Origin: Brachionus manjavacas
Taxonomy: Eukaryota > Rotifera > Eurotatoria > Ploima > Brachionidae
Direction: 5' to 3'
DNA: 64,000 bases
Assembly (NCBI GenBank): GCA_019054805.1
Contig: JAHQIY010000014.1
Coordinates: forward strand, 558,001 to 622,000
Made by a program: the position numbers and the translations under genes. Positions within the stretch are counted from its first letter, which is position 1. Each line of letters begins with the position of its first letter. This document shows, piece by piece, positions 1 to 64,000 of this stretch. The notes under the pieces are model-generated. The model searched no databases. It saw nothing but the letters and a program-made list of their open reading frames with translations, and had not been told where the DNA came from.

Positions 1-113
1 GATAGGTTGCGCGCGTGCACCACATAGCTGGGCGACGGTTTCTGAGCGTTGCTTAGGGATGGCGACGACGAGTCTGTCTTCATTCGTTTGTTGGGAGGCG
101 CAATATTTGACAT
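1..113 (-). CDS. hnRNP L/PTB-like RNA-binding protein, first coding exon (partial)
   Basis: Read on the minus strand, an ATG at 113-111 opens a frame that stays open to the window edge (37 codons). It begins MSNIAPPNKRMKTDSSSP and ends with SYVVHARNL. The last part has the beta-1/RNP2-like start of the first RRM found in hnRNP L, hnRNP LL and PTB proteins, where a short polar leader precedes a V-V-H-x-R-x-L strand. Proteins of this family bind CA- or pyrimidine-rich RNA and regulate splicing in the nucleus. The exon is clearly richer in G+C than the AT-rich DNA upstream of the ATG, which supports it being coding. The rest of the gene lies outside the window. Only nine residues of the RRM are visible, so the subfamily is inferred; another RRM protein is possible. 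Confidence 0.6.
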   Translation of the reverse strand, partial: MSNIAPPNKRMKTDSSSPSLSNAQKPSPSYVVHARNL

Positions 114-835
114 TTTAAATATACAATATTTTATTTCGACTTTTTTTCCTTTCTTTGTTTCTTGCCCTAAATAATATAGTGGATTATTTATCTACGAAAC
201 TAAAATGTCTTACGAATTAGAAGAGAGTTGAGTCAAAGATGAATTTTGTATACGAAACGGATTTGTGAACTAAATACTTCATGTTAATGTTGGCCGAAAT
301 TATGCTCGATTCTTGCTTGGATTCGGTGTTCGATATTAACATTTTTGGGAGCATGAAATAAATTTTTTTATCATAATTTAAAAAATGTTGAGACGACACA
401 AAATTTGTCTTCAGTGTTCGATTTTTCTTAAATTCAAGGACAGTCTTGACATCAAATATAGATTGATCATATTTATAAAAAAATCATAATTTTTTTTTAT
501 TACCTTAACTTAATAAAAAATTTTTTTATTCATTTTTGAATTCGCTCATTTTTGGTATTTCTCAGCTCAGCTTTATAAGTTCACTAATTAAATTTCATTT
601 TAAATTATTTTATATTTTTATATTTTTTATCTGAAAGATAATTAGTTTGAAACAGAATAAAAAAACTTGAAAAAAAATTGATTTTTATTCAAATATTAAG
701 AATCCGAAATGATTAATCTAATTTTTTAAATCAATTATCTTATTTAGCTCATCAAAGATTTCCATGTCATCAAAGACAAAACGATACAACTTATTATTTA
801 AGACTTCATTGCACTTTAAACGGTTTGTAAGTATA
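114..835. other. AT-rich upstream region, no gene seen
   Basis: This is the 5' side of the hnRNP L-like gene and probably holds its 5' UTR and promoter. Runs of A and T and short stop-closed frames are all I can see. I find no convincing exon or repeat. Confidence 0.5.
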
Positions 836-1204
836 CAGTGGTGTTCCAAAATTAGTAATTTACGATAATTTACGTAAAATATTGTAAATTTCACGTAAAT
901 TTATGAAAAAAAATGAATTTTTGTTTATCATTTAACATTGGACGGGTATTAATTGAGCAGTAAATAATATTAAACAGATATTAAATTATATGAGCAGAAA
1001 ATAAATAATAAATAGGACCCAAAAAAAAGTTATAACGGTGAGAACAAATAATAAAAGCGGTAGTAAAAATATATTTCTCTGAACACAAAAAGTATCTTTT
1101 ATTTAAAGAAAAAGTTTTTAAATCAAGTAACATTTAAAAAAAAATAGAAGTGTAATATGTATTAGTATTAATTTTTGCGAGGTCTACCACGTCCTCTTTT
1201 AGTT

Positions 1205-1690
1205 TTAAGAATTAATTACCTGATTTTCACCTATTTTAGGCTTTTTATTACCGATTTCATCAGTATTTTCAGTAACTTCAGTCTGTTTTCGTTTGCGAGT
1301 AGGCTTAGCGGTTGGTTTACTCGTTGCTGGAGTACTTGCTGTTGCTTGTGACATTATAATATCTTTAGGCTGATAAACCAATGCCTTTTTTGCAAATGGC
1401 GGACGCCCTTTTGGTTTTTTACCATCAATCAACACATGTTTGGCTGCAATTGGTATTGTAACTAAGTGTTTCATTGCTGCAAATGCAATTATATAGATAT
1501 CTTCTTTTGACCATTTTGTTTCATTTTTTAACCACAAATCTGCAGCATCATTGTCATCAAACATATCCACATATATCCATTCTCGATTAATACCTCTTCG
1601 TTTTTTGAGTATGTTTCTTTCTTCCACTTCTTCAGAATCAGACTCTTGCGATTCATATAATTCAAGTTGGACGTACTCGTCATCACTCAT
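1205..1690 (-). pseudogene. MULE-transposase-like ORF with internal deletion
   Basis: This 161-aa ORF starts with an acidic N-terminus (many D/E/S), followed by a short WIYVDMF...A..WL...W pattern like the N-terminal region of MULE proteins that carry FLYWCH-like zinc domains. It then jumps directly to a basic tail of the type KPKGRPPF and KRKQ. The catalytic DDE domain and the CxxH motif are absent. Just past its stop, bases 1170-1200 encode KRGRGRPRK in another frame, an AT-hook like the one ending the MULE proteins at 47.6 and 53.8 kb. I read it as N- and C-terminal ends joined by an internal deletion, with a frameshift before the AT-hook. The family assignment rests on weak motifs. Confidence 0.45.
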
Positions 1691-1801
1691 TTTATTTATT
1701 GAAATATATTTTTGTAAAATTTATTATTTGAATTTATTTACAACAGAAAAAGAAAGACATTTATATAGATAGGGCCGAAAATAATTGGACTATTATTAAC
1801 T

Positions 1802-1883
1802 AATAATTCAATTTACTGATCAAGATTCATTAAATTGGGTTTAATAATTCAATTAACTGATCAAAATTCATTTTATTGGGTTC
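1802..1883. repeat. Tandem duplication, two ~41-bp units
   Basis: Two adjacent copies (about 1802-1842 and 1843-1883) share AATAATTCAATT.ACTGATCA and the ending ATTGGGTT, with a few substitutions. It lies inside the TIR element, upstream of its ORF. Confidence 0.7.
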
Positions 1884-2346
1884 AATTTAGCATAGTTTCT
1901 GTTCATTTCATTCTTTTAGCGGATAACTTAAGGTTATTATCACTTTTATTTTTTATTCCTGCACATTAATTAATTTTACTGCTTTTTAAAAAAATTTTTT
2001 TGGGGTAAAATAATTTTATTTTCTCAAATAATCTTTAATATTTATTTTCAAAATTATGTAAAAAAAATTACCATAATTTACGTAAATTTTGGGTAAAATG
2101 TAATCAATTTAATAAGTATAGTAGAAAATAGTTAAAAATGGTAAAATTTCAAAATTAAATTAAACATTTAAAAAAGGTTAAAATTGAAAATCTAAAATAA
2201 AATTTTAATTAATTTAAATTAAAATCTAAAAAATAATTAAATTAATAGAAAATCAAGGAGTATGGTCAAATAAATGAAAAGCATTAAAATTATTTAAGAT
2301 TTATTTTTATTAACGTACAAAAAATTTTTTTTTACGGTTTTTTTAC

Positions 2347-2481
2347 GGTGGTGTTCCGGATTTGGTAATTTACATAAATTTACGTAAAATGTTCGAAATT
2401 CACCAAATTTTACGTAAAATTCGGTAAATTTATTTTTTTTTACAAAAATTATCGTAAATTACCAAATCCTGAACACCACTG
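2347..2481. repeat. Hairpin repeat at the right end of the 836-2481 element
   Basis: The left arm starts GGTGGTGTTCCGGATTTGG and the right arm ends CCAAATCCTGAACACCAC. The two arms pair over about 30 bp around GTAATTTAC/GTAAATTAC. At 135 bp it looks like a small MITE related to the outer TIRs, either nested in the larger element or created by inverted duplication of its end. Confidence 0.65.
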
Positions 2482-2559
2482 TAAATACCAAACTTTGTAG
2501 AATTTATGAATTATTGACTTTACAGTTCTGATAGATGATTATATGTTGAAAATCATTAT

Positions 2560-3310
2560 CCTATTCAAGCGTCTTTTTCTATTGAGCATTCTATTACAGT
2601 TAATAACTTTAATTTTAGAAAAGCAAATTGGGAACTCAATCACGATTTAGTCAAGTCTTCATTTCAGTATAATAGTTATCCGGAATGAACACATCTAAAA
2701 AACGATCATTCATGCTTCTCAAAAAAGTGTACCCCTCTACTCTCAAAATTTTTTTGAATCTAGCGTACCATAAAATATTGTAGCGTTAACTAAAGAGCGA
2801 AAATCTAGATGTCCTTTTCTTAAGGTAGCCTTTAATAAGCTTACATCTGAGCTGCGTCTCAGTCTGAAAGAATTTTGAAACCAAAACTGGCTCGAGTTCA
2901 TAAATAAAACAGGAAAAAATCCACTGTCAACTGGACCTCTCAGGAGTAAAATAAATAAGTTTAGATCGAAAAAACTTACAAGACAAATCAGTTCGCTATT
3001 TAAAGATGGAGAGGAATATAATTCAGTTAAAAAGGAAAATTTTTTGGCGATCTCTCAGCAACAATCTTTGGTTCTCATCTTGATTTTGTTGAATCCAACG
3101 ATAATAGTGAAGTATCATACGAAAATTCAAATAAAATTTCAAATGCTGTAAAAAAACTAAAAGAACTAGCAGGTTCTGGTTTAGATCGTATCCACAGCCT
3201 AATGTTAAAAAAAATTACCTTTAGAAACTTTATTTGAAATTAGTTTACTCTTTAATATGAGTTTGGAACTAGGTCAAGTCCCAGAATCCTGGAATTCTTT
3301 CGCATTTGAA
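2560..3310 (+). pseudogene. Degenerate Jockey-type LINE reverse transcriptase (N-terminal part)
   Basis: Frames on the plus strand contain remnants matching the intact-looking LINE copies at 43.3 and 49.4 kb: FRKANWEL near 2615, NWLEFINKTGKNPLS near 2890, and LKELAGSGLDRIHSLMLKK at about 3155-3210. The last corresponds to the RT0/RT1 region. The match ends near LGQVPESWNS at about 3290. There are several stops and frameshifts. Palm motifs (DISKAFD, FADD) are absent, so only the region between endonuclease and RT palm survives. Confidence 0.65.
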
Positions 3311-4551
3311 TTTTTTTGATAGCATAATTGCAGAAAGAAAAACAGGACTACACTATAATAAAAAGAAAGTAAATTAAAAGATTATAAAAAAATAATAATA
3401 AAAATTTACATACTAGAATTAAAACAATACAAAAGGCTAAATTCCTAACTTCTAAGGCATCGTTTATAATAAAACAAGAACTCAAGTTTGATTCAAAAAA
3501 TAAAAGAAAAAAAGTATTACCTGTTTATTATTACCGAGCTAGATCTCTTTCAGATAAAAAAAAATCAAAAAATAATATAAAATATAATTAATGAAAGGTG
3601 CTTTTTATTTAAGTACTGAACAGTTCAAGAACGAAAGAAGAAATAGTAGGTTGGCAATAGCAAAAAACAACCAAGATGCCTATTCAACTTTCAAAAAGTT
3701 TTCCTATAGCACATAATAAAAGATGTTCGTCAAAATTGAAATTCATTTTCCGAAATAGGGAATAATCTTAACACTCAAAAGTCGGAGGGTTTTTTAGAAC
3801 CTTATTGTTGCTGTTACTCCTTTCCTTTGTTTTTAATTCAATAAATTTTATCGTTTTTAACAATTTTTTTAAATCAAATCTAAAATCAAAAAAATATTAA
3901 ATTAAAATTGATAAAAATTAATAAGTTTTTGTTACAAAATATTTTTTTATTTTCATGCAAAAAAGTAACAAAAATAGACATTAACTGAGAAACATGATCA
4001 TCAATTAACCCAATGATAAAAAAAAAACTTCGCCTTCTCAAAAAATGCTACAAGGAGGTATGAGCTGTATGAGCTTTTACGATCTAGGAATTTTTTCTTT
4101 ATTTGATGGAAGACTTAATTCTATATATTCAAGGTTAATCAAAAGACTAGTGCCCATGTCATGAAGACCGATAAACACTTCATTTATTTAATTTTATAAA
4201 ATAATTATTACAAGTTAAAAATAAAAATTAATAAATTAGTTTAAAAAAAATTACTTAATTAAAGAATACATTGAAATATAAAAATTAAATTTTTTGAATT
4301 TTTTACAAACTCTGTAAAATTCAAAATGATATTATTAAATAAATAAAGCTTGAATGTTGCATACTTCAACATTGATCTCTTGATCACAAAGCTATTCATC
4401 AATCTTGTAGAAAAATATTCAAAGATTTTGTCACCATTAGCCGTTTTTGATATGGTTCAATAAGATTGTCGCTATTCCTTAAATTATATTTTAAATTGTT
4501 TAGTAGTAGAAGTAGTAGTTTAACTGCAGCATGTATGCAGTACCGAAGTAC
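3311..4551. other. AT-rich tract without recognised genes
   Basis: No family is recognisable here. A 42-codon ORF beginning at 3592 (plus) has mixed, protein-like composition (many N, R, K, S) but no homology I can name, and it may be decayed transposon coding. The remainder is poly-A/T rich. Confidence 0.4.
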
Positions 4552-4945
4552 TTAGCTCAAAAGTGAGCTTTGGCAGCAACCATTCAATTTTACATCTAAA
4601 AAACCCTTGAAACTATTTAAACTCTTCGCCGTGATCGCTTTTTCAGACAATTTATTCCAATAAGGTCCAATTCTATTTGTCAAAAACACGTCTCGTGGCG
4701 TTCACTTTCTACTTATTTCACGAACCATTTCAAGCGAATGACCTCTTGTCGTGTAACTTTTCTGTGCAAATTTCAAACCATATTTTAAATTAACCGACTC
4801 GTAGTTATGGACTATCTTAAATATTTGAATAAGATCACCTTTAACGCGTCCCTCTTCTAGAGTTGCCAAAGAGAGAGCCTTCAGTCTTTCATTATAAGTT
4901 AGGTTCTTTATTCCAACGACAAGTTTAGGAAGCGACAAGTTTGAG
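4552..4945 (-). pseudogene. LINE reverse-transcriptase C-terminal fragment
   Basis: Minus-strand frame LPKLVVGIKNLTYNERLKAL, then GDLIQIFKIVHNYE, then RDVFLTNRIGPYWNKL and AKSLNSFKGFLD, ending in a stop at 4552. This is the classic C-terminal tail that follows the RT domain in CR1/L2/Jockey-type LINEs ending in W-N-x-L-P. One in-frame TGA falls between REISRK and TPRD (near 4700). Nothing upstream of the tail remains. It belongs to a different LINE lineage from the copies at 42-51 kb, whose C-terminus reads differently. Confidence 0.75.
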
Positions 4946-5478
4946 TCTCCTTATTTAGCTTGATTCTTAAATTTTCGGTCGAATTATTGAAAAAAAGCGT
5001 TTTAAAAGCAAAAGATAGCATTCTATCAAGAATTCTATGCTGAAAAGAAAATAACCCATATTTTTCTAGAAAATTATTGATATCATTAAAATTATCAACT
5101 CTAAATTTTAAATTTTAAATAATTTAAAAATTGAGAAATAATTACTTTTAGCAAGTTTAATTATTGCATCTTTTGAGAAATAACACAAAAGAGTTAGTTA
5201 TTTGTTTATTTAAAATTTTTTTTTTATTTATTTGTTTTTCTGTTCGAGCATACGCTCCGGTTATTGCTAAAACACGGACCCATACTTATCTCCCCCATTA
5301 ATTCTATGCCACTTATCACTCACCATTTTTCTAGTACTAAATTTTATCAGCTTTCACGCAAGACCAAAATCTAAGCTCTAGCTTTTTCGGTTCGTCCTTC
5401 ATTTAATTCTAAATCACATAAAGAGAGTTTTAAAAAATTTATTTTGTTTTTAATTTTAAATTTTTAAATATTAATATT

Positions 5479-8400
5479 TTAATTTTCTAAATTATAAATT
5501 GAAGTGACATTTTTTTCTGTGTTTTTTTTCTCCATTTCAGGCCATTTTTTCAAAAATTTCTCTAACTTTCTTTCTTGTTGCGTTTGTCCTAACATACTCC
5601 ATACATTTGCTTTAATTTCGGATTTTTTGTACAACTTTGAAACTTCATGGTCACCAGATTGAATCATTGCTAATTTAGATGAGTTTATTTGACCATTTGC
5701 CATCTCTTCAAAAAAGCTGAATATCTCAGTCAGATTATTTTTTGATTTTGGGATTCTTTCTTTTATTGAATTGTTAAATCCCTCTATATCATTGGTCGTA
5801 TAATACCTATTTAGCTTATCTTTGTATTTTAAATTTGGTTTCACAAAAAAATCATAAATCTTTCGGGCTTTATGTTCCAGGAACCAATCTGAAATTTGAT
5901 TTTCCTTTGAGTGTTTCAAAATATTTAGAAATCAAGTCAAGTTTTTCAATATATTCTATTTTGCTGTTGCTTGCAATAAGGCTTTTCTCTCTTTCACTTG
6001 TTGATCCAAAAATTAAATACAAAATTTTTTCTTTATCAACATCATCTATTTCAAAATCCTTTAAAATATTAATAATGTTTTTTTATATGGTTGCAGCAAA
6101 GAACAAAATCAGATTGGTTAAATGTCTTTCTTAAAGCTCCATTTAGTCCTTCGTCATCATCGGTAATAATAAGTTTTATATCCAGAACAGAAAATGTTTC
6201 GTTTTTAAATAATATATCACTATAATATTTCACTTGTTCAGTAAAATAGTAGTAGCAATCAAAGTCTTTTTTCAAATGAACCATCAATGGACCCATAAAA
6301 ATTGGATGCTGATCAGTACCATTAATGTTAAGTGATAAGTTTCGATAAGTAAAATTCGACACATAAAAATCACCTTTTAAATAAATTAATTAAACAATTC
6401 TGAATCTATCTTTTTTTAAAAAAGCATAAAGTATGATATTTTTACCCAAATTATAGGTAGTGTCAAAGTTAATTACTGAATAATATTTTTCAAAACTTCC
6501 AAAACGTACAAGATCAAATAACTGTTGGTCTTTAAAACAGACAGTAATCAAATTATCCTTTGTAAAATTAATTGATTTCACATAATCACCTTATTAAAAT
6601 TGATTTAAAATAAAAAAATAAAAATTATTTATTTACTTTTTTTCATATTAAAAATTGCATCGACAAAATTGTCTCGAGTTTTAATGAAATTTTTTTTGTG
6701 TAGTTCATTTTTAATAAAAATCGATTTATGGTTATAGAATTGCTTGGTGTTTTTTGGAAAATTGCTAACTTTTTTCTCTTTTTTACTATTTTTTTCATTT
6801 AATAGCTTTGTAAACTCAGATTTTGAAGATGCTGTTTTTTTTGCAGATTCTTTTATCTCATCTAAAACTTCTTTTGAAGATCTTATATATGGTTTAGCTG
6901 TCTTGGTAGAATTACCATGTGCTAATAAATTGAAATTATTCTTTTCATTGTTTTTTGACCAAAAGAAACATATGAAAAGACGATCAAAATCTGATGGAGC
7001 TATAAATTTAGTCAATTTTATTATTTTTCTATGAAAACCAGGCTGACTTTTTGAAAAATATGTCATTCTCAAGATTTCGTAGGTATTTTCGTTTGCTTGA
7101 TAGCGATATGCTAATTTATTGTTTGATAAAAACTTCAATTTTGGTTCTGTTAAACGGTCTATTTCATAGAATTTTTTTTTTGCTCCATTATTCCAATATG
7201 ATCCATTTTCATCACGATTTATATCATCATATTTTGTTAAATTCAAGTCGAAAACAAAGAATGACTTTGTTCTTACAGCACTTGGAAGGTTCATTGTTAT
7301 GTGATGGTTAAACAAAATTGGAATTACATCTTTAAGTTCTAGCTTATCAAAATCTAAATCTAAAAAAGGGGGATTTTAATAATTTTAATTAAAATTATAA
7401 AAATTATTTCTATTATTTCTAGAGCTATAAGTTTGGCAAAAAATTTAAATATACTTGTATTAAAAATGCATAAAATTACTTACTTTGGACAATAAACTTT
7501 CAATTTTTAATTTAAAAGCCTGATTCTCAATATTATTTATCAAAATCTCTAATGATTCATTATTTTCTGTCAACTTTATATATTGTAATTTTAAAGCAAC
7601 TTTTTTCAAATACCAAATTTTTGAATTTAACTTACCAATTTACTTTTCACAAGAGGAACAAAATGATTCGGGTTCCAAATTTCATATGACTCCATTAAAT
7701 CATGGGTATGAGTCCACATTAAAATGACATTTTGTTCTTTAAAACATATTAAAAAAAAAAGTAACTTTATTAAAAATTTTACTAATTTCACTATTTAATT
7801 CGCAAGAAATTGTGTTCGATAATAGCAGGTGTTGCATTGGATCTCTCAATTCATTCTTTTTTCGAGGATAAATTTGTTGAATATTGATATTAATTGCGTT
7901 ACATAAACCGAATAGGTGCCAAATACTTGCCCAACTATTTTCCTCAATAAGCCTCATAATCTCTTCTTTTAATAGATCGTTTATTGAACCGCTAATATTT
8001 GTCCCACAAAAAAGACTAATCCATTCAATAAATCTATCTGAATTTTTTGAATTTGGCTTAGTTTTAAGTTGTGCCAAAAGAGAACGATTATCCATGTATT
8101 TGTCGGTATTAAGAGCCATCTCAAGTATACATCTAACTCTTAACTCTAAGTGAAACGAATCATTTCCATACAAAAACAAAGACACCGCTCTAAAAAGACA
8201 ATTACCATCGGCAAGAACTTTTAAGGGGACTAAATGCTGATCCAAATTGATGCGTCTAAGTAAAATTTTACTGGAACTGCAAACAGGATATCTTTTCTCT
8301 TAAAAGAAATAATATTATTTTACTAAATTATTGTTGCCAAAGCAATTCTAAAATTTTAAAAAGACAAGACTTATGTTAGCATTTTTTTATTTATTTATTT

Positions 8401-8947
8401 TTTAAATTCATTCAATAGTTTTAATAAAATTTTTAAGAATAAAAAATTGGTTTCTCAAAAACTCTTTCTAATTAATTTAAAAAGCAGTAAATTTCAAAAT
8501 AGATTTATTATTAATGTTTATTTAAAATTTTGTAAAATTTGTAGATAATTTTATTTACTGCTAAATAAATTTAAAAAAGTAGAAATAAATAAAATATAAT
8601 AAAAATCTAACCATATGTGACCAATCTATAATTAACCATATCAAAATTCGCAAACAAGTCTCTTTCTTTACAAAAAAATGCTCTTATTTCCTCGAAATTC
8701 ATTGTTCTAAATTTATCAATTGTATGATCAAAAAAACATTTTCGTTCCTAGTAAAAAAAACTAAAAGAAAGAAATTATTAGATTAAGGATCAATTACCTT
8801 TGTGTTATTTTTACTTTTGCCAAAACTTTTAAATTGTGAATAACAATGTGACGAAAAATCATCTACAGTATAATTCTCATTACAAAATGTTAATGAACTT
8901 GCTACCATACCAAGAGGATCTAAATTATCACTTTCCAATTCTGCCAT
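5479..8947 (-). pseudogene. OTU-domain MULE transposase gene (multi-exon, frameshifted)
   Basis: Exon 1 (8798-8947) opens MAELESDNLD and is 50 codons long. Exon 2 is about 8612-8747. The OTU domain follows (about 8290-7660): LADGNCLFRAVS holds the catalytic Asp-Gly-Asn-Cys box and WNPNHFVPLV at about 7660 holds the C-terminal catalytic His. A Gln/Lys/Asn-rich linker and a 228-codon basic region (7362-6637) come next. The MULE transposase starts with VINFDTTYNLG (first catalytic Asp); a 72-nt GT-AG intron (6374-6445) splices it cleanly to DFYVSNFTYRNL and FMGPLMVHLKKDF. TDDDEGLNGAL gives the second acidic motif and LCCNHIKK the CxxH-like motif. Another clean intron is 6590-6636. Frames shift near 6075 and 5920, and between 7745 and the NHFVPL stretch. 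OTU proteases cleave ubiquitin-like chains; why a transposase carries one is unknown. The join between exon 2 and the OTU exon is unresolved. Confidence 0.75.
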
Positions 8948-9046
8948 TTTACAAAAATTTTCAGTTAAAAATTCTATTAAATTTATTTTTTAAGTTTTAT
9001 TTCAAATGTAAAAACATAATCTTAAAAATATAAAATTTAAGACGCA

Positions 9047-9310
9047 TGGTTTTTGTCTTGCGTAAAAGCTGATAAAATTTAGTACTAGAAAAATGGAGGG
9101 TGATAAGTGGCATAGTATTAATGGGGGGAGATAAGTATGGGTCCGTAGATTTGAATTAAGATTTTTTGATTTAAAATCAAAATGAAGGGCGAACCAAATG
9201 TGCTAGAGCTTAGATTTTGGTCTTGCGTGAAAGCTGATAAAATTTTGTACTAGAAAAATGGTGGGGGATAAATGGCATAGTATTAATGGGGGAGATAAGT
9301 ATGGGTCCGT
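9047..9310. repeat. Tandem repeat of the inner TIR segment
   Basis: A ~92-bp block from GTCTTGCGT to GATAAGTATGGGTCCGT occurs at about 9050-9145 and again at about 9218-9310. Left of the element (5290-5370) the block appears once, in inverse orientation. The right end of the OTU-MULE thus carries two TIR copies. Confidence 0.8.
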
Positions 9311-9361
9311 GTTTTATTTAAAAACTGGAGGTCCGTGTTTTAGCAATAACCTACGCTCCTT

Positions 9362-10621
9362 CAGATAAAAAAAAAAAAAAAGAAATAAAATAAAATAAGA
9401 AAAAATAAAATAATTAAAACAGTTTAAAAAACTTTTACTTTTATAGTAAGTTATTTTAGAATTGAACAATAATCAAAATAAGTAGTGTTGGGATCCGTAA
9501 AAGAGGACATTTAACCGGCCAAAATTTTGGACTTTTTCTGACCATGATTTGTCCAAATCGCAGTTGTAATAGTTAAATAATAATACTAAAAAACGCTCTT
9601 TATTTTCTTTCAAATTTATTTCAATTATTTCCTCACTATTTTTTTATTGCTATTAATTTTAAATCTTTTCCTTTTAAATACTATTCCAAATTTATATTCG
9701 TCTCCAAGCTATTAATCAGAGTTGTCTAGTAATTCCAATTAAGATAATATATTAATTAGCCATAATATGTCATATCTTACAAAAAGTAGAATAATGCTTA
9801 ACAACTGATTTAACTTAGTAAATCAGCCCTTCTATAGCCCGTATAGCCGAATGGTTAACTAAAAAAATGTAAAAATTTAATGGTGCCATGGCGTGATAAA
9901 ATGATTTTATCAAAAGAATATGGTGTAAGATGAATATCTATTTTTTTGGCAATTAATTATTAATTCAATTATTTATAAATTTTTTATTGATTTAAGCATA
10001 TTTTAATAAAGTGTTTTAAAATTTTATCTTAATTAAACTGGGCAAACTTTATTTTAAATTAGAAAATCAGAAAAATTCAATTATAATATTTTTTTAAAAA
10101 ATGATTGAAGAACAAAAAAAAATTTTTTTGATACTTTTATTGATTTAAAAATTTTAAATGATAGAAAATTAAAAATTGTCTCTAAATTAATCTAACAGGT
10201 TAATAGCTAATTAAAAAAAATTTAGAAAAAATATTTGAAGAAAAAATAATTTTAAATTAAGTAAAAGATATTTTTTAATATTTTATTTACAAAAATAATT
10301 TTATCTAAAAAATAGACTTGGGTTTTGACAATAAATAAATAAATAATTCAATAAATAACTTTTTGAAAATAAATCTAATCTTTTTGATACCCTTGACAAT
10401 GCTTTTGATAGCTTATTAAATTTGATAGAAGAAAATAAATTTTCCATTTTTCCAAACAATGTGTCAGAGCGACAGTTTGGCTTGTTCTGGCATAAGGAAG
10501 ATTTAATACATTAAATTGATTAAATAAGGTCATGGTTTAAAGAAAAATAACAAAACTCATTTAGACCAAAATTCTATCCTTTTGAGATCTAATTTTTAAA
10601 TATAGAATTAAATTTAAAATT
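9362..10621. other. AT-rich intergenic tract with two repeat scraps
   Basis: No gene is seen. At 9486-9545 a fragment starting GTGTTGGGATCCGTAAAAG matches the left end of the small repeat at 35612-35845. At 9839-9857 CCCGTATAGCCGAATGGTTA matches the tRNA-like head of the SINE at 16.0-16.3 kb. The rest is A/T-rich and probably includes the 3' UTR of the exchanger gene. Confidence 0.5.
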
Positions 10622-13600
10622 TCAAAACTCAAATACGCAATAAGAGTCAAGTGAAGAAAGGATTACATATGCCAACCAAAGACTGATAAATACAAAAGAG
10701 GAAAAATATCTCCAACCGGTCGGACCACCCAATTCACCGCCAATAAACTTACTTCGTCTAAACATCATCATCGAAATGGCTATGAGAGCAAACGAACAAA
10801 ACATGGTCACCGAAAATGCCAAGCTGCCCGGAACCACAACAAATCTAGTACCATTGAAATAATGATAAATCGAAGCGAACATCCAAGCTAAGCCAATTCC
10901 AAGGAAAACATTGACCGCATTTGAACCAGTCACATTGCCCACCGAACTGTCCGCATATCTATCTTGAACCGCTGCCACTTTGCTCGCAAATGTATCTAAA
11001 AAAATTGTAATTAATAATAAAATAAAAATTATTAAATTATTTTTTATTATTAACACTAGAAGCACCAAAACGAGTCAAAATGACTTGTTTTAATAGAATC
11101 CAATGGATAAAAATGGATAACAATTTATTATTTGGATAAATCTATTTAAAACTTAATTTTAATTGAGTAAAAATAAAAATTTGGCTAAAAAAAGTATCTT
11201 GAAAAAATTTTATCTTCTAATGAACTCATTCCTTTTTGAACCAATTTTTCGTCTTTCATGTAAAATGCGCAAACTTTAATTTTTGCATTTTTTAAATTTG
11301 CTTATCTTCGTTCAAGTATTAGGATTTAAGTCAGTTTTTAAAGATTTGTATACTTTTTATAAATATTTTATGACTCATCCATTGATTTTGTAGATAAATT
11401 CAAAATTTTAATTAAAAAACGAGTCAAAATGACTCTTTTTGGTGCTTCTAGTAGTATATACTTGATTTTGTACAAAGGAAATATTTTTTTTATTTGAATT
11501 TAGTTAATTTAGAAAGTTATTCTTATTTTTATGCTGAAAAAAAAATTGTGCTCAAAAAAGCAAAAACTGATTTAGATTTTAGCGACCAAAAAACGAAAAA
11601 GAGTCATTTTGACTCGTTGGTGCTTCTAGTGTTAAGAGATTTCCTCAATAATAGAAAGTTTTTTGTAAAAGTGAATGACTATTCTTCAGCTCAGGGTGAC
11701 ACTCAGTCAGGTGTACCTCAAGGAGCTGTAATTAGTCCTCTCCTTTTTACAATATTTATAATATTCCAAAATTGAACTCGAAAAATAAAAGCTTCTCTCT
11801 TCTATTTGCCGATGATCTTGTTTCCTTCTTTATATTTAAAAAATATAGCAACATTGTCACATCAATAAATTTCTATCTGAAAAAGATTGAAGTTTGGCTT
11901 TTAAAATCAAAATTCCAATTAATTAATAATTATTAATTATTATTATTAATTGTCATTATTATTAATAATTATTTATTATTAATTTTATTCTAATTAAATT
12001 TTATTCAAACAATTAAAAAGCATTAAAACTATTTAAGATATTTTTTTTATCATAAAAAAATGTAAATAAAAATTTTTTTAATTTACCATTTTTTACTATT
12101 GAATTGATTACTTTTTTACTAAAATTTACGTAAATTTATTTTCTTTCATAATATTGAAAATAAAGATTGAAGGATGAAAAAAATCATTTTTTTTAAAAAG
12201 TGCCAAATTATTTCAATTTTTTGGACATTTATTTTTAACATAATTTTGCTTAAAATCCAGTAAATTTACGTTTTTTTATGTAAATTATCGTAAATTTTCA
12301 GACTTGTTTTCAAGTTACAGTTTTAAGTCTAAGTCACAAATATTTAAGTCAAAGTTATGACTTGACTTAAATTTTTTTTTTTGTTAGTGAAGTTAAGTCA
12401 AGTCAATTAATTTTCTGATTTTAAAACTAAAAAATAAATATGATTCTTTAATTAATCCTAAAAAAAATCATTAATAATTTTTTTAAATTTAAATAGAGCT
12501 TTAAATAGATTTTGTTCCTAGACCAATTTCAAAATTTCAAAATTTTTGAAAATTTAAAAAAAAGCAGCAGGAGATCAACAAACCGTAAGTAATAAGCAAT
12601 GAAAAAAAAATTTTAAGTCATTGACTTGACTTTACTTAAGACTTGTGACTTAAAAACAACTCTGTAAATTTCTAAATTCCGAACACCACTGTAGCTAATT
12701 CAACCCATTTTTCATCATTACCAAATTAATCGCCACAACTAAACTAAAAAAAAAAAACCCAAAACTTAGAAAAAAGACAAATATAAGAAAAAAAAGAAAT
12801 TTTTTTTTATTTTTTTAAATATTCATTTTTTCTCTCTTTGCTGGACTTGCGAGCCTCTTGTTGGCATAATGAAAAAAAAATGCTGTCAATTCTTAACTAT
12901 GGCACAGGCTTAGTTTGAAGTGAGAAAGGTGAGAGTTGCGGATAAGTCAAAAATGAAACAACCAAGAGTGAACAAACAAGTGGTCTAAATACCTGGTAAA
13001 GAGGTGCCTAGGGCCACAAATGAAATAGCTGTGACACTGTCCTTGAGGCCAACTGTGCAGCCAAAGTGCGATGCCAAGTCGCCAATGACGGCCGTGAGCA
13101 CTCCAATAATGACAATAGAGACAACGAAACAGGCCCATCCGCCCCAAATTTCTGTCGGCGGCACAAAAGCAAACAACACCTTCCAGAACAGCGAAACAAA
13201 GTGGATCAAATAGTCGCCGATGGACGGCCTTTTGGCGTCTTTGTCGGCTTGTTGCTCGTGGGCCTTTGGTCCATCATTCTGCTGGTTGTGGTCGGCGTCG
13301 TCGTCCTCATCGTCATCGTCGTCGTCAGCATTCACCTGGAAGGCTTCGACGAACTGCTCGCGCCACGACGAAGTGCCGACGAGCACGGCCGCATTGCTCT
13401 TGATCAACAACTTGTCCACAATGCCCTTGATCACCTTGCTCTCTTTGATGCGAATTTCGATTTTGCTCTGATCGCCGAGCCTGGGCCGGCCGGCCTCGTT
13501 GTGGCTAGCTTCGTCCACGTCGGCTACGGGCTCGCCCAGCTTGATGAAAAAGTTCTCGTTCTTCTGGTAGTCCTCGTGGTCGACTATGTCAAGTTCGATG

Positions 13601-15249
13601 TGCTTTTCCACTTCGTTGTTGTAGAAGGTGAGCACGTCGCTCTTTTTCTGGTAGTCGCGTCCGGCCAGGGCCGAGCCGTCCGCGGTCCAGTACGGCACCT
13701 TGACCTTGCCCCTGGCTCCTGACGTGCGAATCACCTTGACCCTGAGCAGCCCCAAGCTCTCGATCACTTCGATGCGGGCCTCGGCGAACATGAACACGCC
13801 GCCATGGTCGTCGTCCAGTATCATCACTGTGGCCAGCTCCGGACTGGTCACGGCGAGCGTGTCCGCGTCCGCCCGCTCGTTCTCCGCGTACCGAGCGTTC
13901 GACAGCCGCACGTAAAAATGCTCGTCCTCTTCGTACACGTCGTCGTCGATTATTTTGACGACAAAGTGCTTGCGGGTCTCGTCCGGATAGAATACCAAAG
14001 TGCCCTCGGCGTACTCGTAGTCGCTGTTGGCCTCGGCCGAGCCGTTCTCGGTCTTGTAGTCGACCAGGATTGTTGTGTTCAAGAGGCCGCCTCGGCGAGC
14101 CACGTACAGCTCAATTGAGCCCACGCTCTCGAAGCATGTGTAGTGAGCGGGCTCGAAAAAAACGCTGGTCAGCGTGTCCAATTGGTGCGGCTCGACTAGG
14201 CTCTCCAGGTTCGACTTTGACTTGGACTGCGCCAGTCTGTCCTTGACCTCGAGTTTTTTGCGCACGTTGGACGTTCCGCCGATGAGCTTGCGCGTCGCCT
14301 GTATCCGATAGTAGGCTCTGCTCTTGGGGCCCCGCTTCAGTATTTCGACCTCGGCCATCTTCTGCAGCTCGTCGACGCCAACATCAGGACACTTTTGTCT
14401 CATCTCCTTGAGTATGCTGATGTACTCTCTGCGGTGCTCTTCGAAGCTTTTGACGTCCGGATTGGCGGCGTCCACGGCCTCCGCGGCGTCGAGCGGCGGC
14501 CTCAGCGGCTGCTCGTTGGCCGCCTCTTCGTCGTCGCCCACCACTTTCGTCGACTTGATTCTCTTTTGCAGAAAGTTTCCCACAAATATCTTCTTGTCGG
14601 CCACGTACGCCGTCAGCACTGTGATCGGAAAGAACAGGAACGTGAGCACTGCTTCCCACACGTCCACGTAGTTTGGCGTGATCACGGCGATGATTATGTA
14701 CAGCCAGATGTAGGCGAACACGCTCCAAGTGGCCGTGACGAAGAAGACGCGCAGGTGCTTGATGCGCCGGACCTCGCCGCCCGGAACCACCGTGATGCAG
14801 TAGCCGATGATGACGAACAGGTTGAAGGCGGCGCTGCCCACTATGGTGTTGGGGCCGAGGTCGCCCGCCTCGAACTTGTTGCCGAATATTTCTATGATGC
14901 TGAGAAGGATCTCTGGCGCCGACGAGCCCAGCGCCATCAGCGTCAAATTGGACACGGTCTCGTTCCAGTAGCGCACCATCACCATCTGCGTGTTTCCCTC
15001 CGAGTCGGTGACTTTGATCGCCTTTTCCTGGCTGGTTATGACCTCGATGGCGGCCATGAACCGATCGGCGATGATGCTCACCCCCAGGAACATGTAGGCC
15101 AGGGCCAGTGCGTACACGCAGGCGCGCGCTACTGTGTCGCCCACGGACACGCTGTCTTGCGGCTGCCACACGGCCAGGATCACGCCTGGCCTGCAGTACG
15201 AGGCCGATGTGTCGCACGATTGAGTGCTGTTCGCAGTTAAATTGTGCAT
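10622..15249 (-). CDS. Na+/Ca2+ exchanger (NCX/Calx, SLC8 family)
   Basis: Plasma-membrane antiporter exchanging about three Na+ for one Ca2+. Exon 1 is 12993-15249 and exon 2 is 10622-10995; splicing restores LPDTFASK across the junction. Total 876 aa, near the family's usual 900-970. Residues 41-66 form the first clear membrane segment (YMFLGVSIIADRFM). The alpha-1 repeat is at about 95-150 (NLTLMALGSSAPEILLS, GSAAFNLF). Residues 215-360 form a charged cytosolic loop. Calx-beta domain 1 is about 366-482 with acidic Ca2+-binding runs (IIDDDVYEEDE, ILDDD); domain 2 is about 485-605. A DDDDDDEDDD run lies at 642-651. The alpha-2 repeat (GDLASHFGC, ALGTSLPDTFASK, GNVTGSNAVNVFLGIG) and GGELGGP follow. 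The in-frame stop upstream supports the ATG at 15249, but no cleavable signal peptide is visible, so an upstream exon is possible. Exon 1 is about 60% G+C, far above its surroundings. Confidence 0.96.
11054..11631. mobile_element. piggyBac-like non-autonomous element
   Basis: The left end CACTAGAAGCACC at 11054 is mirrored by GGTGCTTCTAGTG ending at 11631. Each end is flanked by TTAA (11050-11053 and 11632-11635), the hallmark of piggyBac target sites. The TIRs extend about 30 bp through CGAGTCAAAATGAC. A further copy of the right end (GACTCTTTTTGGTGCTTCTAG) lies at 11431-11451, so the element looks like a ~400-bp unit plus a second end. It has no transposase ORF; it depends on, or once depended on, an element elsewhere. 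Confidence 0.8.
11636..11910 (+). pseudogene. LINE reverse-transcriptase fragment inside the NCX intron
   Basis: Plus-strand frames give RDFLNNRKFFVKVN, then GVPQGAVISPLLFTIFI (RT motif B) and, after a small frameshift, SLLFADDLVSFFIF (catalytic FADD motif) and a Trp-Leu ending. It is the same Jockey-type family as the copies at 42-51 kb. Both flanks of the RT domain are missing. It is antisense to the exchanger gene. Confidence 0.8.
12086..12691 (-). repeat. Partial, reverse-oriented relative of the 836-2481 element
   Basis: The stretch around 12086-12150 is the reverse complement of sequence near 2080-2150 (same order of TTACCATTTTT, ATTGATTAC and ATTTACGTAAATT). The block ends with GAACACCACTG at 12681-12691, followed by TA. 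The opposite end is not identifiable. Confidence 0.5.
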
Positions 15250-15758
15250 TGTTTGTTCGCAGTCTAAATTCGTTGTCTAATCTTGCGACCGAACGTTCAT
15301 TTTTATATGCAAGCAAAGTCGTGGGCTAAAACATCTAAATCTAGAGATAAAGACGCATGATTAGAAGCGCTTAGGCGTTTTCTAAATGAGTTTTAAATTT
15401 GTTCAAGTCGATGCCTAAATTGATCGATTTCTAGACTTACGTAAGCTCAGCTAACTGCTTCTGCTTTTTTTCAAAGTTTATTTATTTTCTAAAGTGGCTC
15501 TGAAATGGAGTAGTAAAACTCGTGTGGACAAAAGGGCGCCAGAAAGTTGACACAATTTGAAGGCAAACAAAGCAAAAGAGAAAGATTCGCCACTTGGCAC
15601 AAGCGCGCTCTTGGTTCTAGCCCATTTCATATTATTAACTTAGTAAAATTCATTTTTATCTTATAATCTTGTCACGTACTTGATTCAATATACAAGCAGC
15701 TATTTTTTTTTATAATACTATCTTTTCATTAATAAAAAATTAGTTATAACAATCTTTC
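15250..15758 (-). promoter_or_regulatory. Upstream region of the Na+/Ca2+ exchanger gene
   Basis: About 500 bp immediately 5' of the exchanger ATG. Base composition drops from GC-rich to AT-rich between 15250 and 15480, with a second mixed-composition stretch at 15490-15630. It should include the 5' UTR and promoter, but I see no clear TATA box or named site. Confidence 0.35.
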
Positions 15759-15800
15759 TACACTGGTTAAAGTGAAACTGTATAATTGGTAAGATTGCAC

Positions 15801-15840
15801 TATTTTACGCAATTTTACGCAATTTTACGCAATTTTACGC
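15801..15840. repeat. Four 10-bp tandem repeats
   Basis: The unit AATTTTACGC is repeated four times (first copy TATTTTACGC) just inside the left TIR of the 15761-17096 element. Such subterminal repeats can be transposase binding sites; here that is inference. Confidence 0.85.
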
Positions 15841-16017
15841 AATATAAGGCCAAAAAAAAAACTCAATTTTAAAGGCCAATGTGGAAAATTAATAAAAAAT
15901 TTGAATTTTATTAAACAATTTTTGAAAAAAAAATCAATACACTTTATTACTTTTTTACATCATTTTGCATCATTTGTAATTTTTTAAAGCTTCTTTTAAA
16001 AATCGCCCCCTTTTCAA

Positions 16018-16315
16018 TTATAATTGTCCCTTTTCTATCCTAGTGGACAATGGGGAGGCGCTCATCTCCTTTTCAAGTACCTCTTTGAGCAACTGCTTTG
16101 ATCTGACACAGAGGCTACTGCATCGAGATGATCATCTACACCGCAATTATTACCCAGTCGAAACTGGTGCCCCTATTTTTATGATGAAAGCGGTTTAAAC
16201 ATTCGCCCCGTATTTCAGAGATATTTTGAAGATTTTTTCACCCTCAGCGGGTTTTGAACCCTCCATCTTCTGCTTGCATGACTAGCACGCAAACCATTCG
16301 GCTATACGGACTCTC
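16018..16315 (-). mobile_element. tRNA-derived SINE, nested in a TIR element
   Basis: On the minus strand the head (16309 to 16241) reads GTCCGTATAGCCGAATGG and so on. It contains a consensus RNA polymerase III A box, TAGCCGAATGG (16302-16292), and a B box, GGTTCAAAACC (16260-16250). An anticodon-like stem pairs TGCGT with ATGCA around a 7-nt loop. The acceptor arms do not pair and loop position 33 is C, so it is not a working tRNA. The body beyond it recurs in part at 18715-18780 (TTGTCCCTTTTCTATCCT, GATCATCTACAC.GCAATTA), and the head recurs at 9839-9857, as expected for a dispersed SINE. Confidence 0.7.
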
Positions 16316-18639
16316 CTTTACAATAAGCTTTTGTTAAAATCAGCAAGAGACCATTTTATGATTGATTTATATAAGAGGCGATTATTTTATTAAAAAAAAA
16401 AGTTTTCTATTAATTACTAAATTTAAATATAGTTGAGTTAGCAAAACTGGTGCCTGCGGAAAATTCTTTCAATGAATGTTGGAAAAGAGCAGAAAGATGC
16501 CTAAAAGCAGAAAAGTCAGTCCAAAAAAAATTTTAATTTTCAAAATAAAAATATAAAAATAAAATTGTTTTTTAATTTTTATTTATTAATACAAAAGATT
16601 TATTGTTTCAATTTTCGAATCATTTTAATTGTATAAGGTGTTTCATTATTTTTTAAATCATCTTTTGGCAAAGAAAATATATGTAATTAACTAATACATT
16701 AATTTAAAAAAATGACAGAAAATTACATATTATTATATTAAATTGTGTAATTTTACCTAAAATGATGTAAAAAAGTAATAAAGTGTATTGATTTTTTTTT
16801 CAAAAACTGTTTAATAAAATTCAAATTTTTTATAAATTTTCCAATTTTCCTCTAAAATTGTTTTTTTTTAGCCTTAAGCGTTTTCGGTCAAATTTACTTA
16901 AATTAGTATAATACTACGTAAAATTAAGGCTTAATTTTACGTAGTATTATAATTATATTAATTATGTAAGATTATTTTATTTTACATTCTCTTACATACA
17001 AGAAATGATTTAATATTATGTAAGCTTACATTTTCTGACGTAAAATAACGTAAAATAATGCAATCATCTCATTATACAGTTTTACTTTAACCACTCTATT
17101 GCCTCATATCGAAAAAATCGTCCCTAGCCTCTGTGAAAGCTTCCTTCAGAATCTCTCTGAAGAGGATACCTTTTGTACCGTTTGAGTACAATTGAGGATG
17201 AGCTTTTGATTATGAAAATTCAAAAAAAATGTCGAAATTTCAACTCATTCATTCATAAAATATAAATTATCTTTTTAATGAATTTAAAAAGATTTTTTAA
17301 TAAAAAAAATATGTTGTTTAATCAAAATTATTATATTTATTAAAGCAAATTTTTTAAATTTTTACTGTAGTAATTTATAATAAAAATGAGCAATAAAAAT
17401 CATCATCCGACAAATTGATAAAAGGGGTCTATACCTTTTTTAAAATTTTTTTTATGTTAATAAAATAAATTTTAGCGTACTATTTTATTTAGATAAAAAA
17501 AAATGTTTTTTAATCTAAACGACTTAATCAATATACGACAAAACTATTTATTCTTTAGTTCGACAACAAAATTTAAAATATCCTATAATGACTTCTATAC
17601 ACCAAAATAATTGATTTTTTTTTTGGACCTTATTTTTTTCTTGCAATTGCTTGAGTGTCCATTCTTTCAATTATACTATTATCGGAATTACTTTGCAAAT
17701 CAAGCATTTTAGAATTTGGTGACAAAATTATATCATAATTTTAGAATTACAGTACTTATTATTTGGATACAAATTTGTAAAATTGCCAAAAAAACAGTTA
17801 TAGTAGGAGTACACTAATTCTTGGGTCAAAAAAGTTGTGTATATTTTTAAAAAGTTATTTTAACCGCATATAGAATTTTTTTTGAGTTAATTTGTTTTAG
17901 TGAAAAAAAAAGTAATTTTAGTTACATTAACAATTTCTAGCCTAAAAAAAGTGACTTACCTAAATAAAAATTACAAAATAATTTAATTTATATCATATCA
18001 TAGAATATAAGAGCTCTAAATATTTTATTTTTAAGTGATGATTTAAAGCACCACAATTTATTAGATAATTTGAATAAAATAACCAAAATTTTTAATCAAT
18101 TTCGCCAAAAATGAATTAAATATCCTCAATTATTAACATTATAAAAAAAATAAATGAACAATTTTAAATATAATTTAACTTTTGTTTTAAAAATGCAAAA
18201 AATTCTAAGAAAAAGTACCTCACGTTTTATCTGATACTTTATAATTGATGTAAAAATTATAAAAAGAAAATAAATGAAAAAATGTAAATAATTTTAAGAA
18301 AAGTGTTGTTACATCATTTGAAGGAGCATTTGCCAAAAACAGATAATCAAATAAAAGACAATAATTTTAATTAGTTTCTAAAATTTCCAATTCATTAGAA
18401 AAAATTAGTTTTTTTAAAATTTAATTTTAGTTACTCGATTTTATATTAATCTCGAGTCGTGTTATCTTGTTAAGACCTCACGTACATTTATGACTCCTAA
18501 TAAAATTACAGCTGAAATTTTATTCTAAAATTTTTTGATGTCTTTATTTTCTGAGTTGAAATTTTAATGTAAAATAAAATTAAGAGTACTTGGGGTATGT
18601 TTACGTGTATTGGTAAAAACCGAAACACGTACCGGATCA

Positions 18640-18850
18640 CGTCAATTTTTCGTGTCATCTTGTCTGTCTTGAGTAATGGAAAATGATCACTAAGCATGTC
18701 ATCATCCATCATAATAATTGTCCCTTTTCTATCCTCGAGTTGATCATCTACACTGCAATTATTACCCAGCACCACAATTAAAATAAGAGCCTAGGTTACT
18801 GCTGAGTATAAAGAAGTCAAGTACCTAGGAGTAGTCACGATGACTGAATG
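18640..18850 (-). pseudogene. LINE endonuclease scrap next to SINE-like sequence
   Basis: A minus-strand frame contains GNNCSVDDQLEDRKG and then DDDMLSDHFPLL. The SDHFPL core is the endpoint motif of APE-type LINE endonucleases (S-D-H-x-P). The GNNCSVDD stretch is shared with the SINE body at 16.1 kb, which suggests that the SINE 3' body derives from a LINE. On the plus strand, EVKYLGVV at about 18810 looks like an RT C-terminal motif. Confidence 0.4.
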
Positions 18851-19538
18851 TGAAAGTAGGATTATGATCATTCATCAGCAGAAAACGCATATATTTTCTA
18901 ATATTTTGCCATTCTCATGGTTTTTCGTTTCCCAGACTAGCTAGTTTCTAATTTAGATCACCATCAATTACTTTTATTTATTTATTTAATTAAAGTTTAA
19001 GTCCCATGGACAAATTGAAATAATAAAAAATTACAAAATGTTAGAATCATTTTTTTATTTAGTCAAAAACACTCGCATTCAGTGGATTAAAATTTCCTGA
19101 GTGTTGGTAAAAGCTTATGAGGTTGATGTACTTTCTTAGAGAACCAAAATTGACTACAACTTTGATGAAACTATTACACAGTTAACTCACTTAAGCTCCA
19201 CATTGTTCTTAATCAAAATAACCACCTCTCGAATTCCTGCATTTTGATCATCACCAAAGTTAAAAAATTTTTGTTAGAAAAGATTGAAAGCAACGACATA
19301 GAAAATCGATATCGTAAAAGACAAGTAATTAGGGAGAAGCAAACGATTTAATTAATGAAGCTGTAATTATGCTTTTTGTTGATTACTTTTGCCGATAAAT
19401 TATTACAAAAATGTCGCATGACACATGTAGAAATGCTGCATCCAAGAACCAATAAATGAAAATAAAATCATAAGACCAGTCTTTTCAGGTACAGATTAGC
19501 AAATAAAGAAAATTTTCCAAATAAACAAGCTTGATCTA

Positions 19539-19674
19539 AACTAAACAAAATAAATTGAAATAAAATTATAACACTAAAATTATTATATAATATAAATATT
19601 TATTTTCTACTCTAATTGTACACTCATATTTAATATATATTTTGATATTTTGCAATCATGAGGACTGAAAAGAA
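19539..19674. repeat. 136-bp direct repeat, copy 1
   Basis: Runs from AACTAAACAAAATAAATTG to GACTGAAAAGAA. It differs at about three positions from copy 2 at 21952-22087, 2.41 kb downstream in the same orientation. No TG...CA termini are seen, so it is not an obvious LTR. Confidence 0.85.
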
Positions 19675-21879
19675 GGCGCCCCCATTCGGAACTTCTCTGG
19701 TACAACTTTTCCTAAATTTTTTTTTTTAATTATAAAACGAAACTTAAATTTTTGGAATAAATTTTTTGATTTAAAATTAAATTTTAGTTCAATGATAGAT
19801 CAAGTCAAAGAAATCTTGCAAAAGAAAGAAAATATTGACTTAAAATAAAATTTAGAGTAAAAAAAAATGAAGCTCTTAGGTATAAATGTGTGGCGAGGAT
19901 TAAAGACAAAAAAAACAGCGCATACAACTTAATCAGTCAAAAGTGTTCTTCTAAATGCTGATTAACACATGAAATTTATTTTTTCCTTTCTAAATGAGTT
20001 CTTAGCTTTTTTAATATTTTCGGAATGAAAGATTTAAATCTAAAAGAAGAAAATAAAAATTAAAACAAATACCATTTTGCACCTGTCATTACTTTTTCAG
20101 TTTATTTAATTTTCTTTTATATCAAATCTATTTATTCTTCTATTTACTTAAAATTTTTTTTTTAAATTTGGAGGAACTTTGACTCGGCACAGATAAAACA
20201 AACAAATAATTATAAGACAAAAAGAAACTAAGTTTTTTGGTATAAATTTTGATTCTAAATTAAATTATATTAAATTCTAGTTCAATGATCTAAATTAAAA
20301 TTATTTTAGTAATGCTGGAATAAATAATAACCCACTAATTAATAAACTAATTGAAGAATTTAATTAAATATGGCAATTTTTTTCTATCTTACATTTTTCA
20401 ATAAATCTTTAAGTAAAAAAGCCCAAAAAAAGAAGGAAACTTGAAGTTTATGCTCATGATCACAAAACTTAATTGATCAAAATCTTAATACAAATGATGA
20501 AATTAGCGTTTTCTTTCTTTTTTTTCAATTTAATAAAATTTTTAATGTTTTTTTTAGAAAAAAAAAATTTTATTATGAGTTCTTCTACAATTTTATTTGA
20601 AAAATTTAAAGAAAAATTTAAAATCCACATTAAGTTATCCAAATTAAGACTTAAACAAACAAAATTAAATATACAAAATTTGAAAATATTGATTAACACT
20701 TTATTTTTTCTTCAGATAGAATTTTATTTAATTTTTATAAAAAATTTAATCTAATCACATTTTTATTCATAATAAAAAGGGAAGCCTTGAAAATAAGATA
20801 AATATGCACCTTATCGAACTTGAACAAAGGCTGACCACTGATTTAATGGTCTTTTGTAAATTCAAAACAAAAATTAAATATTGATTTTAACCTAAAAATT
20901 AATGGAAATTAAATCCGAAGCCAAAAAAGAAATTTCGTTTGCATCTTTTAAATTTTACTTCAATGATATACGAAATTAAAGAACGTGGTAATTCAAGGCT
21001 AAATTTAATTAAGATTATGTCAAACAAAAAATAGGGTCTAAATTATGACATGTTATTGTTATATTCATTCATTCTCAGAAACTAATATCAGAAAAATACA
21101 AATAATTTACCATTCAGCTTTTAGGTCTATTATCGTCTCAACCTAATTAAGGTTTATAGGTGGTAAAAACTGTGGAGCCTCCAGCACGACAAATAAAACA
21201 CTATTCAAATTATTAACCAGAAAAACTTGGAAACAATTCCGAGAAAGACTGTTAGATAGGCCGAGTGATGAGTCTTCAACTTCACTATCTAGTATAGTTG
21301 AAATCGGCCATTATTATTTTGTTGGTACCAAGTTCTAAATATCTAAGCAAGTATATAAAAAAAGGAAACAATATTTAAGCATCTATGTTCATTATTTTTG
21401 CTGAACAAAAAATCCCTTACCCAGAACTATAACTCAGATCCCTATATTTTATAAAAAATATATTTTGATTTAAAAAATTTGATAGTACCATAAAATATTT
21501 TTTTTTCTAAAGCTATCAGAGCAAACAGCTTAATAAGATATGAGCTAAAAATATAAAACATATTCCAAGACATCCAAGGTGGTAAACCATGCACAGCTAA
21601 ACTTAGATCTTAACGAATTCATGTTGCATGAAACGAATAACAATCCCAAATTTAATTCATTGATCCAAAACTTTAATATTTTCTTAAATGGAAGATAGTT
21701 CTGGGTCAATACGCTTATCCAGCAACAACCGCCAATCTTTATATTTATTTATGTTTTTTATTTTATTTGTAATTTTAACTCGATTTAAACACATTTAAAC
21801 AATTTTTGATCCTTTTTAATAATCATTAGGCTAAAAAGAAGGTTGTTGTTCCTTCATTGTTCGAATTGTTTGTTTCTGA

Positions 21880-21951
21880 GTTAGCCATTTGTTCCATTCT
21901 GAGTAGCCTGAGGGTTCCCTCAAATAAATAAAATATAATAATAATAATAAT
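21880..21951 (+). mobile_element. Possible retroposon 3' tail
   Basis: A mixed-composition segment (GAGTAGCCTGAGGGTTCCCTC) runs into AAATAAATAAAATA and an (ATA)n array. Such AT-rich microsatellite tails end the other LINEs in this window. The array abuts repeat copy 2 exactly. No coding remnant is visible upstream. Confidence 0.35.
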
Positions 21952-22087
21952 AACTAAACAAAATAAATTGAAATAAAATTATAACACTAAAATTATTTTA
22001 TAATATAAATATTTATTTTCTACTCTAATTGTACACTCATATTTAATATATATTTTGATCTTTTGCAATCATGAGCACTGAAAAGAA
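21952..22087. repeat. 136-bp direct repeat, copy 2
   Basis: Near-identical to 19539-19674, same strand. It begins immediately after an (ATA)n tail, so it may be old flanking DNA duplicated together with a retroposon insertion. Confidence 0.85.
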
Positions 22088-25000
22088 TGATTTAATATCT
22101 ATACTGTGGTTCTCTTAATAACTACATCACCGAAACTAGTCATCTTAAACGTCTATAGCTTTGCAGTGCAACACTATGATCTCACACGTCTATCAATTTG
22201 TTAGCAACACTGGATTAGTTATTAGTAATATTTTATTTTTCTATTTTTAATTTTTTTTTATTATTTGTTTAGGCTAAAAGAGACCATTTATTACGTAATT
22301 AAATTATTAGATAAAAATTTTTCTCATTATTTTGCGTTATAAAACAGAGTACCAACATAAACAAGAAATATAAATTTTTAAATACCTAAAAAATTTAAAA
22401 AAATGATCTCCGATCTTTAAGAAGAACAATTTTGTTCAAAAGTTATGTCTTTTGGTCTTTTAAAAATATAGAAAGAAAAAAATCAATTTCTGTCTCAATA
22501 TTTATGGAAAAAAATGATAGTTAGAAAAAGTCTAAGTGTTTTGGGATTTACTTTGACTCAAGATTAAAAGGTTTTATGAAATTCAATTCAAAAGAACAAT
22601 TGCAAACGTCTGTTAATCTAGGTTGTCACTTGATGATTGATGATGATGATGATATTCAAAATAAAAAATTTCTTTCTTTTATTCTAGAAGTCAAAAATTA
22701 GTTCTGTGCACCAAGATTTAATTCAGGTATTCACAGAACTGTAGATTTTATCTAATTTTTTTTTTATTGCTACTTTTTTTATCCTCTTTTATTCTCGAAC
22801 CATTTAGTATTTAAATCATTAATCCCTGTCATGCCTTGCTTAAATCTTTTGTTCACTTTTAATTCTCTATTTTTTATGTTTTACTTTGAATTTTAGTTTT
22901 ATTAAAAAATTTAAAATTTCGGACATAAAACCCTTTGATTAAGTGGAATTTGAACTATTTAAAAGTTTATTAATTACATTGTATTGAAAAGGATCGGACA
23001 AAAATTATGAGTTTTAATAGAATGAAATATTATCGTTTGATTGCCTTTTAAAACAAACAAAGATAGAAATTAAATAAAGATTATAAAAATGTATGCTCAT
23101 CTTTCTTTTTTTAATTTAAAAAAAAAATCTAAATATTTTCTATTATTTTTATAATTTTTTCTAAGAAAAAATGAAGATTTTGACGAAAATTCTAAACAAA
23201 AAAATTCTAGAATAAAATTTTTTAATAAAATAAACTCGGTCATGCGTCAAAGAGCTTGTTCAATTCCTATCTTTATATTTTTTGAAAAATCAATAATTTT
23301 GTATGAAGAAGGATTAATTTATAATTTTCTTATAAATTATTGTTTAATAAAGAAAAAATTATTAACGCAGTTATTAAGGAGAAAATAATTCACCCGATAT
23401 CTTTAATTAAATCATTATAATTATTATGATCGGACAGGGTCTCAAAGTCAATTAAATAACAAAATCCACCTTCCTTTAAATCAAAAGCAAAATTGTAAAT
23501 TTTTTTCTATCTTTTAAAATCTATTGAATTAATTTGAAATTTAAAATATCATCAGTATTTTGATTAAACGTCTTTAAATAAAAAATTAAGAAATTTAGCA
23601 TTATAATAAATGATAAAATCGTTCTAGACAGAAATATTTTTATTTAAGATTTAAATGAAGCATCTCCAGAAAGATTTGGATCTTGTTCAAAAATTTAAAG
23701 AGGAAAGTTGAAGCTAAAGGTCTTGGAGACAATCATTCATAATATTGATTTAAATGACAAAAATTCTATTTAAAAAAATTAGTCATGTTTTTCTGCGGCA
23801 GAACTTTACGCAATCTTGTTTTTGATTTATGATAATTTTTAGCCAAACAATTGATAAAATAAGTTTTCTTTTTTTATTTAATTAAAATAAAGTGATTTTA
23901 TTTTTACTAATTAGCCTACTTGTTTAAGCAACAATTTATCAAAAATTAAATTAATGAAAAAAAAGGGATATTTTGAAATTTTGTTGATGATTAAAAAAAA
24001 AAGATTATTTTTAAATTTCTCTTTTAAATTTTAAATTCCACATTTAAATTAGTAATAGGACTTTATTAATTTTTTCACAAAACTATTTAACTTATCTCTC
24101 TTTATTGGAAATTAATCCTTAAAAACATCTAAAATATTACTAATTTAAAGATTTTTAACTTTAAATTAAATATTAAAAGTTATAGAATATATTTATTATT
24201 GATTGAATTCAGAAATTTTAAAAATTCACCCAAAGAAGAACATGTTAAGTCTAAAATATTCCACCACAGCTTCCCGTAATTTTAGCTACGATAATTAGAA
24301 AAGACAAGATTCGTGATAAACTTGTTTAAATGTGGGTTCACGTCATTATTTAAGAGTTATAAAAATTTAATTTATCTAATCATGGAAATCTCAGCAAAAA
24401 AAAAATTATTTAGAATACAAAATAATAGAAATCAATTAAAGTCTTAAACTCTTACAAGTGTTAATAGATTTAAAGGACTTGAAATCTTCAAAAATTTCTT
24501 ATCACTCCAAAATTAAACCCGTAATCAAACTGAAACTTTTTCAAAAAAAAATTTATTTAAAACTTGAAAAAATCAATTAGCTCTAAATAGTCTCAACAAT
24601 TAAAAAGTTAAATTATAATAAGTTGCAAAATCGATATTTTCTGCATTTCAAAGTAGATCTGATCTGATGGGACAAGAAGAAAAAAATGTTTAATTAACCA
24701 AATAAATTTCTAATTAATATCTTATTTTTATATTTTATTTAATTATTTATTCTGCTTTTAAAACTCATTTAAAAGTTAGGTGTAAGCAAATAATTTATTT
24801 TAGATAGCATTTGTAAAAATTAATCGATTAAAACTTAAAATAAAAAAAAAATCCTAAATTAAATGTTTGTTAGGCTCAAATATTTGATTGAATTTAATTA
24901 TGGCACTCTTTAATTCAAAAAACTTTACGAGCTCAAGTCATCTTAAATTAAACTAAGCTCTTTATTTAAATTCTTTATGAAAAAAGCGTTCTATATTGAT

Positions 25001-28000
25001 TTTATTAAGTAATAAAAAATTCCCAAATTAAATTTTAATTGACATTTTTTTTCAATTTTTAGTAATTTAATAAAATAAAAATTTGAAAAATCTCAAATTT
25101 TTTATCTTCATTTTGCTGAGAGAGGAAATAACTCACTTAAGGTATGAATTGTCTCAGCTCAAGCGTCTGGTAAGCATATCTTGAAAGCTAATAAACCTTT
25201 ATTGAGTACTTCCGATCGTTTGTTCACAACAATTGGTTTAAATCATTCAAATGTGACATAATTAGCGACAATATATCTCCAGGAAAAGGGAACAAAATAA
25301 TGGGATCATCATAAAATTGCTAAAAATTCTTCAACACTTAAGAAAAAAAATCCTTGCAATATTAAGCTTTGTATCCATTACTTAAAACTAAAATCTGATA
25401 AAAATTGCATTTTTTTTCTCCAAGACCTAGCAGTAAATCGAATTTAACAAAAATAACTTTTTTTAATTAAATAATAAACTCGAAATTTTTATTTTAAAAA
25501 ATAATCTAAAGGAAAAAATAATCAAATTTTTTTAGCATTCATCCGAGGAATTCGTAAACCCTCGAGTTCCAAACTCAACCAAACTTAATACAGCAAGAAA
25601 TTTTCAATTAATTTAAATCTTTCATTTTTTGCTTTTGTCACCATTTTCCCAGTGGAAAATCACATCGCCGAATTAATACAAAAAACGTGCAACTAGATTT
25701 TTCTAATTTTCTTCATCAGCTGATTCAAAATGATCGATACCTTTTTGTGATGAAAAAAAAAAGAAAATAACTTTTCTTCTATTTTTATAATTAAAAGACA
25801 TTGTATTTTATTAAGGATATCGGTAGTTGCCTAAGAAATTCGTTCAAATAAGCTAATGGCAAAAACACTCTCAATTATAGATCGTAAAAAGAAATAATTG
25901 CTCTTGGAGTCTTAAATTAAGTATAGCGAAGAAAAATAAAAAATTAAATTAAAAACAAATAATTATTAATAGGAAAAGGAAGTTGTGTAAGTGACTTTAA
26001 AATGGCATTTATTCCATTATGAAGCTCCTTGGCGACCAAAAATCCAGTTAATTCTCATACCCCTTGCAAAATAGAATTTCATTTTATTTTAAGATTTAGT
26101 GCGCTAAAAACTGCTTCTAATTTGCATCTGATTAAACAACTATGATTGCTCTAAAATTTCACTTCGATGGAATCCCTAGTTCTTATTAGCATTTTATTTT
26201 TGACAAGCAATATCCTTAGATAAGATTAGATTATTCAGATATTTTTTTCTTTAGAGCTAGGAACATAATTATCCGACAATATTTATTTACAAATGCTGAA
26301 TGAGTGGCCTAAGTGCTTAAGCGAGAACCATGATTCCAACAAAGCAAGATAGAAGCCTAGTTCAGCTTACTTGGAAAGCTATTAACCTTATTCTCTCATT
26401 TAACATTTAAATTCTTGATTCGCTTTCAACAGGTACAATATGGCAGATTACCGAGTCTGAGTTGATCTACAATAAAGGCCAGATAGGCAGCGTGTGAGTG
26501 TTGAAACCTAGATAATAAACAACCGGCGCTTCCACTGACCGCGTAAGACAAAAATGTGTCGGCATCTCAAATTTAAGAATAAAAAGCGTCTTAAAATTTT
26601 CTCTCTCCCTCTTTCAAGTCTTGTTCCTTAAATATTTATCAATAAATTTAAATTGCTAATTATTGCTAAAAATTTATTTAAAAAAATTAAAAGAATAATT
26701 ATTTTTTTAAATTAGTACTAAATGATTTTCTGACAAAATTTAAAATACTTGGAAAAAGGTTCTACTCACACAGACTAGAAATAAAGAGAGAAAATAAAAA
26801 ACTAATTTTGAAGATAAACTAATTATTCTTTTTATTTTTTAAATTATGAGCTAATGTTGTTCAGAAAAAATCTATAAGGTTAAACAAATAGCTAAAGCTC
26901 AATGGGAATTTAAACTAGGAGCTAAATATGGACTCGGATTAATGGAATAAAATAATTGTAAAATCAGACCAAAATTGTAGCTTAGTTTAAAGAATAAAAC
27001 ATATTTAGAACAGCCTGAAATTCCAAAGCAAATGCTACAAATGAATCGAAGCCTTTGTAGATAAGAATACACCAATTGAACACAATTTTTCCATTCAAAC
27101 CTTCAATTGAATAAAAATGGAAAATAAAAATAAAATTTCTTAATTACTTTTTTTTAATTATCTATTAAAAAATTTAATTTTTCAAGATTTATTTTGCATA
27201 TGTAGATCGTTGTGATTAGTACATAGCAAATTTAGAAATAAGTGCAGCACAGCTAAGACTGTGGTGCCTTACCAAATAAAGAAAGCTAGATTTAGATAGA
27301 ACGAAATAAGTAATCGCATGCCGTGTGAGATCAATGTGTGAGTATGAGCGTGTGCACCAAAATTTTATCTTAATATATATCAATTTTCATTAATCTAAAC
27401 AGAATTTTAACCTTTTCTAAGAAAAACATTACTGATGTAATTTAAGCAATTTCAAACGCAAATAGTAATCGCTTGTTGTAAGCGAGGCATTTTTAAGAAA
27501 ACTAGCTGCAAATAGATAGATAGTTCAATTGAATTAATTAGCTATATTTCTAAAGCTATCTAAAATTTAAAAATTTCCAAAAACAAAATTAAATTTTTAA
27601 ATTATCATGCAAATATGGTTATTGAGCTTTGATAAAATTTAGATTTTTTTAATTTTTCAAAACAATAAAACTTGTTATCTGAGTAAATAAATTGACAAAA
27701 AATTGATTTTTTTTTGTTTTCTAAATAAATTGCTTTTTTTATTGCTGCCTCAATTTGCCATGCTCAAATCGGAATTTTATTGATCTGACGCCATTTCCTT
27801 CACTGCTTACAGAATATATCAGCTATTAAAACACTCTTATCAAGCGCTAATGACTATCAAAAGTACTCGATAAGAGTATTCGATTAATTTCTCTAATGCA
27901 AATTGATTTTATCTAAGACTCTTGTTTGATTTTAACCGGAAACTACCGATAAACAAAACCCAATAAAAGTAATAAATCATTTTAATTAAAAAATTGACTC

Positions 28001-30291
28001 AGCAATTGTTCTATCATGAAAAAAATCAAAATTAGTTAAAAATCGATTTTTGCTACATTTATAGGTAGTCTCTTGACAAAATTTTTGCTTAATAATGGAG
28101 CAAATAGTTTAGTTCTTTTTTTCTCGAAAAAAAATCATTAATTATTTAAGTTTAAGAAAATTATTTTCATTGCGGCACTAAAAAAAAAAATTGTTATGAA
28201 ATTAAACACATGAGCACAAAGCCGTAGCTGGAAAATTTTCATTCACCCTAAAAAGCTAATTAGATTTTGGAACAAATCGGAAATAATTTTTTTTTAAATT
28301 AAATTAGACTAAATTTTAAAATTTTCGCCAGGTTTATATACCAAGAGGCATTCACTGAGACAGTCAATCAACCTCACTAGCACAGAAACACTACTACTAA
28401 TTTTGACAACTGCGTAGGCTAAATCAAATTAGAAATTATCACTCGGAACAAAAAATTGCTACTAGACCTTTTTAAAAGACTTGTCATTAAGGTCGATATT
28501 TTTGAATGGGTTAGGGATTAAAAAACCTCTCTTTTAAAATATGCTTTTTTAATAAAATAAACTTCATTTTTGTTAAAAATGTTTTATAAAAGGTTAGATA
28601 ATGCAAATGAAAATATCTTTAATAATATTTGTTAATTATAAAAAAAATAATGTCTTTTTTTGAAGTTTAAATTTAAATTAAAAAAAATCTCTAAAATCTA
28701 AAAAATTTCTAAACTAAATTTTTAGGCAATTATTATATTTCAAATTGAAACTAATTTTTTCCGGAAAATGCTGAAGACTTGGTCTCATTTATCTGACGTG
28801 CAGCATAGCTTGTTGGTTCATCTTTCTCATCAAAATTTATCATTATTTTGCATTGACTTTATTTAACAATTTTTTTTTAATTAAAAATTTATTGTCGGGT
28901 CTGAAAAAACAAATCCTGTTAGGCCTCAATTTATTTTATTAGAATGAAAATAAAAATATTTCAAAAATTTTTATTCTAGATTGGAAAGAAAAACATAATC
29001 TTCAAAAATAACTTAATTTTTTGAGAAAAATGTGAAAGAAGTACCAAAAAAGGGTCGAAAAAAATCCTCGGGCGTTTGAGTATTGAGAAACCTAAAACCC
29101 CAAATAGCAAAATAGATTAGCAAATGGTAGAGTATAAAATTTTGGGATCTATTGTTTAGTTTAGAATTAAGTAAAAAATAAAGAGAGAATGAAAAATTTA
29201 TCTCTTTATTTTGTTTCATTACTAGAACATTTATCTATCGGGAATTTTAGTTCGATTGGAATGAAAATCTTGTTTTATCATGATTTGATTAATTATTGTA
29301 AAGCTTGTAAAATTGATACTATAAGTTGTTCAAAGCCAATAGTTAAAAATTATGTAACTTAAGAATGGTAGAAGATCTTGATTCTTGATGAAATAAACAC
29401 ATGTTAAACTAGCTAAACACATTTTAGAACCAAGTTAATTGGAAATAGTTGTCTGAAAATTTGTAAAATAAATGATAAGTTGCACAACTAGTTCTGAGAC
29501 AAAAAAGGCAATAATCTTTTGTTTTAAAAAAAATTTAAATGCGGTTCTAGCACGATATTTGAAAAAAAAAAGAAGAATTTTATGTGATATTTAAATGAGA
29601 GTTATTTGAAATTATGTAAAATATCTGCGAGTAAAGAATGAAAAAAATAACTCTAAGATTATTTATATTGAAATTGCTTGATTATCAAAACAATAATTTA
29701 AATACGTTTCAATAAGATAATTCAAAGTAAAGCGAAAAAAAAACGATTGAATAACAGATCTTCGAATAGGTAGTATAAGAAAAAAGAATCTGTCTGTTAT
29801 TAATAAAAAGATATCGAGGTAAATAGATCTATAAACTTGCGATCAGCTAGGAATTAAATTTTCATGCGAAATCCTATTCAATGTACCCAAATTAAAAAGT
29901 AATTTAAATATTATTGAATTCGACAAAATCTTCATGATAGATAATTTAGTATAAAAAATAAACAAAGTCTAAAATTATTTAAAAAATTTTGGACTTATGA
30001 GACTTAAAGTAAGATTATTTAATGCAAGATTTTGATTTCTAATTTCTGGAAAAATAATTTGTAAACCAAAAAAGGAATTTTATTTAGATGATGAAACAAT
30101 GTAATTCAAAGTGAATTGAAGAGAAATTAATTGTATGTTAAAAAAAAATTGTTTATTAAATATGCATAGTATTAAGTTCGAACTGATTCTTTAAACAAAG
30201 AAAAAAATAATGATTGAAAAATAATAAATTATTAATTTATTATTTGTAAAAATAAATTAATAATTTATTATTTGTTAAAAAAATTTTGCTT

Positions 30292-30607
30292 TTAATAAAA
30301 GCCTGGGTATGATCCAAATGATGGTGAAGCTGAAAAAGATTGACCAGAAGTAAGTGATTGAGCTCCGTATAATGAAAGAGGGCTCAATTGGGCAGCACTG
30401 AATTGTGGAGATGACAAAACAGCAGTTTGATCAAAATTGTATGTTGAACCCAAACCGGAGTATTGTTGAGCTGGAGCAAATGATGGCTGAGGTGCAGCAA
30501 ATGATGCTTTACCGAATGAAGCTGATGGGTAGCCTTTTTTTAAATTAAAATAATTAATCTTATTTGTCTAAATAAATTTTAATCTAAAAAATATTACCGT
30601 TGAACAT
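30292..30607 (-). CDS. Small Ser/Ala/Gln-rich protein, family copy A
   Basis: Exon 1 is 30598-30607 (ATG plus two codons and one base: MFN|). A 64-nt GT-AG intron (30534-30597) follows, then exon 2 at 30292-30533 ending TAA. The product is 83 aa: MFNGYPSASFGKASFAAPQP, then FAPAQQYSGLGSTYNFDQTA and a C-terminus SFSASPSFGSYPGFY. No signal peptide, membrane segment or known domain is visible; the composition (S, A, P, Q, G, F, Y) suggests a disordered or structural protein. The first exon is too short to find by ORF length. A TATAAATA lies at 30676-30669, 62-69 bp upstream of the ATG. It is divergent from copy B across 497 bp. The family has six copies here; I do not recognise it. Confidence 0.7.
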
Positions 30608-31104
30608 TTTTATTTTCTTTAGTATTTAATTTTTTGAAATAATGATTTTTATATTGATTTTAAACTTTTATTTATATTTAAAAAAAATGAAACTACTCAT
30701 GCTTGAATATACTTTTTTTCTTAGCACATATAGCTTTTTTATAACATCAATAGTCATATGACAAAATGGCTTGAATGGTTTTAATAATTTAGCATTTTTT
30801 AATTTTTTATACACCCACGACTCACGAACTAAAACCAGAACTCCATTAGGAACACATTCAATTTCTGACTGATCACTCGTTAATTCATATTATCTTCAAA
30901 GATAAATAAAATAAAAAAACTTTAGTTCATTGAAAGAGAAAAATCAGGGAATTCAAAGAGAACATTCTATTAAATGGTTATTCAAGTGTATAAATAAAAA
31001 AACTCATTCGGGCTTTAAATAATTATTTCTATATATAGTAGAAACTATATCATAAGAAAACTAAATAATTGTACAACAAAATTAGTTATTAAAACAAAAT
31101 AAAA
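30608..31104. promoter_or_regulatory. 497-bp divergent promoter between copies A and B
   Basis: The spacer between the two ATGs is 497 bp, exactly the length of the E-F spacer (55524-56020). Reverse-complementing E-F gives recognisable similarity in the same order: CATGCTTGAA, AACTAAAACCAGAACT, AGGAAC.CATTCAATT, CATTCTAT. TATAAATA lies at 30669-30676 (minus, for A) and TATATATA at 31030-31037 (plus, for B), each about 62-75 bp from its ATG. Confidence 0.65.
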
Positions 31105-31420
31105 ATGTTTAACGGTAATATTTTTTAGATTTAAATTTATTTAGACAAATAAGATTAATTATTTTAATTTAAAAAAAGTCTACCCATCAGCTTCATTCGG
31201 CCAAGCATCATTTGCTGCACCTCAGCCATCATTTGCTCCAGCTCAACAATACTCCGGTTTGGGTTCAGCTTACAATTTTGATCAAACTGCTGCTTTGTCA
31301 TCTCCACAATTCAGTGCTGCCCAATTGAGCCCTCTTTCATTATACGGAGCTCAATCACTTACTTCTGGTCAATCTTTTTCAGCTTCACCATCATTTGGAT
31401 CATATCCAGGACTTTATTAG
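31105..31420 (+). CDS. Small Ser/Ala/Gln-rich protein, family copy B
   Basis: Exon 1 is 31105-31114, the intron 31115-31178 (GTAATA...AAAAAG), and exon 2 31179-31420 ending TAG. The product is 83 aa, beginning MFNVYPSASFGQASF, with the family middle (AAPQPSFAPAQQYSGLG) and C-terminus SYPGLY. The frame is intact, and exon boundaries and intron length match copy A. Differences from A are mostly single substitutions (G4V, K11Q, T34A). It points away from copy A. The partner gene SCLY begins 1.4 kb downstream on the same strand; there is no sign of shared function. Confidence 0.7.
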
Positions 31421-32813
31421 AAGCATTTTTTAAAAATAATTTCTTTTATCAAATAAATTAGTTTTTCTTTCTTTTTTTCTTTAATTGATTACCAAAAATA
31501 ATTTTCCTTCATTAAGCTTTACTATAGATTAGTTCAAACATTTAAATGTTTTTTTAAAGGAAATTTTTTTTGATAATTGAATTTCATGTCAAATTGCTCT
31601 GAAGCTATTTTCTTACCTTTCGATTAAATTTTATCTTTTATTTCCTTCCTAATTTCTTTAAAATTTCATTTAATTTTCTTTCCTAATTTCTTTTTCATTT
31701 TTTTTTAAAACTTGACTATAAAATCACATCATTCATTTTTCATCGACAAAGGATCATAAATTCTAGATCTAAATTTATGTCTTTATTTTTTTTAAAGTTT
31801 TGTCTCAAAAATAAATTCTCCTGATAGATAAATTTAATTTTTTAATATGCCTATTCATCTTTTCTTTACATGTCAATATTAATCTATAGCTCATTTTGTT
31901 ATTAAAATTGTTCTCGTTCTAGTTAAATTGGCTCATAATTTAGCATATTTATTTATATAATTTGTTTGCAAATATATTTTTTTCTTTATTCTTGGTTATT
32001 CCTAAATTCTTTAATTTTTTTTATTTATTGAAAAATATTAAACTCGATCCTATCAAATGGTAGTTTTTACTAATAAATTCAAACTAAAGATATATATCTG
32101 ACATCCCTGAATATTTTCGAATTTTTCCCTATGCTCAATTGCAGGATCTGGCTCTGGCACGTTTTTTCAATTAATATTGGTACATTCTACATTTCTTTAT
32201 CTAAAAATGTTTTTTTTTATCTTTCTTTCCAATTCATAAAAAATATATTTTAAAAAACGATTAAATTTTTGTTTACACAATTAACTTTATTTATTTGAAA
32301 CCTCAAAATTTCTATTGATTATTGGCTTTTTTATCTTGATTTAATCTGCCTGATTTGTTTAAATTAATAAAAATATTTTTATTTGTGTTGCTAAAGCTTC
32401 TGCTTCTACCAGATAAAAAGAACTCGCATAATTAAACAAAATAGCGCTCTATAAACCATTATCTTTTTTTATCCACTTGTGTTAAACTAAATCTTTTATT
32501 TAAATCTGAATTATACTCTAAAGATTCGAAAATTAATCTTTTGATTTTAATTTTTTTATTTGATTTAACAAAAATTTTCAAATCGATAGATCAAAGCAAA
32601 AATGAATAAATAAAAAGTCAAGAAAAAAAATTGGAGTGAATGATTTGAATTTTTAAAATCCGCATAATGAATTGGAATAATTATAATTTAACAAAAAAAC
32701 TCAACCATAAATTTAAAATATTTTCTCGAAAAAATATCAAACTCATTTTTCCTAAGTATAATCTAATTTAAATGTGGAAACCCAATTTAAACAAAATATT
32801 TTAATTCAAAAAA
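31421..32813. other. Intergenic region upstream of SCLY
   Basis: AT-rich sequence with pyrimidine-rich runs (31600-31960) and no exon I can support. The proximal 200-300 bp presumably hold the SCLY promoter, but no core element stands out. Confidence 0.5.
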
Positions 32814-34253
32814 ATGTGCGAAAATTTGAATGAAAAGTAAATTTAGATTTAAAAATTAATCCTAAGTCATACCCAAAGTCCTTCCTTAGAAAGGTGTATC
32901 TTGACTACAACGCAACAACTCCACTAGATGCCGAAGTCATTCAATGCATCACCGAATCTCTGTGCAAAGGTTGGTCAAATCCGTCAAGTCAGTACAATGC
33001 TGGCAAAGATGCCAAAGCTGAAATTAACAAGTCAAGGGGTCTGATCGCTCAAATGATAAACGCAAACTTTCCAACTGATATTGTTTTCCTATCTGGTGGA
33101 ACTGAGGTAAAAATAAATATTTGAAAAAATAAAAAATTTTTAATTCAATTAAGGCAAATAATGTGGTTTTTAATTCTGTTTATATTCATTATCAAAATTT
33201 AAAAAAAAGATTTAATGATTTGGATCCATTACCACATTTCATTATATCAATAGTGGAGCATGATTCAGTGAAATTAGTCGCTGAGCACTATGAGAAAATT
33301 GGCCTTGGAGGTAGGAAATAATAAATTTAGAAGATAAAAAATGTATCTTTAAAAAAAATTTAAGAGGTGTCTGTTGCTAATGTTGATTCAACTGGTGCTG
33401 TTAGAGTCAAAGATATTTTAAAAATGATCCGACCAAATACTATATTGGTATCCATAATGTTGGCAAACAACGAAACTGGAGTAATTCAGCCAGTCGAAGA
33501 ATTATCAGCAGAAATAAAAAAAATAAATGGAAGGAGAGTTCCAATTTTTGTTCATACTGACGCGGCACAAGCCATCGGGAAGATAAAAGTAGATGCAGAA
33601 AAGCTGATGGTTGACTATTTGACAATTGTTGGCCATAAATTTTATGGACCAAAGATAGGTGCTTTATATGCGAGAAATTGTTTGGGTAATGATTCGGAAA
33701 AATCACCCCTTTTCCATCTTTTCCAAGGCGCTGGACAAGAGGGTGGATTGAGGCCTGGTACAGAAAATACACCGATGATTGTAGGCCTTGGCAAAGCATG
33801 TGAATTGGTCACAAAGAATTTGGATAAATATTCAAAGCATATGCAAGAAATAAGGGATTACTTGGAAAAAAAATTAATTGTAAATTTTAAATTTTTAAAT
33901 GCTTTTGTTTTATTACTTTTTTAAAGGAAGTTTTTGGTGTTGAAAATTTAAGATTTAATGGAAAATCAGATAGCACAGAAAGACTGCCGAACACGTGCAA
34001 TGTGTCTTTTATTTCAAGTCCAAAATTTAAAGGATTTTTGATACTTAAATATTGTGATTATTTGGAAGCCAGCACAGGATCGTGTTGTCATTCCGGAGAA
34101 TTCAGAGCATCCAAGATATTACTGAAAATGAATATTGATTTAAATGATGCAGCAAATGCACTTCGATTGAGTGTAGGAAGAGATACTACAAAGCAAGATA
34201 TAGAATTGGTAGTTCAGGATATTCAGAATTCTTTGAGGAAGATTTTAAATTAA
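32814..34253 (+). CDS. SCLY: Selenocysteine lyase
   Basis: PLP-dependent enzyme splitting L-selenocysteine into alanine and elemental selenium, for selenium recycling in the cytosol. Five exons: 32814-32836, 32890-33106, 33154-33310, 33365-33879, 33927-34253, with GT-AG introns of 53, 47, 54 and 47 nt and all phases consistent. The product is 412 aa (human about 445). It is a class V aminotransferase-fold protein: [11 protein letters not shown] at 11-21, SGGTE|ANN at 76-83, VEHDS with His116, [16 protein letters not shown] with Asp198, [16 protein letters not shown] with the PLP lysine Lys224, RPGTENTP with Arg262, LPNTCN, GSCCHS with the catalytic cysteine (Cys358 by alignment) and ALRLSVGR near the end. 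The VGHKFYGP and [10 protein letters not shown] motifs fit SCLY better than the mitochondrial desulfurase NFS1. The 23-nt first exon was chosen because its splice restores KKVYLDYN in frame. Confidence 0.93.
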
Positions 34254-34855
34254 TATTTTGTGATTTTCAAAAAATAAAAATTATTGTTGCATAATTTTAA
34301 TTATTTTTCAAATTATTGAAATTTAGAAATGTATTTTAAAAGTTGAATAAAAAAACCAATTAATCAATTAAAAAATTTTTAGCCAAATAATATCCGAAAA
34401 GAAAGCTGTTTAAAAAAAATATTATTTTTTGACATTTAATTTACACGAAGTACACCTAATTTGTTCAAAGTTCGTAACGATTTTAAATTAGCATTTACTA
34501 ATGGGATGATATTTCCTAAAATAGATCTTGTTCAAGAGAAAGAATAAATATTCCTTAATCCTAAGTTTTATCAGCTAGTTATTTAAAAAAATGAAAGTAT
34601 GAACATTTGTAATTTTTTTTTGATTTTTCAAAAGTTTGTCTTAATTTATTATTATTTGAAAATTTTAAATAATCTTAAACTTAAATCTGGGGTCAAGGAA
34701 GTCGCGAAAAAAAAATTAAATCTTTCAATTTTATTATTCTTAAATGAATAAAACATAAGCGCTAACTTTATTTGATTTAAAATTTCTTAATTGATTTTAA
34801 TTAATTTTCAAGTAGTCTGCTAGATTATGGATTAATAAGTTAGTTTTTTTTTAAT
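34254..34855. other. SCLY 3' flank, no gene seen
   Basis: Two AATAAA-like hexamers within the first 100 bases could serve as the SCLY polyadenylation signal. The rest is AT-rich and without features. Confidence 0.4.
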
Positions 34856-34861
34856 TGTTAG

Positions 34862-35442
34862 GCAGTATTTATCAGGGGAAAAGCAGATATTGCCGCTAAG
34901 GATGGACTCTAAAGGAGACGTGTTTACTCATTATGATGTGTGCAACAAGGAGGAGTAAAAGTTAAAAGAGAGTAGTTATTTTGACAACCTTTTAAAGAGC
35001 TTGTCTGTGGGAGGTCATGTTTTAAAATGAAAAAAAAAAGATTTTTTAATTATTAATTTATTTATTTAATTTTAGAAAATTTTAATTTTGAACAAATGGT
35101 CGATTATTACTGGATTTATTATCCATTTCTACATTATCACTATGGGTATATTTCGGATGCCGTTCTGTTTAAAAAAGCAATTGGAAGCACCCAAAGGAAC
35201 AAAAAAGAGGGCTTAAAGACAATTCTTCAAAATTACAGCTATAATCCCTCCATTTAAGTTAAAATATGGAGTGGAATGGTAAAAAAAAAATAACAATTAC
35301 CAAATAGATTAAAAAAAATTAAATTTTATGTTAAATAATAAAAATAATTTAGAATTATTAATGTTGGAGAAAAGACGGGCAAATCTGATGTATCCAATTT
35401 AATAGCTCTAAATTATGCAACAATTATGATTTCTTAATAATA
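34862..35442 (+). other. Three protein-like segments, unrecognised (possible exons or a decayed gene)
   Basis: Three blocks have protein-like composition, each preceded by a plausible acceptor. The first (about 34862-34959) encodes QYLSGEKQILPLRMDSKGDV up to CNKEE and a stop. The second (about 35078-35260) encodes FEQMVDYYWIYYPFLHYHYG, then SDAVLFKKAIGSTQRNKKEG, and a stop. The third (about 35352-35437) encodes INVGEKTGKSDVSNLIALN and a stop. Donor sites that would remove the stops and keep frame are not found: phases mismatch and one +1 shift is needed near 35240. It is either a degenerate gene or a chance run. I do not recognise the family. Confidence 0.25.
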
Positions 35443-35611
35443 ACACTGGTGGAAAACCCATCAGTGCCAACAAAATATTTTAAAAAAAAAATTTTATTTT
35501 TTTTTAAGATGACACATGCTCAACTGACTGCACCGTTTGAGCTCGACGGTGGCATGCGCACAAAAAGATCAGCGCATGGTCAGACACTTGTATTTTCCTT
35601 TCTTTTTATAG

Positions 35612-35845
35612 CAGTGTTGGGATCCGTACAAGTGGACACTTAACCGTCCAAAATTTTCAGAAACCGTGGCCGTATTTGCATTAACCGAATAACCTTTTGA
35701 CGGGCGGACATTAATGATCAGCCAAGTGTTCTATTTTTTGGGCCGCCAAAAAAAACCGGTTTTAAAAATTAGACTGCCTAGCTGACTGGCCAAAAAACCG
35801 TCCTTGTATTGGACCGGTTTGTCTTGACCGAATCCAACACAATAT
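35612..35845. mobile_element. Short TIR repeat (hAT-like MITE?)
   Basis: The left end CAGTGTTGGGATCCG (about 35612) and right end CGAATCCAACAC (about 35834-35845) form short imperfect inverted repeats. The interior is mixed-composition and rich in CCGG/ACCG words, unlike its surroundings. The left 60 bp recur at 9486-9545. CAGnGTTG termini suit hAT elements, but no 8-bp target duplication is evident. Confidence 0.45.
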
Positions 35846-36660
35846 TTTATAAGTTCAAATATCAAATTGTGTTATCCAAGTTGATATAGGCAAATAGTGG
35901 TTTGATTTGTTTGTTTGAAAGAAGCTTTGTTTACTTCGATTAAATAATCCCTGATATTGAAAGCGGGAGTGCTATGAGAGACCACTTATTTAAGACGATT
36001 ATTGGAGGAGTATTGGAGAAATTGGTAATTATGGTTCGATTTTGATGCTCAAATGGTAATTGGATTGTCAAATAAAAACCTATTTATATCCACCAGAAAT
36101 CACTCAAACGAAAAATTATAATTTATTAAACTTTTAAACTTTTGTTTGTAGGATACTATGTCAATGTCAGACTTTTGATTAATATGCTAATTAGCTATCA
36201 TTTCAACATATACCTAGTGTAAAGTTCTACAATAAATGAACATTTCAAAATTAAATTTTAGTTTTAGAAAATTCTGAAACATTAATTATAGATTTCCACT
36301 TTTAAAATAGAATGCCCTGTAGAAATGAAAATAAAATATATATTACCCTGAATATCCCTTTAATAATTCGCTTTTATATTTAATTTTTTTTTCTATCATC
36401 GACAAATCTGGCGAATTTTTTGAAAAAAATAGATAACGCAAAAGGCAGACATTTCAAATATTAGATTGGAGATATATCTAAACTTTTGAGCCGATTTTTT
36501 CTTAATTAATTATATACATTTTTTTTTTGAGTTTTTAATGATTTTTTTACACTTTTAATAAAGACCTGGATTTTGTTAACAAAAAAAATTTAGAGAAAAA
36601 ATTACTAAAAACTATTTTATTAGATAAAAGAGATTATTTTCAGACAAAAAAATTATGTTT
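35846..36660. other. AT-rich intergenic tract
   Basis: No exon or repeat can be supported between the small TIR repeat and copy C. Confidence 0.5.
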
Positions 36661-36996
36661 TTAATAAAGGCCTGGATATGATCCAAATGATGGTGAAGCG
36701 GAAAACGATTGACCAGAAGTAAGTGATTGAGCTCCGTATAAAGAAAGAGGGCTGCAATGGGCAGCAATGAATTGTGGAGATGACAAAACAGCAGTTTGAT
36801 CAAAATTGTAAGCTGAATCCAAACCGGAGTATTGTTGAGCTGGAGCAAATGATGGCTGAGGGGCAGCAAATGATGGCTGAGGGGCAGCAAATGATGCCTG
36901 ACCGAATGAAGCTGATGGGTAGCCTTTTTTTAAATAAAATAATTAAGTTTACTTGCCTAAATAAATTTTAAACCAAAAAATATAACTGTTGAACAT
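36661..36996 (-). CDS. Small Ser/Ala/Gln-rich protein, family copy C (7-aa duplication)
   Basis: Exon 1 is 36987-36996, the intron 36924-36986, and exon 2 36661-36923 ending TAA. The product is 90 aa, seven more than the other copies, because a 21-bp unit encoding SFAAPQP is tandemly duplicated. Several residues diverge (GLDSAYN, QFIAAHCSPL), making C the most divergent copy. TATAAAT at 37067-37061 lies about 65-71 bp upstream of the ATG, the same spacing as in the paired copies. No divergent partner is found on the other side, so C is a half-pair. The frame is intact. Confidence 0.65.
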
Positions 36997-37600
36997 TTTT
37001 ATTTTCTTTATTATCTGATTGTTTGAATTAATGATTTTTTTAAACTTATTTTAAACTTGAATTTATAGTTCACGAAATTCAAAAATTTAGTGCTATCTGA
37101 ATTTCACATTTTTGACTCAAAATTCGTAATCTACGCCCTCAAAAACCCAAAAAAAAATTTTTACACCCAGAGCTCCAAAAATAGCAAACCCTACAAAAAG
37201 TTGTTGTTCTTCAAGACTCAAAATCTCAAAGATAAAACTTAAATATACTAAAAAAGTATATATATTCTGAAAGAGCAAAAAATTCTCTACATGCTAATGT
37301 AATTTAGAAGAAAAAAAAAAGGGTGTGGCGGTTTTTGTTGGCTAAAAAAAGGAAAAAAATGTGTTTTTTCTGGTTTAAATCGTATCTCCTCCGAGGGATC
37401 AATTATGACCCGATTTTTTTTTAAATCTAGAAAAAATTCTGAATAATTCTTTGGTTTTACTTTTTTATTTTATTGCTTTATTTTTCTTAAAAATGTCCTA
37501 AATCATGTGATAATTAACAAATTTGTATATTAATATTCTTTTGATATTTTTTTTCTAAATTTTACTAAAAACTTTTCTAAGTATAAATAAAATTTAGTGA
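36997..37600. other. Copy C upstream region and AT-rich DNA
   Basis: The first ~70 bases carry the conserved small-gene promoter (TATAAAT at 37061-37067, minus orientation). Beyond it I see no gene. Confidence 0.5.
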
Positions 37601-37603
37601 AAA

Positions 37604-37954
37604 ATGCCTAAAAAATCAAAATATAATCAATCTCGGGATAGTAGCCTTGGAGTTTTCGGCCAAAAAAAAATTATTGAAGAGGATGAAGATGATCATAAAA
37701 TTAAGACGATCATATGGAAATAGACGTTGAACCCGATATAAATAATAATTACCATGATTTTTTTTCTTCATCCGAATCTGAAGAATCCTGTAGAAGGTCT
37801 TTGGTGTTATTTAAAACAGCATATTAGAGCAAGAACAAATCAGACCTTTCCAAGAATGATGGAGCTTTTAGCCAAAGCAAAAGAAAAGTATTTGGGTTCT
37901 GAGCTTAATGACCGAAAGATAATAATACACGAAGAGATAAAATCAGAAGTTTAA
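37604..37954 (+). pseudogene. Tc1/IS630-type transposase remnant
   Basis: A short N-terminal ORF (MPKKSKYNQSRDSS...) is followed by a frame encoding HPNLKNPVEGLWCYLKQHIR, ending in EIKSEV and a stop at 37954. The N-P-V-E-x-x-W...K pattern is the third-acid (Glu) block of the DDE_3 domain of Tc1/IS630-type transposases, normally preceded by S-P-x-L. The first two catalytic acids and most of the domain are missing, indicating an internal deletion. I see no TIRs. Confidence 0.6.
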
Positions 37955-38094
37955 AATTAAAATACAAGAACGAACTTTCAAAGGTTCGAACTTTTATTTG
38001 ATACATGGTCACCAGTTAGGATCTTGAATGAAAGATATTTTGAAACCAATCTCCTAAAAATGTATTCTTTTGCTTATTTGTCTATTTATTTGTT

Positions 38095-39765
38095 TGTGTA
38101 CCGAGCTAATGCTCCTTCAGATCAAAAAAAAATTTATAAAATAAAGGAAAAATAAAAGGTTAAAATACAAGAAAAATTGAGATAAGATATATCGATAATG
38201 AGAATAATGGGATACATATTTTTAAATTTCTGATTTTTCGAGGAAATAAAAAAATTTAATTAGCAATTACACAATGGAGTTGGGTATTCAATATATCTTG
38301 ATTCGAAACCTTCTTTGTATTCCTCCACAAGTCTGACAACCAATGGAATAGAATAACTCGATCCTGTCTGGACATATCTCTCATTCAACTCAAACAGTCG
38401 GTTCGAGACTGTTAATAAATTAAGTTTATTAAAAGCCTCGTGTGATGCATTATGTTGTAGATAGTATCATATTTTAGATTCAAGATGGATCTAACTGCTG
38501 AAATTTGAATCACTTGTATTTTTTAATGTTAGTTTCTGTGAGTGAATTTAAACAAGGAAAAGCATAATCGAGAATTGATCCTATTAAGGATTTGTAAAGA
38601 TTTCCTAATGTTCTGGGTTTAAGGCCCCATTTTTTATTCGATAGATATTTAATTATATTAAGTCTTGAGTTAGAGCGCTCTTTTATCTAAATGTTAGTTT
38701 TGAGTCTAACGAAATTCCTAAGAACTTAACTTTTTCTTTTAGATTTAAACTGTTCTCATATAATTTCAGGTCAAGATTAGTTTTTTCTCTAGGGTTTTTT
38801 CGAAAATCTTGTAACATGACTTTTCAACAGGCATTTTCATTTTCCATTTGAAAAGCCATTTTGCAGATGAATTGAGAAATGGCTTTTCTCAATTTCTTTC
38901 AAGAACTTATTAATTAAATTCTCGAGATTCCCTTTCTATTTAAAAATAAAAAAGGTAGCCAAGTCATCTGCAAAAAGAAGAGAGTATTAGTGTTATTTCT
39001 TTTAGGTACGTCATTTATGAAAATGCTGAAAAGAAGCGGACTAATTACTGATCCTCGTGGAACCCCTGCTTTTATTGAGTATTGTTCACTCAAATGTCCG
39101 TTTACTTTTACTAGAAAAGATCTGGAATGCAGAGATGATCTGATCCAGTAAATTAGATAAAGAGGAATGTAATGTAGTGAATCCAACATTACATTACATT
39201 AAATTACATACATCTCACTAAAGTAAGTTAGCTTTGATCCACGTGCATAGGAGACGCGAAACATGCGATTCGCATACGCATCAGATCAAGCAAGTCTGAT
39301 GGTTTGTTTCAGAGAAGCTAAGCTGTTTTTTTTACCAATTTATTAAATAAATAATATTTAAAGAAAATCTTATTTATTTACCAGCCACCAGCGGCTACCA
39401 ATTGACAACCAGCAACCTTTCAGAGGAAGATTAATTTTAATTAGCTTATAAATCAGTCCATCGTGCCAAACTCTGTCCAAGGCTTTAGAAATATCAAAAT
39501 ATAAACAGCAGACTTTTTTTCTTTCAATTAAAAGACTAAAACCTGATTGCTCATTAATTAGTAATATTTCTTATGTTTCTGAAGATTTCTCCTTTATCCT
39601 TATCTGTATTAAACCATTTTGCATCTTTAACTATCATGGAAATTTGCCTAGAACATTTCTTTGATCTATATTTATTTATTTTTCTCCAAAATGGTCTACT
39701 CGATCATTAAACGATTCATTTTATTAATAAACTCTAGCCAGTTTCCTAAAAATTTCTAAAAATCC
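38095..39765 (-). pseudogene. Degenerate Jockey-type LINE copy
   Basis: The 3' end at 38095-38125 carries the family terminus (GTACCGAGCTAATGCTCC on the plus strand). Reading leftward on the minus strand, the C-terminal region (about 38270-38900) has several frameshifts; 39189-38914 encodes YWIRSSLHSRSFLVKVN and then GVPRGSVISPLLFSIFINDVP. The region at 39420-39530 encodes VCCLYFDISKALDRVWHDGL (motif A). The endonuclease and N-terminal RT are missing or unrecognisable. The copy is split at 39185-39424 by unrelated DNA. Confidence 0.75.
39185..39424. other. ~240-bp foreign segment splitting the LINE copy
   Basis: The LINE reading frame stops matching near 39165-39185 and resumes at about 39424. 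The insert begins with repeats of ATTAC and contains a less AT-rich block (39235-39320) with GGAGACGCGAAACATGCG and GATTCGCATACGCATCAG. Near its left edge AATGTAATGT and ACATTACATT form a hairpin. I do not recognise it. Confidence 0.5.
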
Positions 39766-39769
39766 TAAA

Positions 39770-40302
39770 AATCGCCATTTTTCAGTTTTTTTTGGCCCTT
39801 TTTATATTTACTAAAATTTACTAAAATTTTCGTAAAATTATGTAAAAACAGTTTATCATAGCAGTGCAGTATTTAATTAAAATTATTCAAGCCTTGAACA
39901 CTTTTTGATTTAAATTTTGAAAATTTCAAAAATTTAAATTTTTTTTTGTTTTTACTAAATTTTGATTGAATTATAAGCTAGTAAATTTAAATTTAGTTCT
40001 TGTCAATTTAAAATCCCTCTTGAAGATCTATTTTTTTTTATTTAGGATGATCTACAATTTTTAGACTTGATTATTTTTCACTTCCCACAAATTTCTGATT
40101 TAAGAACATTCTCGATGAATCAGGGTGTCGATTACATAGGATCTATGCTAGGTAGCCCTAGGAAATAGGGGCTCATATCTTCATTTTTTCTTCATTATCC
40201 TTAGCTCTTTTTATTGGCAATTTTTCGACTTAAGAAATTTGAAAATAAAAATTAAATGTTGTCTATTTGAAGGTTTATCTTTTGACTTTATTAATAAAAA
40301 AT
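39770..40302. other. AT-rich tract
   Basis: Contains repeated TTTACTAAAATTTAC words at 39815-39850 like those in the CAGTGGTG-type elements. No gene is seen. Confidence 0.4.
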
Positions 40303-41345
40303 TTATTTTATCAAAACATATTTCTTGTTTTGATAAAATAAATTATCAAAATTTTTATCACTGTTTAAACCTGTTAAGTTCCCTAAACGCCATCCACCAC
40401 TTCCACCCAAATGCCATGATAAACGATAGGGACTTGATGTGTCATGTGTATCTGCTGAACCTTGATTTATTGTTGAGTCTGGAGAAAATCAAAAGCTATA
40501 ACTATCAGTCATGTACCAATAAGCTGAACCTACAAAAACTGGGCTGTTAATAGCTGTTGGTGTCAAAACTGTATGACAATTAGCGCATGATACCAACAGG
40601 AAACAATCTGAATTTGCCAATCCACCTGCTGCACACAGCACTGAATTGCTGCTACATTGACTTTTTATATTTTCAAGTTCTGTCATCGAAGTGGAATGGG
40701 AATAATTTTGATTGTAAACCAAGCTGAAGCCAGATCCAGTTAGATAATTCAATGAATAATTATTTGTTAAACATGAATATGATTCTAAATAATAAAATTA
40801 TTATTATTATCCATTGTTAAATAATTTAATACTAAAATTTAAATAATGAAACAGCATCAAATTTAAAGTTATTTTATCTTTTGGAAAAAAAAAATACTTG
40901 CTAAAAAATCTAGAATTAAAAAAAAAACTTAAAAAACAAAAAAAAATGAATTTGTTTAAAAGTGAAACTTGAGTTTATATTTTTCAAAATAAGCATTAAA
41001 TTTTTAACGAATTTTGCCTAATTTAATCTAATTAATAATATTTAAAAAACTTGGAAAAATTTATTGTTTTTATTGTTTTATACTGTTTTGTCTATTGAAC
41101 TTCACATAGCTTAATTAACTTTAAAAATTGTTTATAAAGCTAATATTAATTTGCGATTGAATTTGGAAATTTTAATGAAATTCTAAATTATTTTTGAATG
41201 TTACCATATGAAATTTTTTGGGCTATGATAAGAAAGAGATTTGTAAATCACACATTGATTGTTATTGAAATTGGCAAATTTACAAAGACCATTTTTAAAA
41301 CAATGAGCCATGCATTCAATTCGGGTTCTCAATTTTTTGTTTACA
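40303..41345 (-). pseudogene. Cys-containing, probably extracellular protein gene broken by one TGA
   Basis: The terminal exon (40303-40784) follows an acceptor at 40786-40785 (TTATTTAG|AATCAT). It encodes SYSCLTNNYSLNYLTGSGFS, then NIKSQCSSNSVLCAAGG, CFLLVSCANCHTVLTPTA, FVGSAYWYMTDSYSF, a TGA at 40491-40489, and then continues in the same frame as FSPDSTINQGSADTHDT, YRLSWHLGGSGGWRLGN and a stop at 40303. The stop probably replaces Gly (GGA to TGA), restoring S-F-G-F-S-P. Upstream, about 41345-41205, a second block encodes RIECMAHCFKNGLCKFANF and NNNQCVIYKSLS, a cysteine spacing reminiscent of PAN/apple-type domains. The phase does not join directly, so a middle exon or further decay is likely. 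I cannot name the family. Confidence 0.5.
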
Positions 41346-41499
41346 ATCATTTTGGTGACAGAATCAAATTTTTTTTGTTCAATTTGGTCATTTATTTTAA
41401 AAAATACCGTTTCTTTTTGATAAATTTAAAAAAAAATATTTTTATTATTAAAAATTTAAAGAAAAATTACCTATTCTATTCATCAAAATAAAATTAAGT

Positions 41500-41935
41500 A
41501 ATGAAAAAGCAGCGATTTTCGAAAAGAACATTTTTAGATTAACTAAACCGTCTAATAAAAAACAAAATTAAAAATATCAAGGATTCTGAATTTTTTATAA
41601 AAACAAAATTAGTCCTTAAAATAAACTTATATTTAGTATTCTCTCCAGTTCCAAAAATTCAAGAAAAATTAACAATATTTCCTAGCTAAAAAGATTGTTC
41701 ATTTAGGTTTTATCACACCAAAAAAAATTTAGCAATATCAATAATAAAATCAATTAAATAGATAAAAAAATGTCTTTTTGCCAAAAAACATGTCAATGTC
41801 TTTTCACCAAATTTTTTCCCAAAAAACAGAGCAAACAAGTATGCTAAGCGCTTTACATATTAGCTAATCTTTAAAGTTATTTAAGTTTTTTGAGAGATAA
41901 AATTTATCTTAAAATTTACAATGCCTAAATAGGAA
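41500..41935. other. AT-rich intergenic tract
   Basis: No coding or repeat signal is recognised. Confidence 0.5.
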
Positions 41936-41936
41936 A

Positions 41937-43275
41937 TTTATTTATTTATTTGTTAACTGTACCGAGCTAAAGCTCCTTCAGAATAAAAATAAAAAATAAA
42001 AATTTAAGTTAAGTAAAATTAAAAATTAAAAAAAGTTAAGTAAAATAAAATCAAAAAATAAGGAAAAAAAAAAAAATAAAAATAAAATTTGCAAGAGTTA
42101 ATAGATATAAAAAAGATATATGATAAAGAGAGTTTTAGGTCATTCAGGTTTACATAGTTTAGGTTTCAGGAAAAAAAGAGGAAATTGTAAGGTAGCAATT
42201 ACACAATGGAGTCGGGTATTCGATATTTCTTGATTCGAAACCCGCTTTGTATTCATCCACCAGTCTGACAACCAATGGAATGGAATTACTCAGTCCTGTC
42301 CCAACATATCTCTCACTCAACTCAAGAAGTCGATTCGAGACTGTCGGTAATTTAAGTTTATTAAAAGCCTCCTGATGCATGATGCTGGAGGGAGTATCAT
42401 ATTTTAATCTGAGGATAGATCTGACTGCTGTATTCTGAATTGCTTGTAACTTTTTGATATTATTTTCTGAAAATGAATTCAAGCAAGGAAACGAATAGTC
42501 TAGAATTGAACCGACTAAAGATTTATATAAATTTCCTAGTGTGTTTTGATTGAGACCCCATTTTTTGTTTGACAATATCTTAATAATATTTAGCCTTTTG
42601 TTGCAGCGTTCTTTAATTTCGTCTACTAGTGTATTAAAGTTTAACTTAGAATCAAATTTAATACCAAGAAACTTGATTTCTTTTTGGCTCATTATTCTGT
42701 ATCCATAAATTTTTAAGTTTAGATTATCACTATCTTTTTTGTACCTAGAGAAGATTCATTATTCATTATTTGTTTTGTTTCTTTTAGGGATATCATTAAT
42801 ATAAATGCTAAATAAAAGAGGACTAATAACCGAGCCTTGAGGAACACCTGCAGTTATTTGATATTCGTCGCTCAAGTTGTAATTCACATTCACCCTAAAT
42901 GTCCTTGAGTCTAAGAAGGATCTAATCCAGTTAATTAAGTATTGTGGTGGATTTATTTTTATTAATTTATAAATTAAACCTTCGTGCCAAACCCTATCAA
43001 AGGCTTTAGAAATATCAAAAAAAAGGCCACAAACTCTTTTTTTTCTGATTGATAAGGTATGCATTTATGTGAAGCAGAAATGATTTTTTTTGTAATTTTG
43101 TTATTCAGCTCATCTATTGAAAGTGTTTTTTCACTAAGATAATCTCTATCTTCATTTAAGGTGTCTCTAAAAAGTTGCCAGTTTGCTTTTTTATAGTTGA
43201 ATTTCCTAATTGTAGATTTGCTTTTAATTAAGTAGTCAATGGAAATAGATGCTTCAATTGGAAAATGCTTAAAAT
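41937..43275 (-). pseudogene. Jockey-type LINE copy, inverted and internally deleted
   Basis: The family 3' terminus lies at 41940-41985 (GTACCGAGCTAAAGCTCCTTC on the plus strand). Minus-strand coding includes VSQKEIKFLGIKFDSKLNF to the C-terminus (42692-42159) and KKRVCGLFFDISKAFDRVWH through GVPQGSVISPLLFSIYINDI (43040-42759). The FADD block is lost in a deletion near 42755. A second deletion near 43050 fuses the upstream segment ending CIPYQS directly to KKRVCGL. It closely matches the plus-strand copies at 43.3 and 49.4 kb and faces the first head to head, forming an inverted repeat around 43300. Confidence 0.85.
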
Positions 43276-43328
43276 AAGCTTTAAATAAGTTTAAAAAATC
43301 ATTAATTCAAACAATCAGATACTAAAGC
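43276..43328 (+). promoter_or_regulatory. Orphan small-gene promoter fragment
   Basis: This block (AAGTTTAAAAAATCATTAAT through CAGATACTAAAG) equals the sequence immediately upstream of the ATG of copy F (55965-56010). Here it is cut off just before the gene and fused to LINE sequence on both sides. It marks a rearrangement breakpoint inside the promoter of a lost small-gene copy. Confidence 0.7.
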
Positions 43329-43332
43329 TACT

Positions 43333-45483
43333 TCTGCTTCACATAAATGCATACCTTATCATTCAGAGAAAATATACAAAACGAGTCTACCACCAGATAT
43401 AGTTATGCTGATCAAAGAACGTAGAAAAATTAGAAGAAACTTTCAAAGATCTCGTTGTCCGTTACTTAAGAAAAGATTTAATCACTTAACCTCAGAGTTA
43501 AAAATCTCATTAAGAAAATTCTTGAATCAAAATTGGTTTGATTTCATTCAGAAAATGGGGAAAAATCCACTTTCAAGCAGGCCTTTTTGGAAAAAAATAA
43601 ACAAATTTAGAACACAGAAAGGATCAAAATTGATTCCAAATTTGATCTCAAATAACAAGGAATTAAAAACTGATAATGAAAAAGGAAAATGCTTCGGAGA
43701 TATATTATCTTCAACATTTAGTCCTCACTCTGATTTAATAGATACTGAAAAAGATAATGAAATAATTAGCTTTAATTTTGAATACCTCAAAAATTACAAT
43801 CAGTGTAATTTCAATGATCCTATCTGCCCAAACGAACTTATTCTGACTTTAAAAAGACTGAAGACTGAAGCGGCCTCAGGACCTGACCAAATACATAATC
43901 TAATGCTTAAAAATTTACCAAGAAATTCCTTAATAGAAATCTCAAAACTATTTAACTTATCTCTGTGACATGGTATTATTCCTAAATCATGGAAAACTGC
44001 GAACATAACTATGATTCAAAAAAATGCATCTTCTCCACAAGATCCTTCAAACTATAGACCAATCAGTATAACAAGTTGCCTAGGAAAGTTACTTGAGCGT
44101 ATAATCTACACAAGACTCTACAATTTTTTAGAAAAAAATTTATTACTTATCCAGGAACAATCAGGATTTAGGAAACATCGGAGAACTTCCGATAATCTTT
44201 ACTTTTTAATTCAAAAAATTGTGGAATCATTTAATAGAAAAAAAAGAGTTTGTGGCCTTTTTTTTGATATTTCTAAAGCCTTTGATAGGGTTTGGCACGA
44301 AGGTTTAATTTATAAATTAATAAAAATAAATCCACCACAATACTTAATTAACTGGATTAGATCCTTCTTAGACTCAAGGACATTTAGGGTGAATGTGAAT
44401 TACAACTTGAGCGACGAATATCAAATAACTGCAGGTGTTCCTCAAGGCTCGGTTATTAGTCCTCTTTTATTTAGCATTTATATTAATGATATCCCTAAAA
44501 GAAACAAAACAAATAATGAATACTTTCTGCTTTTCGCAGATGATCTAGTTACATTCTTCATTTATAACAAGAAAGGGAACCTAGAAAATAAGATTAATAA
44601 ATACACCAACGAACTAGAACAATGGCTTATTTAATGGAAAATGAAGATATCAGTTGAAAAGTCATGTTCAGTAGTCTTTTCTAGGTACAAAAAAGAGGGT
44701 GATAATCTAAACTTAAAAATCTATGGAAACAGAATAGTGAGCCAAAAAGAAATCAAGTTTCTTGGTATTAAATTTGATTCTAAGTTAAACTTTAATACAC
44801 TAGTAGACGAAATTAAAGAACGCTGCAACAAAAGGCTAAATATTATTAAGATATTGTCAAACAAAAAATGGGGTCTCAATCAAAACACACTAGGAAATTT
44901 ATATAAATCTTTAGTCGGATCGATTTTAGACTATTCTTTTCCTTGCTTAAATTCATTTTCAGAAAATAATATCAAAAAACTACAAGCAATTCAGAATACA
45001 GCAGTCAGATCTATCCTCAGATTAAAATATGATACTCCCTCCAGCATCATGCATCAGGAGGCTTTTAATAAACTTAAATTACTAACAGTCTCGAATCGTC
45101 TTTTTGAGTTGAGCGAGAAATATGTTGGGACAGGACTGAGTCATTCTACTCCATTGGTTGAAAGACTGGTTAAAGAATACAAAGAAGGTTTCGAATCAAG
45201 ATATATTGAATAGCCAACTCCATTGTGTAATTGCTACCTTAATATTTCTTCTTTTTTTCCTGAAACTTGAACTATTTAAACATGTGCCACATGAAACAAT
45301 CTTTTCCAATTTATGTCTTTTCAACTTTAATTTTTTTTAGCTTATTTACTCTATTTTGATTCTTTTTTTTTTATCTAATTTTATTTACTTTAATTTTATT
45401 TTTATTTTATTTTTTTTATTTTATTTTTAATTTATTCTGAAGGAGCTTTAGCTCGGTACATAAAACAAATAAATAAATAAATA
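43333..45483 (+). pseudogene. Jockey-type LINE, duplication unit 1
   Basis: One frame runs from SASHKCIPY at 43333 to the C-terminus at 45213. It encodes GPDQIHNLMLKN (RT0), NYRPISITSCLGKLLERI (RT1), QSGFRKHRRTSDNL, FFDISKAFDRVW (motif A), GVPQGSVISPLLFSIYINDI (motif B), LLFADDLVTFF (motif C) and KFLGIKFDSK (thumb-side motif). TGA at 43966-43968 and TAA at 44632-44634 interrupt it with no frameshift. The endonuclease is missing (5' truncation). The 3' end is GAAGGAGCTTTAGCTCGGTA plus a TAAA-rich tail to about 45483. Unit 2 carries the same two stops, so they predate the duplication. Confidence 0.9.
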
Positions 45484-45526
45484 ATATAAAGCAAAAAAAT
45501 AAATACTTATCGATAAGAAATAAAAA

Positions 45527-47629
45527 ATGTCTAGTACTGAATCAGTAATTCCCAATTTCAATGAAGAGGACACAATGCTTGATATAGACCAAGAAGATGT
45601 AGAACCACTAAAAAAACGTGGGAAAGGAATTTTATATCAAGAGGTAGCAATCATTAAGTTGACTGAATTTATTCAGCAAAAAGATGCTACAATGAACAAG
45701 CAAGGATTCATTAATAAATTTAGCCACGATACCAATTTATGGAAATACCAATACAAGCGCAAACGAATTGACACTGTTTGCTATTATTTCCTCTGTTCGC
45801 CACCATTGTCGAGCTGCAGCACAATGGCTTATTATCACCTTACTTCTGATGACGAAGTATGTTTATTCATCAGTGATTATAAACAAGAGCACAAGGACAA
45901 AACTGAAAGAGGTATACCAATAGAAATAAAAGAGCAGATCAAGCGCTACTTCGAAATGAAAATAACAACTCCAAAAGCCATACTGAGAGCACTCGATAAT
46001 GATGGACTACAACAACCACAAATAAAAACTTTAAGTAACTATCTGGCTATTATACGTAAAGATAACTACGGTCCGGCACACATAAACGTTCTGGATCTTG
46101 AACTATGGCACCAAAATCGGAAGGAGGTTCCAGACGATTACGACAAACCATTTTGTCCAAGTTTCGAGAAAGCTGTAGATAACGATCAGCTCATGTTTTT
46201 CCGAATTTTTTTCACCACCAAGCGACTGATTAGCAATGCGGACAAGAAAAAGCATTTAACAGTAGATGCTACCTACAAACTCATTTGGCAAGGTTTCCCA
46301 GTCTTGATGATTGGTACTACTGATCGCCAAAAGCACTTTCATCCGTTTGGTATTTGTATTTCAACCAACGAAACAGGAGATGACTTCAGATTCCTTTTTG
46401 AATCACTCTAAAAAGTTGTTTTCGATGTGATGCAACTGCAGTATTCGCCACAGATCGTAATAGCAGATGGTGCCGATGCAATCACCAATGGATTTCAAGA
46501 AGCATTCGCTGATATTTTTGAAAAGAGAGTTATGTGCTTTGCTCATGTTATACGTAAAGTTGACGCGCAACTGAAAAGTTTCACCACTGAAGCCCAGAAA
46601 GCCATAAAGTATTCAATTAGACAGGATATCATGCGGCTTCAATTGTGCGAATCTGAAGAAATTTTTGATGCCGTATTAAAACTTTTCATTAACAAGTGGC
46701 GTTCGTATAAATCTGAGCTTATAGACAATTTCCTTGACTATTTTTGCTGCGAGTGGACTACAAGGTATTATTAATATATATATATTTTAATATTTTCATC
46801 TTTTATTTTATAATTTTTTTAAGATTAAAAGGTTGGTTTGAAGGCTATGCTCCCGGTGTGCCATCCACCAATAATGCTTTAGAATCCTGGAATCTAATCA
46901 TCAAGCTAGAGTCAACTATGAGGCAACGTCACAATTTAAGTTCATTCCTTACAATCTTAGATAATGACATCATTGGGCGTTGGTCAAGAGATAGGCATCC
47001 CGAAAACGTGAATCGTGCAATTTTTTACACTGAATTTAATTGCGATCTACAATTGTATACTGCCGCTTTTCAATGGACTAGCAATATAAAAACTGACTGT
47101 ATTATCAAAATTTCTTCCTCTAATGGTCGTATTTTTTATAGTCATCAAGATCTCAATCTAAAGCTGACAAAAGAAACAGTTGACGACTATATTTTAACAA
47201 AACAAAATTTATCCGGTGATCATTTAATGACTACTCTCAATTTTGCCAGATCAATGAGACCATTCTATGTTCCGATGATTGGAAACAAAGCAAATGCAAT
47301 TGTAGAGAATTTGCTAAACACTACATCTGCATTCATGTTCTTGGCCTTGCATACCGTTACAAGCTTTGCATTATCCCAGAATAAGCTAAAACAATTTCAA
47401 TCGGTCAAAAACGCAAAAGAGGCAGACCAAAAAACAAAAAGCAGCTTTGTTTTACCAAAATGATTGTGATTTGAGCAGTTCAGAAAATGAAGATATTCAA
47501 GAGCCTCCTAGCGATTCAGTCATTGAGAAAGAATCTGTTACTGAAGCTACAGTCGAAGCTACAGTGGATTTACCAAGAAAACGAGGAAGACCAAAGAAAT
47601 CAACAACTCAGGGAAAAAAACAAAAATAA
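45527..47629 (+). pseudogene. MULE transposase gene, duplication unit 1
   Basis: Exon 1 is 45527-46764, a 59-nt GT-AG intron 46765-46823, then exon 2 from 46824. The N-terminus is acidic, then KKRGKGILYQEVAIIKL and a FLYWCH-like Trp/Tyr/Cys region (WKYQYKRKRIDTVCYYFLCS). The transposase core has LTVDATYKLIWQGFPVLMIG (first Asp), HFHPFGICIS, IVIADGADAITNGF (second acid) and MCFAHVIRKVD (CxxH), then GWFEGYAPGVPSTNNALESWN (N-N-x-x-E block). The end is LPRKRGRPKKSTTQ, an AT-hook that binds the minor groove. Defects: TAA at 46409-46411 in frame (FESL*KVVFDV) and a frame break in the A-run near 47430, leaving the AT-hook tail (47447-47629) in the +1 frame. No TIR or target duplication was recognised. 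Confidence 0.85.
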
Positions 47630-49012
47630 ATTAATCGTTTATATTTTTTTATATTTTGTCATTTAAATAAATATTTTCGTCACTAAAATTAGTTTTTTTG
47701 TCTACAAATAAGGTTTTATTTTGTCAGTGAAAAATTATAAAAAAGTCATCTCAAAATATAAATTTGTCAGTCGTTTAGTTTTTTTGTCAGAATAATTAGT
47801 TTTTTATAGTCAGCTAAAACAAATAAAATTAGTCACCACTTTTAGTTATTTTTGTCATCTTAAAAAAATTTAATTTGTCACCCCGAAAAAATATAAGCCA
47901 TTAAAAATTAAGTTAGTTTTTAATTTAAAAAAAGTTATTTTTTATCAATTTTTTGAATACTAAATTTTTAAACTTTATTAAACATGATTTGTTTAATCTT
48001 TAATTGGGAAGAAAATTATATGAGTTTTTTTCTGAAGTAAAATAAAAGGCATTTAATTATAACTTGGGTTTATTTTATGCAAAAAAAAACTAAAATACTG
48101 AATTCGGAACAAAATTATTATTCATTACTTTTTTTTAATATATAATACTAATTATCTAAATAGAACAAAAAAAATCAAATTTTAAGGACAAAAAAATCCA
48201 ATTCTCTATCGAGGCATTTTTTAGCATCCTCCAAGGAGCTAAAACTACAGAAAGGAAAATAACTTTTACCTTTTCCTCTAGTTTTTCCTTTAGTATTAGC
48301 TTCAAAGGCCTGGTCTTGAGATATGTTACTAGAAATTTCTTCAATTACAGGCCTTTTTTTTTTAATTCCCGAGTAACTTTAAAGATTTATTTATTTATTC
48401 GATTAACTATATTGAACTAGAGATAAGACTACATTGGTTTATATTAAAGTAAAATCAAAAGTTTAAATTTAAAAAAAACAAGAAAGACAAAAAAATTTCA
48501 AAGTGGCTATATTTTTGAACATTATTGGATTAATTAACAAAAATTTTAATTTTTTTGATTGTATAAGAATTTCTTTTCAATCAATTATTTATTAATAAAT
48601 TAAAATAGTGCTCAATTTAAATGTAATTGACATTAATTACAAAAATTAACTTAAATGTTTTTATTTTGTTCCTAATTCAGTATTTTAGTTTTTAAATTGC
48701 ATATTATTGTTATTTAAAAATATTATCCGCGAAAATAAAATCTAAATCAATATTTTTATTATTGACATTTAAAATTCATTTCTAAGTTGAACATTTTTAA
48801 GAGAACTCAACAAGTAATTAAAAACGATTATTTTAAAGAAAGAAGTTTTAGGTTTAACCTGTAATTTAAGAAAAAATAATTGTGAAAGACTCAATTATTT
48901 ATTTATTTATGATCAAAAAAATAAGAAAAAATTAAAATTAGTAATTTAAAAAGTATAAAATATCAAAAATCTTATTTTTAATTATCTTTGCAGTCCAAAT
49001 CTAAAGATGCTT
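47630..49012. other. MULE 3' flank and spacer of unit 1
   Basis: Starts with the repeated TTTGTCA-motif block (47685-47890), then AT-rich spacer. A 62-codon minus ORF at 48156-48344 is preserved in both units but has low-complexity Lys/Leu composition; I do not call it a gene. Confidence 0.5.
47685..47890. repeat. Array of degenerate TTTGTCA/TTAGTCA motifs
   Basis: About ten spaced copies of TTTGTCA, TTAGTCA or TAGTCAG occur within 200 bp, directly after the MULE stop codon, commonly separated by 15-30 bp of AT-rich DNA. The same array follows the second MULE (53884-54090). It looks like a subterminal binding-site array of the transposon's right end. Confidence 0.6.
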
Positions 49013-49327
49013 TTAATAAAGGCCTGGATATGATCCAAATGATGGTGAAGCTGAAAACGATTGACCAGAAGTAAGCGATTGAGCTCCGTATAATGAAAGA
49101 GGGCTCAATTGGGCAGCACTGAATTGTGGAGACGACAAAGCAGCAGTTTGATCAAAATTGTATGTTGAACCCAAACCGGAGTATTGTTGAGCTGGAGCAA
49201 ATGATGGCTGAGGGGCAGCAAATGATGCTTGGCCGAATAAAGCTGATGGGTAGCCTTTTTTTTATTAAAAAAATTAATTTTACTTGCCTAAATAAATTTT
49301 AAACTAAAAAATAGTACTGTTGAACAT
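49013..49327 (-). CDS. Small Ser/Ala/Gln-rich protein, family copy D
   Basis: Exon 1 is 49318-49327, the intron 49255-49317, and exon 2 49013-49254 ending TAA. The 83-aa product is MFNSYPSALFGQASF...SYPGLY, intact, identical or nearly so to copies E and F. Upstream, sequence matches the family promoter only to about 49385, where it joins LINE DNA. The TATAAATA present at this position in the other copies is gone, so D may be silent. It is the last gene of duplication unit 1. Confidence 0.65.
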
Positions 49328-49389
49328 TTTTATTTTCTTTAGTATCTGATTGTTTGAATTAATGATTTTTTAAACTTATTTTAAGCTTA

Positions 49390-51680
49390 TTTTAAGCATT
49401 TTCCAATTGAAGCATCAATTTCCATTGACTACTTAATTAAAAGCAAATCTACAATTAGGAAATTCAACTATAAAAAAGCAAACTGGCAACTTTTTAGAGA
49501 CACCTTAAATGAAGATAGAGATTACCTTAGTGAAAAAACACTTTCAATAGATGAGCTGAATAACAAAATTACAAAAAAAATCATTTCTGCTTCACATAAA
49601 TGCATACCTTATCAATCAGAGAAAATATACAAAACGAGTCTAAGATCTCGTTGTCCGTTACTTAAGAAAAGATTTAATCACTTAACCTCAGAGTTAAAAA
49701 TCTCATTAAGAAAATTCTTGAATCAAAATTGGTTTGATTTCATTCAGAAAATGGGGAAAAATCCACTTTCAAGCAGGCCTTTTGGGAAAAAAATAAACAA
49801 ATTTAGAACACAGAAAGGATCAAAATTGATTCCAAATTTGATCTCAAATAACAAGGAATTAAAAACTGATAATGAAAAAGGAAAATGCTTCGGAGATATA
49901 TTATCTTCAACATTTAGTCCTCACTCTGATTTAATAGATACTGAAAAAGATAATGAAATAATTAGCTTTAATTTTGAATACCTCAAAAATTACAATCAGT
50001 GTAATTTCAATGATCCTATCTGCCCAAACGAACTTATTCTGACTTTAAAAAGACTGAAGACTGAAGCGGCCTCAGGACCTGACCAAATACATAATCTAAT
50101 GCTTAAAAATTTACCAAGAAATTCCTTAATAGAAATCTCAAAACTATTTAACTTATCTCTGTGACATGGTATTATTCCTAAATCATGGAAAACTGCGAAC
50201 ATAACTATGATTCAAAAAAATGCATCTTCTCCACAAGATCCTTCAAACTATAGACCAATCAGTATAACAAGTTGCCTAGGAAAGTTACTTGAGCGTATAA
50301 TCTACACAAGACTCTACAATTTTTTAGAAAAAAATTTATTACTTATCCAGGAACAATCAGGATTTAGGAAACATCGGAGAACTTCCGATAATCTTTACTT
50401 TTTAATTCAAAAAATTGTGGAATCATTTAATAGAAAAAAAAGAGTTTGTGGCCTTTTTTTTGATATTTCTAAAGCCTTTGATAGGGTTTGGCACGAAGGT
50501 TTAATTTATAAATTAATAAAAATAAATCCACCACAATACTTAATTAACTGGATTAGATCCTTCTTAGACTCAAGGACATTTAGGGTGAATGTGAATTACA
50601 ACTTGAGCGACGAATATCAAATAACTGCAGGTGTTCCTCAAGGCTCGGTTATTAGTCCTCTTTTATTTAGCATTTATATTAATGACATCCCAAAAAGAAA
50701 CAAAACAAATAATGAATACTTTCTGCTTTTCGCAGATGATCTAGTTACATTCTTCATTTATAACAAGAAAGGGAACCTAGAAAATAAGATTAATAAATAC
50801 ACCAACGAACTAGAACAATGGCTTATTTAATGGAAAATGAAGATATCAGTTGAAAAGTCATGTTCAGTAGTCTTTTCTAGGTACAAAAAAGAGGGTGATA
50901 ATCTAAACTTAAAAATCTATGGAAACAGAATAGTGAGCCAAAAAGAAATCAAGTTTCTTGGTATTAAATTTGATTCTAAGTTAAACTTTAATACACTAGT
51001 AGACGAAATTAAAGAACGCTGCAACAAAAGGCTAAATATTATTAAGATATTGTCAAACAAAAAATGGGGTCTCAATCAAAACACACTAGGAAATTTATAT
51101 AAATCTTTAGTCGGATCGATTTTAGACTATTCTTTTCCTTGCTTAAATTCATTTTCAGAAAATAATATCAAAAAACTACAAGCAATTCAGAATACAGCAG
51201 TAAGATCTATCCTCAGATTAAAATATGATACTCCCTCCAACATCGTGCATCAGGAGGCTTTTAATAAACTAAAATTACTAACAGTCTCGAATCGTCTTTT
51301 TGAGTTGAGCGAGAAATATGTTGGGACAGGACTGAGTCATTCTACTCCATTGGTTGAAAGACTGGTGAAAGAATACAAAGAAGGTTTCGAATCAAGATAT
51401 ATTGAATAGCCAACTCCATTGTGTAATTGCTACCTTAATATTTCTTCTTTTTTCCTGAAACTTGAACTATTTAAACATGTGCCACATGAAACAATCTTTT
51501 CCAATTTATGTCTTTTCAACTTTAATTTTTTTTAGCTTATTTACTCTATTTTGATTCTTTTTTTTTTTTTATCTAATTTTATTTACTTTAATTTTATTTT
51601 AATTTTATTTTTTTTATTTTATTTTTAATTTATTCTGAAGGAGCTTTAGCTCGGTACATAAAACAAATAAATAAATAAAT
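49390..51680 (+). pseudogene. Jockey-type LINE, duplication unit 2
   Basis: Coding in one frame from KHFPIEASISIDYLI (49394) through FNYKKANWQLFRDTL and on to 51409. It keeps about 230 bp more of the 5' side than unit 1. RT motifs are as in unit 1, with the same two in-frame stops (TGA at 50162-50164, TAA at 50828-50830). Relative to unit 1 it lacks 57 nt (19 codons, in frame) near 49646. The 3' terminus is at 51640-51680. At its 5' end it abuts the copy D promoter. Confidence 0.9.
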
Positions 51681-51724
51681 AATATAAAGCAAAAAAATAA
51701 ATACTTATCGATAAGAAATAAAAA

Positions 51725-53828
51725 ATGTCTAGTACTGAATCAGTAATTCCCAATTTCAATGAAGAGGACACAATGCTTGATATAGACCAAGAAGATGTAG
51801 AACCACTAAAAAAACGTGGGAAAGGAATTTTATATCAAGAGGTAGCAATCATTAAGTTGACTGAATTTATTCAGCAAAAAGATGCTACAATGAACAAGCA
51901 AGGATTCATTAATAAATTTAGCCACGATACCAATTTATGGAAATACCAATACAAGCGCAAACGAATTGACACTGTTTGCTATTATTTCCTCTGTTCGCCA
52001 CCATTGTCGAGCTGCAGCACAATGGCTTATTATCACCTTACTTCTGATGACGAAGTATGTTTATTCATCAGTGATTATAAACAAGAGCACAAGGACAAAA
52101 CTGAAAGAGGTATACCAATAGAAATAAAAGAGCAGATCAAGCGCTACTTCGAAATGAAAATAACAACTCCAAAAGCCATACTGAGAGCACTCGATAATGA
52201 TGGACTACAACAACCACAAATAAAAACTTTAAGTAACTATCTGGCTATTATACGTAAAGATAACTACGGTCCGGCACACATAAACGTTCTGGATCTTGAA
52301 CTATGGCACCAAAATCGGAAGGAGGTTCCAGACGATTACGACAAACCATTTTGTCCAAGTTTCGAGAAAGCTGTAGATAACGATCAGCTCATGTTTTTCC
52401 GAATTTTTTTCACCACCAAGCGACTGATTAGCAATGCGGACAAGAAAAAGCATTTAACAGTAGATGCTACCTACAAACTCATTTGGCAAGGTTTCCCAGT
52501 CTTGATGATTGGTACTACTGATCGCCAAAAGCACTTTCATCCGTTTGGTATTTGTATTTCAACCAACGAAACAGGAGATGACTTCAGATTCCTTTTTGAA
52601 TCACTCTAAAAAGTTGTTTTCGATGTGATGCAACTGCAGTATTCGCCACAGATCGTAATAGCAGATGGTGCCGATGCAATCACCAATGGATTTCAAGAAG
52701 CATTCGCTGATATTTTTGAAAAGAGAGTTATGTGCTTTGCTCATGTTATACGTAAAGTTGACGCGCAACTGAAAAGTTTCACCACTGAAGCCCAGAAAGC
52801 CATAAAGTATTCAATTAGACAGGATATCATGCGGCTTCAATTGTGCGAATCTGAAGAAATTTTTGATGCCGTATTAAAACTTTTCATTAACAAGTGGCGT
52901 TCGTATAAATCTTAGCTTATAGACAATTTCCTTGACTATTTTTGCTGCGAGTGGACTACAAGGTATTATTAATATATATATATTTTAATATTTTCATCTT
53001 TTATTTTATAATTTTTTTAAGATTAAAAGGTTGGTTTGAAGGCTATGCTCCCGGTGTGCCATCCACCAATAATGCTTTAGAATCCTGGAATCTAATCATC
53101 AAGCTAGAGTCAACTATGAGGCAACGTCACAATTTAAGTTCATTCCTTACAATCTTAGATAATGACATCATTGGGCGTTGGTCAAGAGATAGGCATCCCG
53201 AAAACGTGAATCGTGCAATTTTTTACACTGAATTTAATTGCGATCTACAATTGTATACTGCCGCTTTTCAATGGACTAGCAATATAAAAACTGACTGTAT
53301 TATCAAAATTTCTTCCTCTAATGGTCGTATTTTTTATAGTCATCAAGATCTCAATCTAAAGCTGACAAAAGAAACAGTTGACGACTATATTTTAACAAAA
53401 CAAAATTTATCCGGTGATCATTTAATGACTACTCTCAATTTTGCCAGATCAATGAGACCATTCTATGTTCCGATGATTGGAAACAAAGCAAATGCAATTG
53501 TAGAGAATTTGCTAAACACTACATCTGCATTCATGTTCTTGGCCTTGCATACCGTTACAAGCTTTGCATTATCCCAGAATAAGCTAAAACAATTTCAATC
53601 GGTCAAAAACGCAAAAGAGGCAGACCAAAAAAACAAAAAGCAGCTTTGTTTTACCAAAATGATTGTGATTTGAGCAGTTCAGAAAATGAAGAAATTCAAG
53701 AGCCTCCTAGCGATTCAGTCATTGAGAAAGAATCTGTTACTGAAGCTACAGTCGAAGCTACAGTGGATTTACCAAGAAAACGAGGAAGACCAAAGAAATC
53801 AACAACTCAGGGAAAAAAACAAAAATAA
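51725..53828 (+). pseudogene. MULE transposase gene, duplication unit 2
   Basis: Same architecture as the unit 1 gene: exon 1 51725-52962, a 59-nt intron 52963-53021, then exon 2. It shares the TAA at 52607-52609 and adds a second nonsense codon, TAG at 52913-52915 (GAG in unit 1, a G-to-T change). The A-run near 53628 has one more A than unit 1, placing the AT-hook tail (53646-53828) in yet another frame. The shared stop shows that inactivation preceded duplication; the unit 2 copy has decayed further. Confidence 0.85.
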
Positions 53829-55208
53829 ATTAATCGTTTATATTTTTTTATATTTTGTCATTTAAATAAATATTTTCGTCACTAAAATTAGTTTTTTTTG
53901 TCTACAAATAAGGTTTTATTTTGTCAGTGAAAAATTATAAAAAAGTCATCTCAAAATATAAATTTGTCAGTCGTTTAGTTTTTTTGTCAGAATAATTAGT
54001 TTTTTATAGTCAGCTAAAACAAATAAAATTAGTCACCACTTTTAGTTATTTTTGTCATCTTAAAAAATTTAATTTGTCACCCCGAAAAAATATAAGCCAT
54101 TAAAAATTAAGTTAGTTTTTAATTTAAAAAAAGTTATTTTTTATCAATTTTTTGAATACTAAATTTTTAAACTTTATTAAACATGATTTGTTTAATCTTT
54201 AATTGGGAAGAAAATTATATGAGTTTTTTTCTGAAGTAAAATAAAAGGCATTTAATTATAACTTGGGTTTATTTTATGCAAAAAAAAACTAAAATACTGA
54301 ATTCGGAACAAAATTATTATTCATTACTTTTTTTTAATATATAATACTAATTATCTAAATAGAACAAAAAAAATCAAATTTTAAGGACAAAAAAATCCAA
54401 TTCTCTATCGAGGCATTTTTTAGCATCCTCCAAGGAGCTAAAACTACAGAAAGGAAAATAACTTTTACCTTTTCCTCTAGTTTTTCCTTTAGTATTAGCT
54501 TCAAAGGCCTGGTCTTGAGATATGTTACTAGAAATTTCTTCAATTACAGGCCTTTTTTTTAATTCCCGAGTAACTTTAAAGATTTATTTATTTATTCGAT
54601 TAACTATATTGAACTAGAGATAAGACTACATTGGTTTATATTAAAGTAAAATCAAATGTTTAAATTTAAAAAAAACAAGAAAGACAAAAAAATTTCAAAG
54701 TGGCTATATTTTTGAACATTATTGGATTAATTAACAAAAATTTTAATTTTTTTGATTGTATAAGAATTTCTTTTCAATCAATTATTTATTAATAAATTAA
54801 AATAGTGATCAATTTAAATGTAATTGACATTAATTACAAAAATTAACTTAAATGTTTTTATTTTGTTCCTAATTCAGTATTTTAGTTTTTAAATTGCATA
54901 TTATTGTTATTTAAAAATATTATCCGCGAAAATAAAATCTAAATCAATATTTTTATTATTGACATTTAAAATTCATTTCTAAGTTGAACATTTTTAAGAG
55001 AACTCAACAAGTAATTAAAAACGATTATTTTAAAGAAAGAAGTTTTAGGTTTAACCTGTAATTTAAGAAAAATAATTGTGAAAGACTCAATTATTTATTT
55101 ATTTATGATCAAAAAAATAAGAAAAAATTAAAATTAGTAATTTAAAAAGTATAAAATATCAAAAATCTTATTTTTAATTATCTTTGCAGTCCAAATCTAA
55201 AGATGCTT
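53829..55208. other. MULE 3' flank and spacer of unit 2
   Basis: Duplicate of 47630-49012, with the TTTGTCA-motif array at about 53884-54090. No gene is supported. Confidence 0.5.
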
Positions 55209-55523
55209 TTAATAAAGGCCTGGATATGATCCAAATGATGGTGAAGCTGAAAACGATTGACCAGAAGTAAGCGATTGAGCTCCGTATAATGAAAGAGGGC
55301 TCAATTGGGCAGCACTGAATTGTGGAGACGACAAAGCAGCAGTTTGATCAAAATTGTATGTTGAACCCAAACCGGAGTATTGTTGAGCTGGAGCAAATGA
55401 TGGCTGAGGGGCAGCAAATGATGCTTGGCCGAATAAAGCTGATGGGTAGCCTTTTTTTTATTAAAAAAATTAATTTTACTTGCCTAAATAAATTTTAAAC
55501 TAAAAAATAGTACTGTTGAACAT
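55209..55523 (-). CDS. Small Ser/Ala/Gln-rich protein, family copy E
   Basis: Exon 1 is 55514-55523, the intron 55451-55513, and exon 2 55209-55450 ending TAA. The 83-aa product begins MFNSYPSALFGQASFAAPQP and has the family C-terminus SFGSYPGLY. TATAAATA at 55595-55588 (minus) is 65-72 bp upstream of the ATG. It is divergent from copy F across 497 bp, so E-F repeats the A-B arrangement. It is the terminal gene of duplication unit 2 and has an intact frame. Confidence 0.7.
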
Positions 55524-56020
55524 TTTTATTTTCTTTAGTATCTGATTGTTTGAATTAATGATTTTAATTTTTTGATGAAGTTACTTCTATTTATACTATA
55601 TAATGATACTCATGGAAAGTCTGAAAATATTAAATGAATAAATTAATTTAATCAATAAACTTTTGAATAACCAGTTTATAGAATGCTCTTTTTTCCTTTT
55701 CGATTCCTTAATTTTTTTTTAAATTAATGATGATGATAAAAATTAAAAATGATTAGTATGTAATTGAATGCGTTCCTAAATAAGTTCTGGTTTTAGTTAA
55801 TTGGCGAGTGTATATCAATTTAAAAAAAAATCAAAAATTACTTAAACCATTCATGCAATTTAGTTATTTTGCTATTGATATCGAAAAGAAACTATCTATG
55901 AACATAAAAGAAAAGCTTTTTCAAGCATGGGTAGTTCCAGTTTATCAAAGTATAAATACAAGCTTAAAATAAGTTTAAAAAATCATTAATTCAAACAATC
56001 AGATACTAAAGAAAATAAAA
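55524..56020. promoter_or_regulatory. 497-bp divergent promoter between copies E and F
   Basis: The ends are inverted copies of each other for about 50 bp (TTTTATTTTCTTTAGTATCTG and its complement). TATAAATA occurs at 55588-55595 (minus, for E) and 55951-55958 (plus, for F), both about 65-70 bp from the ATG. The middle is similar to the A-B spacer read on the other strand. Confidence 0.7.
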
Positions 56021-56335
56021 ATGTTCAACAGTACTATTTTTTAGTTTAAAATTTATTTAGGCAAGTAAAATTAATTTTTTTAATAAAAAAAAGGCTACCC
56101 ATCAGCTTTATTCGGCCAAGCATCATTTGCTGCCCCTCAGCCATCATTTGCTCCAGCTCAACAATACTCCGGTTTGGGTTCAACATACAATTTTGATCAA
56201 ACTGCTGCTTTGTCGTCTCCACAATTCAGTGCTGCCCAATTGAGCCCTCTTTCATTATACGGAGCTCAATCGCTTACTTCTGGTCAATCGTTTTCAGCTT
56301 CACCATCATTTGGATCATATCCAGGCCTTTATTAA
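56021..56335 (+). CDS. Small Ser/Ala/Gln-rich protein, family copy F
   Basis: Exon 1 is 56021-56030 (ATG, TTC, AAC, A), the intron 56031-56093 (GTACTA...AAAAAAG), and exon 2 56094-56335 ending TAA. The 83-aa product begins MFNSYPSALFGQAS and matches E and D almost exactly; the intron is as well conserved as the exons, pointing to recent gene conversion or duplication. Composition is S, A, P, Q, F, Y, G rich, with YGAQSLTSGQSFSASPSFG near the C-terminus. No domain is recognised. Confidence 0.7.
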
Positions 56336-56735
56336 AAGCATCATTTTTAGTTAAATTCAAATTTTAATTTTTAAAATAAATAAGAAATTTTATCTTTAAA
56401 AATCTCAAATCTTTTAATAAATATTATATCTTACTTATTTAAGGTAATTTTTTCCTAACAATTTAAAATATTATGAAACTTTTATTTTATTATGATTTAA
56501 TAAATTTATGGTTATTTACATTAAAACAATGAAAGGTTTTATTTAATTTATTATATGAAAGTGTTTAAATCAATTCTTATTTTTTAATAGCAAATCTTAT
56601 TTTTTAAAATTATCAAAATTTTAAGTAGAATTTTTAAAATTCCTTCTTAGTAAGTCACTCTTTAATTTAAGCTTTGGTTAATCAGTTAAAAAAAAAAGAA
56701 AAAATTCTAAAGAATCGTTTGATCAAAGCAATGGT
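56336..56735. other. Copy F 3' flank
   Basis: AT-rich, with AATAAA-like hexamers within 100 bases of the stop. No further gene is seen. Confidence 0.4.
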
Positions 56736-56739
56736 CTTA

Positions 56740-57130
56740 CGTACGTTTGGTAGTTACATACCTTTATATTATAGTCTAAGCCGGTTCTAATGGCACTTCC
56801 TTTTAACTTAAGTGCTGCCATCTTTGATACAGTTTGTTTGCATTTGATGTGGGTATGGTTTGTAATTATCTGGTTAAGGATATTATCCCAGGTACTTCAT
56901 TTGATCAACTGTTGTCAGTTCGCGCCTTTCCACTTTTGAACAGTGCCTTGATTCTGAGATCAAGCCTAAGATTATGATCACCAATGTTAAAGCTAAATAT
57001 GTGTTCTGTTGTAAATTCAGTGTTTCTATTTTAGGGACTAAATCCTCAACAAATATTCAGAACAGCCTTAGATCAGTAGTCCATTCTGCTTGACACCAAC
57101 GGAAGATCTAAATGTCTCGGTCCTCTCACC
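56740..57130 (-). pseudogene. Degenerate LINE reverse-transcriptase fragment
   Basis: Minus-strand frames include SSVGVKQNGLL at about 57090-57060 (RT motif B, normally G-V-K-Q-G-G-x-L-S-P) followed, after shifts, by LVPKIETLNLQQNTYLA and further scraps. The spacing and G-V-K-Q wording point to a LINE lineage different from the GVPQGS family at 42-51 kb. It is heavily decayed, with many stops. Confidence 0.45.
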
Positions 57131-57590
57131 TTCATTAGAATACAAAATTAAAAAATTCAAAGATTAATAATAAATTTTTAAATTTTTAATCTAAAAGGTG
57201 GATTTCTATGAAAATTTGGTCGTAAAGACAAACAATTAAAAAAAATTATTTTTTTCCTAACAAATTTATGCGATTTTTGAAGCTTAGGAAAGCTGCTTTC
57301 AGTTAAGTTCCTTTTTAGTCTAAAAAAGTAAAAAAATGTGGATTATAAGGGATTAAAAATGGCTAATTTGAAGATGAATTAAATATTGCATGATTAAGTT
57401 TGAATTTTGTGTCGTAATTCAAGAGACTTGTGTTTAAATTATGAAAAATTAAAAGTATTTAAAATTAATTAACGTTATTATCCTTCTTAAACTGATTATT
57501 TATTATTCTTTACTCTAAATTTTGAATAGCTAATTTATTACTTACTAAACCTGAAAAATTTACACAAATAAGAATTGAAAAAAAAGTATT
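57131..57590. other. AT-rich spacer
   Basis: No feature is recognised. Confidence 0.5.
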
Positions 57591-57591
57591 C

Positions 57592-57777
57592 GGGTCTTGT
57601 CCAATATGTGATCACTTGATCACCAAAAATGTGATCATTTTTATAATGCTGGTATATAAAACATTTGATCACATATTGTGTGATCATCGATTTGGTGATC
57701 AGTCTTGTTCACAAAACCAACATTATTAAAATGACCACATTTTCGGTGATCAAGTGATCACATATTGGACAAGACCC
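57592..57777. mobile_element. Palindromic MITE, 186 bp
   Basis: GGGTCTTGTCCAATATGTGA at the left is the reverse complement of TCACATATTGGACAAGACCC at the right. The arms pair for about 55 bp and the interior carries more TGATCA palindromes (at least seven TGATCA words in all). TATTC lies next to both ends but the target duplication is unclear. No coding capacity. It ends 12 bp before the target site duplication of the LINE at 57800. Confidence 0.85.
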
Positions 57778-57800
57778 AAATATTCATATAATCCCATTAC

Positions 57801-58967
57801 TTGAATGTGACAGTTCCTTACCTATGTGATCATGAAGCATTGACAAAAAGTGAATTGCTAAAAATACACGATAGAAGTGATAAGGGGATAATCAACTTAA
57901 ACGTAGTCAAGAAGCATCAAACGTACATAATAGCAGTCAAAGGCGTAAAACTGAACGTTTCCATTAAAGAAAATGAAGACTATATCAAAGAATGTATTGA
58001 AAAATACAACATAAAAGATATAAAGAGGAAACTTGGTAAAAAAGGAACCCACATGAATATTCTAATAATAAGTGTTAAGAGTGAGAGTAAGTTCATTGAG
58101 ATTCTAAAAAATGGTTTTAACCTTAATGGTAAGAACTATTACTCTGAACCTTGGATATTCAAACCAATACAATGTCTCAAATGTGGTGTTATCGGACATA
58201 AAGCAGTCGACTGCAAAGACTTAGAATATAGTTGCCTTAGATGCGGTGAAATTGGACATGACAGGTGCATGAAAACATATAGAGATAACATAAAATGTTT
58301 ACTATGCAAAAAAAAACATTATAGCTTTAGCATAACATGTGAAATTATAAAACAGGAAATGCGAAAATGTAACCGCACTTACGCCAAAATACTAAAACAA
58401 CATGACATTAGGAGTGATGAAATAGACAAAATATTTATGAATGCAAGTGTAGATGCAGCAGAAGATGACCATAAAGAGACGAACAGTGATACATATAAGC
58501 TGATGATTGAAGCGATAGCCTCCAGGGTTGATACCCTCACGGAAGAGGTAAAAACAAACAAACAAGATGTAGGAGCAATAGCTGAGACACTTATTGAGCA
58601 TGAAAATAGAATTAGTAATAATGAAAACGCTAATAAGGAACTAGAAATAAGAATGATTGGACAGGCAAACTATATTGTTGAAAGTTTTGAGTCTATCAAA
58701 GAGTTTTGGAAAGACGCGATCAAAAATAAAGAATTTAGACCGACGAAGAGTCTTGTTGAACATAATCAAAAAGCAAGATAACAACTTAACGATGACATAA
58801 ACAGAACAAAATCAAAAGCAATAGGAACAAACGAACCAATAAAAGCTTATATATGTGTTGAGGAAGCCAAAAAATTACAAAACACGTCGGCAAAAAATGT
58901 TAAAGACGATTTGAATACTACATTATTAGAGAATATTAGAAGAATAGCCAAAAGAAAACCCGATTAG
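57801..58967 (+). pseudogene. LINE ORF1: zinc-knuckle Gag-like protein
   Basis: The frame runs 326 codons to TAA at 58779-58781 and then 61 more codons to TAG at 58965-58967. Three cysteine clusters: CLKCGVIGHKAVDC (C125, C128, H133, C138), CLRCGEIGHDRC (C145, C148, H153, C156) and CLLCKKKH...C (166-180). The first is a perfect CX2CX4HX4C nucleic-acid-binding knuckle. The region from about 230 to 310 is predicted coiled-coil-like (heptads of I/L/E/N). It would bind element RNA. The start codon is missing because of truncation. The first TAA separates a charged C-terminal segment. Confidence 0.85.
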
Positions 58968-61900
58968 CAACTAACACCAACCAACCACCAAGACTTAAAC
59001 ATCTCAAATAAGATCAATATAGTCAATTTTAGCACACTAAATTGTAATCGCCTTAGAAATAACATAATATTTGTGAAACACCTCCAGTATAAATATGACA
59101 TACTTTTTCTACAAGAAATGTGGTGCAGTGAAAAATCAGATGTTATTAACATAATTGGAAGTAGTAACCAGTACACAATATATTTTAAATCAGCGATGAC
59201 CAATGCAATTGGAGTTAAAGGAAGAAAATATGGTGGTATTGGTTGGATAATAAAAAAGTCAATTGGTAAACATCGAGTCATTTTTGTGAGTGAAAGAATT
59301 TCAATTTTAAAAGTCATGGATATTGCTTTTGTAGGCGTATACTTGACAAGTTATGACAATACAAATGAAGTGCGTATAATTAAAGAGTATGAATTTCAAC
59401 AATTAACGAATATATTAAAAAGTTTAAAACAGGCATATAGAATTATATTGCTAGGTGACTTTAATTGTGACATACATCGTCTAAATGAAAGCGATAAACT
59501 AATGAAAGCATGGCTAAAGGATAACAAACTTGTATGCCAAGATATTGTACAAGCTAATAAGATAGATTTCACATACTTTAAACATGAAAAGAGTAGCTGG
59601 ATTGATCACATTGTAACACAAGACTCAGAGTCCAGACTGGTTAAAAATGTGGAAATAATTGCGTCCAAATGGAATTGTGGTGACCATTTGCCACTATGTG
59701 GTAATGTATTTTTCGACAATAACATGGAAATGCATATAGAACCTAAAAATAGCATACCAAGCCTAATGAAGAGAATAATATGGAATGAGAGAACTAAGAA
59801 AATATACGCTGACAAACTTAGAGCATTATTAAATAGTATTAGTGACACACTTCCTGACTATCAGTTAAAGGATATGAGAGTCTTAGAAAAAGTTATGGAG
59901 AACATAATAAGCAAACTAAATGCGGCAATTATAGAGGCATCTGATGAGATAACTGAAGAGAAGTTGTTGACGAAATATAAAATAAAAATGAATGGATGGT
60001 GGGATATGAACATCAAGCAACTATACGACAAATATCGTCAAGCTAAGAAGGTGTATCGGTCAGATCGAACGACTATTAACAAGATCTTAATCAAAAAAGC
60101 TAAGACAGCGTTTAGAAAAAAACAAGATGAGAACAAAAATAAAATTGAAGTAAAACAACTTGTTAAGCAAAATAGACTTTACCGCTTAAATAGAAAATCG
60201 TTCTTTAAGTGCATGAAAAAAAATATTCAAGATAAATGTGAGCCGAATGTGGACATAAATATAGCCCGTAGTGAAATTTTTAAACTATTTAGTGAGAGCG
60301 AAAACAGGAACGTTCAATCAGAGAAGAACCACAACGACATTGTTGAAGATTTTATTCAAAAAAACAAAGCACAAGTTTATAATGTCACAATAGAACCTAA
60401 TCGAATTGTAAACATAATCAACAATCTGCCAAATAACAAGTCTGTTGGTCATAACAATATAACAAACGAAATGATAAAATTTGGTCTAAGTGATAAACTA
60501 ATAAAAATTCTCAAGCTGATTTATGAAACGTTATTCAGGTACAATGTGATGCCTAAAATTTTCAATATAGGTCTAGTCAAACTATTGGTAAAAGATCAAA
60601 AAAAAAGTAATAGTGACATAAACAATATGAGACCCCTAACCATCTCGGATTGCTGGCCGAACATCCTAGAGAAAATTTTACTAGAAGAGATACATAAAAG
60701 TACTCAATTAAAGAGTAATCAGTATGGGTTTAGGGCAAAATCATCTTGTGGACATGCAGTATTTTCGCTTAAAGAAATCGTCTTATACAACAAGAGAAAA
60801 TCTAAAAGAACATGTGTATGTTCAATTGATGCCAGCAAGGCATTTGATAAAATAAACCGCATAATGTTATGGTCAAAGTTAATAAGTGAATTGACAGCTT
60901 GGATAGTGAGAGTTTTAATCAATTATTATAGTATATCTAAAATTGTGATAGTACTTGGAGAAAGTAAAACATCACCATTCAAAATTACCAGAGGGGTCAA
61001 ACAAGGTGGGCCATTAAGCCCAGCTCTATTTGCAATATATGTTGATGACTTAGGAGCCCTTTTAAATGGACTAGGTCTGGGAGTTAAAATTGGTAGACTC
61101 ATAATCAATAACATATTCTATGCTGATGATATAGTGTTGATTGCAAATAGTATTGATGAGCTTAACTTGTTACTTAATATCACTGAGACGTATGGAAAAG
61201 AATATGAAATTAAATTTAACCCGAACAAAACCAACTATATGATCATGTTCAATAAACAAATACGTAGACAAGAAAATTGGACACAAGAAAAGGTCATATT
61301 CCAAAATTAAGAAGTGAAAAGGGTAGTAATTATGAAATACCTTGGAATGTGGATTGACGAAACATTTAACAGTCGAGTGCATGTCGCTACGCGAACTAAA
61401 GCGTTTATATTTGGATATAAAAACCTAAAAAGATGTGGAATAACCTCGGATGATGTCACTAGTGATATAAAACTTTGTTTCTATAAGACGTATATTAGAC
61501 CGACACTTTATTATGGACTAGACAATGTTATACTAAATAAGACTCAGATTAAGAAGATACAAACGTTGGAATCAAAGTTAATAAAAGGAATGTTTAGATT
61601 AAGAAAAAGAACTAGAAGTACTCAGTTTTTAAGAGCAGTAAATATAAATAAAGTAGATGAGCTTATAGTAAATACAAAAGTCAAATTCTTAATAAGACTG
61701 GTAGAATTTGAACTTACAAAATCAATAATACATGAGCTAATGGCACATGATCCCGATTTAAGCAAAGATAACAAAAGCCTGCTATACGAAATATCAGTGA
61801 TTACGAATTGACAAACAATTTATGAAATGATAAAATGTGGAAATGAAATAGTCAGGCAAACAGTTAGAAGAATTGTAGAGTGCAGGAAAGATGATGAAGT

Positions 61901-61982
61901 CAAAGATATAATGGAGGCATTGGAGATAGAAGGAGACAAAAGGAGAATAAGGTTGAATCAGTTGCTACACATCGAGTACTAA
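58968..61982 (+). pseudogene. LINE ORF2: APE endonuclease and reverse transcriptase
   Basis: Continues in ORF1's frame after TAG. Endonuclease: INIVNFSTLNCNRLRNN, LFLQEMWCSE (catalytic Glu), LLGDFNCDI (Asp/Asn), SWIDHIVT and GDHLPLCG (Asp-His). RT: NNKSVGHNNITNEMIKFG, MRPLTISDCWPNILEKIL, QYGFRAKSSCGHAVFSLKEI, CSIDASKAFDKINRIM (motif A), GVKQGGPLSPALFAIYVDDL (motif B), IFYADDIVLIA (YADD, motif C), KYLGMWIDE. In-frame stops: TAA at 61308-61310 and TGA at 61809-61811; the frame closes at 61980-61982. The first ATG falls inside the endonuclease (about 59118), so an independent ORF2 start is not evident. The LINE clade is not resolved. Confidence 0.88.
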
Positions 61983-62227
61983 TCAGTAGCTGAAAAAATA
62001 GATAAACAAATGTGCACAATAGACTTTCAAACTATTTTTTTATATATTTTTTTTATATTTTTATTGGTATTTTACTTGGCAAATTTTATAATTACTTTTG
62101 AACAATTGTAAATATACTTAATTTTAATAAGAGTACTGGAGGTCCGCGATTGACGCTCCAACTCCCAAAATCGCCCTAGTTGCGGCTTTCTTATTTAAAT
62201 AAATTAAATAAATAAATAATCCCATTA

Positions 62228-62953
62228 ATAATGGTTTTGACTAATTTGAGAAACAGATATAGCATTTTTAATCGAAGAGGTGATAAAGTTGGAATAAAAA
62301 CCTAATGGAATTAGAAGAAGAACCATTCGCAACTAACTTAAAGAATCACTTTGATAAAAATATTGAATTAGATGACATTTCATGCAAAAAACATTTAAAG
62401 AACTATCAAAATTATGTTAGAAAAGATAATCCACTTTTGATCTCACAAGCGATTAGTAACATTCCAACGCATTCAATCTACATTAACGAATCAAGCATGG
62501 AAACCGAAAGTAGTCAAAATTTGAATACTTCGCTTAACTAAAATCTGAATGATGATGATAAAATTTTTGTTGAAAATAAGCCGTGTACGTCAGCTCAAGC
62601 TAAAATCATCCCCGAATTTAGCGTTACAACCGCGTTAATTAATAAAGAACTGTAATTTGAATTTATCTCAAATCTAAAACACAACTCGAAAGGCTCGAAT
62701 TCTAATATTAGAACCGCTGTAGACATTGGACGCTAGTAGGTTGGCTTCGGAGCAGTTCCGTCACAAGCGAATCCAAATAACGTCAAAGATGTGAGGATAA
62801 TTCAGCTTGTTTTGAGCAATCCGAACGGAAAGCTACCAGCTGGAATTTTGAGATAGGCTTTGAGACTTATGAACATAGACTTTGTTGTTGAGCATATTCC
62901 TGAAAAGACAAACATAGCTGATTTTTTGTATAGGCAACTAATCGAAGATTGAC
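62228..62953 (+). pseudogene. Decayed retroelement or transposon coding remnant
   Basis: A frame from 62305 (MELEEEPFATNLKNHF) passes a TAA at 62539-62541 and closes at 62653-62655. Further on, about 62740-62952 encodes GKLPAGILR*ALRLMNIDFV, EHIPEKTNIADFLYRQL; the H-I-P-x-K-x-N-I-A-D-F-L-x-R pattern resembles the end of a retrotransposon RNase H domain (H-x-P-G-K-x-N-x-x-A-D-x-L-S-R). Several stops. It is probably a Ty3/gypsy-type scrap; the first part is not assignable. Confidence 0.35.
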
Positions 62954-62977
62954 TGCGAGGCAATTCAAAAGCGGAAC

Positions 62978-63943
62978 TTGTCAGTAGCTTTCAGTAGAGT
63001 GATGAATACTACCAACAAAATTGAGGGTTTAAACAATTTATTAAAACTAATTTGCGAAAGAGTTGAGTTGCCACTTGACGTGATAATTTTAAGTTTGAAT
63101 CAGTTATCAGTGTATTACTGCAATGAAATCAGGTTTGGGTTTGGTAACCGCGGTAATTACCGAATAAGACCTGATTTCGAAGAACAGTGTTTTGTAGACA
63201 CTCGCTTTGTTAAAACAAGGGAAACTATGGCACCTTCAGAAATTGTTAAGTCTTTAATTGAGAACAAAAATGAACTACTCGAAATATGTGGCGTAAAATT
63301 TTCTACGATTAGTGCGAGCGAGGAAAGTGATATTGAGTCTAAAGATTCAGATGTTGAGTCTAATGATTTGCTTTCAAATTCAATCGAAAGTAAAGAAGAA
63401 GAATTCTAGCTGATGACTTTATACCTGATTTTTTGTCTCTTCCGTATTTGCCCACTACATCCTTGAATGATCAGATAAATGTATCTGATGACGTGTCTGT
63501 GAAAACTATTACTCTTTCGAAATCAAATTCATCGAATGTGAATATTATCGGTGAAAATACATCTGAAGATGATTCTGATTCAGATGAAGAGAATCCAATG
63601 CCTTTTGAATTGAAAAATAGATTTAATTCAAAAATTAGTAGAGCATTGTGGTTTGTAAATAATAATAAAGTCAAACATGATATTGAGTTGAAACTTTACT
63701 TCATTACAGATGAAAAAAACAATTGCTTCCGAGTAAAATTATTGCCTAAAAAGACATGCTCTTGTCGGGAAAAAAACAACCTGTTCGCACATTTTAGCGA
63801 TTCAGTCTATAAATGGTATAGACATTTCTAATAACTAAAAAATTCCGAATCTAACAAATTTGACAAAAGCTAAAAATTTTGGTATTACTGGTCGTAAGAA
63901 AAAGGGTCATCAAATCAATTCATTTGAGCCTAAAACGAATTAG
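62978..63943 (+). pseudogene. MULE transposase C-terminal part with SWIM-like motif
   Basis: The first block (62978-63409) encodes MNTTNKIEGLNNLLKLI, then RVELPLDVIILSLNQLSVYY and CNEIRFGFGNRGNYRIRP, followed by an acidic Ser/Glu/Asp stretch. The T-N-N-x-I-E-x-x-N block followed by a helical L-P-L-D segment is typical of the region after the catalytic core of MULE transposases. After a frameshift near 63400, 63415-63831 encodes ENPMPFELKNRFNSKISRAL and KTCSCREKNNLFAHF, resembling a SWIM zinc finger (CxC...CxH) with its third Cys lost. A basic tail, GRKKKGHQ, follows at about 63890-63943 in another frame. The N-terminal part is not in the window or has decayed. Confidence 0.5.
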
Positions 63944-64000
63944 CAATCTGGCATTTTACACCAACAATTTGAGTTATTTTTGAAAGAATTGCTCCTTAAA

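Follow-up and report, generated by a model that had tools for sequence, protein, structure and literature searches.

What is the sequence that recurs six times, each time with an intact frame, beside broken transposons in this stretch of the Brachionus manjavacas genome, and what could its product do? The window, by which we mean the whole 64-kb stretch analysed, covers positions 558001-622000 of contig 14 in an assembly of 114 Mb and 61 contigs. Six copies of a small split gene had been proposed in it from the letters alone, and all six were recovered with the exon structure attributed to them, as follows:

30292..30607, minus strand: copy A; exon 1 coding part 30598-30607, intron 30534-30597 (64 nt), exon 2 30292-30533; 83 aa
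31105..31420, plus strand: copy B; exon 1 coding part 31105-31114, intron 31115-31178 (64 nt), exon 2 31179-31420; 83 aa; head-to-head with A
36661..36996, minus strand: copy C; exon 1 coding part 36987-36996, intron 36924-36986 (63 nt), exon 2 36661-36923; 90 aa
49013..49327, minus strand: copy D; exon 1 coding part 49318-49327, intron 49255-49317 (63 nt), exon 2 49013-49254; frame intact
55209..55523, minus strand: copy E; exon 1 coding part 55514-55523, intron 55451-55513 (63 nt), exon 2 55209-55450; sequence identical to D and F
56021..56335, plus strand: copy F; exon 1 coding part 56021-56030, intron 56031-56093 (63 nt), exon 2 56094-56335; head-to-head with E

The layout is shared by 6/6 window copies: an ATG followed by two codons and one base, a GT..AG intron, 63 nt long in C, D, E and F and 64 nt in A and B, and a second exon of 242 nt that runs to the stop codon, extended to 263 nt in C by one additional 21-nt repeat. 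The product has 83 aa in A, B, D, E and F and 90 aa in C. As the gene bodies of D, E and F are 100% identical, the six loci hold four distinct sequences and proteins, A, B, C and D(=E=F), so that the count of six is right for loci in the window but neither for distinct sequences nor for the genome, where at least 17 loci were found. Exon 2 lacks an in-frame ATG, so translation has to begin upstream of it, in the first exon or at another start. The original prediction of a 10-nt first coding exon stands for the 10 coding bases, which are real; the exon itself is probably longer, because in A, F, G and I (the last two among the further copies described below) a TATA box precedes the ATG by ~70 nt, from which we infer that the exon with the start also carries ~40 nt of 5′ UTR. 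The 10 nt would then be the coding part of exon 1 alone, probably the tail of a normal 5′-UTR exon.

DNA and protein searches of the window's own genome were combined with a local scan, and their counts, including the 17 loci, are lower bounds. The main cluster, at 588-641 kb of contig 14, comprises nine intact copies (A, B, C, D, E, F, G, H and I) plus J, which has a frameshift near the end and a repeat 7 codons shorter, K, a fragment with two stops, and G′ (637976, plus strand), of which exon 1 and part of the intron are all that is left. A second cluster at 502.6-505.7 kb, ~83 kb from A, carries P1-P4, intact in 4/4 cases and encoding 73 aa, whose proteins share 61-65% identity with the main ones in multiple alignments and 52-63% in the genome searches. 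Among the matches found, those outside 502-641 kb of contig 14 were Q, a dead copy on contig 3 with the ATG missing at the expected start and a match that stops at residue 56, and a chance-level one on contig 9 (E 8.1). No dispersal through the genome was seen in this way, the matches lying within 140 kb of contig 14 bar the dead Q. The statement that all frames are intact is correct within the window, but genome-wide J, K, the remnant G′ and Q depart from it. Moreover, intact frames beside broken transposons, which had been read as a sign of selection or recent spread, turned out to be weak evidence, with D, E and F being very recent copies and dead copies occurring elsewhere.

The comparison of dN/dS among copies, proposed at the outset, revealed purifying selection between the clusters: NG86 values were 0.29-0.41, not near 1, in 28/28 main-versus-P pairs, and Fisher tests on three such pairs gave p = 9.9e-5, 5.7e-4 and 3.9e-4, bearing in mind that pairwise values are non-independent, that NG86 is a simple method and that the sequence is low-complexity. 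Differences between G and P1 fall 12/17/28 on the three codon positions over 71 codons. Among the seven distinct main copies dN/dS was 0.10-0.65 in 20/21 pairs and undefined in one, and the variable sites (4/8/14 by codon position over 83 codons) favour the third position. Within the P cluster, the values (0.30-1.23 in 5/6 pairs, one undefined) come from at most 4 nonsynonymous changes and are uninformative, as are the variable sites by codon position (2/2/2 over 73 codons). In this line, the coding sequences of intact copies measure 222, 252 or 273 nt, differing in multiples of three, with introns of 59-66 nt, and the GC content of the coding sequence is 42-45% in the 13 intact copies versus 8-14% in introns and 9-27% in flanks; copy J, read as it stands, has 39%. 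Altogether, the dN/dS values, the codon positions, the lengths of indels and the contrast in GC point the same way, which argues that the gene structure is not a product of chance and that the family is very probably protein-coding.

Codon usage was also compared with a reference taken from the same genome and made of two frames for actin and an EF1a-like one, in which a single stop perhaps marks the end. When set against 2000 random synonymous versions, a test that covered G and P1, the codon index of G was reached by 0/2000 under each of two nulls, and that of P1 by 4 and 3/2000; codon choice thus fits actin/EF1a better than random synonymous codings do, which is in keeping with a coding family. 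The codons TCA, GCT, CCA, CAA and GGT, favoured by the family, are the most used for their amino acids in actin/EF1a as well, whereas the choices of CTT, GGA, CCT and TTT differ from the reference. The CAI of the family is 0.56-0.62, that of four neighbouring host ORFs 0.54-0.56 and that of actin/EF1a, which defined the index, 0.69-0.83. Since the family values overlap or barely top those of host ORFs and stay below actin/EF1a, and since some codons differ, high expression is not shown by this index.

How did the copies multiply? The duplicated unit is a head-to-head gene pair of ~1.2 kb, with two examples of the intervening spacer in the window:

30608..31104, no strand: A/B spacer, 497 bp from one start codon to the other, taken to be a divergent promoter; 68-78% in alignments with the F/E, G/G′ and I/H spacers
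55524..56020, no strand: E/F spacer, 497 bp, taken to be a divergent promoter; 91% identity with the G/G′ spacer

The A/B pair aligns through its spacer with F/E (82%), I/H (86%) and G/G′ (78%) over 0.95-1.2 kb. Spacers measure 480-503 bp in A/B, E/F, H/I and the remnant pair G/G′, 370 bp in P1/P2 and 382 bp in P3/P4; C, D and J stand outside pairs, and the region upstream of C is unlike the pair type. Larger events added to this: a 6.2-kb tandem duplication, whose D and E regions are 99.7% alike, and a 5.2-kb inverted duplication of C together with a neighbouring aminotransferase gene (592001-597175 versus the J region at 631489-636847, contig 14 coordinates), with 87-94% identity in the main blocks. 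Spread in the manner of a transposon was thus not borne out, the unit being a divergent gene pair of ~1.2 kb to which segmental duplications are added, with gene bodies kept alike.

This likeness of the gene bodies does not follow the history of the spacers. By their spacers, AB groups with IH (78%) and FE with GG′ (91%), the other four comparisons giving 68-72%; the gene bodies depart from this grouping, with G-I at 99.4%, where the spacers reach 72%, A-B at 96.2% versus 92.7% for A-I, and E-F at 100%. In 60-nt bins, the identity of E and F rises from 43-52% upstream to 91% in the 60 nt next to the ATG and 100% in the gene, and their 3′ flanks give 64, 47 and 35% in successive bins. In H/I, the similar tract begins inside the gene and extends past the stop, staying at 98-100% as far as the comparison reached. 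Introns are near-identical in A/B, E/F and G/I (at most 1 difference), unlike in H/I. As introns are alike too, selection at the protein level alone is insufficient, and gene conversion, which would explain it, is the simplest explanation for the homogenised gene bodies. In this family layout, one can see directly that homogenisation is limited to the gene bodies. We are highly confident that the family is coding and organised in clusters under concerted evolution.

The spacers also contain candidate promoter elements, which in the window include:

30669..30707, minus strand: copy A, upstream element TTCAAGCATGAGT with the TATA-like sequence ATATAAATA (contig 14 588669-588707)
55921..55931, plus strand: upstream element TCAAGCATGGG of copy F, with one mismatch

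In A, F, G and I, TCAAGCATGAG (with one mismatch in F) precedes the ATG by ~100 nt, and TATAAATA lies downstream of it; the upstream half of B, E and H differs from that of these four. Copy D is a special case, in which similarity to the other copies ends ~60 nt (for F, 61 nt) upstream of the ATG, TATAAATA is absent and the boundary adjoins a frame of a reverse-transcriptase-type element (named by eye, the frame having no Pfam match); D has lost its TATA box and with it its promoter. In the second cluster, CAAGC[AT]TGAG precedes the ATG by 109 nt in P1 and by 85 nt in P2, and the P3/P4 spacer contains TTCAAGCAT in both senses, this being the only 9-mer, beyond A/T-rich words, that recurs in 4/4 main spacers and also in a P spacer, that of P3/P4. 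Genome-wide, TTCAAGCATGAGT plus ATATAAATA occurs in 2 places, all in the family, and TCAAGCWTGAG plus TATAAA in 3, only A, G and I, with 0 for the reversed control in both searches; a looser form of element and TATA gave 55 matches versus 20 in the control, 5/55 of them at family copies. We examined 33 loci, namely 3 exact-element matches and 30 of the 55 looser ones: a downstream frame strongly rich in S/A/P/Q/F/Y/G (0.76-0.84) was present in 3/33, all family, and the others had at most 0.47 or no long frame downstream, so no co-regulated genes hinting at a tissue were found through the upstream element at these loci. Similarly, ATGTTYAACRGTAA, the start of the family, occurs in 18 places genome-wide versus 9 in the control, 10 of them family members, and the 8 non-family places stay at control level and do not point to a wider family. 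A heat-shock reading of the shared promoter was set aside: GAAnnTTC/TTCnnGAA appears once each in 2/4 main spacers and in 0/2 P spacers, against ~0.30-0.36 per 500 bp regionally.

The product, of 73-90 aa, is nearly uncharged, low-complexity and rich in S/A/P/Q/F/Y/G. Copy B, for instance, has 18 S, 13 A, 9 Q, 8 F, 8 P, 7 G, 7 L, 6 Y, one D and not a single K, R or E, and cysteine is absent from the family bar one in copy C. The reading of the family as unrecognised held up in three libraries: Pfam gave no relevant family at E up to 10 (one irrelevant match, E 0.23, in 1/8 members), NCBIfam, a prokaryote-oriented library, no match, and PDB sequences no credible match (best E 0.57). Literature searches, by topic rather than by sequence, brought up nothing on the family under rotifer genomes and gene families, the intracytoplasmic lamina, lorica and keratin, keratin-associated and small low-complexity proteins, the Brachionus manjavacas genome, Brachionus single-cell work or inverted-repeat gene pairs. 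With a first exon that contributes 10 coding bases, a product of 83 aa and no homologue in the libraries searched, it is the kind of family that ORF-based annotation is prone to miss, and on its sequence it is a genuine, unrecognised small gene family that evolves in an ordinary mode. AlphaFold2 on exon 2 returned a pLDDT of 56, a pTM of 0.13 and no secondary structure, from an alignment of only 11 close rows, so the low pLDDT may reflect depth as well as disorder. The near-zero charge and the F/Y residues spaced by S, A, P, Q and G suggest weak self-association.

Two known systems offer a comparison. Vertebrate KRTAPs are small low-complexity intracellular structural proteins encoded in multi-copy clusters; unlike them, the family is nearly without cysteine, has an intron and has no Pfam match. 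Passages of an account of the chorion locus of Bombyx mori describe A/B clusters with a minor exon 1 (~50 nt) and a major exon 2, head-to-head pairs whose common promoter region is short, at 330 nt in the Hc pairs, pseudogenes among the pairs and gene conversion, and secreted proteins with some high-cysteine types (PMC4639761). To the extent that these passages describe the silkmoth genes, a small exon 1 with a large exon 2 and head-to-head pairs with a short shared spacer are found in both, and the family likewise has broken copies and homogenised gene bodies, for which conversion is the cause put forward here; on the other hand, it has no Pfam chorion match and is nearly cysteine-free, and no signal peptide is apparent by eye.

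The explanation that we prefer, held tentatively and at a little under an even chance, is that these are clustered genes for a low-complexity protein, arranged in pairs with shared promoters and homogenised by conversion, whose copy number serves output and whose product self-associates in an intracellular structural or coat role. A divergent promoter common to both genes would drive each pair, one side at least having a TATA box and a TCAAGCATGAG-type element; gene conversion would keep the gene bodies uniform while spacers and 3′ flanks diverge; and the protein, supplied in bulk, would self-associate following the logic of chorion and keratin-associated clusters. The structural role is the less secure part, possible but rather doubtful; if true, it would offer a molecular way into a cell structure specific to the lineage. 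A narrower proposal can be made from the intracytoplasmic lamina that passages of one study describe in a rotifer (PMC13403294): the protein could be a lineage-specific intracellular coat protein, a building block of this lamina made in bulk from divergent pairs kept uniform by conversion, which we regard as very improbable.

A somewhat unlikely alternative accepts a real family and makes the product a secreted protein or a small signalling, gland or seminal peptide, exported by a non-classical route or from an unrecognised upstream exon. Small size, multi-copy clusters and no library match are common in secreted effectors, and the two diverged paralogous clusters would suit such a history; however, inspection by eye of the translated MFN[GSV]YPS start reveals no hydrophobic N-terminus, and the conserved start codon, with an upstream TATA in several copies, leaves scant room for a further coding exon. 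Less probable is that we are looking at recent and mostly non-functional duplicates, with one or a few working genes and the rest as by-products of segmental duplication. The promoterless D, the broken J, K, G′ and Q and the identity of D, E and F all fit, and since gene conversion could preserve the frames of non-functional copies as well, the reading may hold for single copies, but nine main and four P copies have kept their frames and third positions are favoured (4/8/14) among the seven distinct main copies. The last reading, which takes the copies for arms of an element of the foldback or MITE-like kind with inverted repeats that carry an open frame by chance, has in its favour the inverted-repeat layout of A/B (arms of 334 nt, 471 nt between) and E/F (367 nt, 413 nt between) and the transposon remnants nearby, and is hardly credible given that the matches found keep to 502-641 kb of contig 14 bar the dead Q and the chance match on contig 9, that the coding part shows purifying selection and multiple-of-three indels, that the spacer itself is conserved between pairs and that C/J and D/E lie within ordinary segmental duplications. 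That the genes form part of a known transposon's non-coding end is disfavoured in the same way, with matches nearly all on contig 14, the coding part under constraint and a gene pair as the unit. The contig 9 match, of 14 bits (E 8.1), is one of composition at chance level and falls in a 1000-aa open frame that reads by eye like an FG nucleoporin; unlike FG-repeat nucleoporins, the family proteins are of 73-90 aa and without an FG-repeat array.

Among the copies of the two-exon family sits an aminotransferase class-V gene, whose Pfam match (Aminotran_5, E 7e-31) covers window 33364-33924 and which, by eye, reads like a selenocysteine lyase. The features of this part of contig 14 (C14) are as follows:

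Window 33364-34253, aminotransferase class-V gene
C14:634856-636847, inverted partial duplicate of this gene, between frameshifted copy J and intact copy G
Window 43100-55530, a stretch of roughly 6.2 kb duplicated in tandem
Window 40489-40797, C14:630008-630478 and C14:642638-643105, 150-aa segment of a repeated local gene
C14:629344-629613, PAN-domain frame near the latter gene (E 9.6e-6)

A second aminotransferase-like frame, recognised by eye at C14:494907-496028, adjoins the second cluster of copies (P1-P4), probably by coincidence.

Most listed blocks of the tandem duplication are 99-100% identical, and within it we find reverse-transcriptase-like frames (by eye) together with a frame resembling a MULE transposase, whose Pfam match (E 0.00089) falls short of its cut-off.

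The 150-aa segment gave no Pfam match in a scan of one copy; a frame at C14:642001-642222, also near this gene, is judged by eye to be similar to the PAN-domain one.

Elsewhere, contigs C21 and C55 carry bacterial-looking matches to ribosomal S12 and elongation factor, which argues that the assembly probably includes bacterial contigs.
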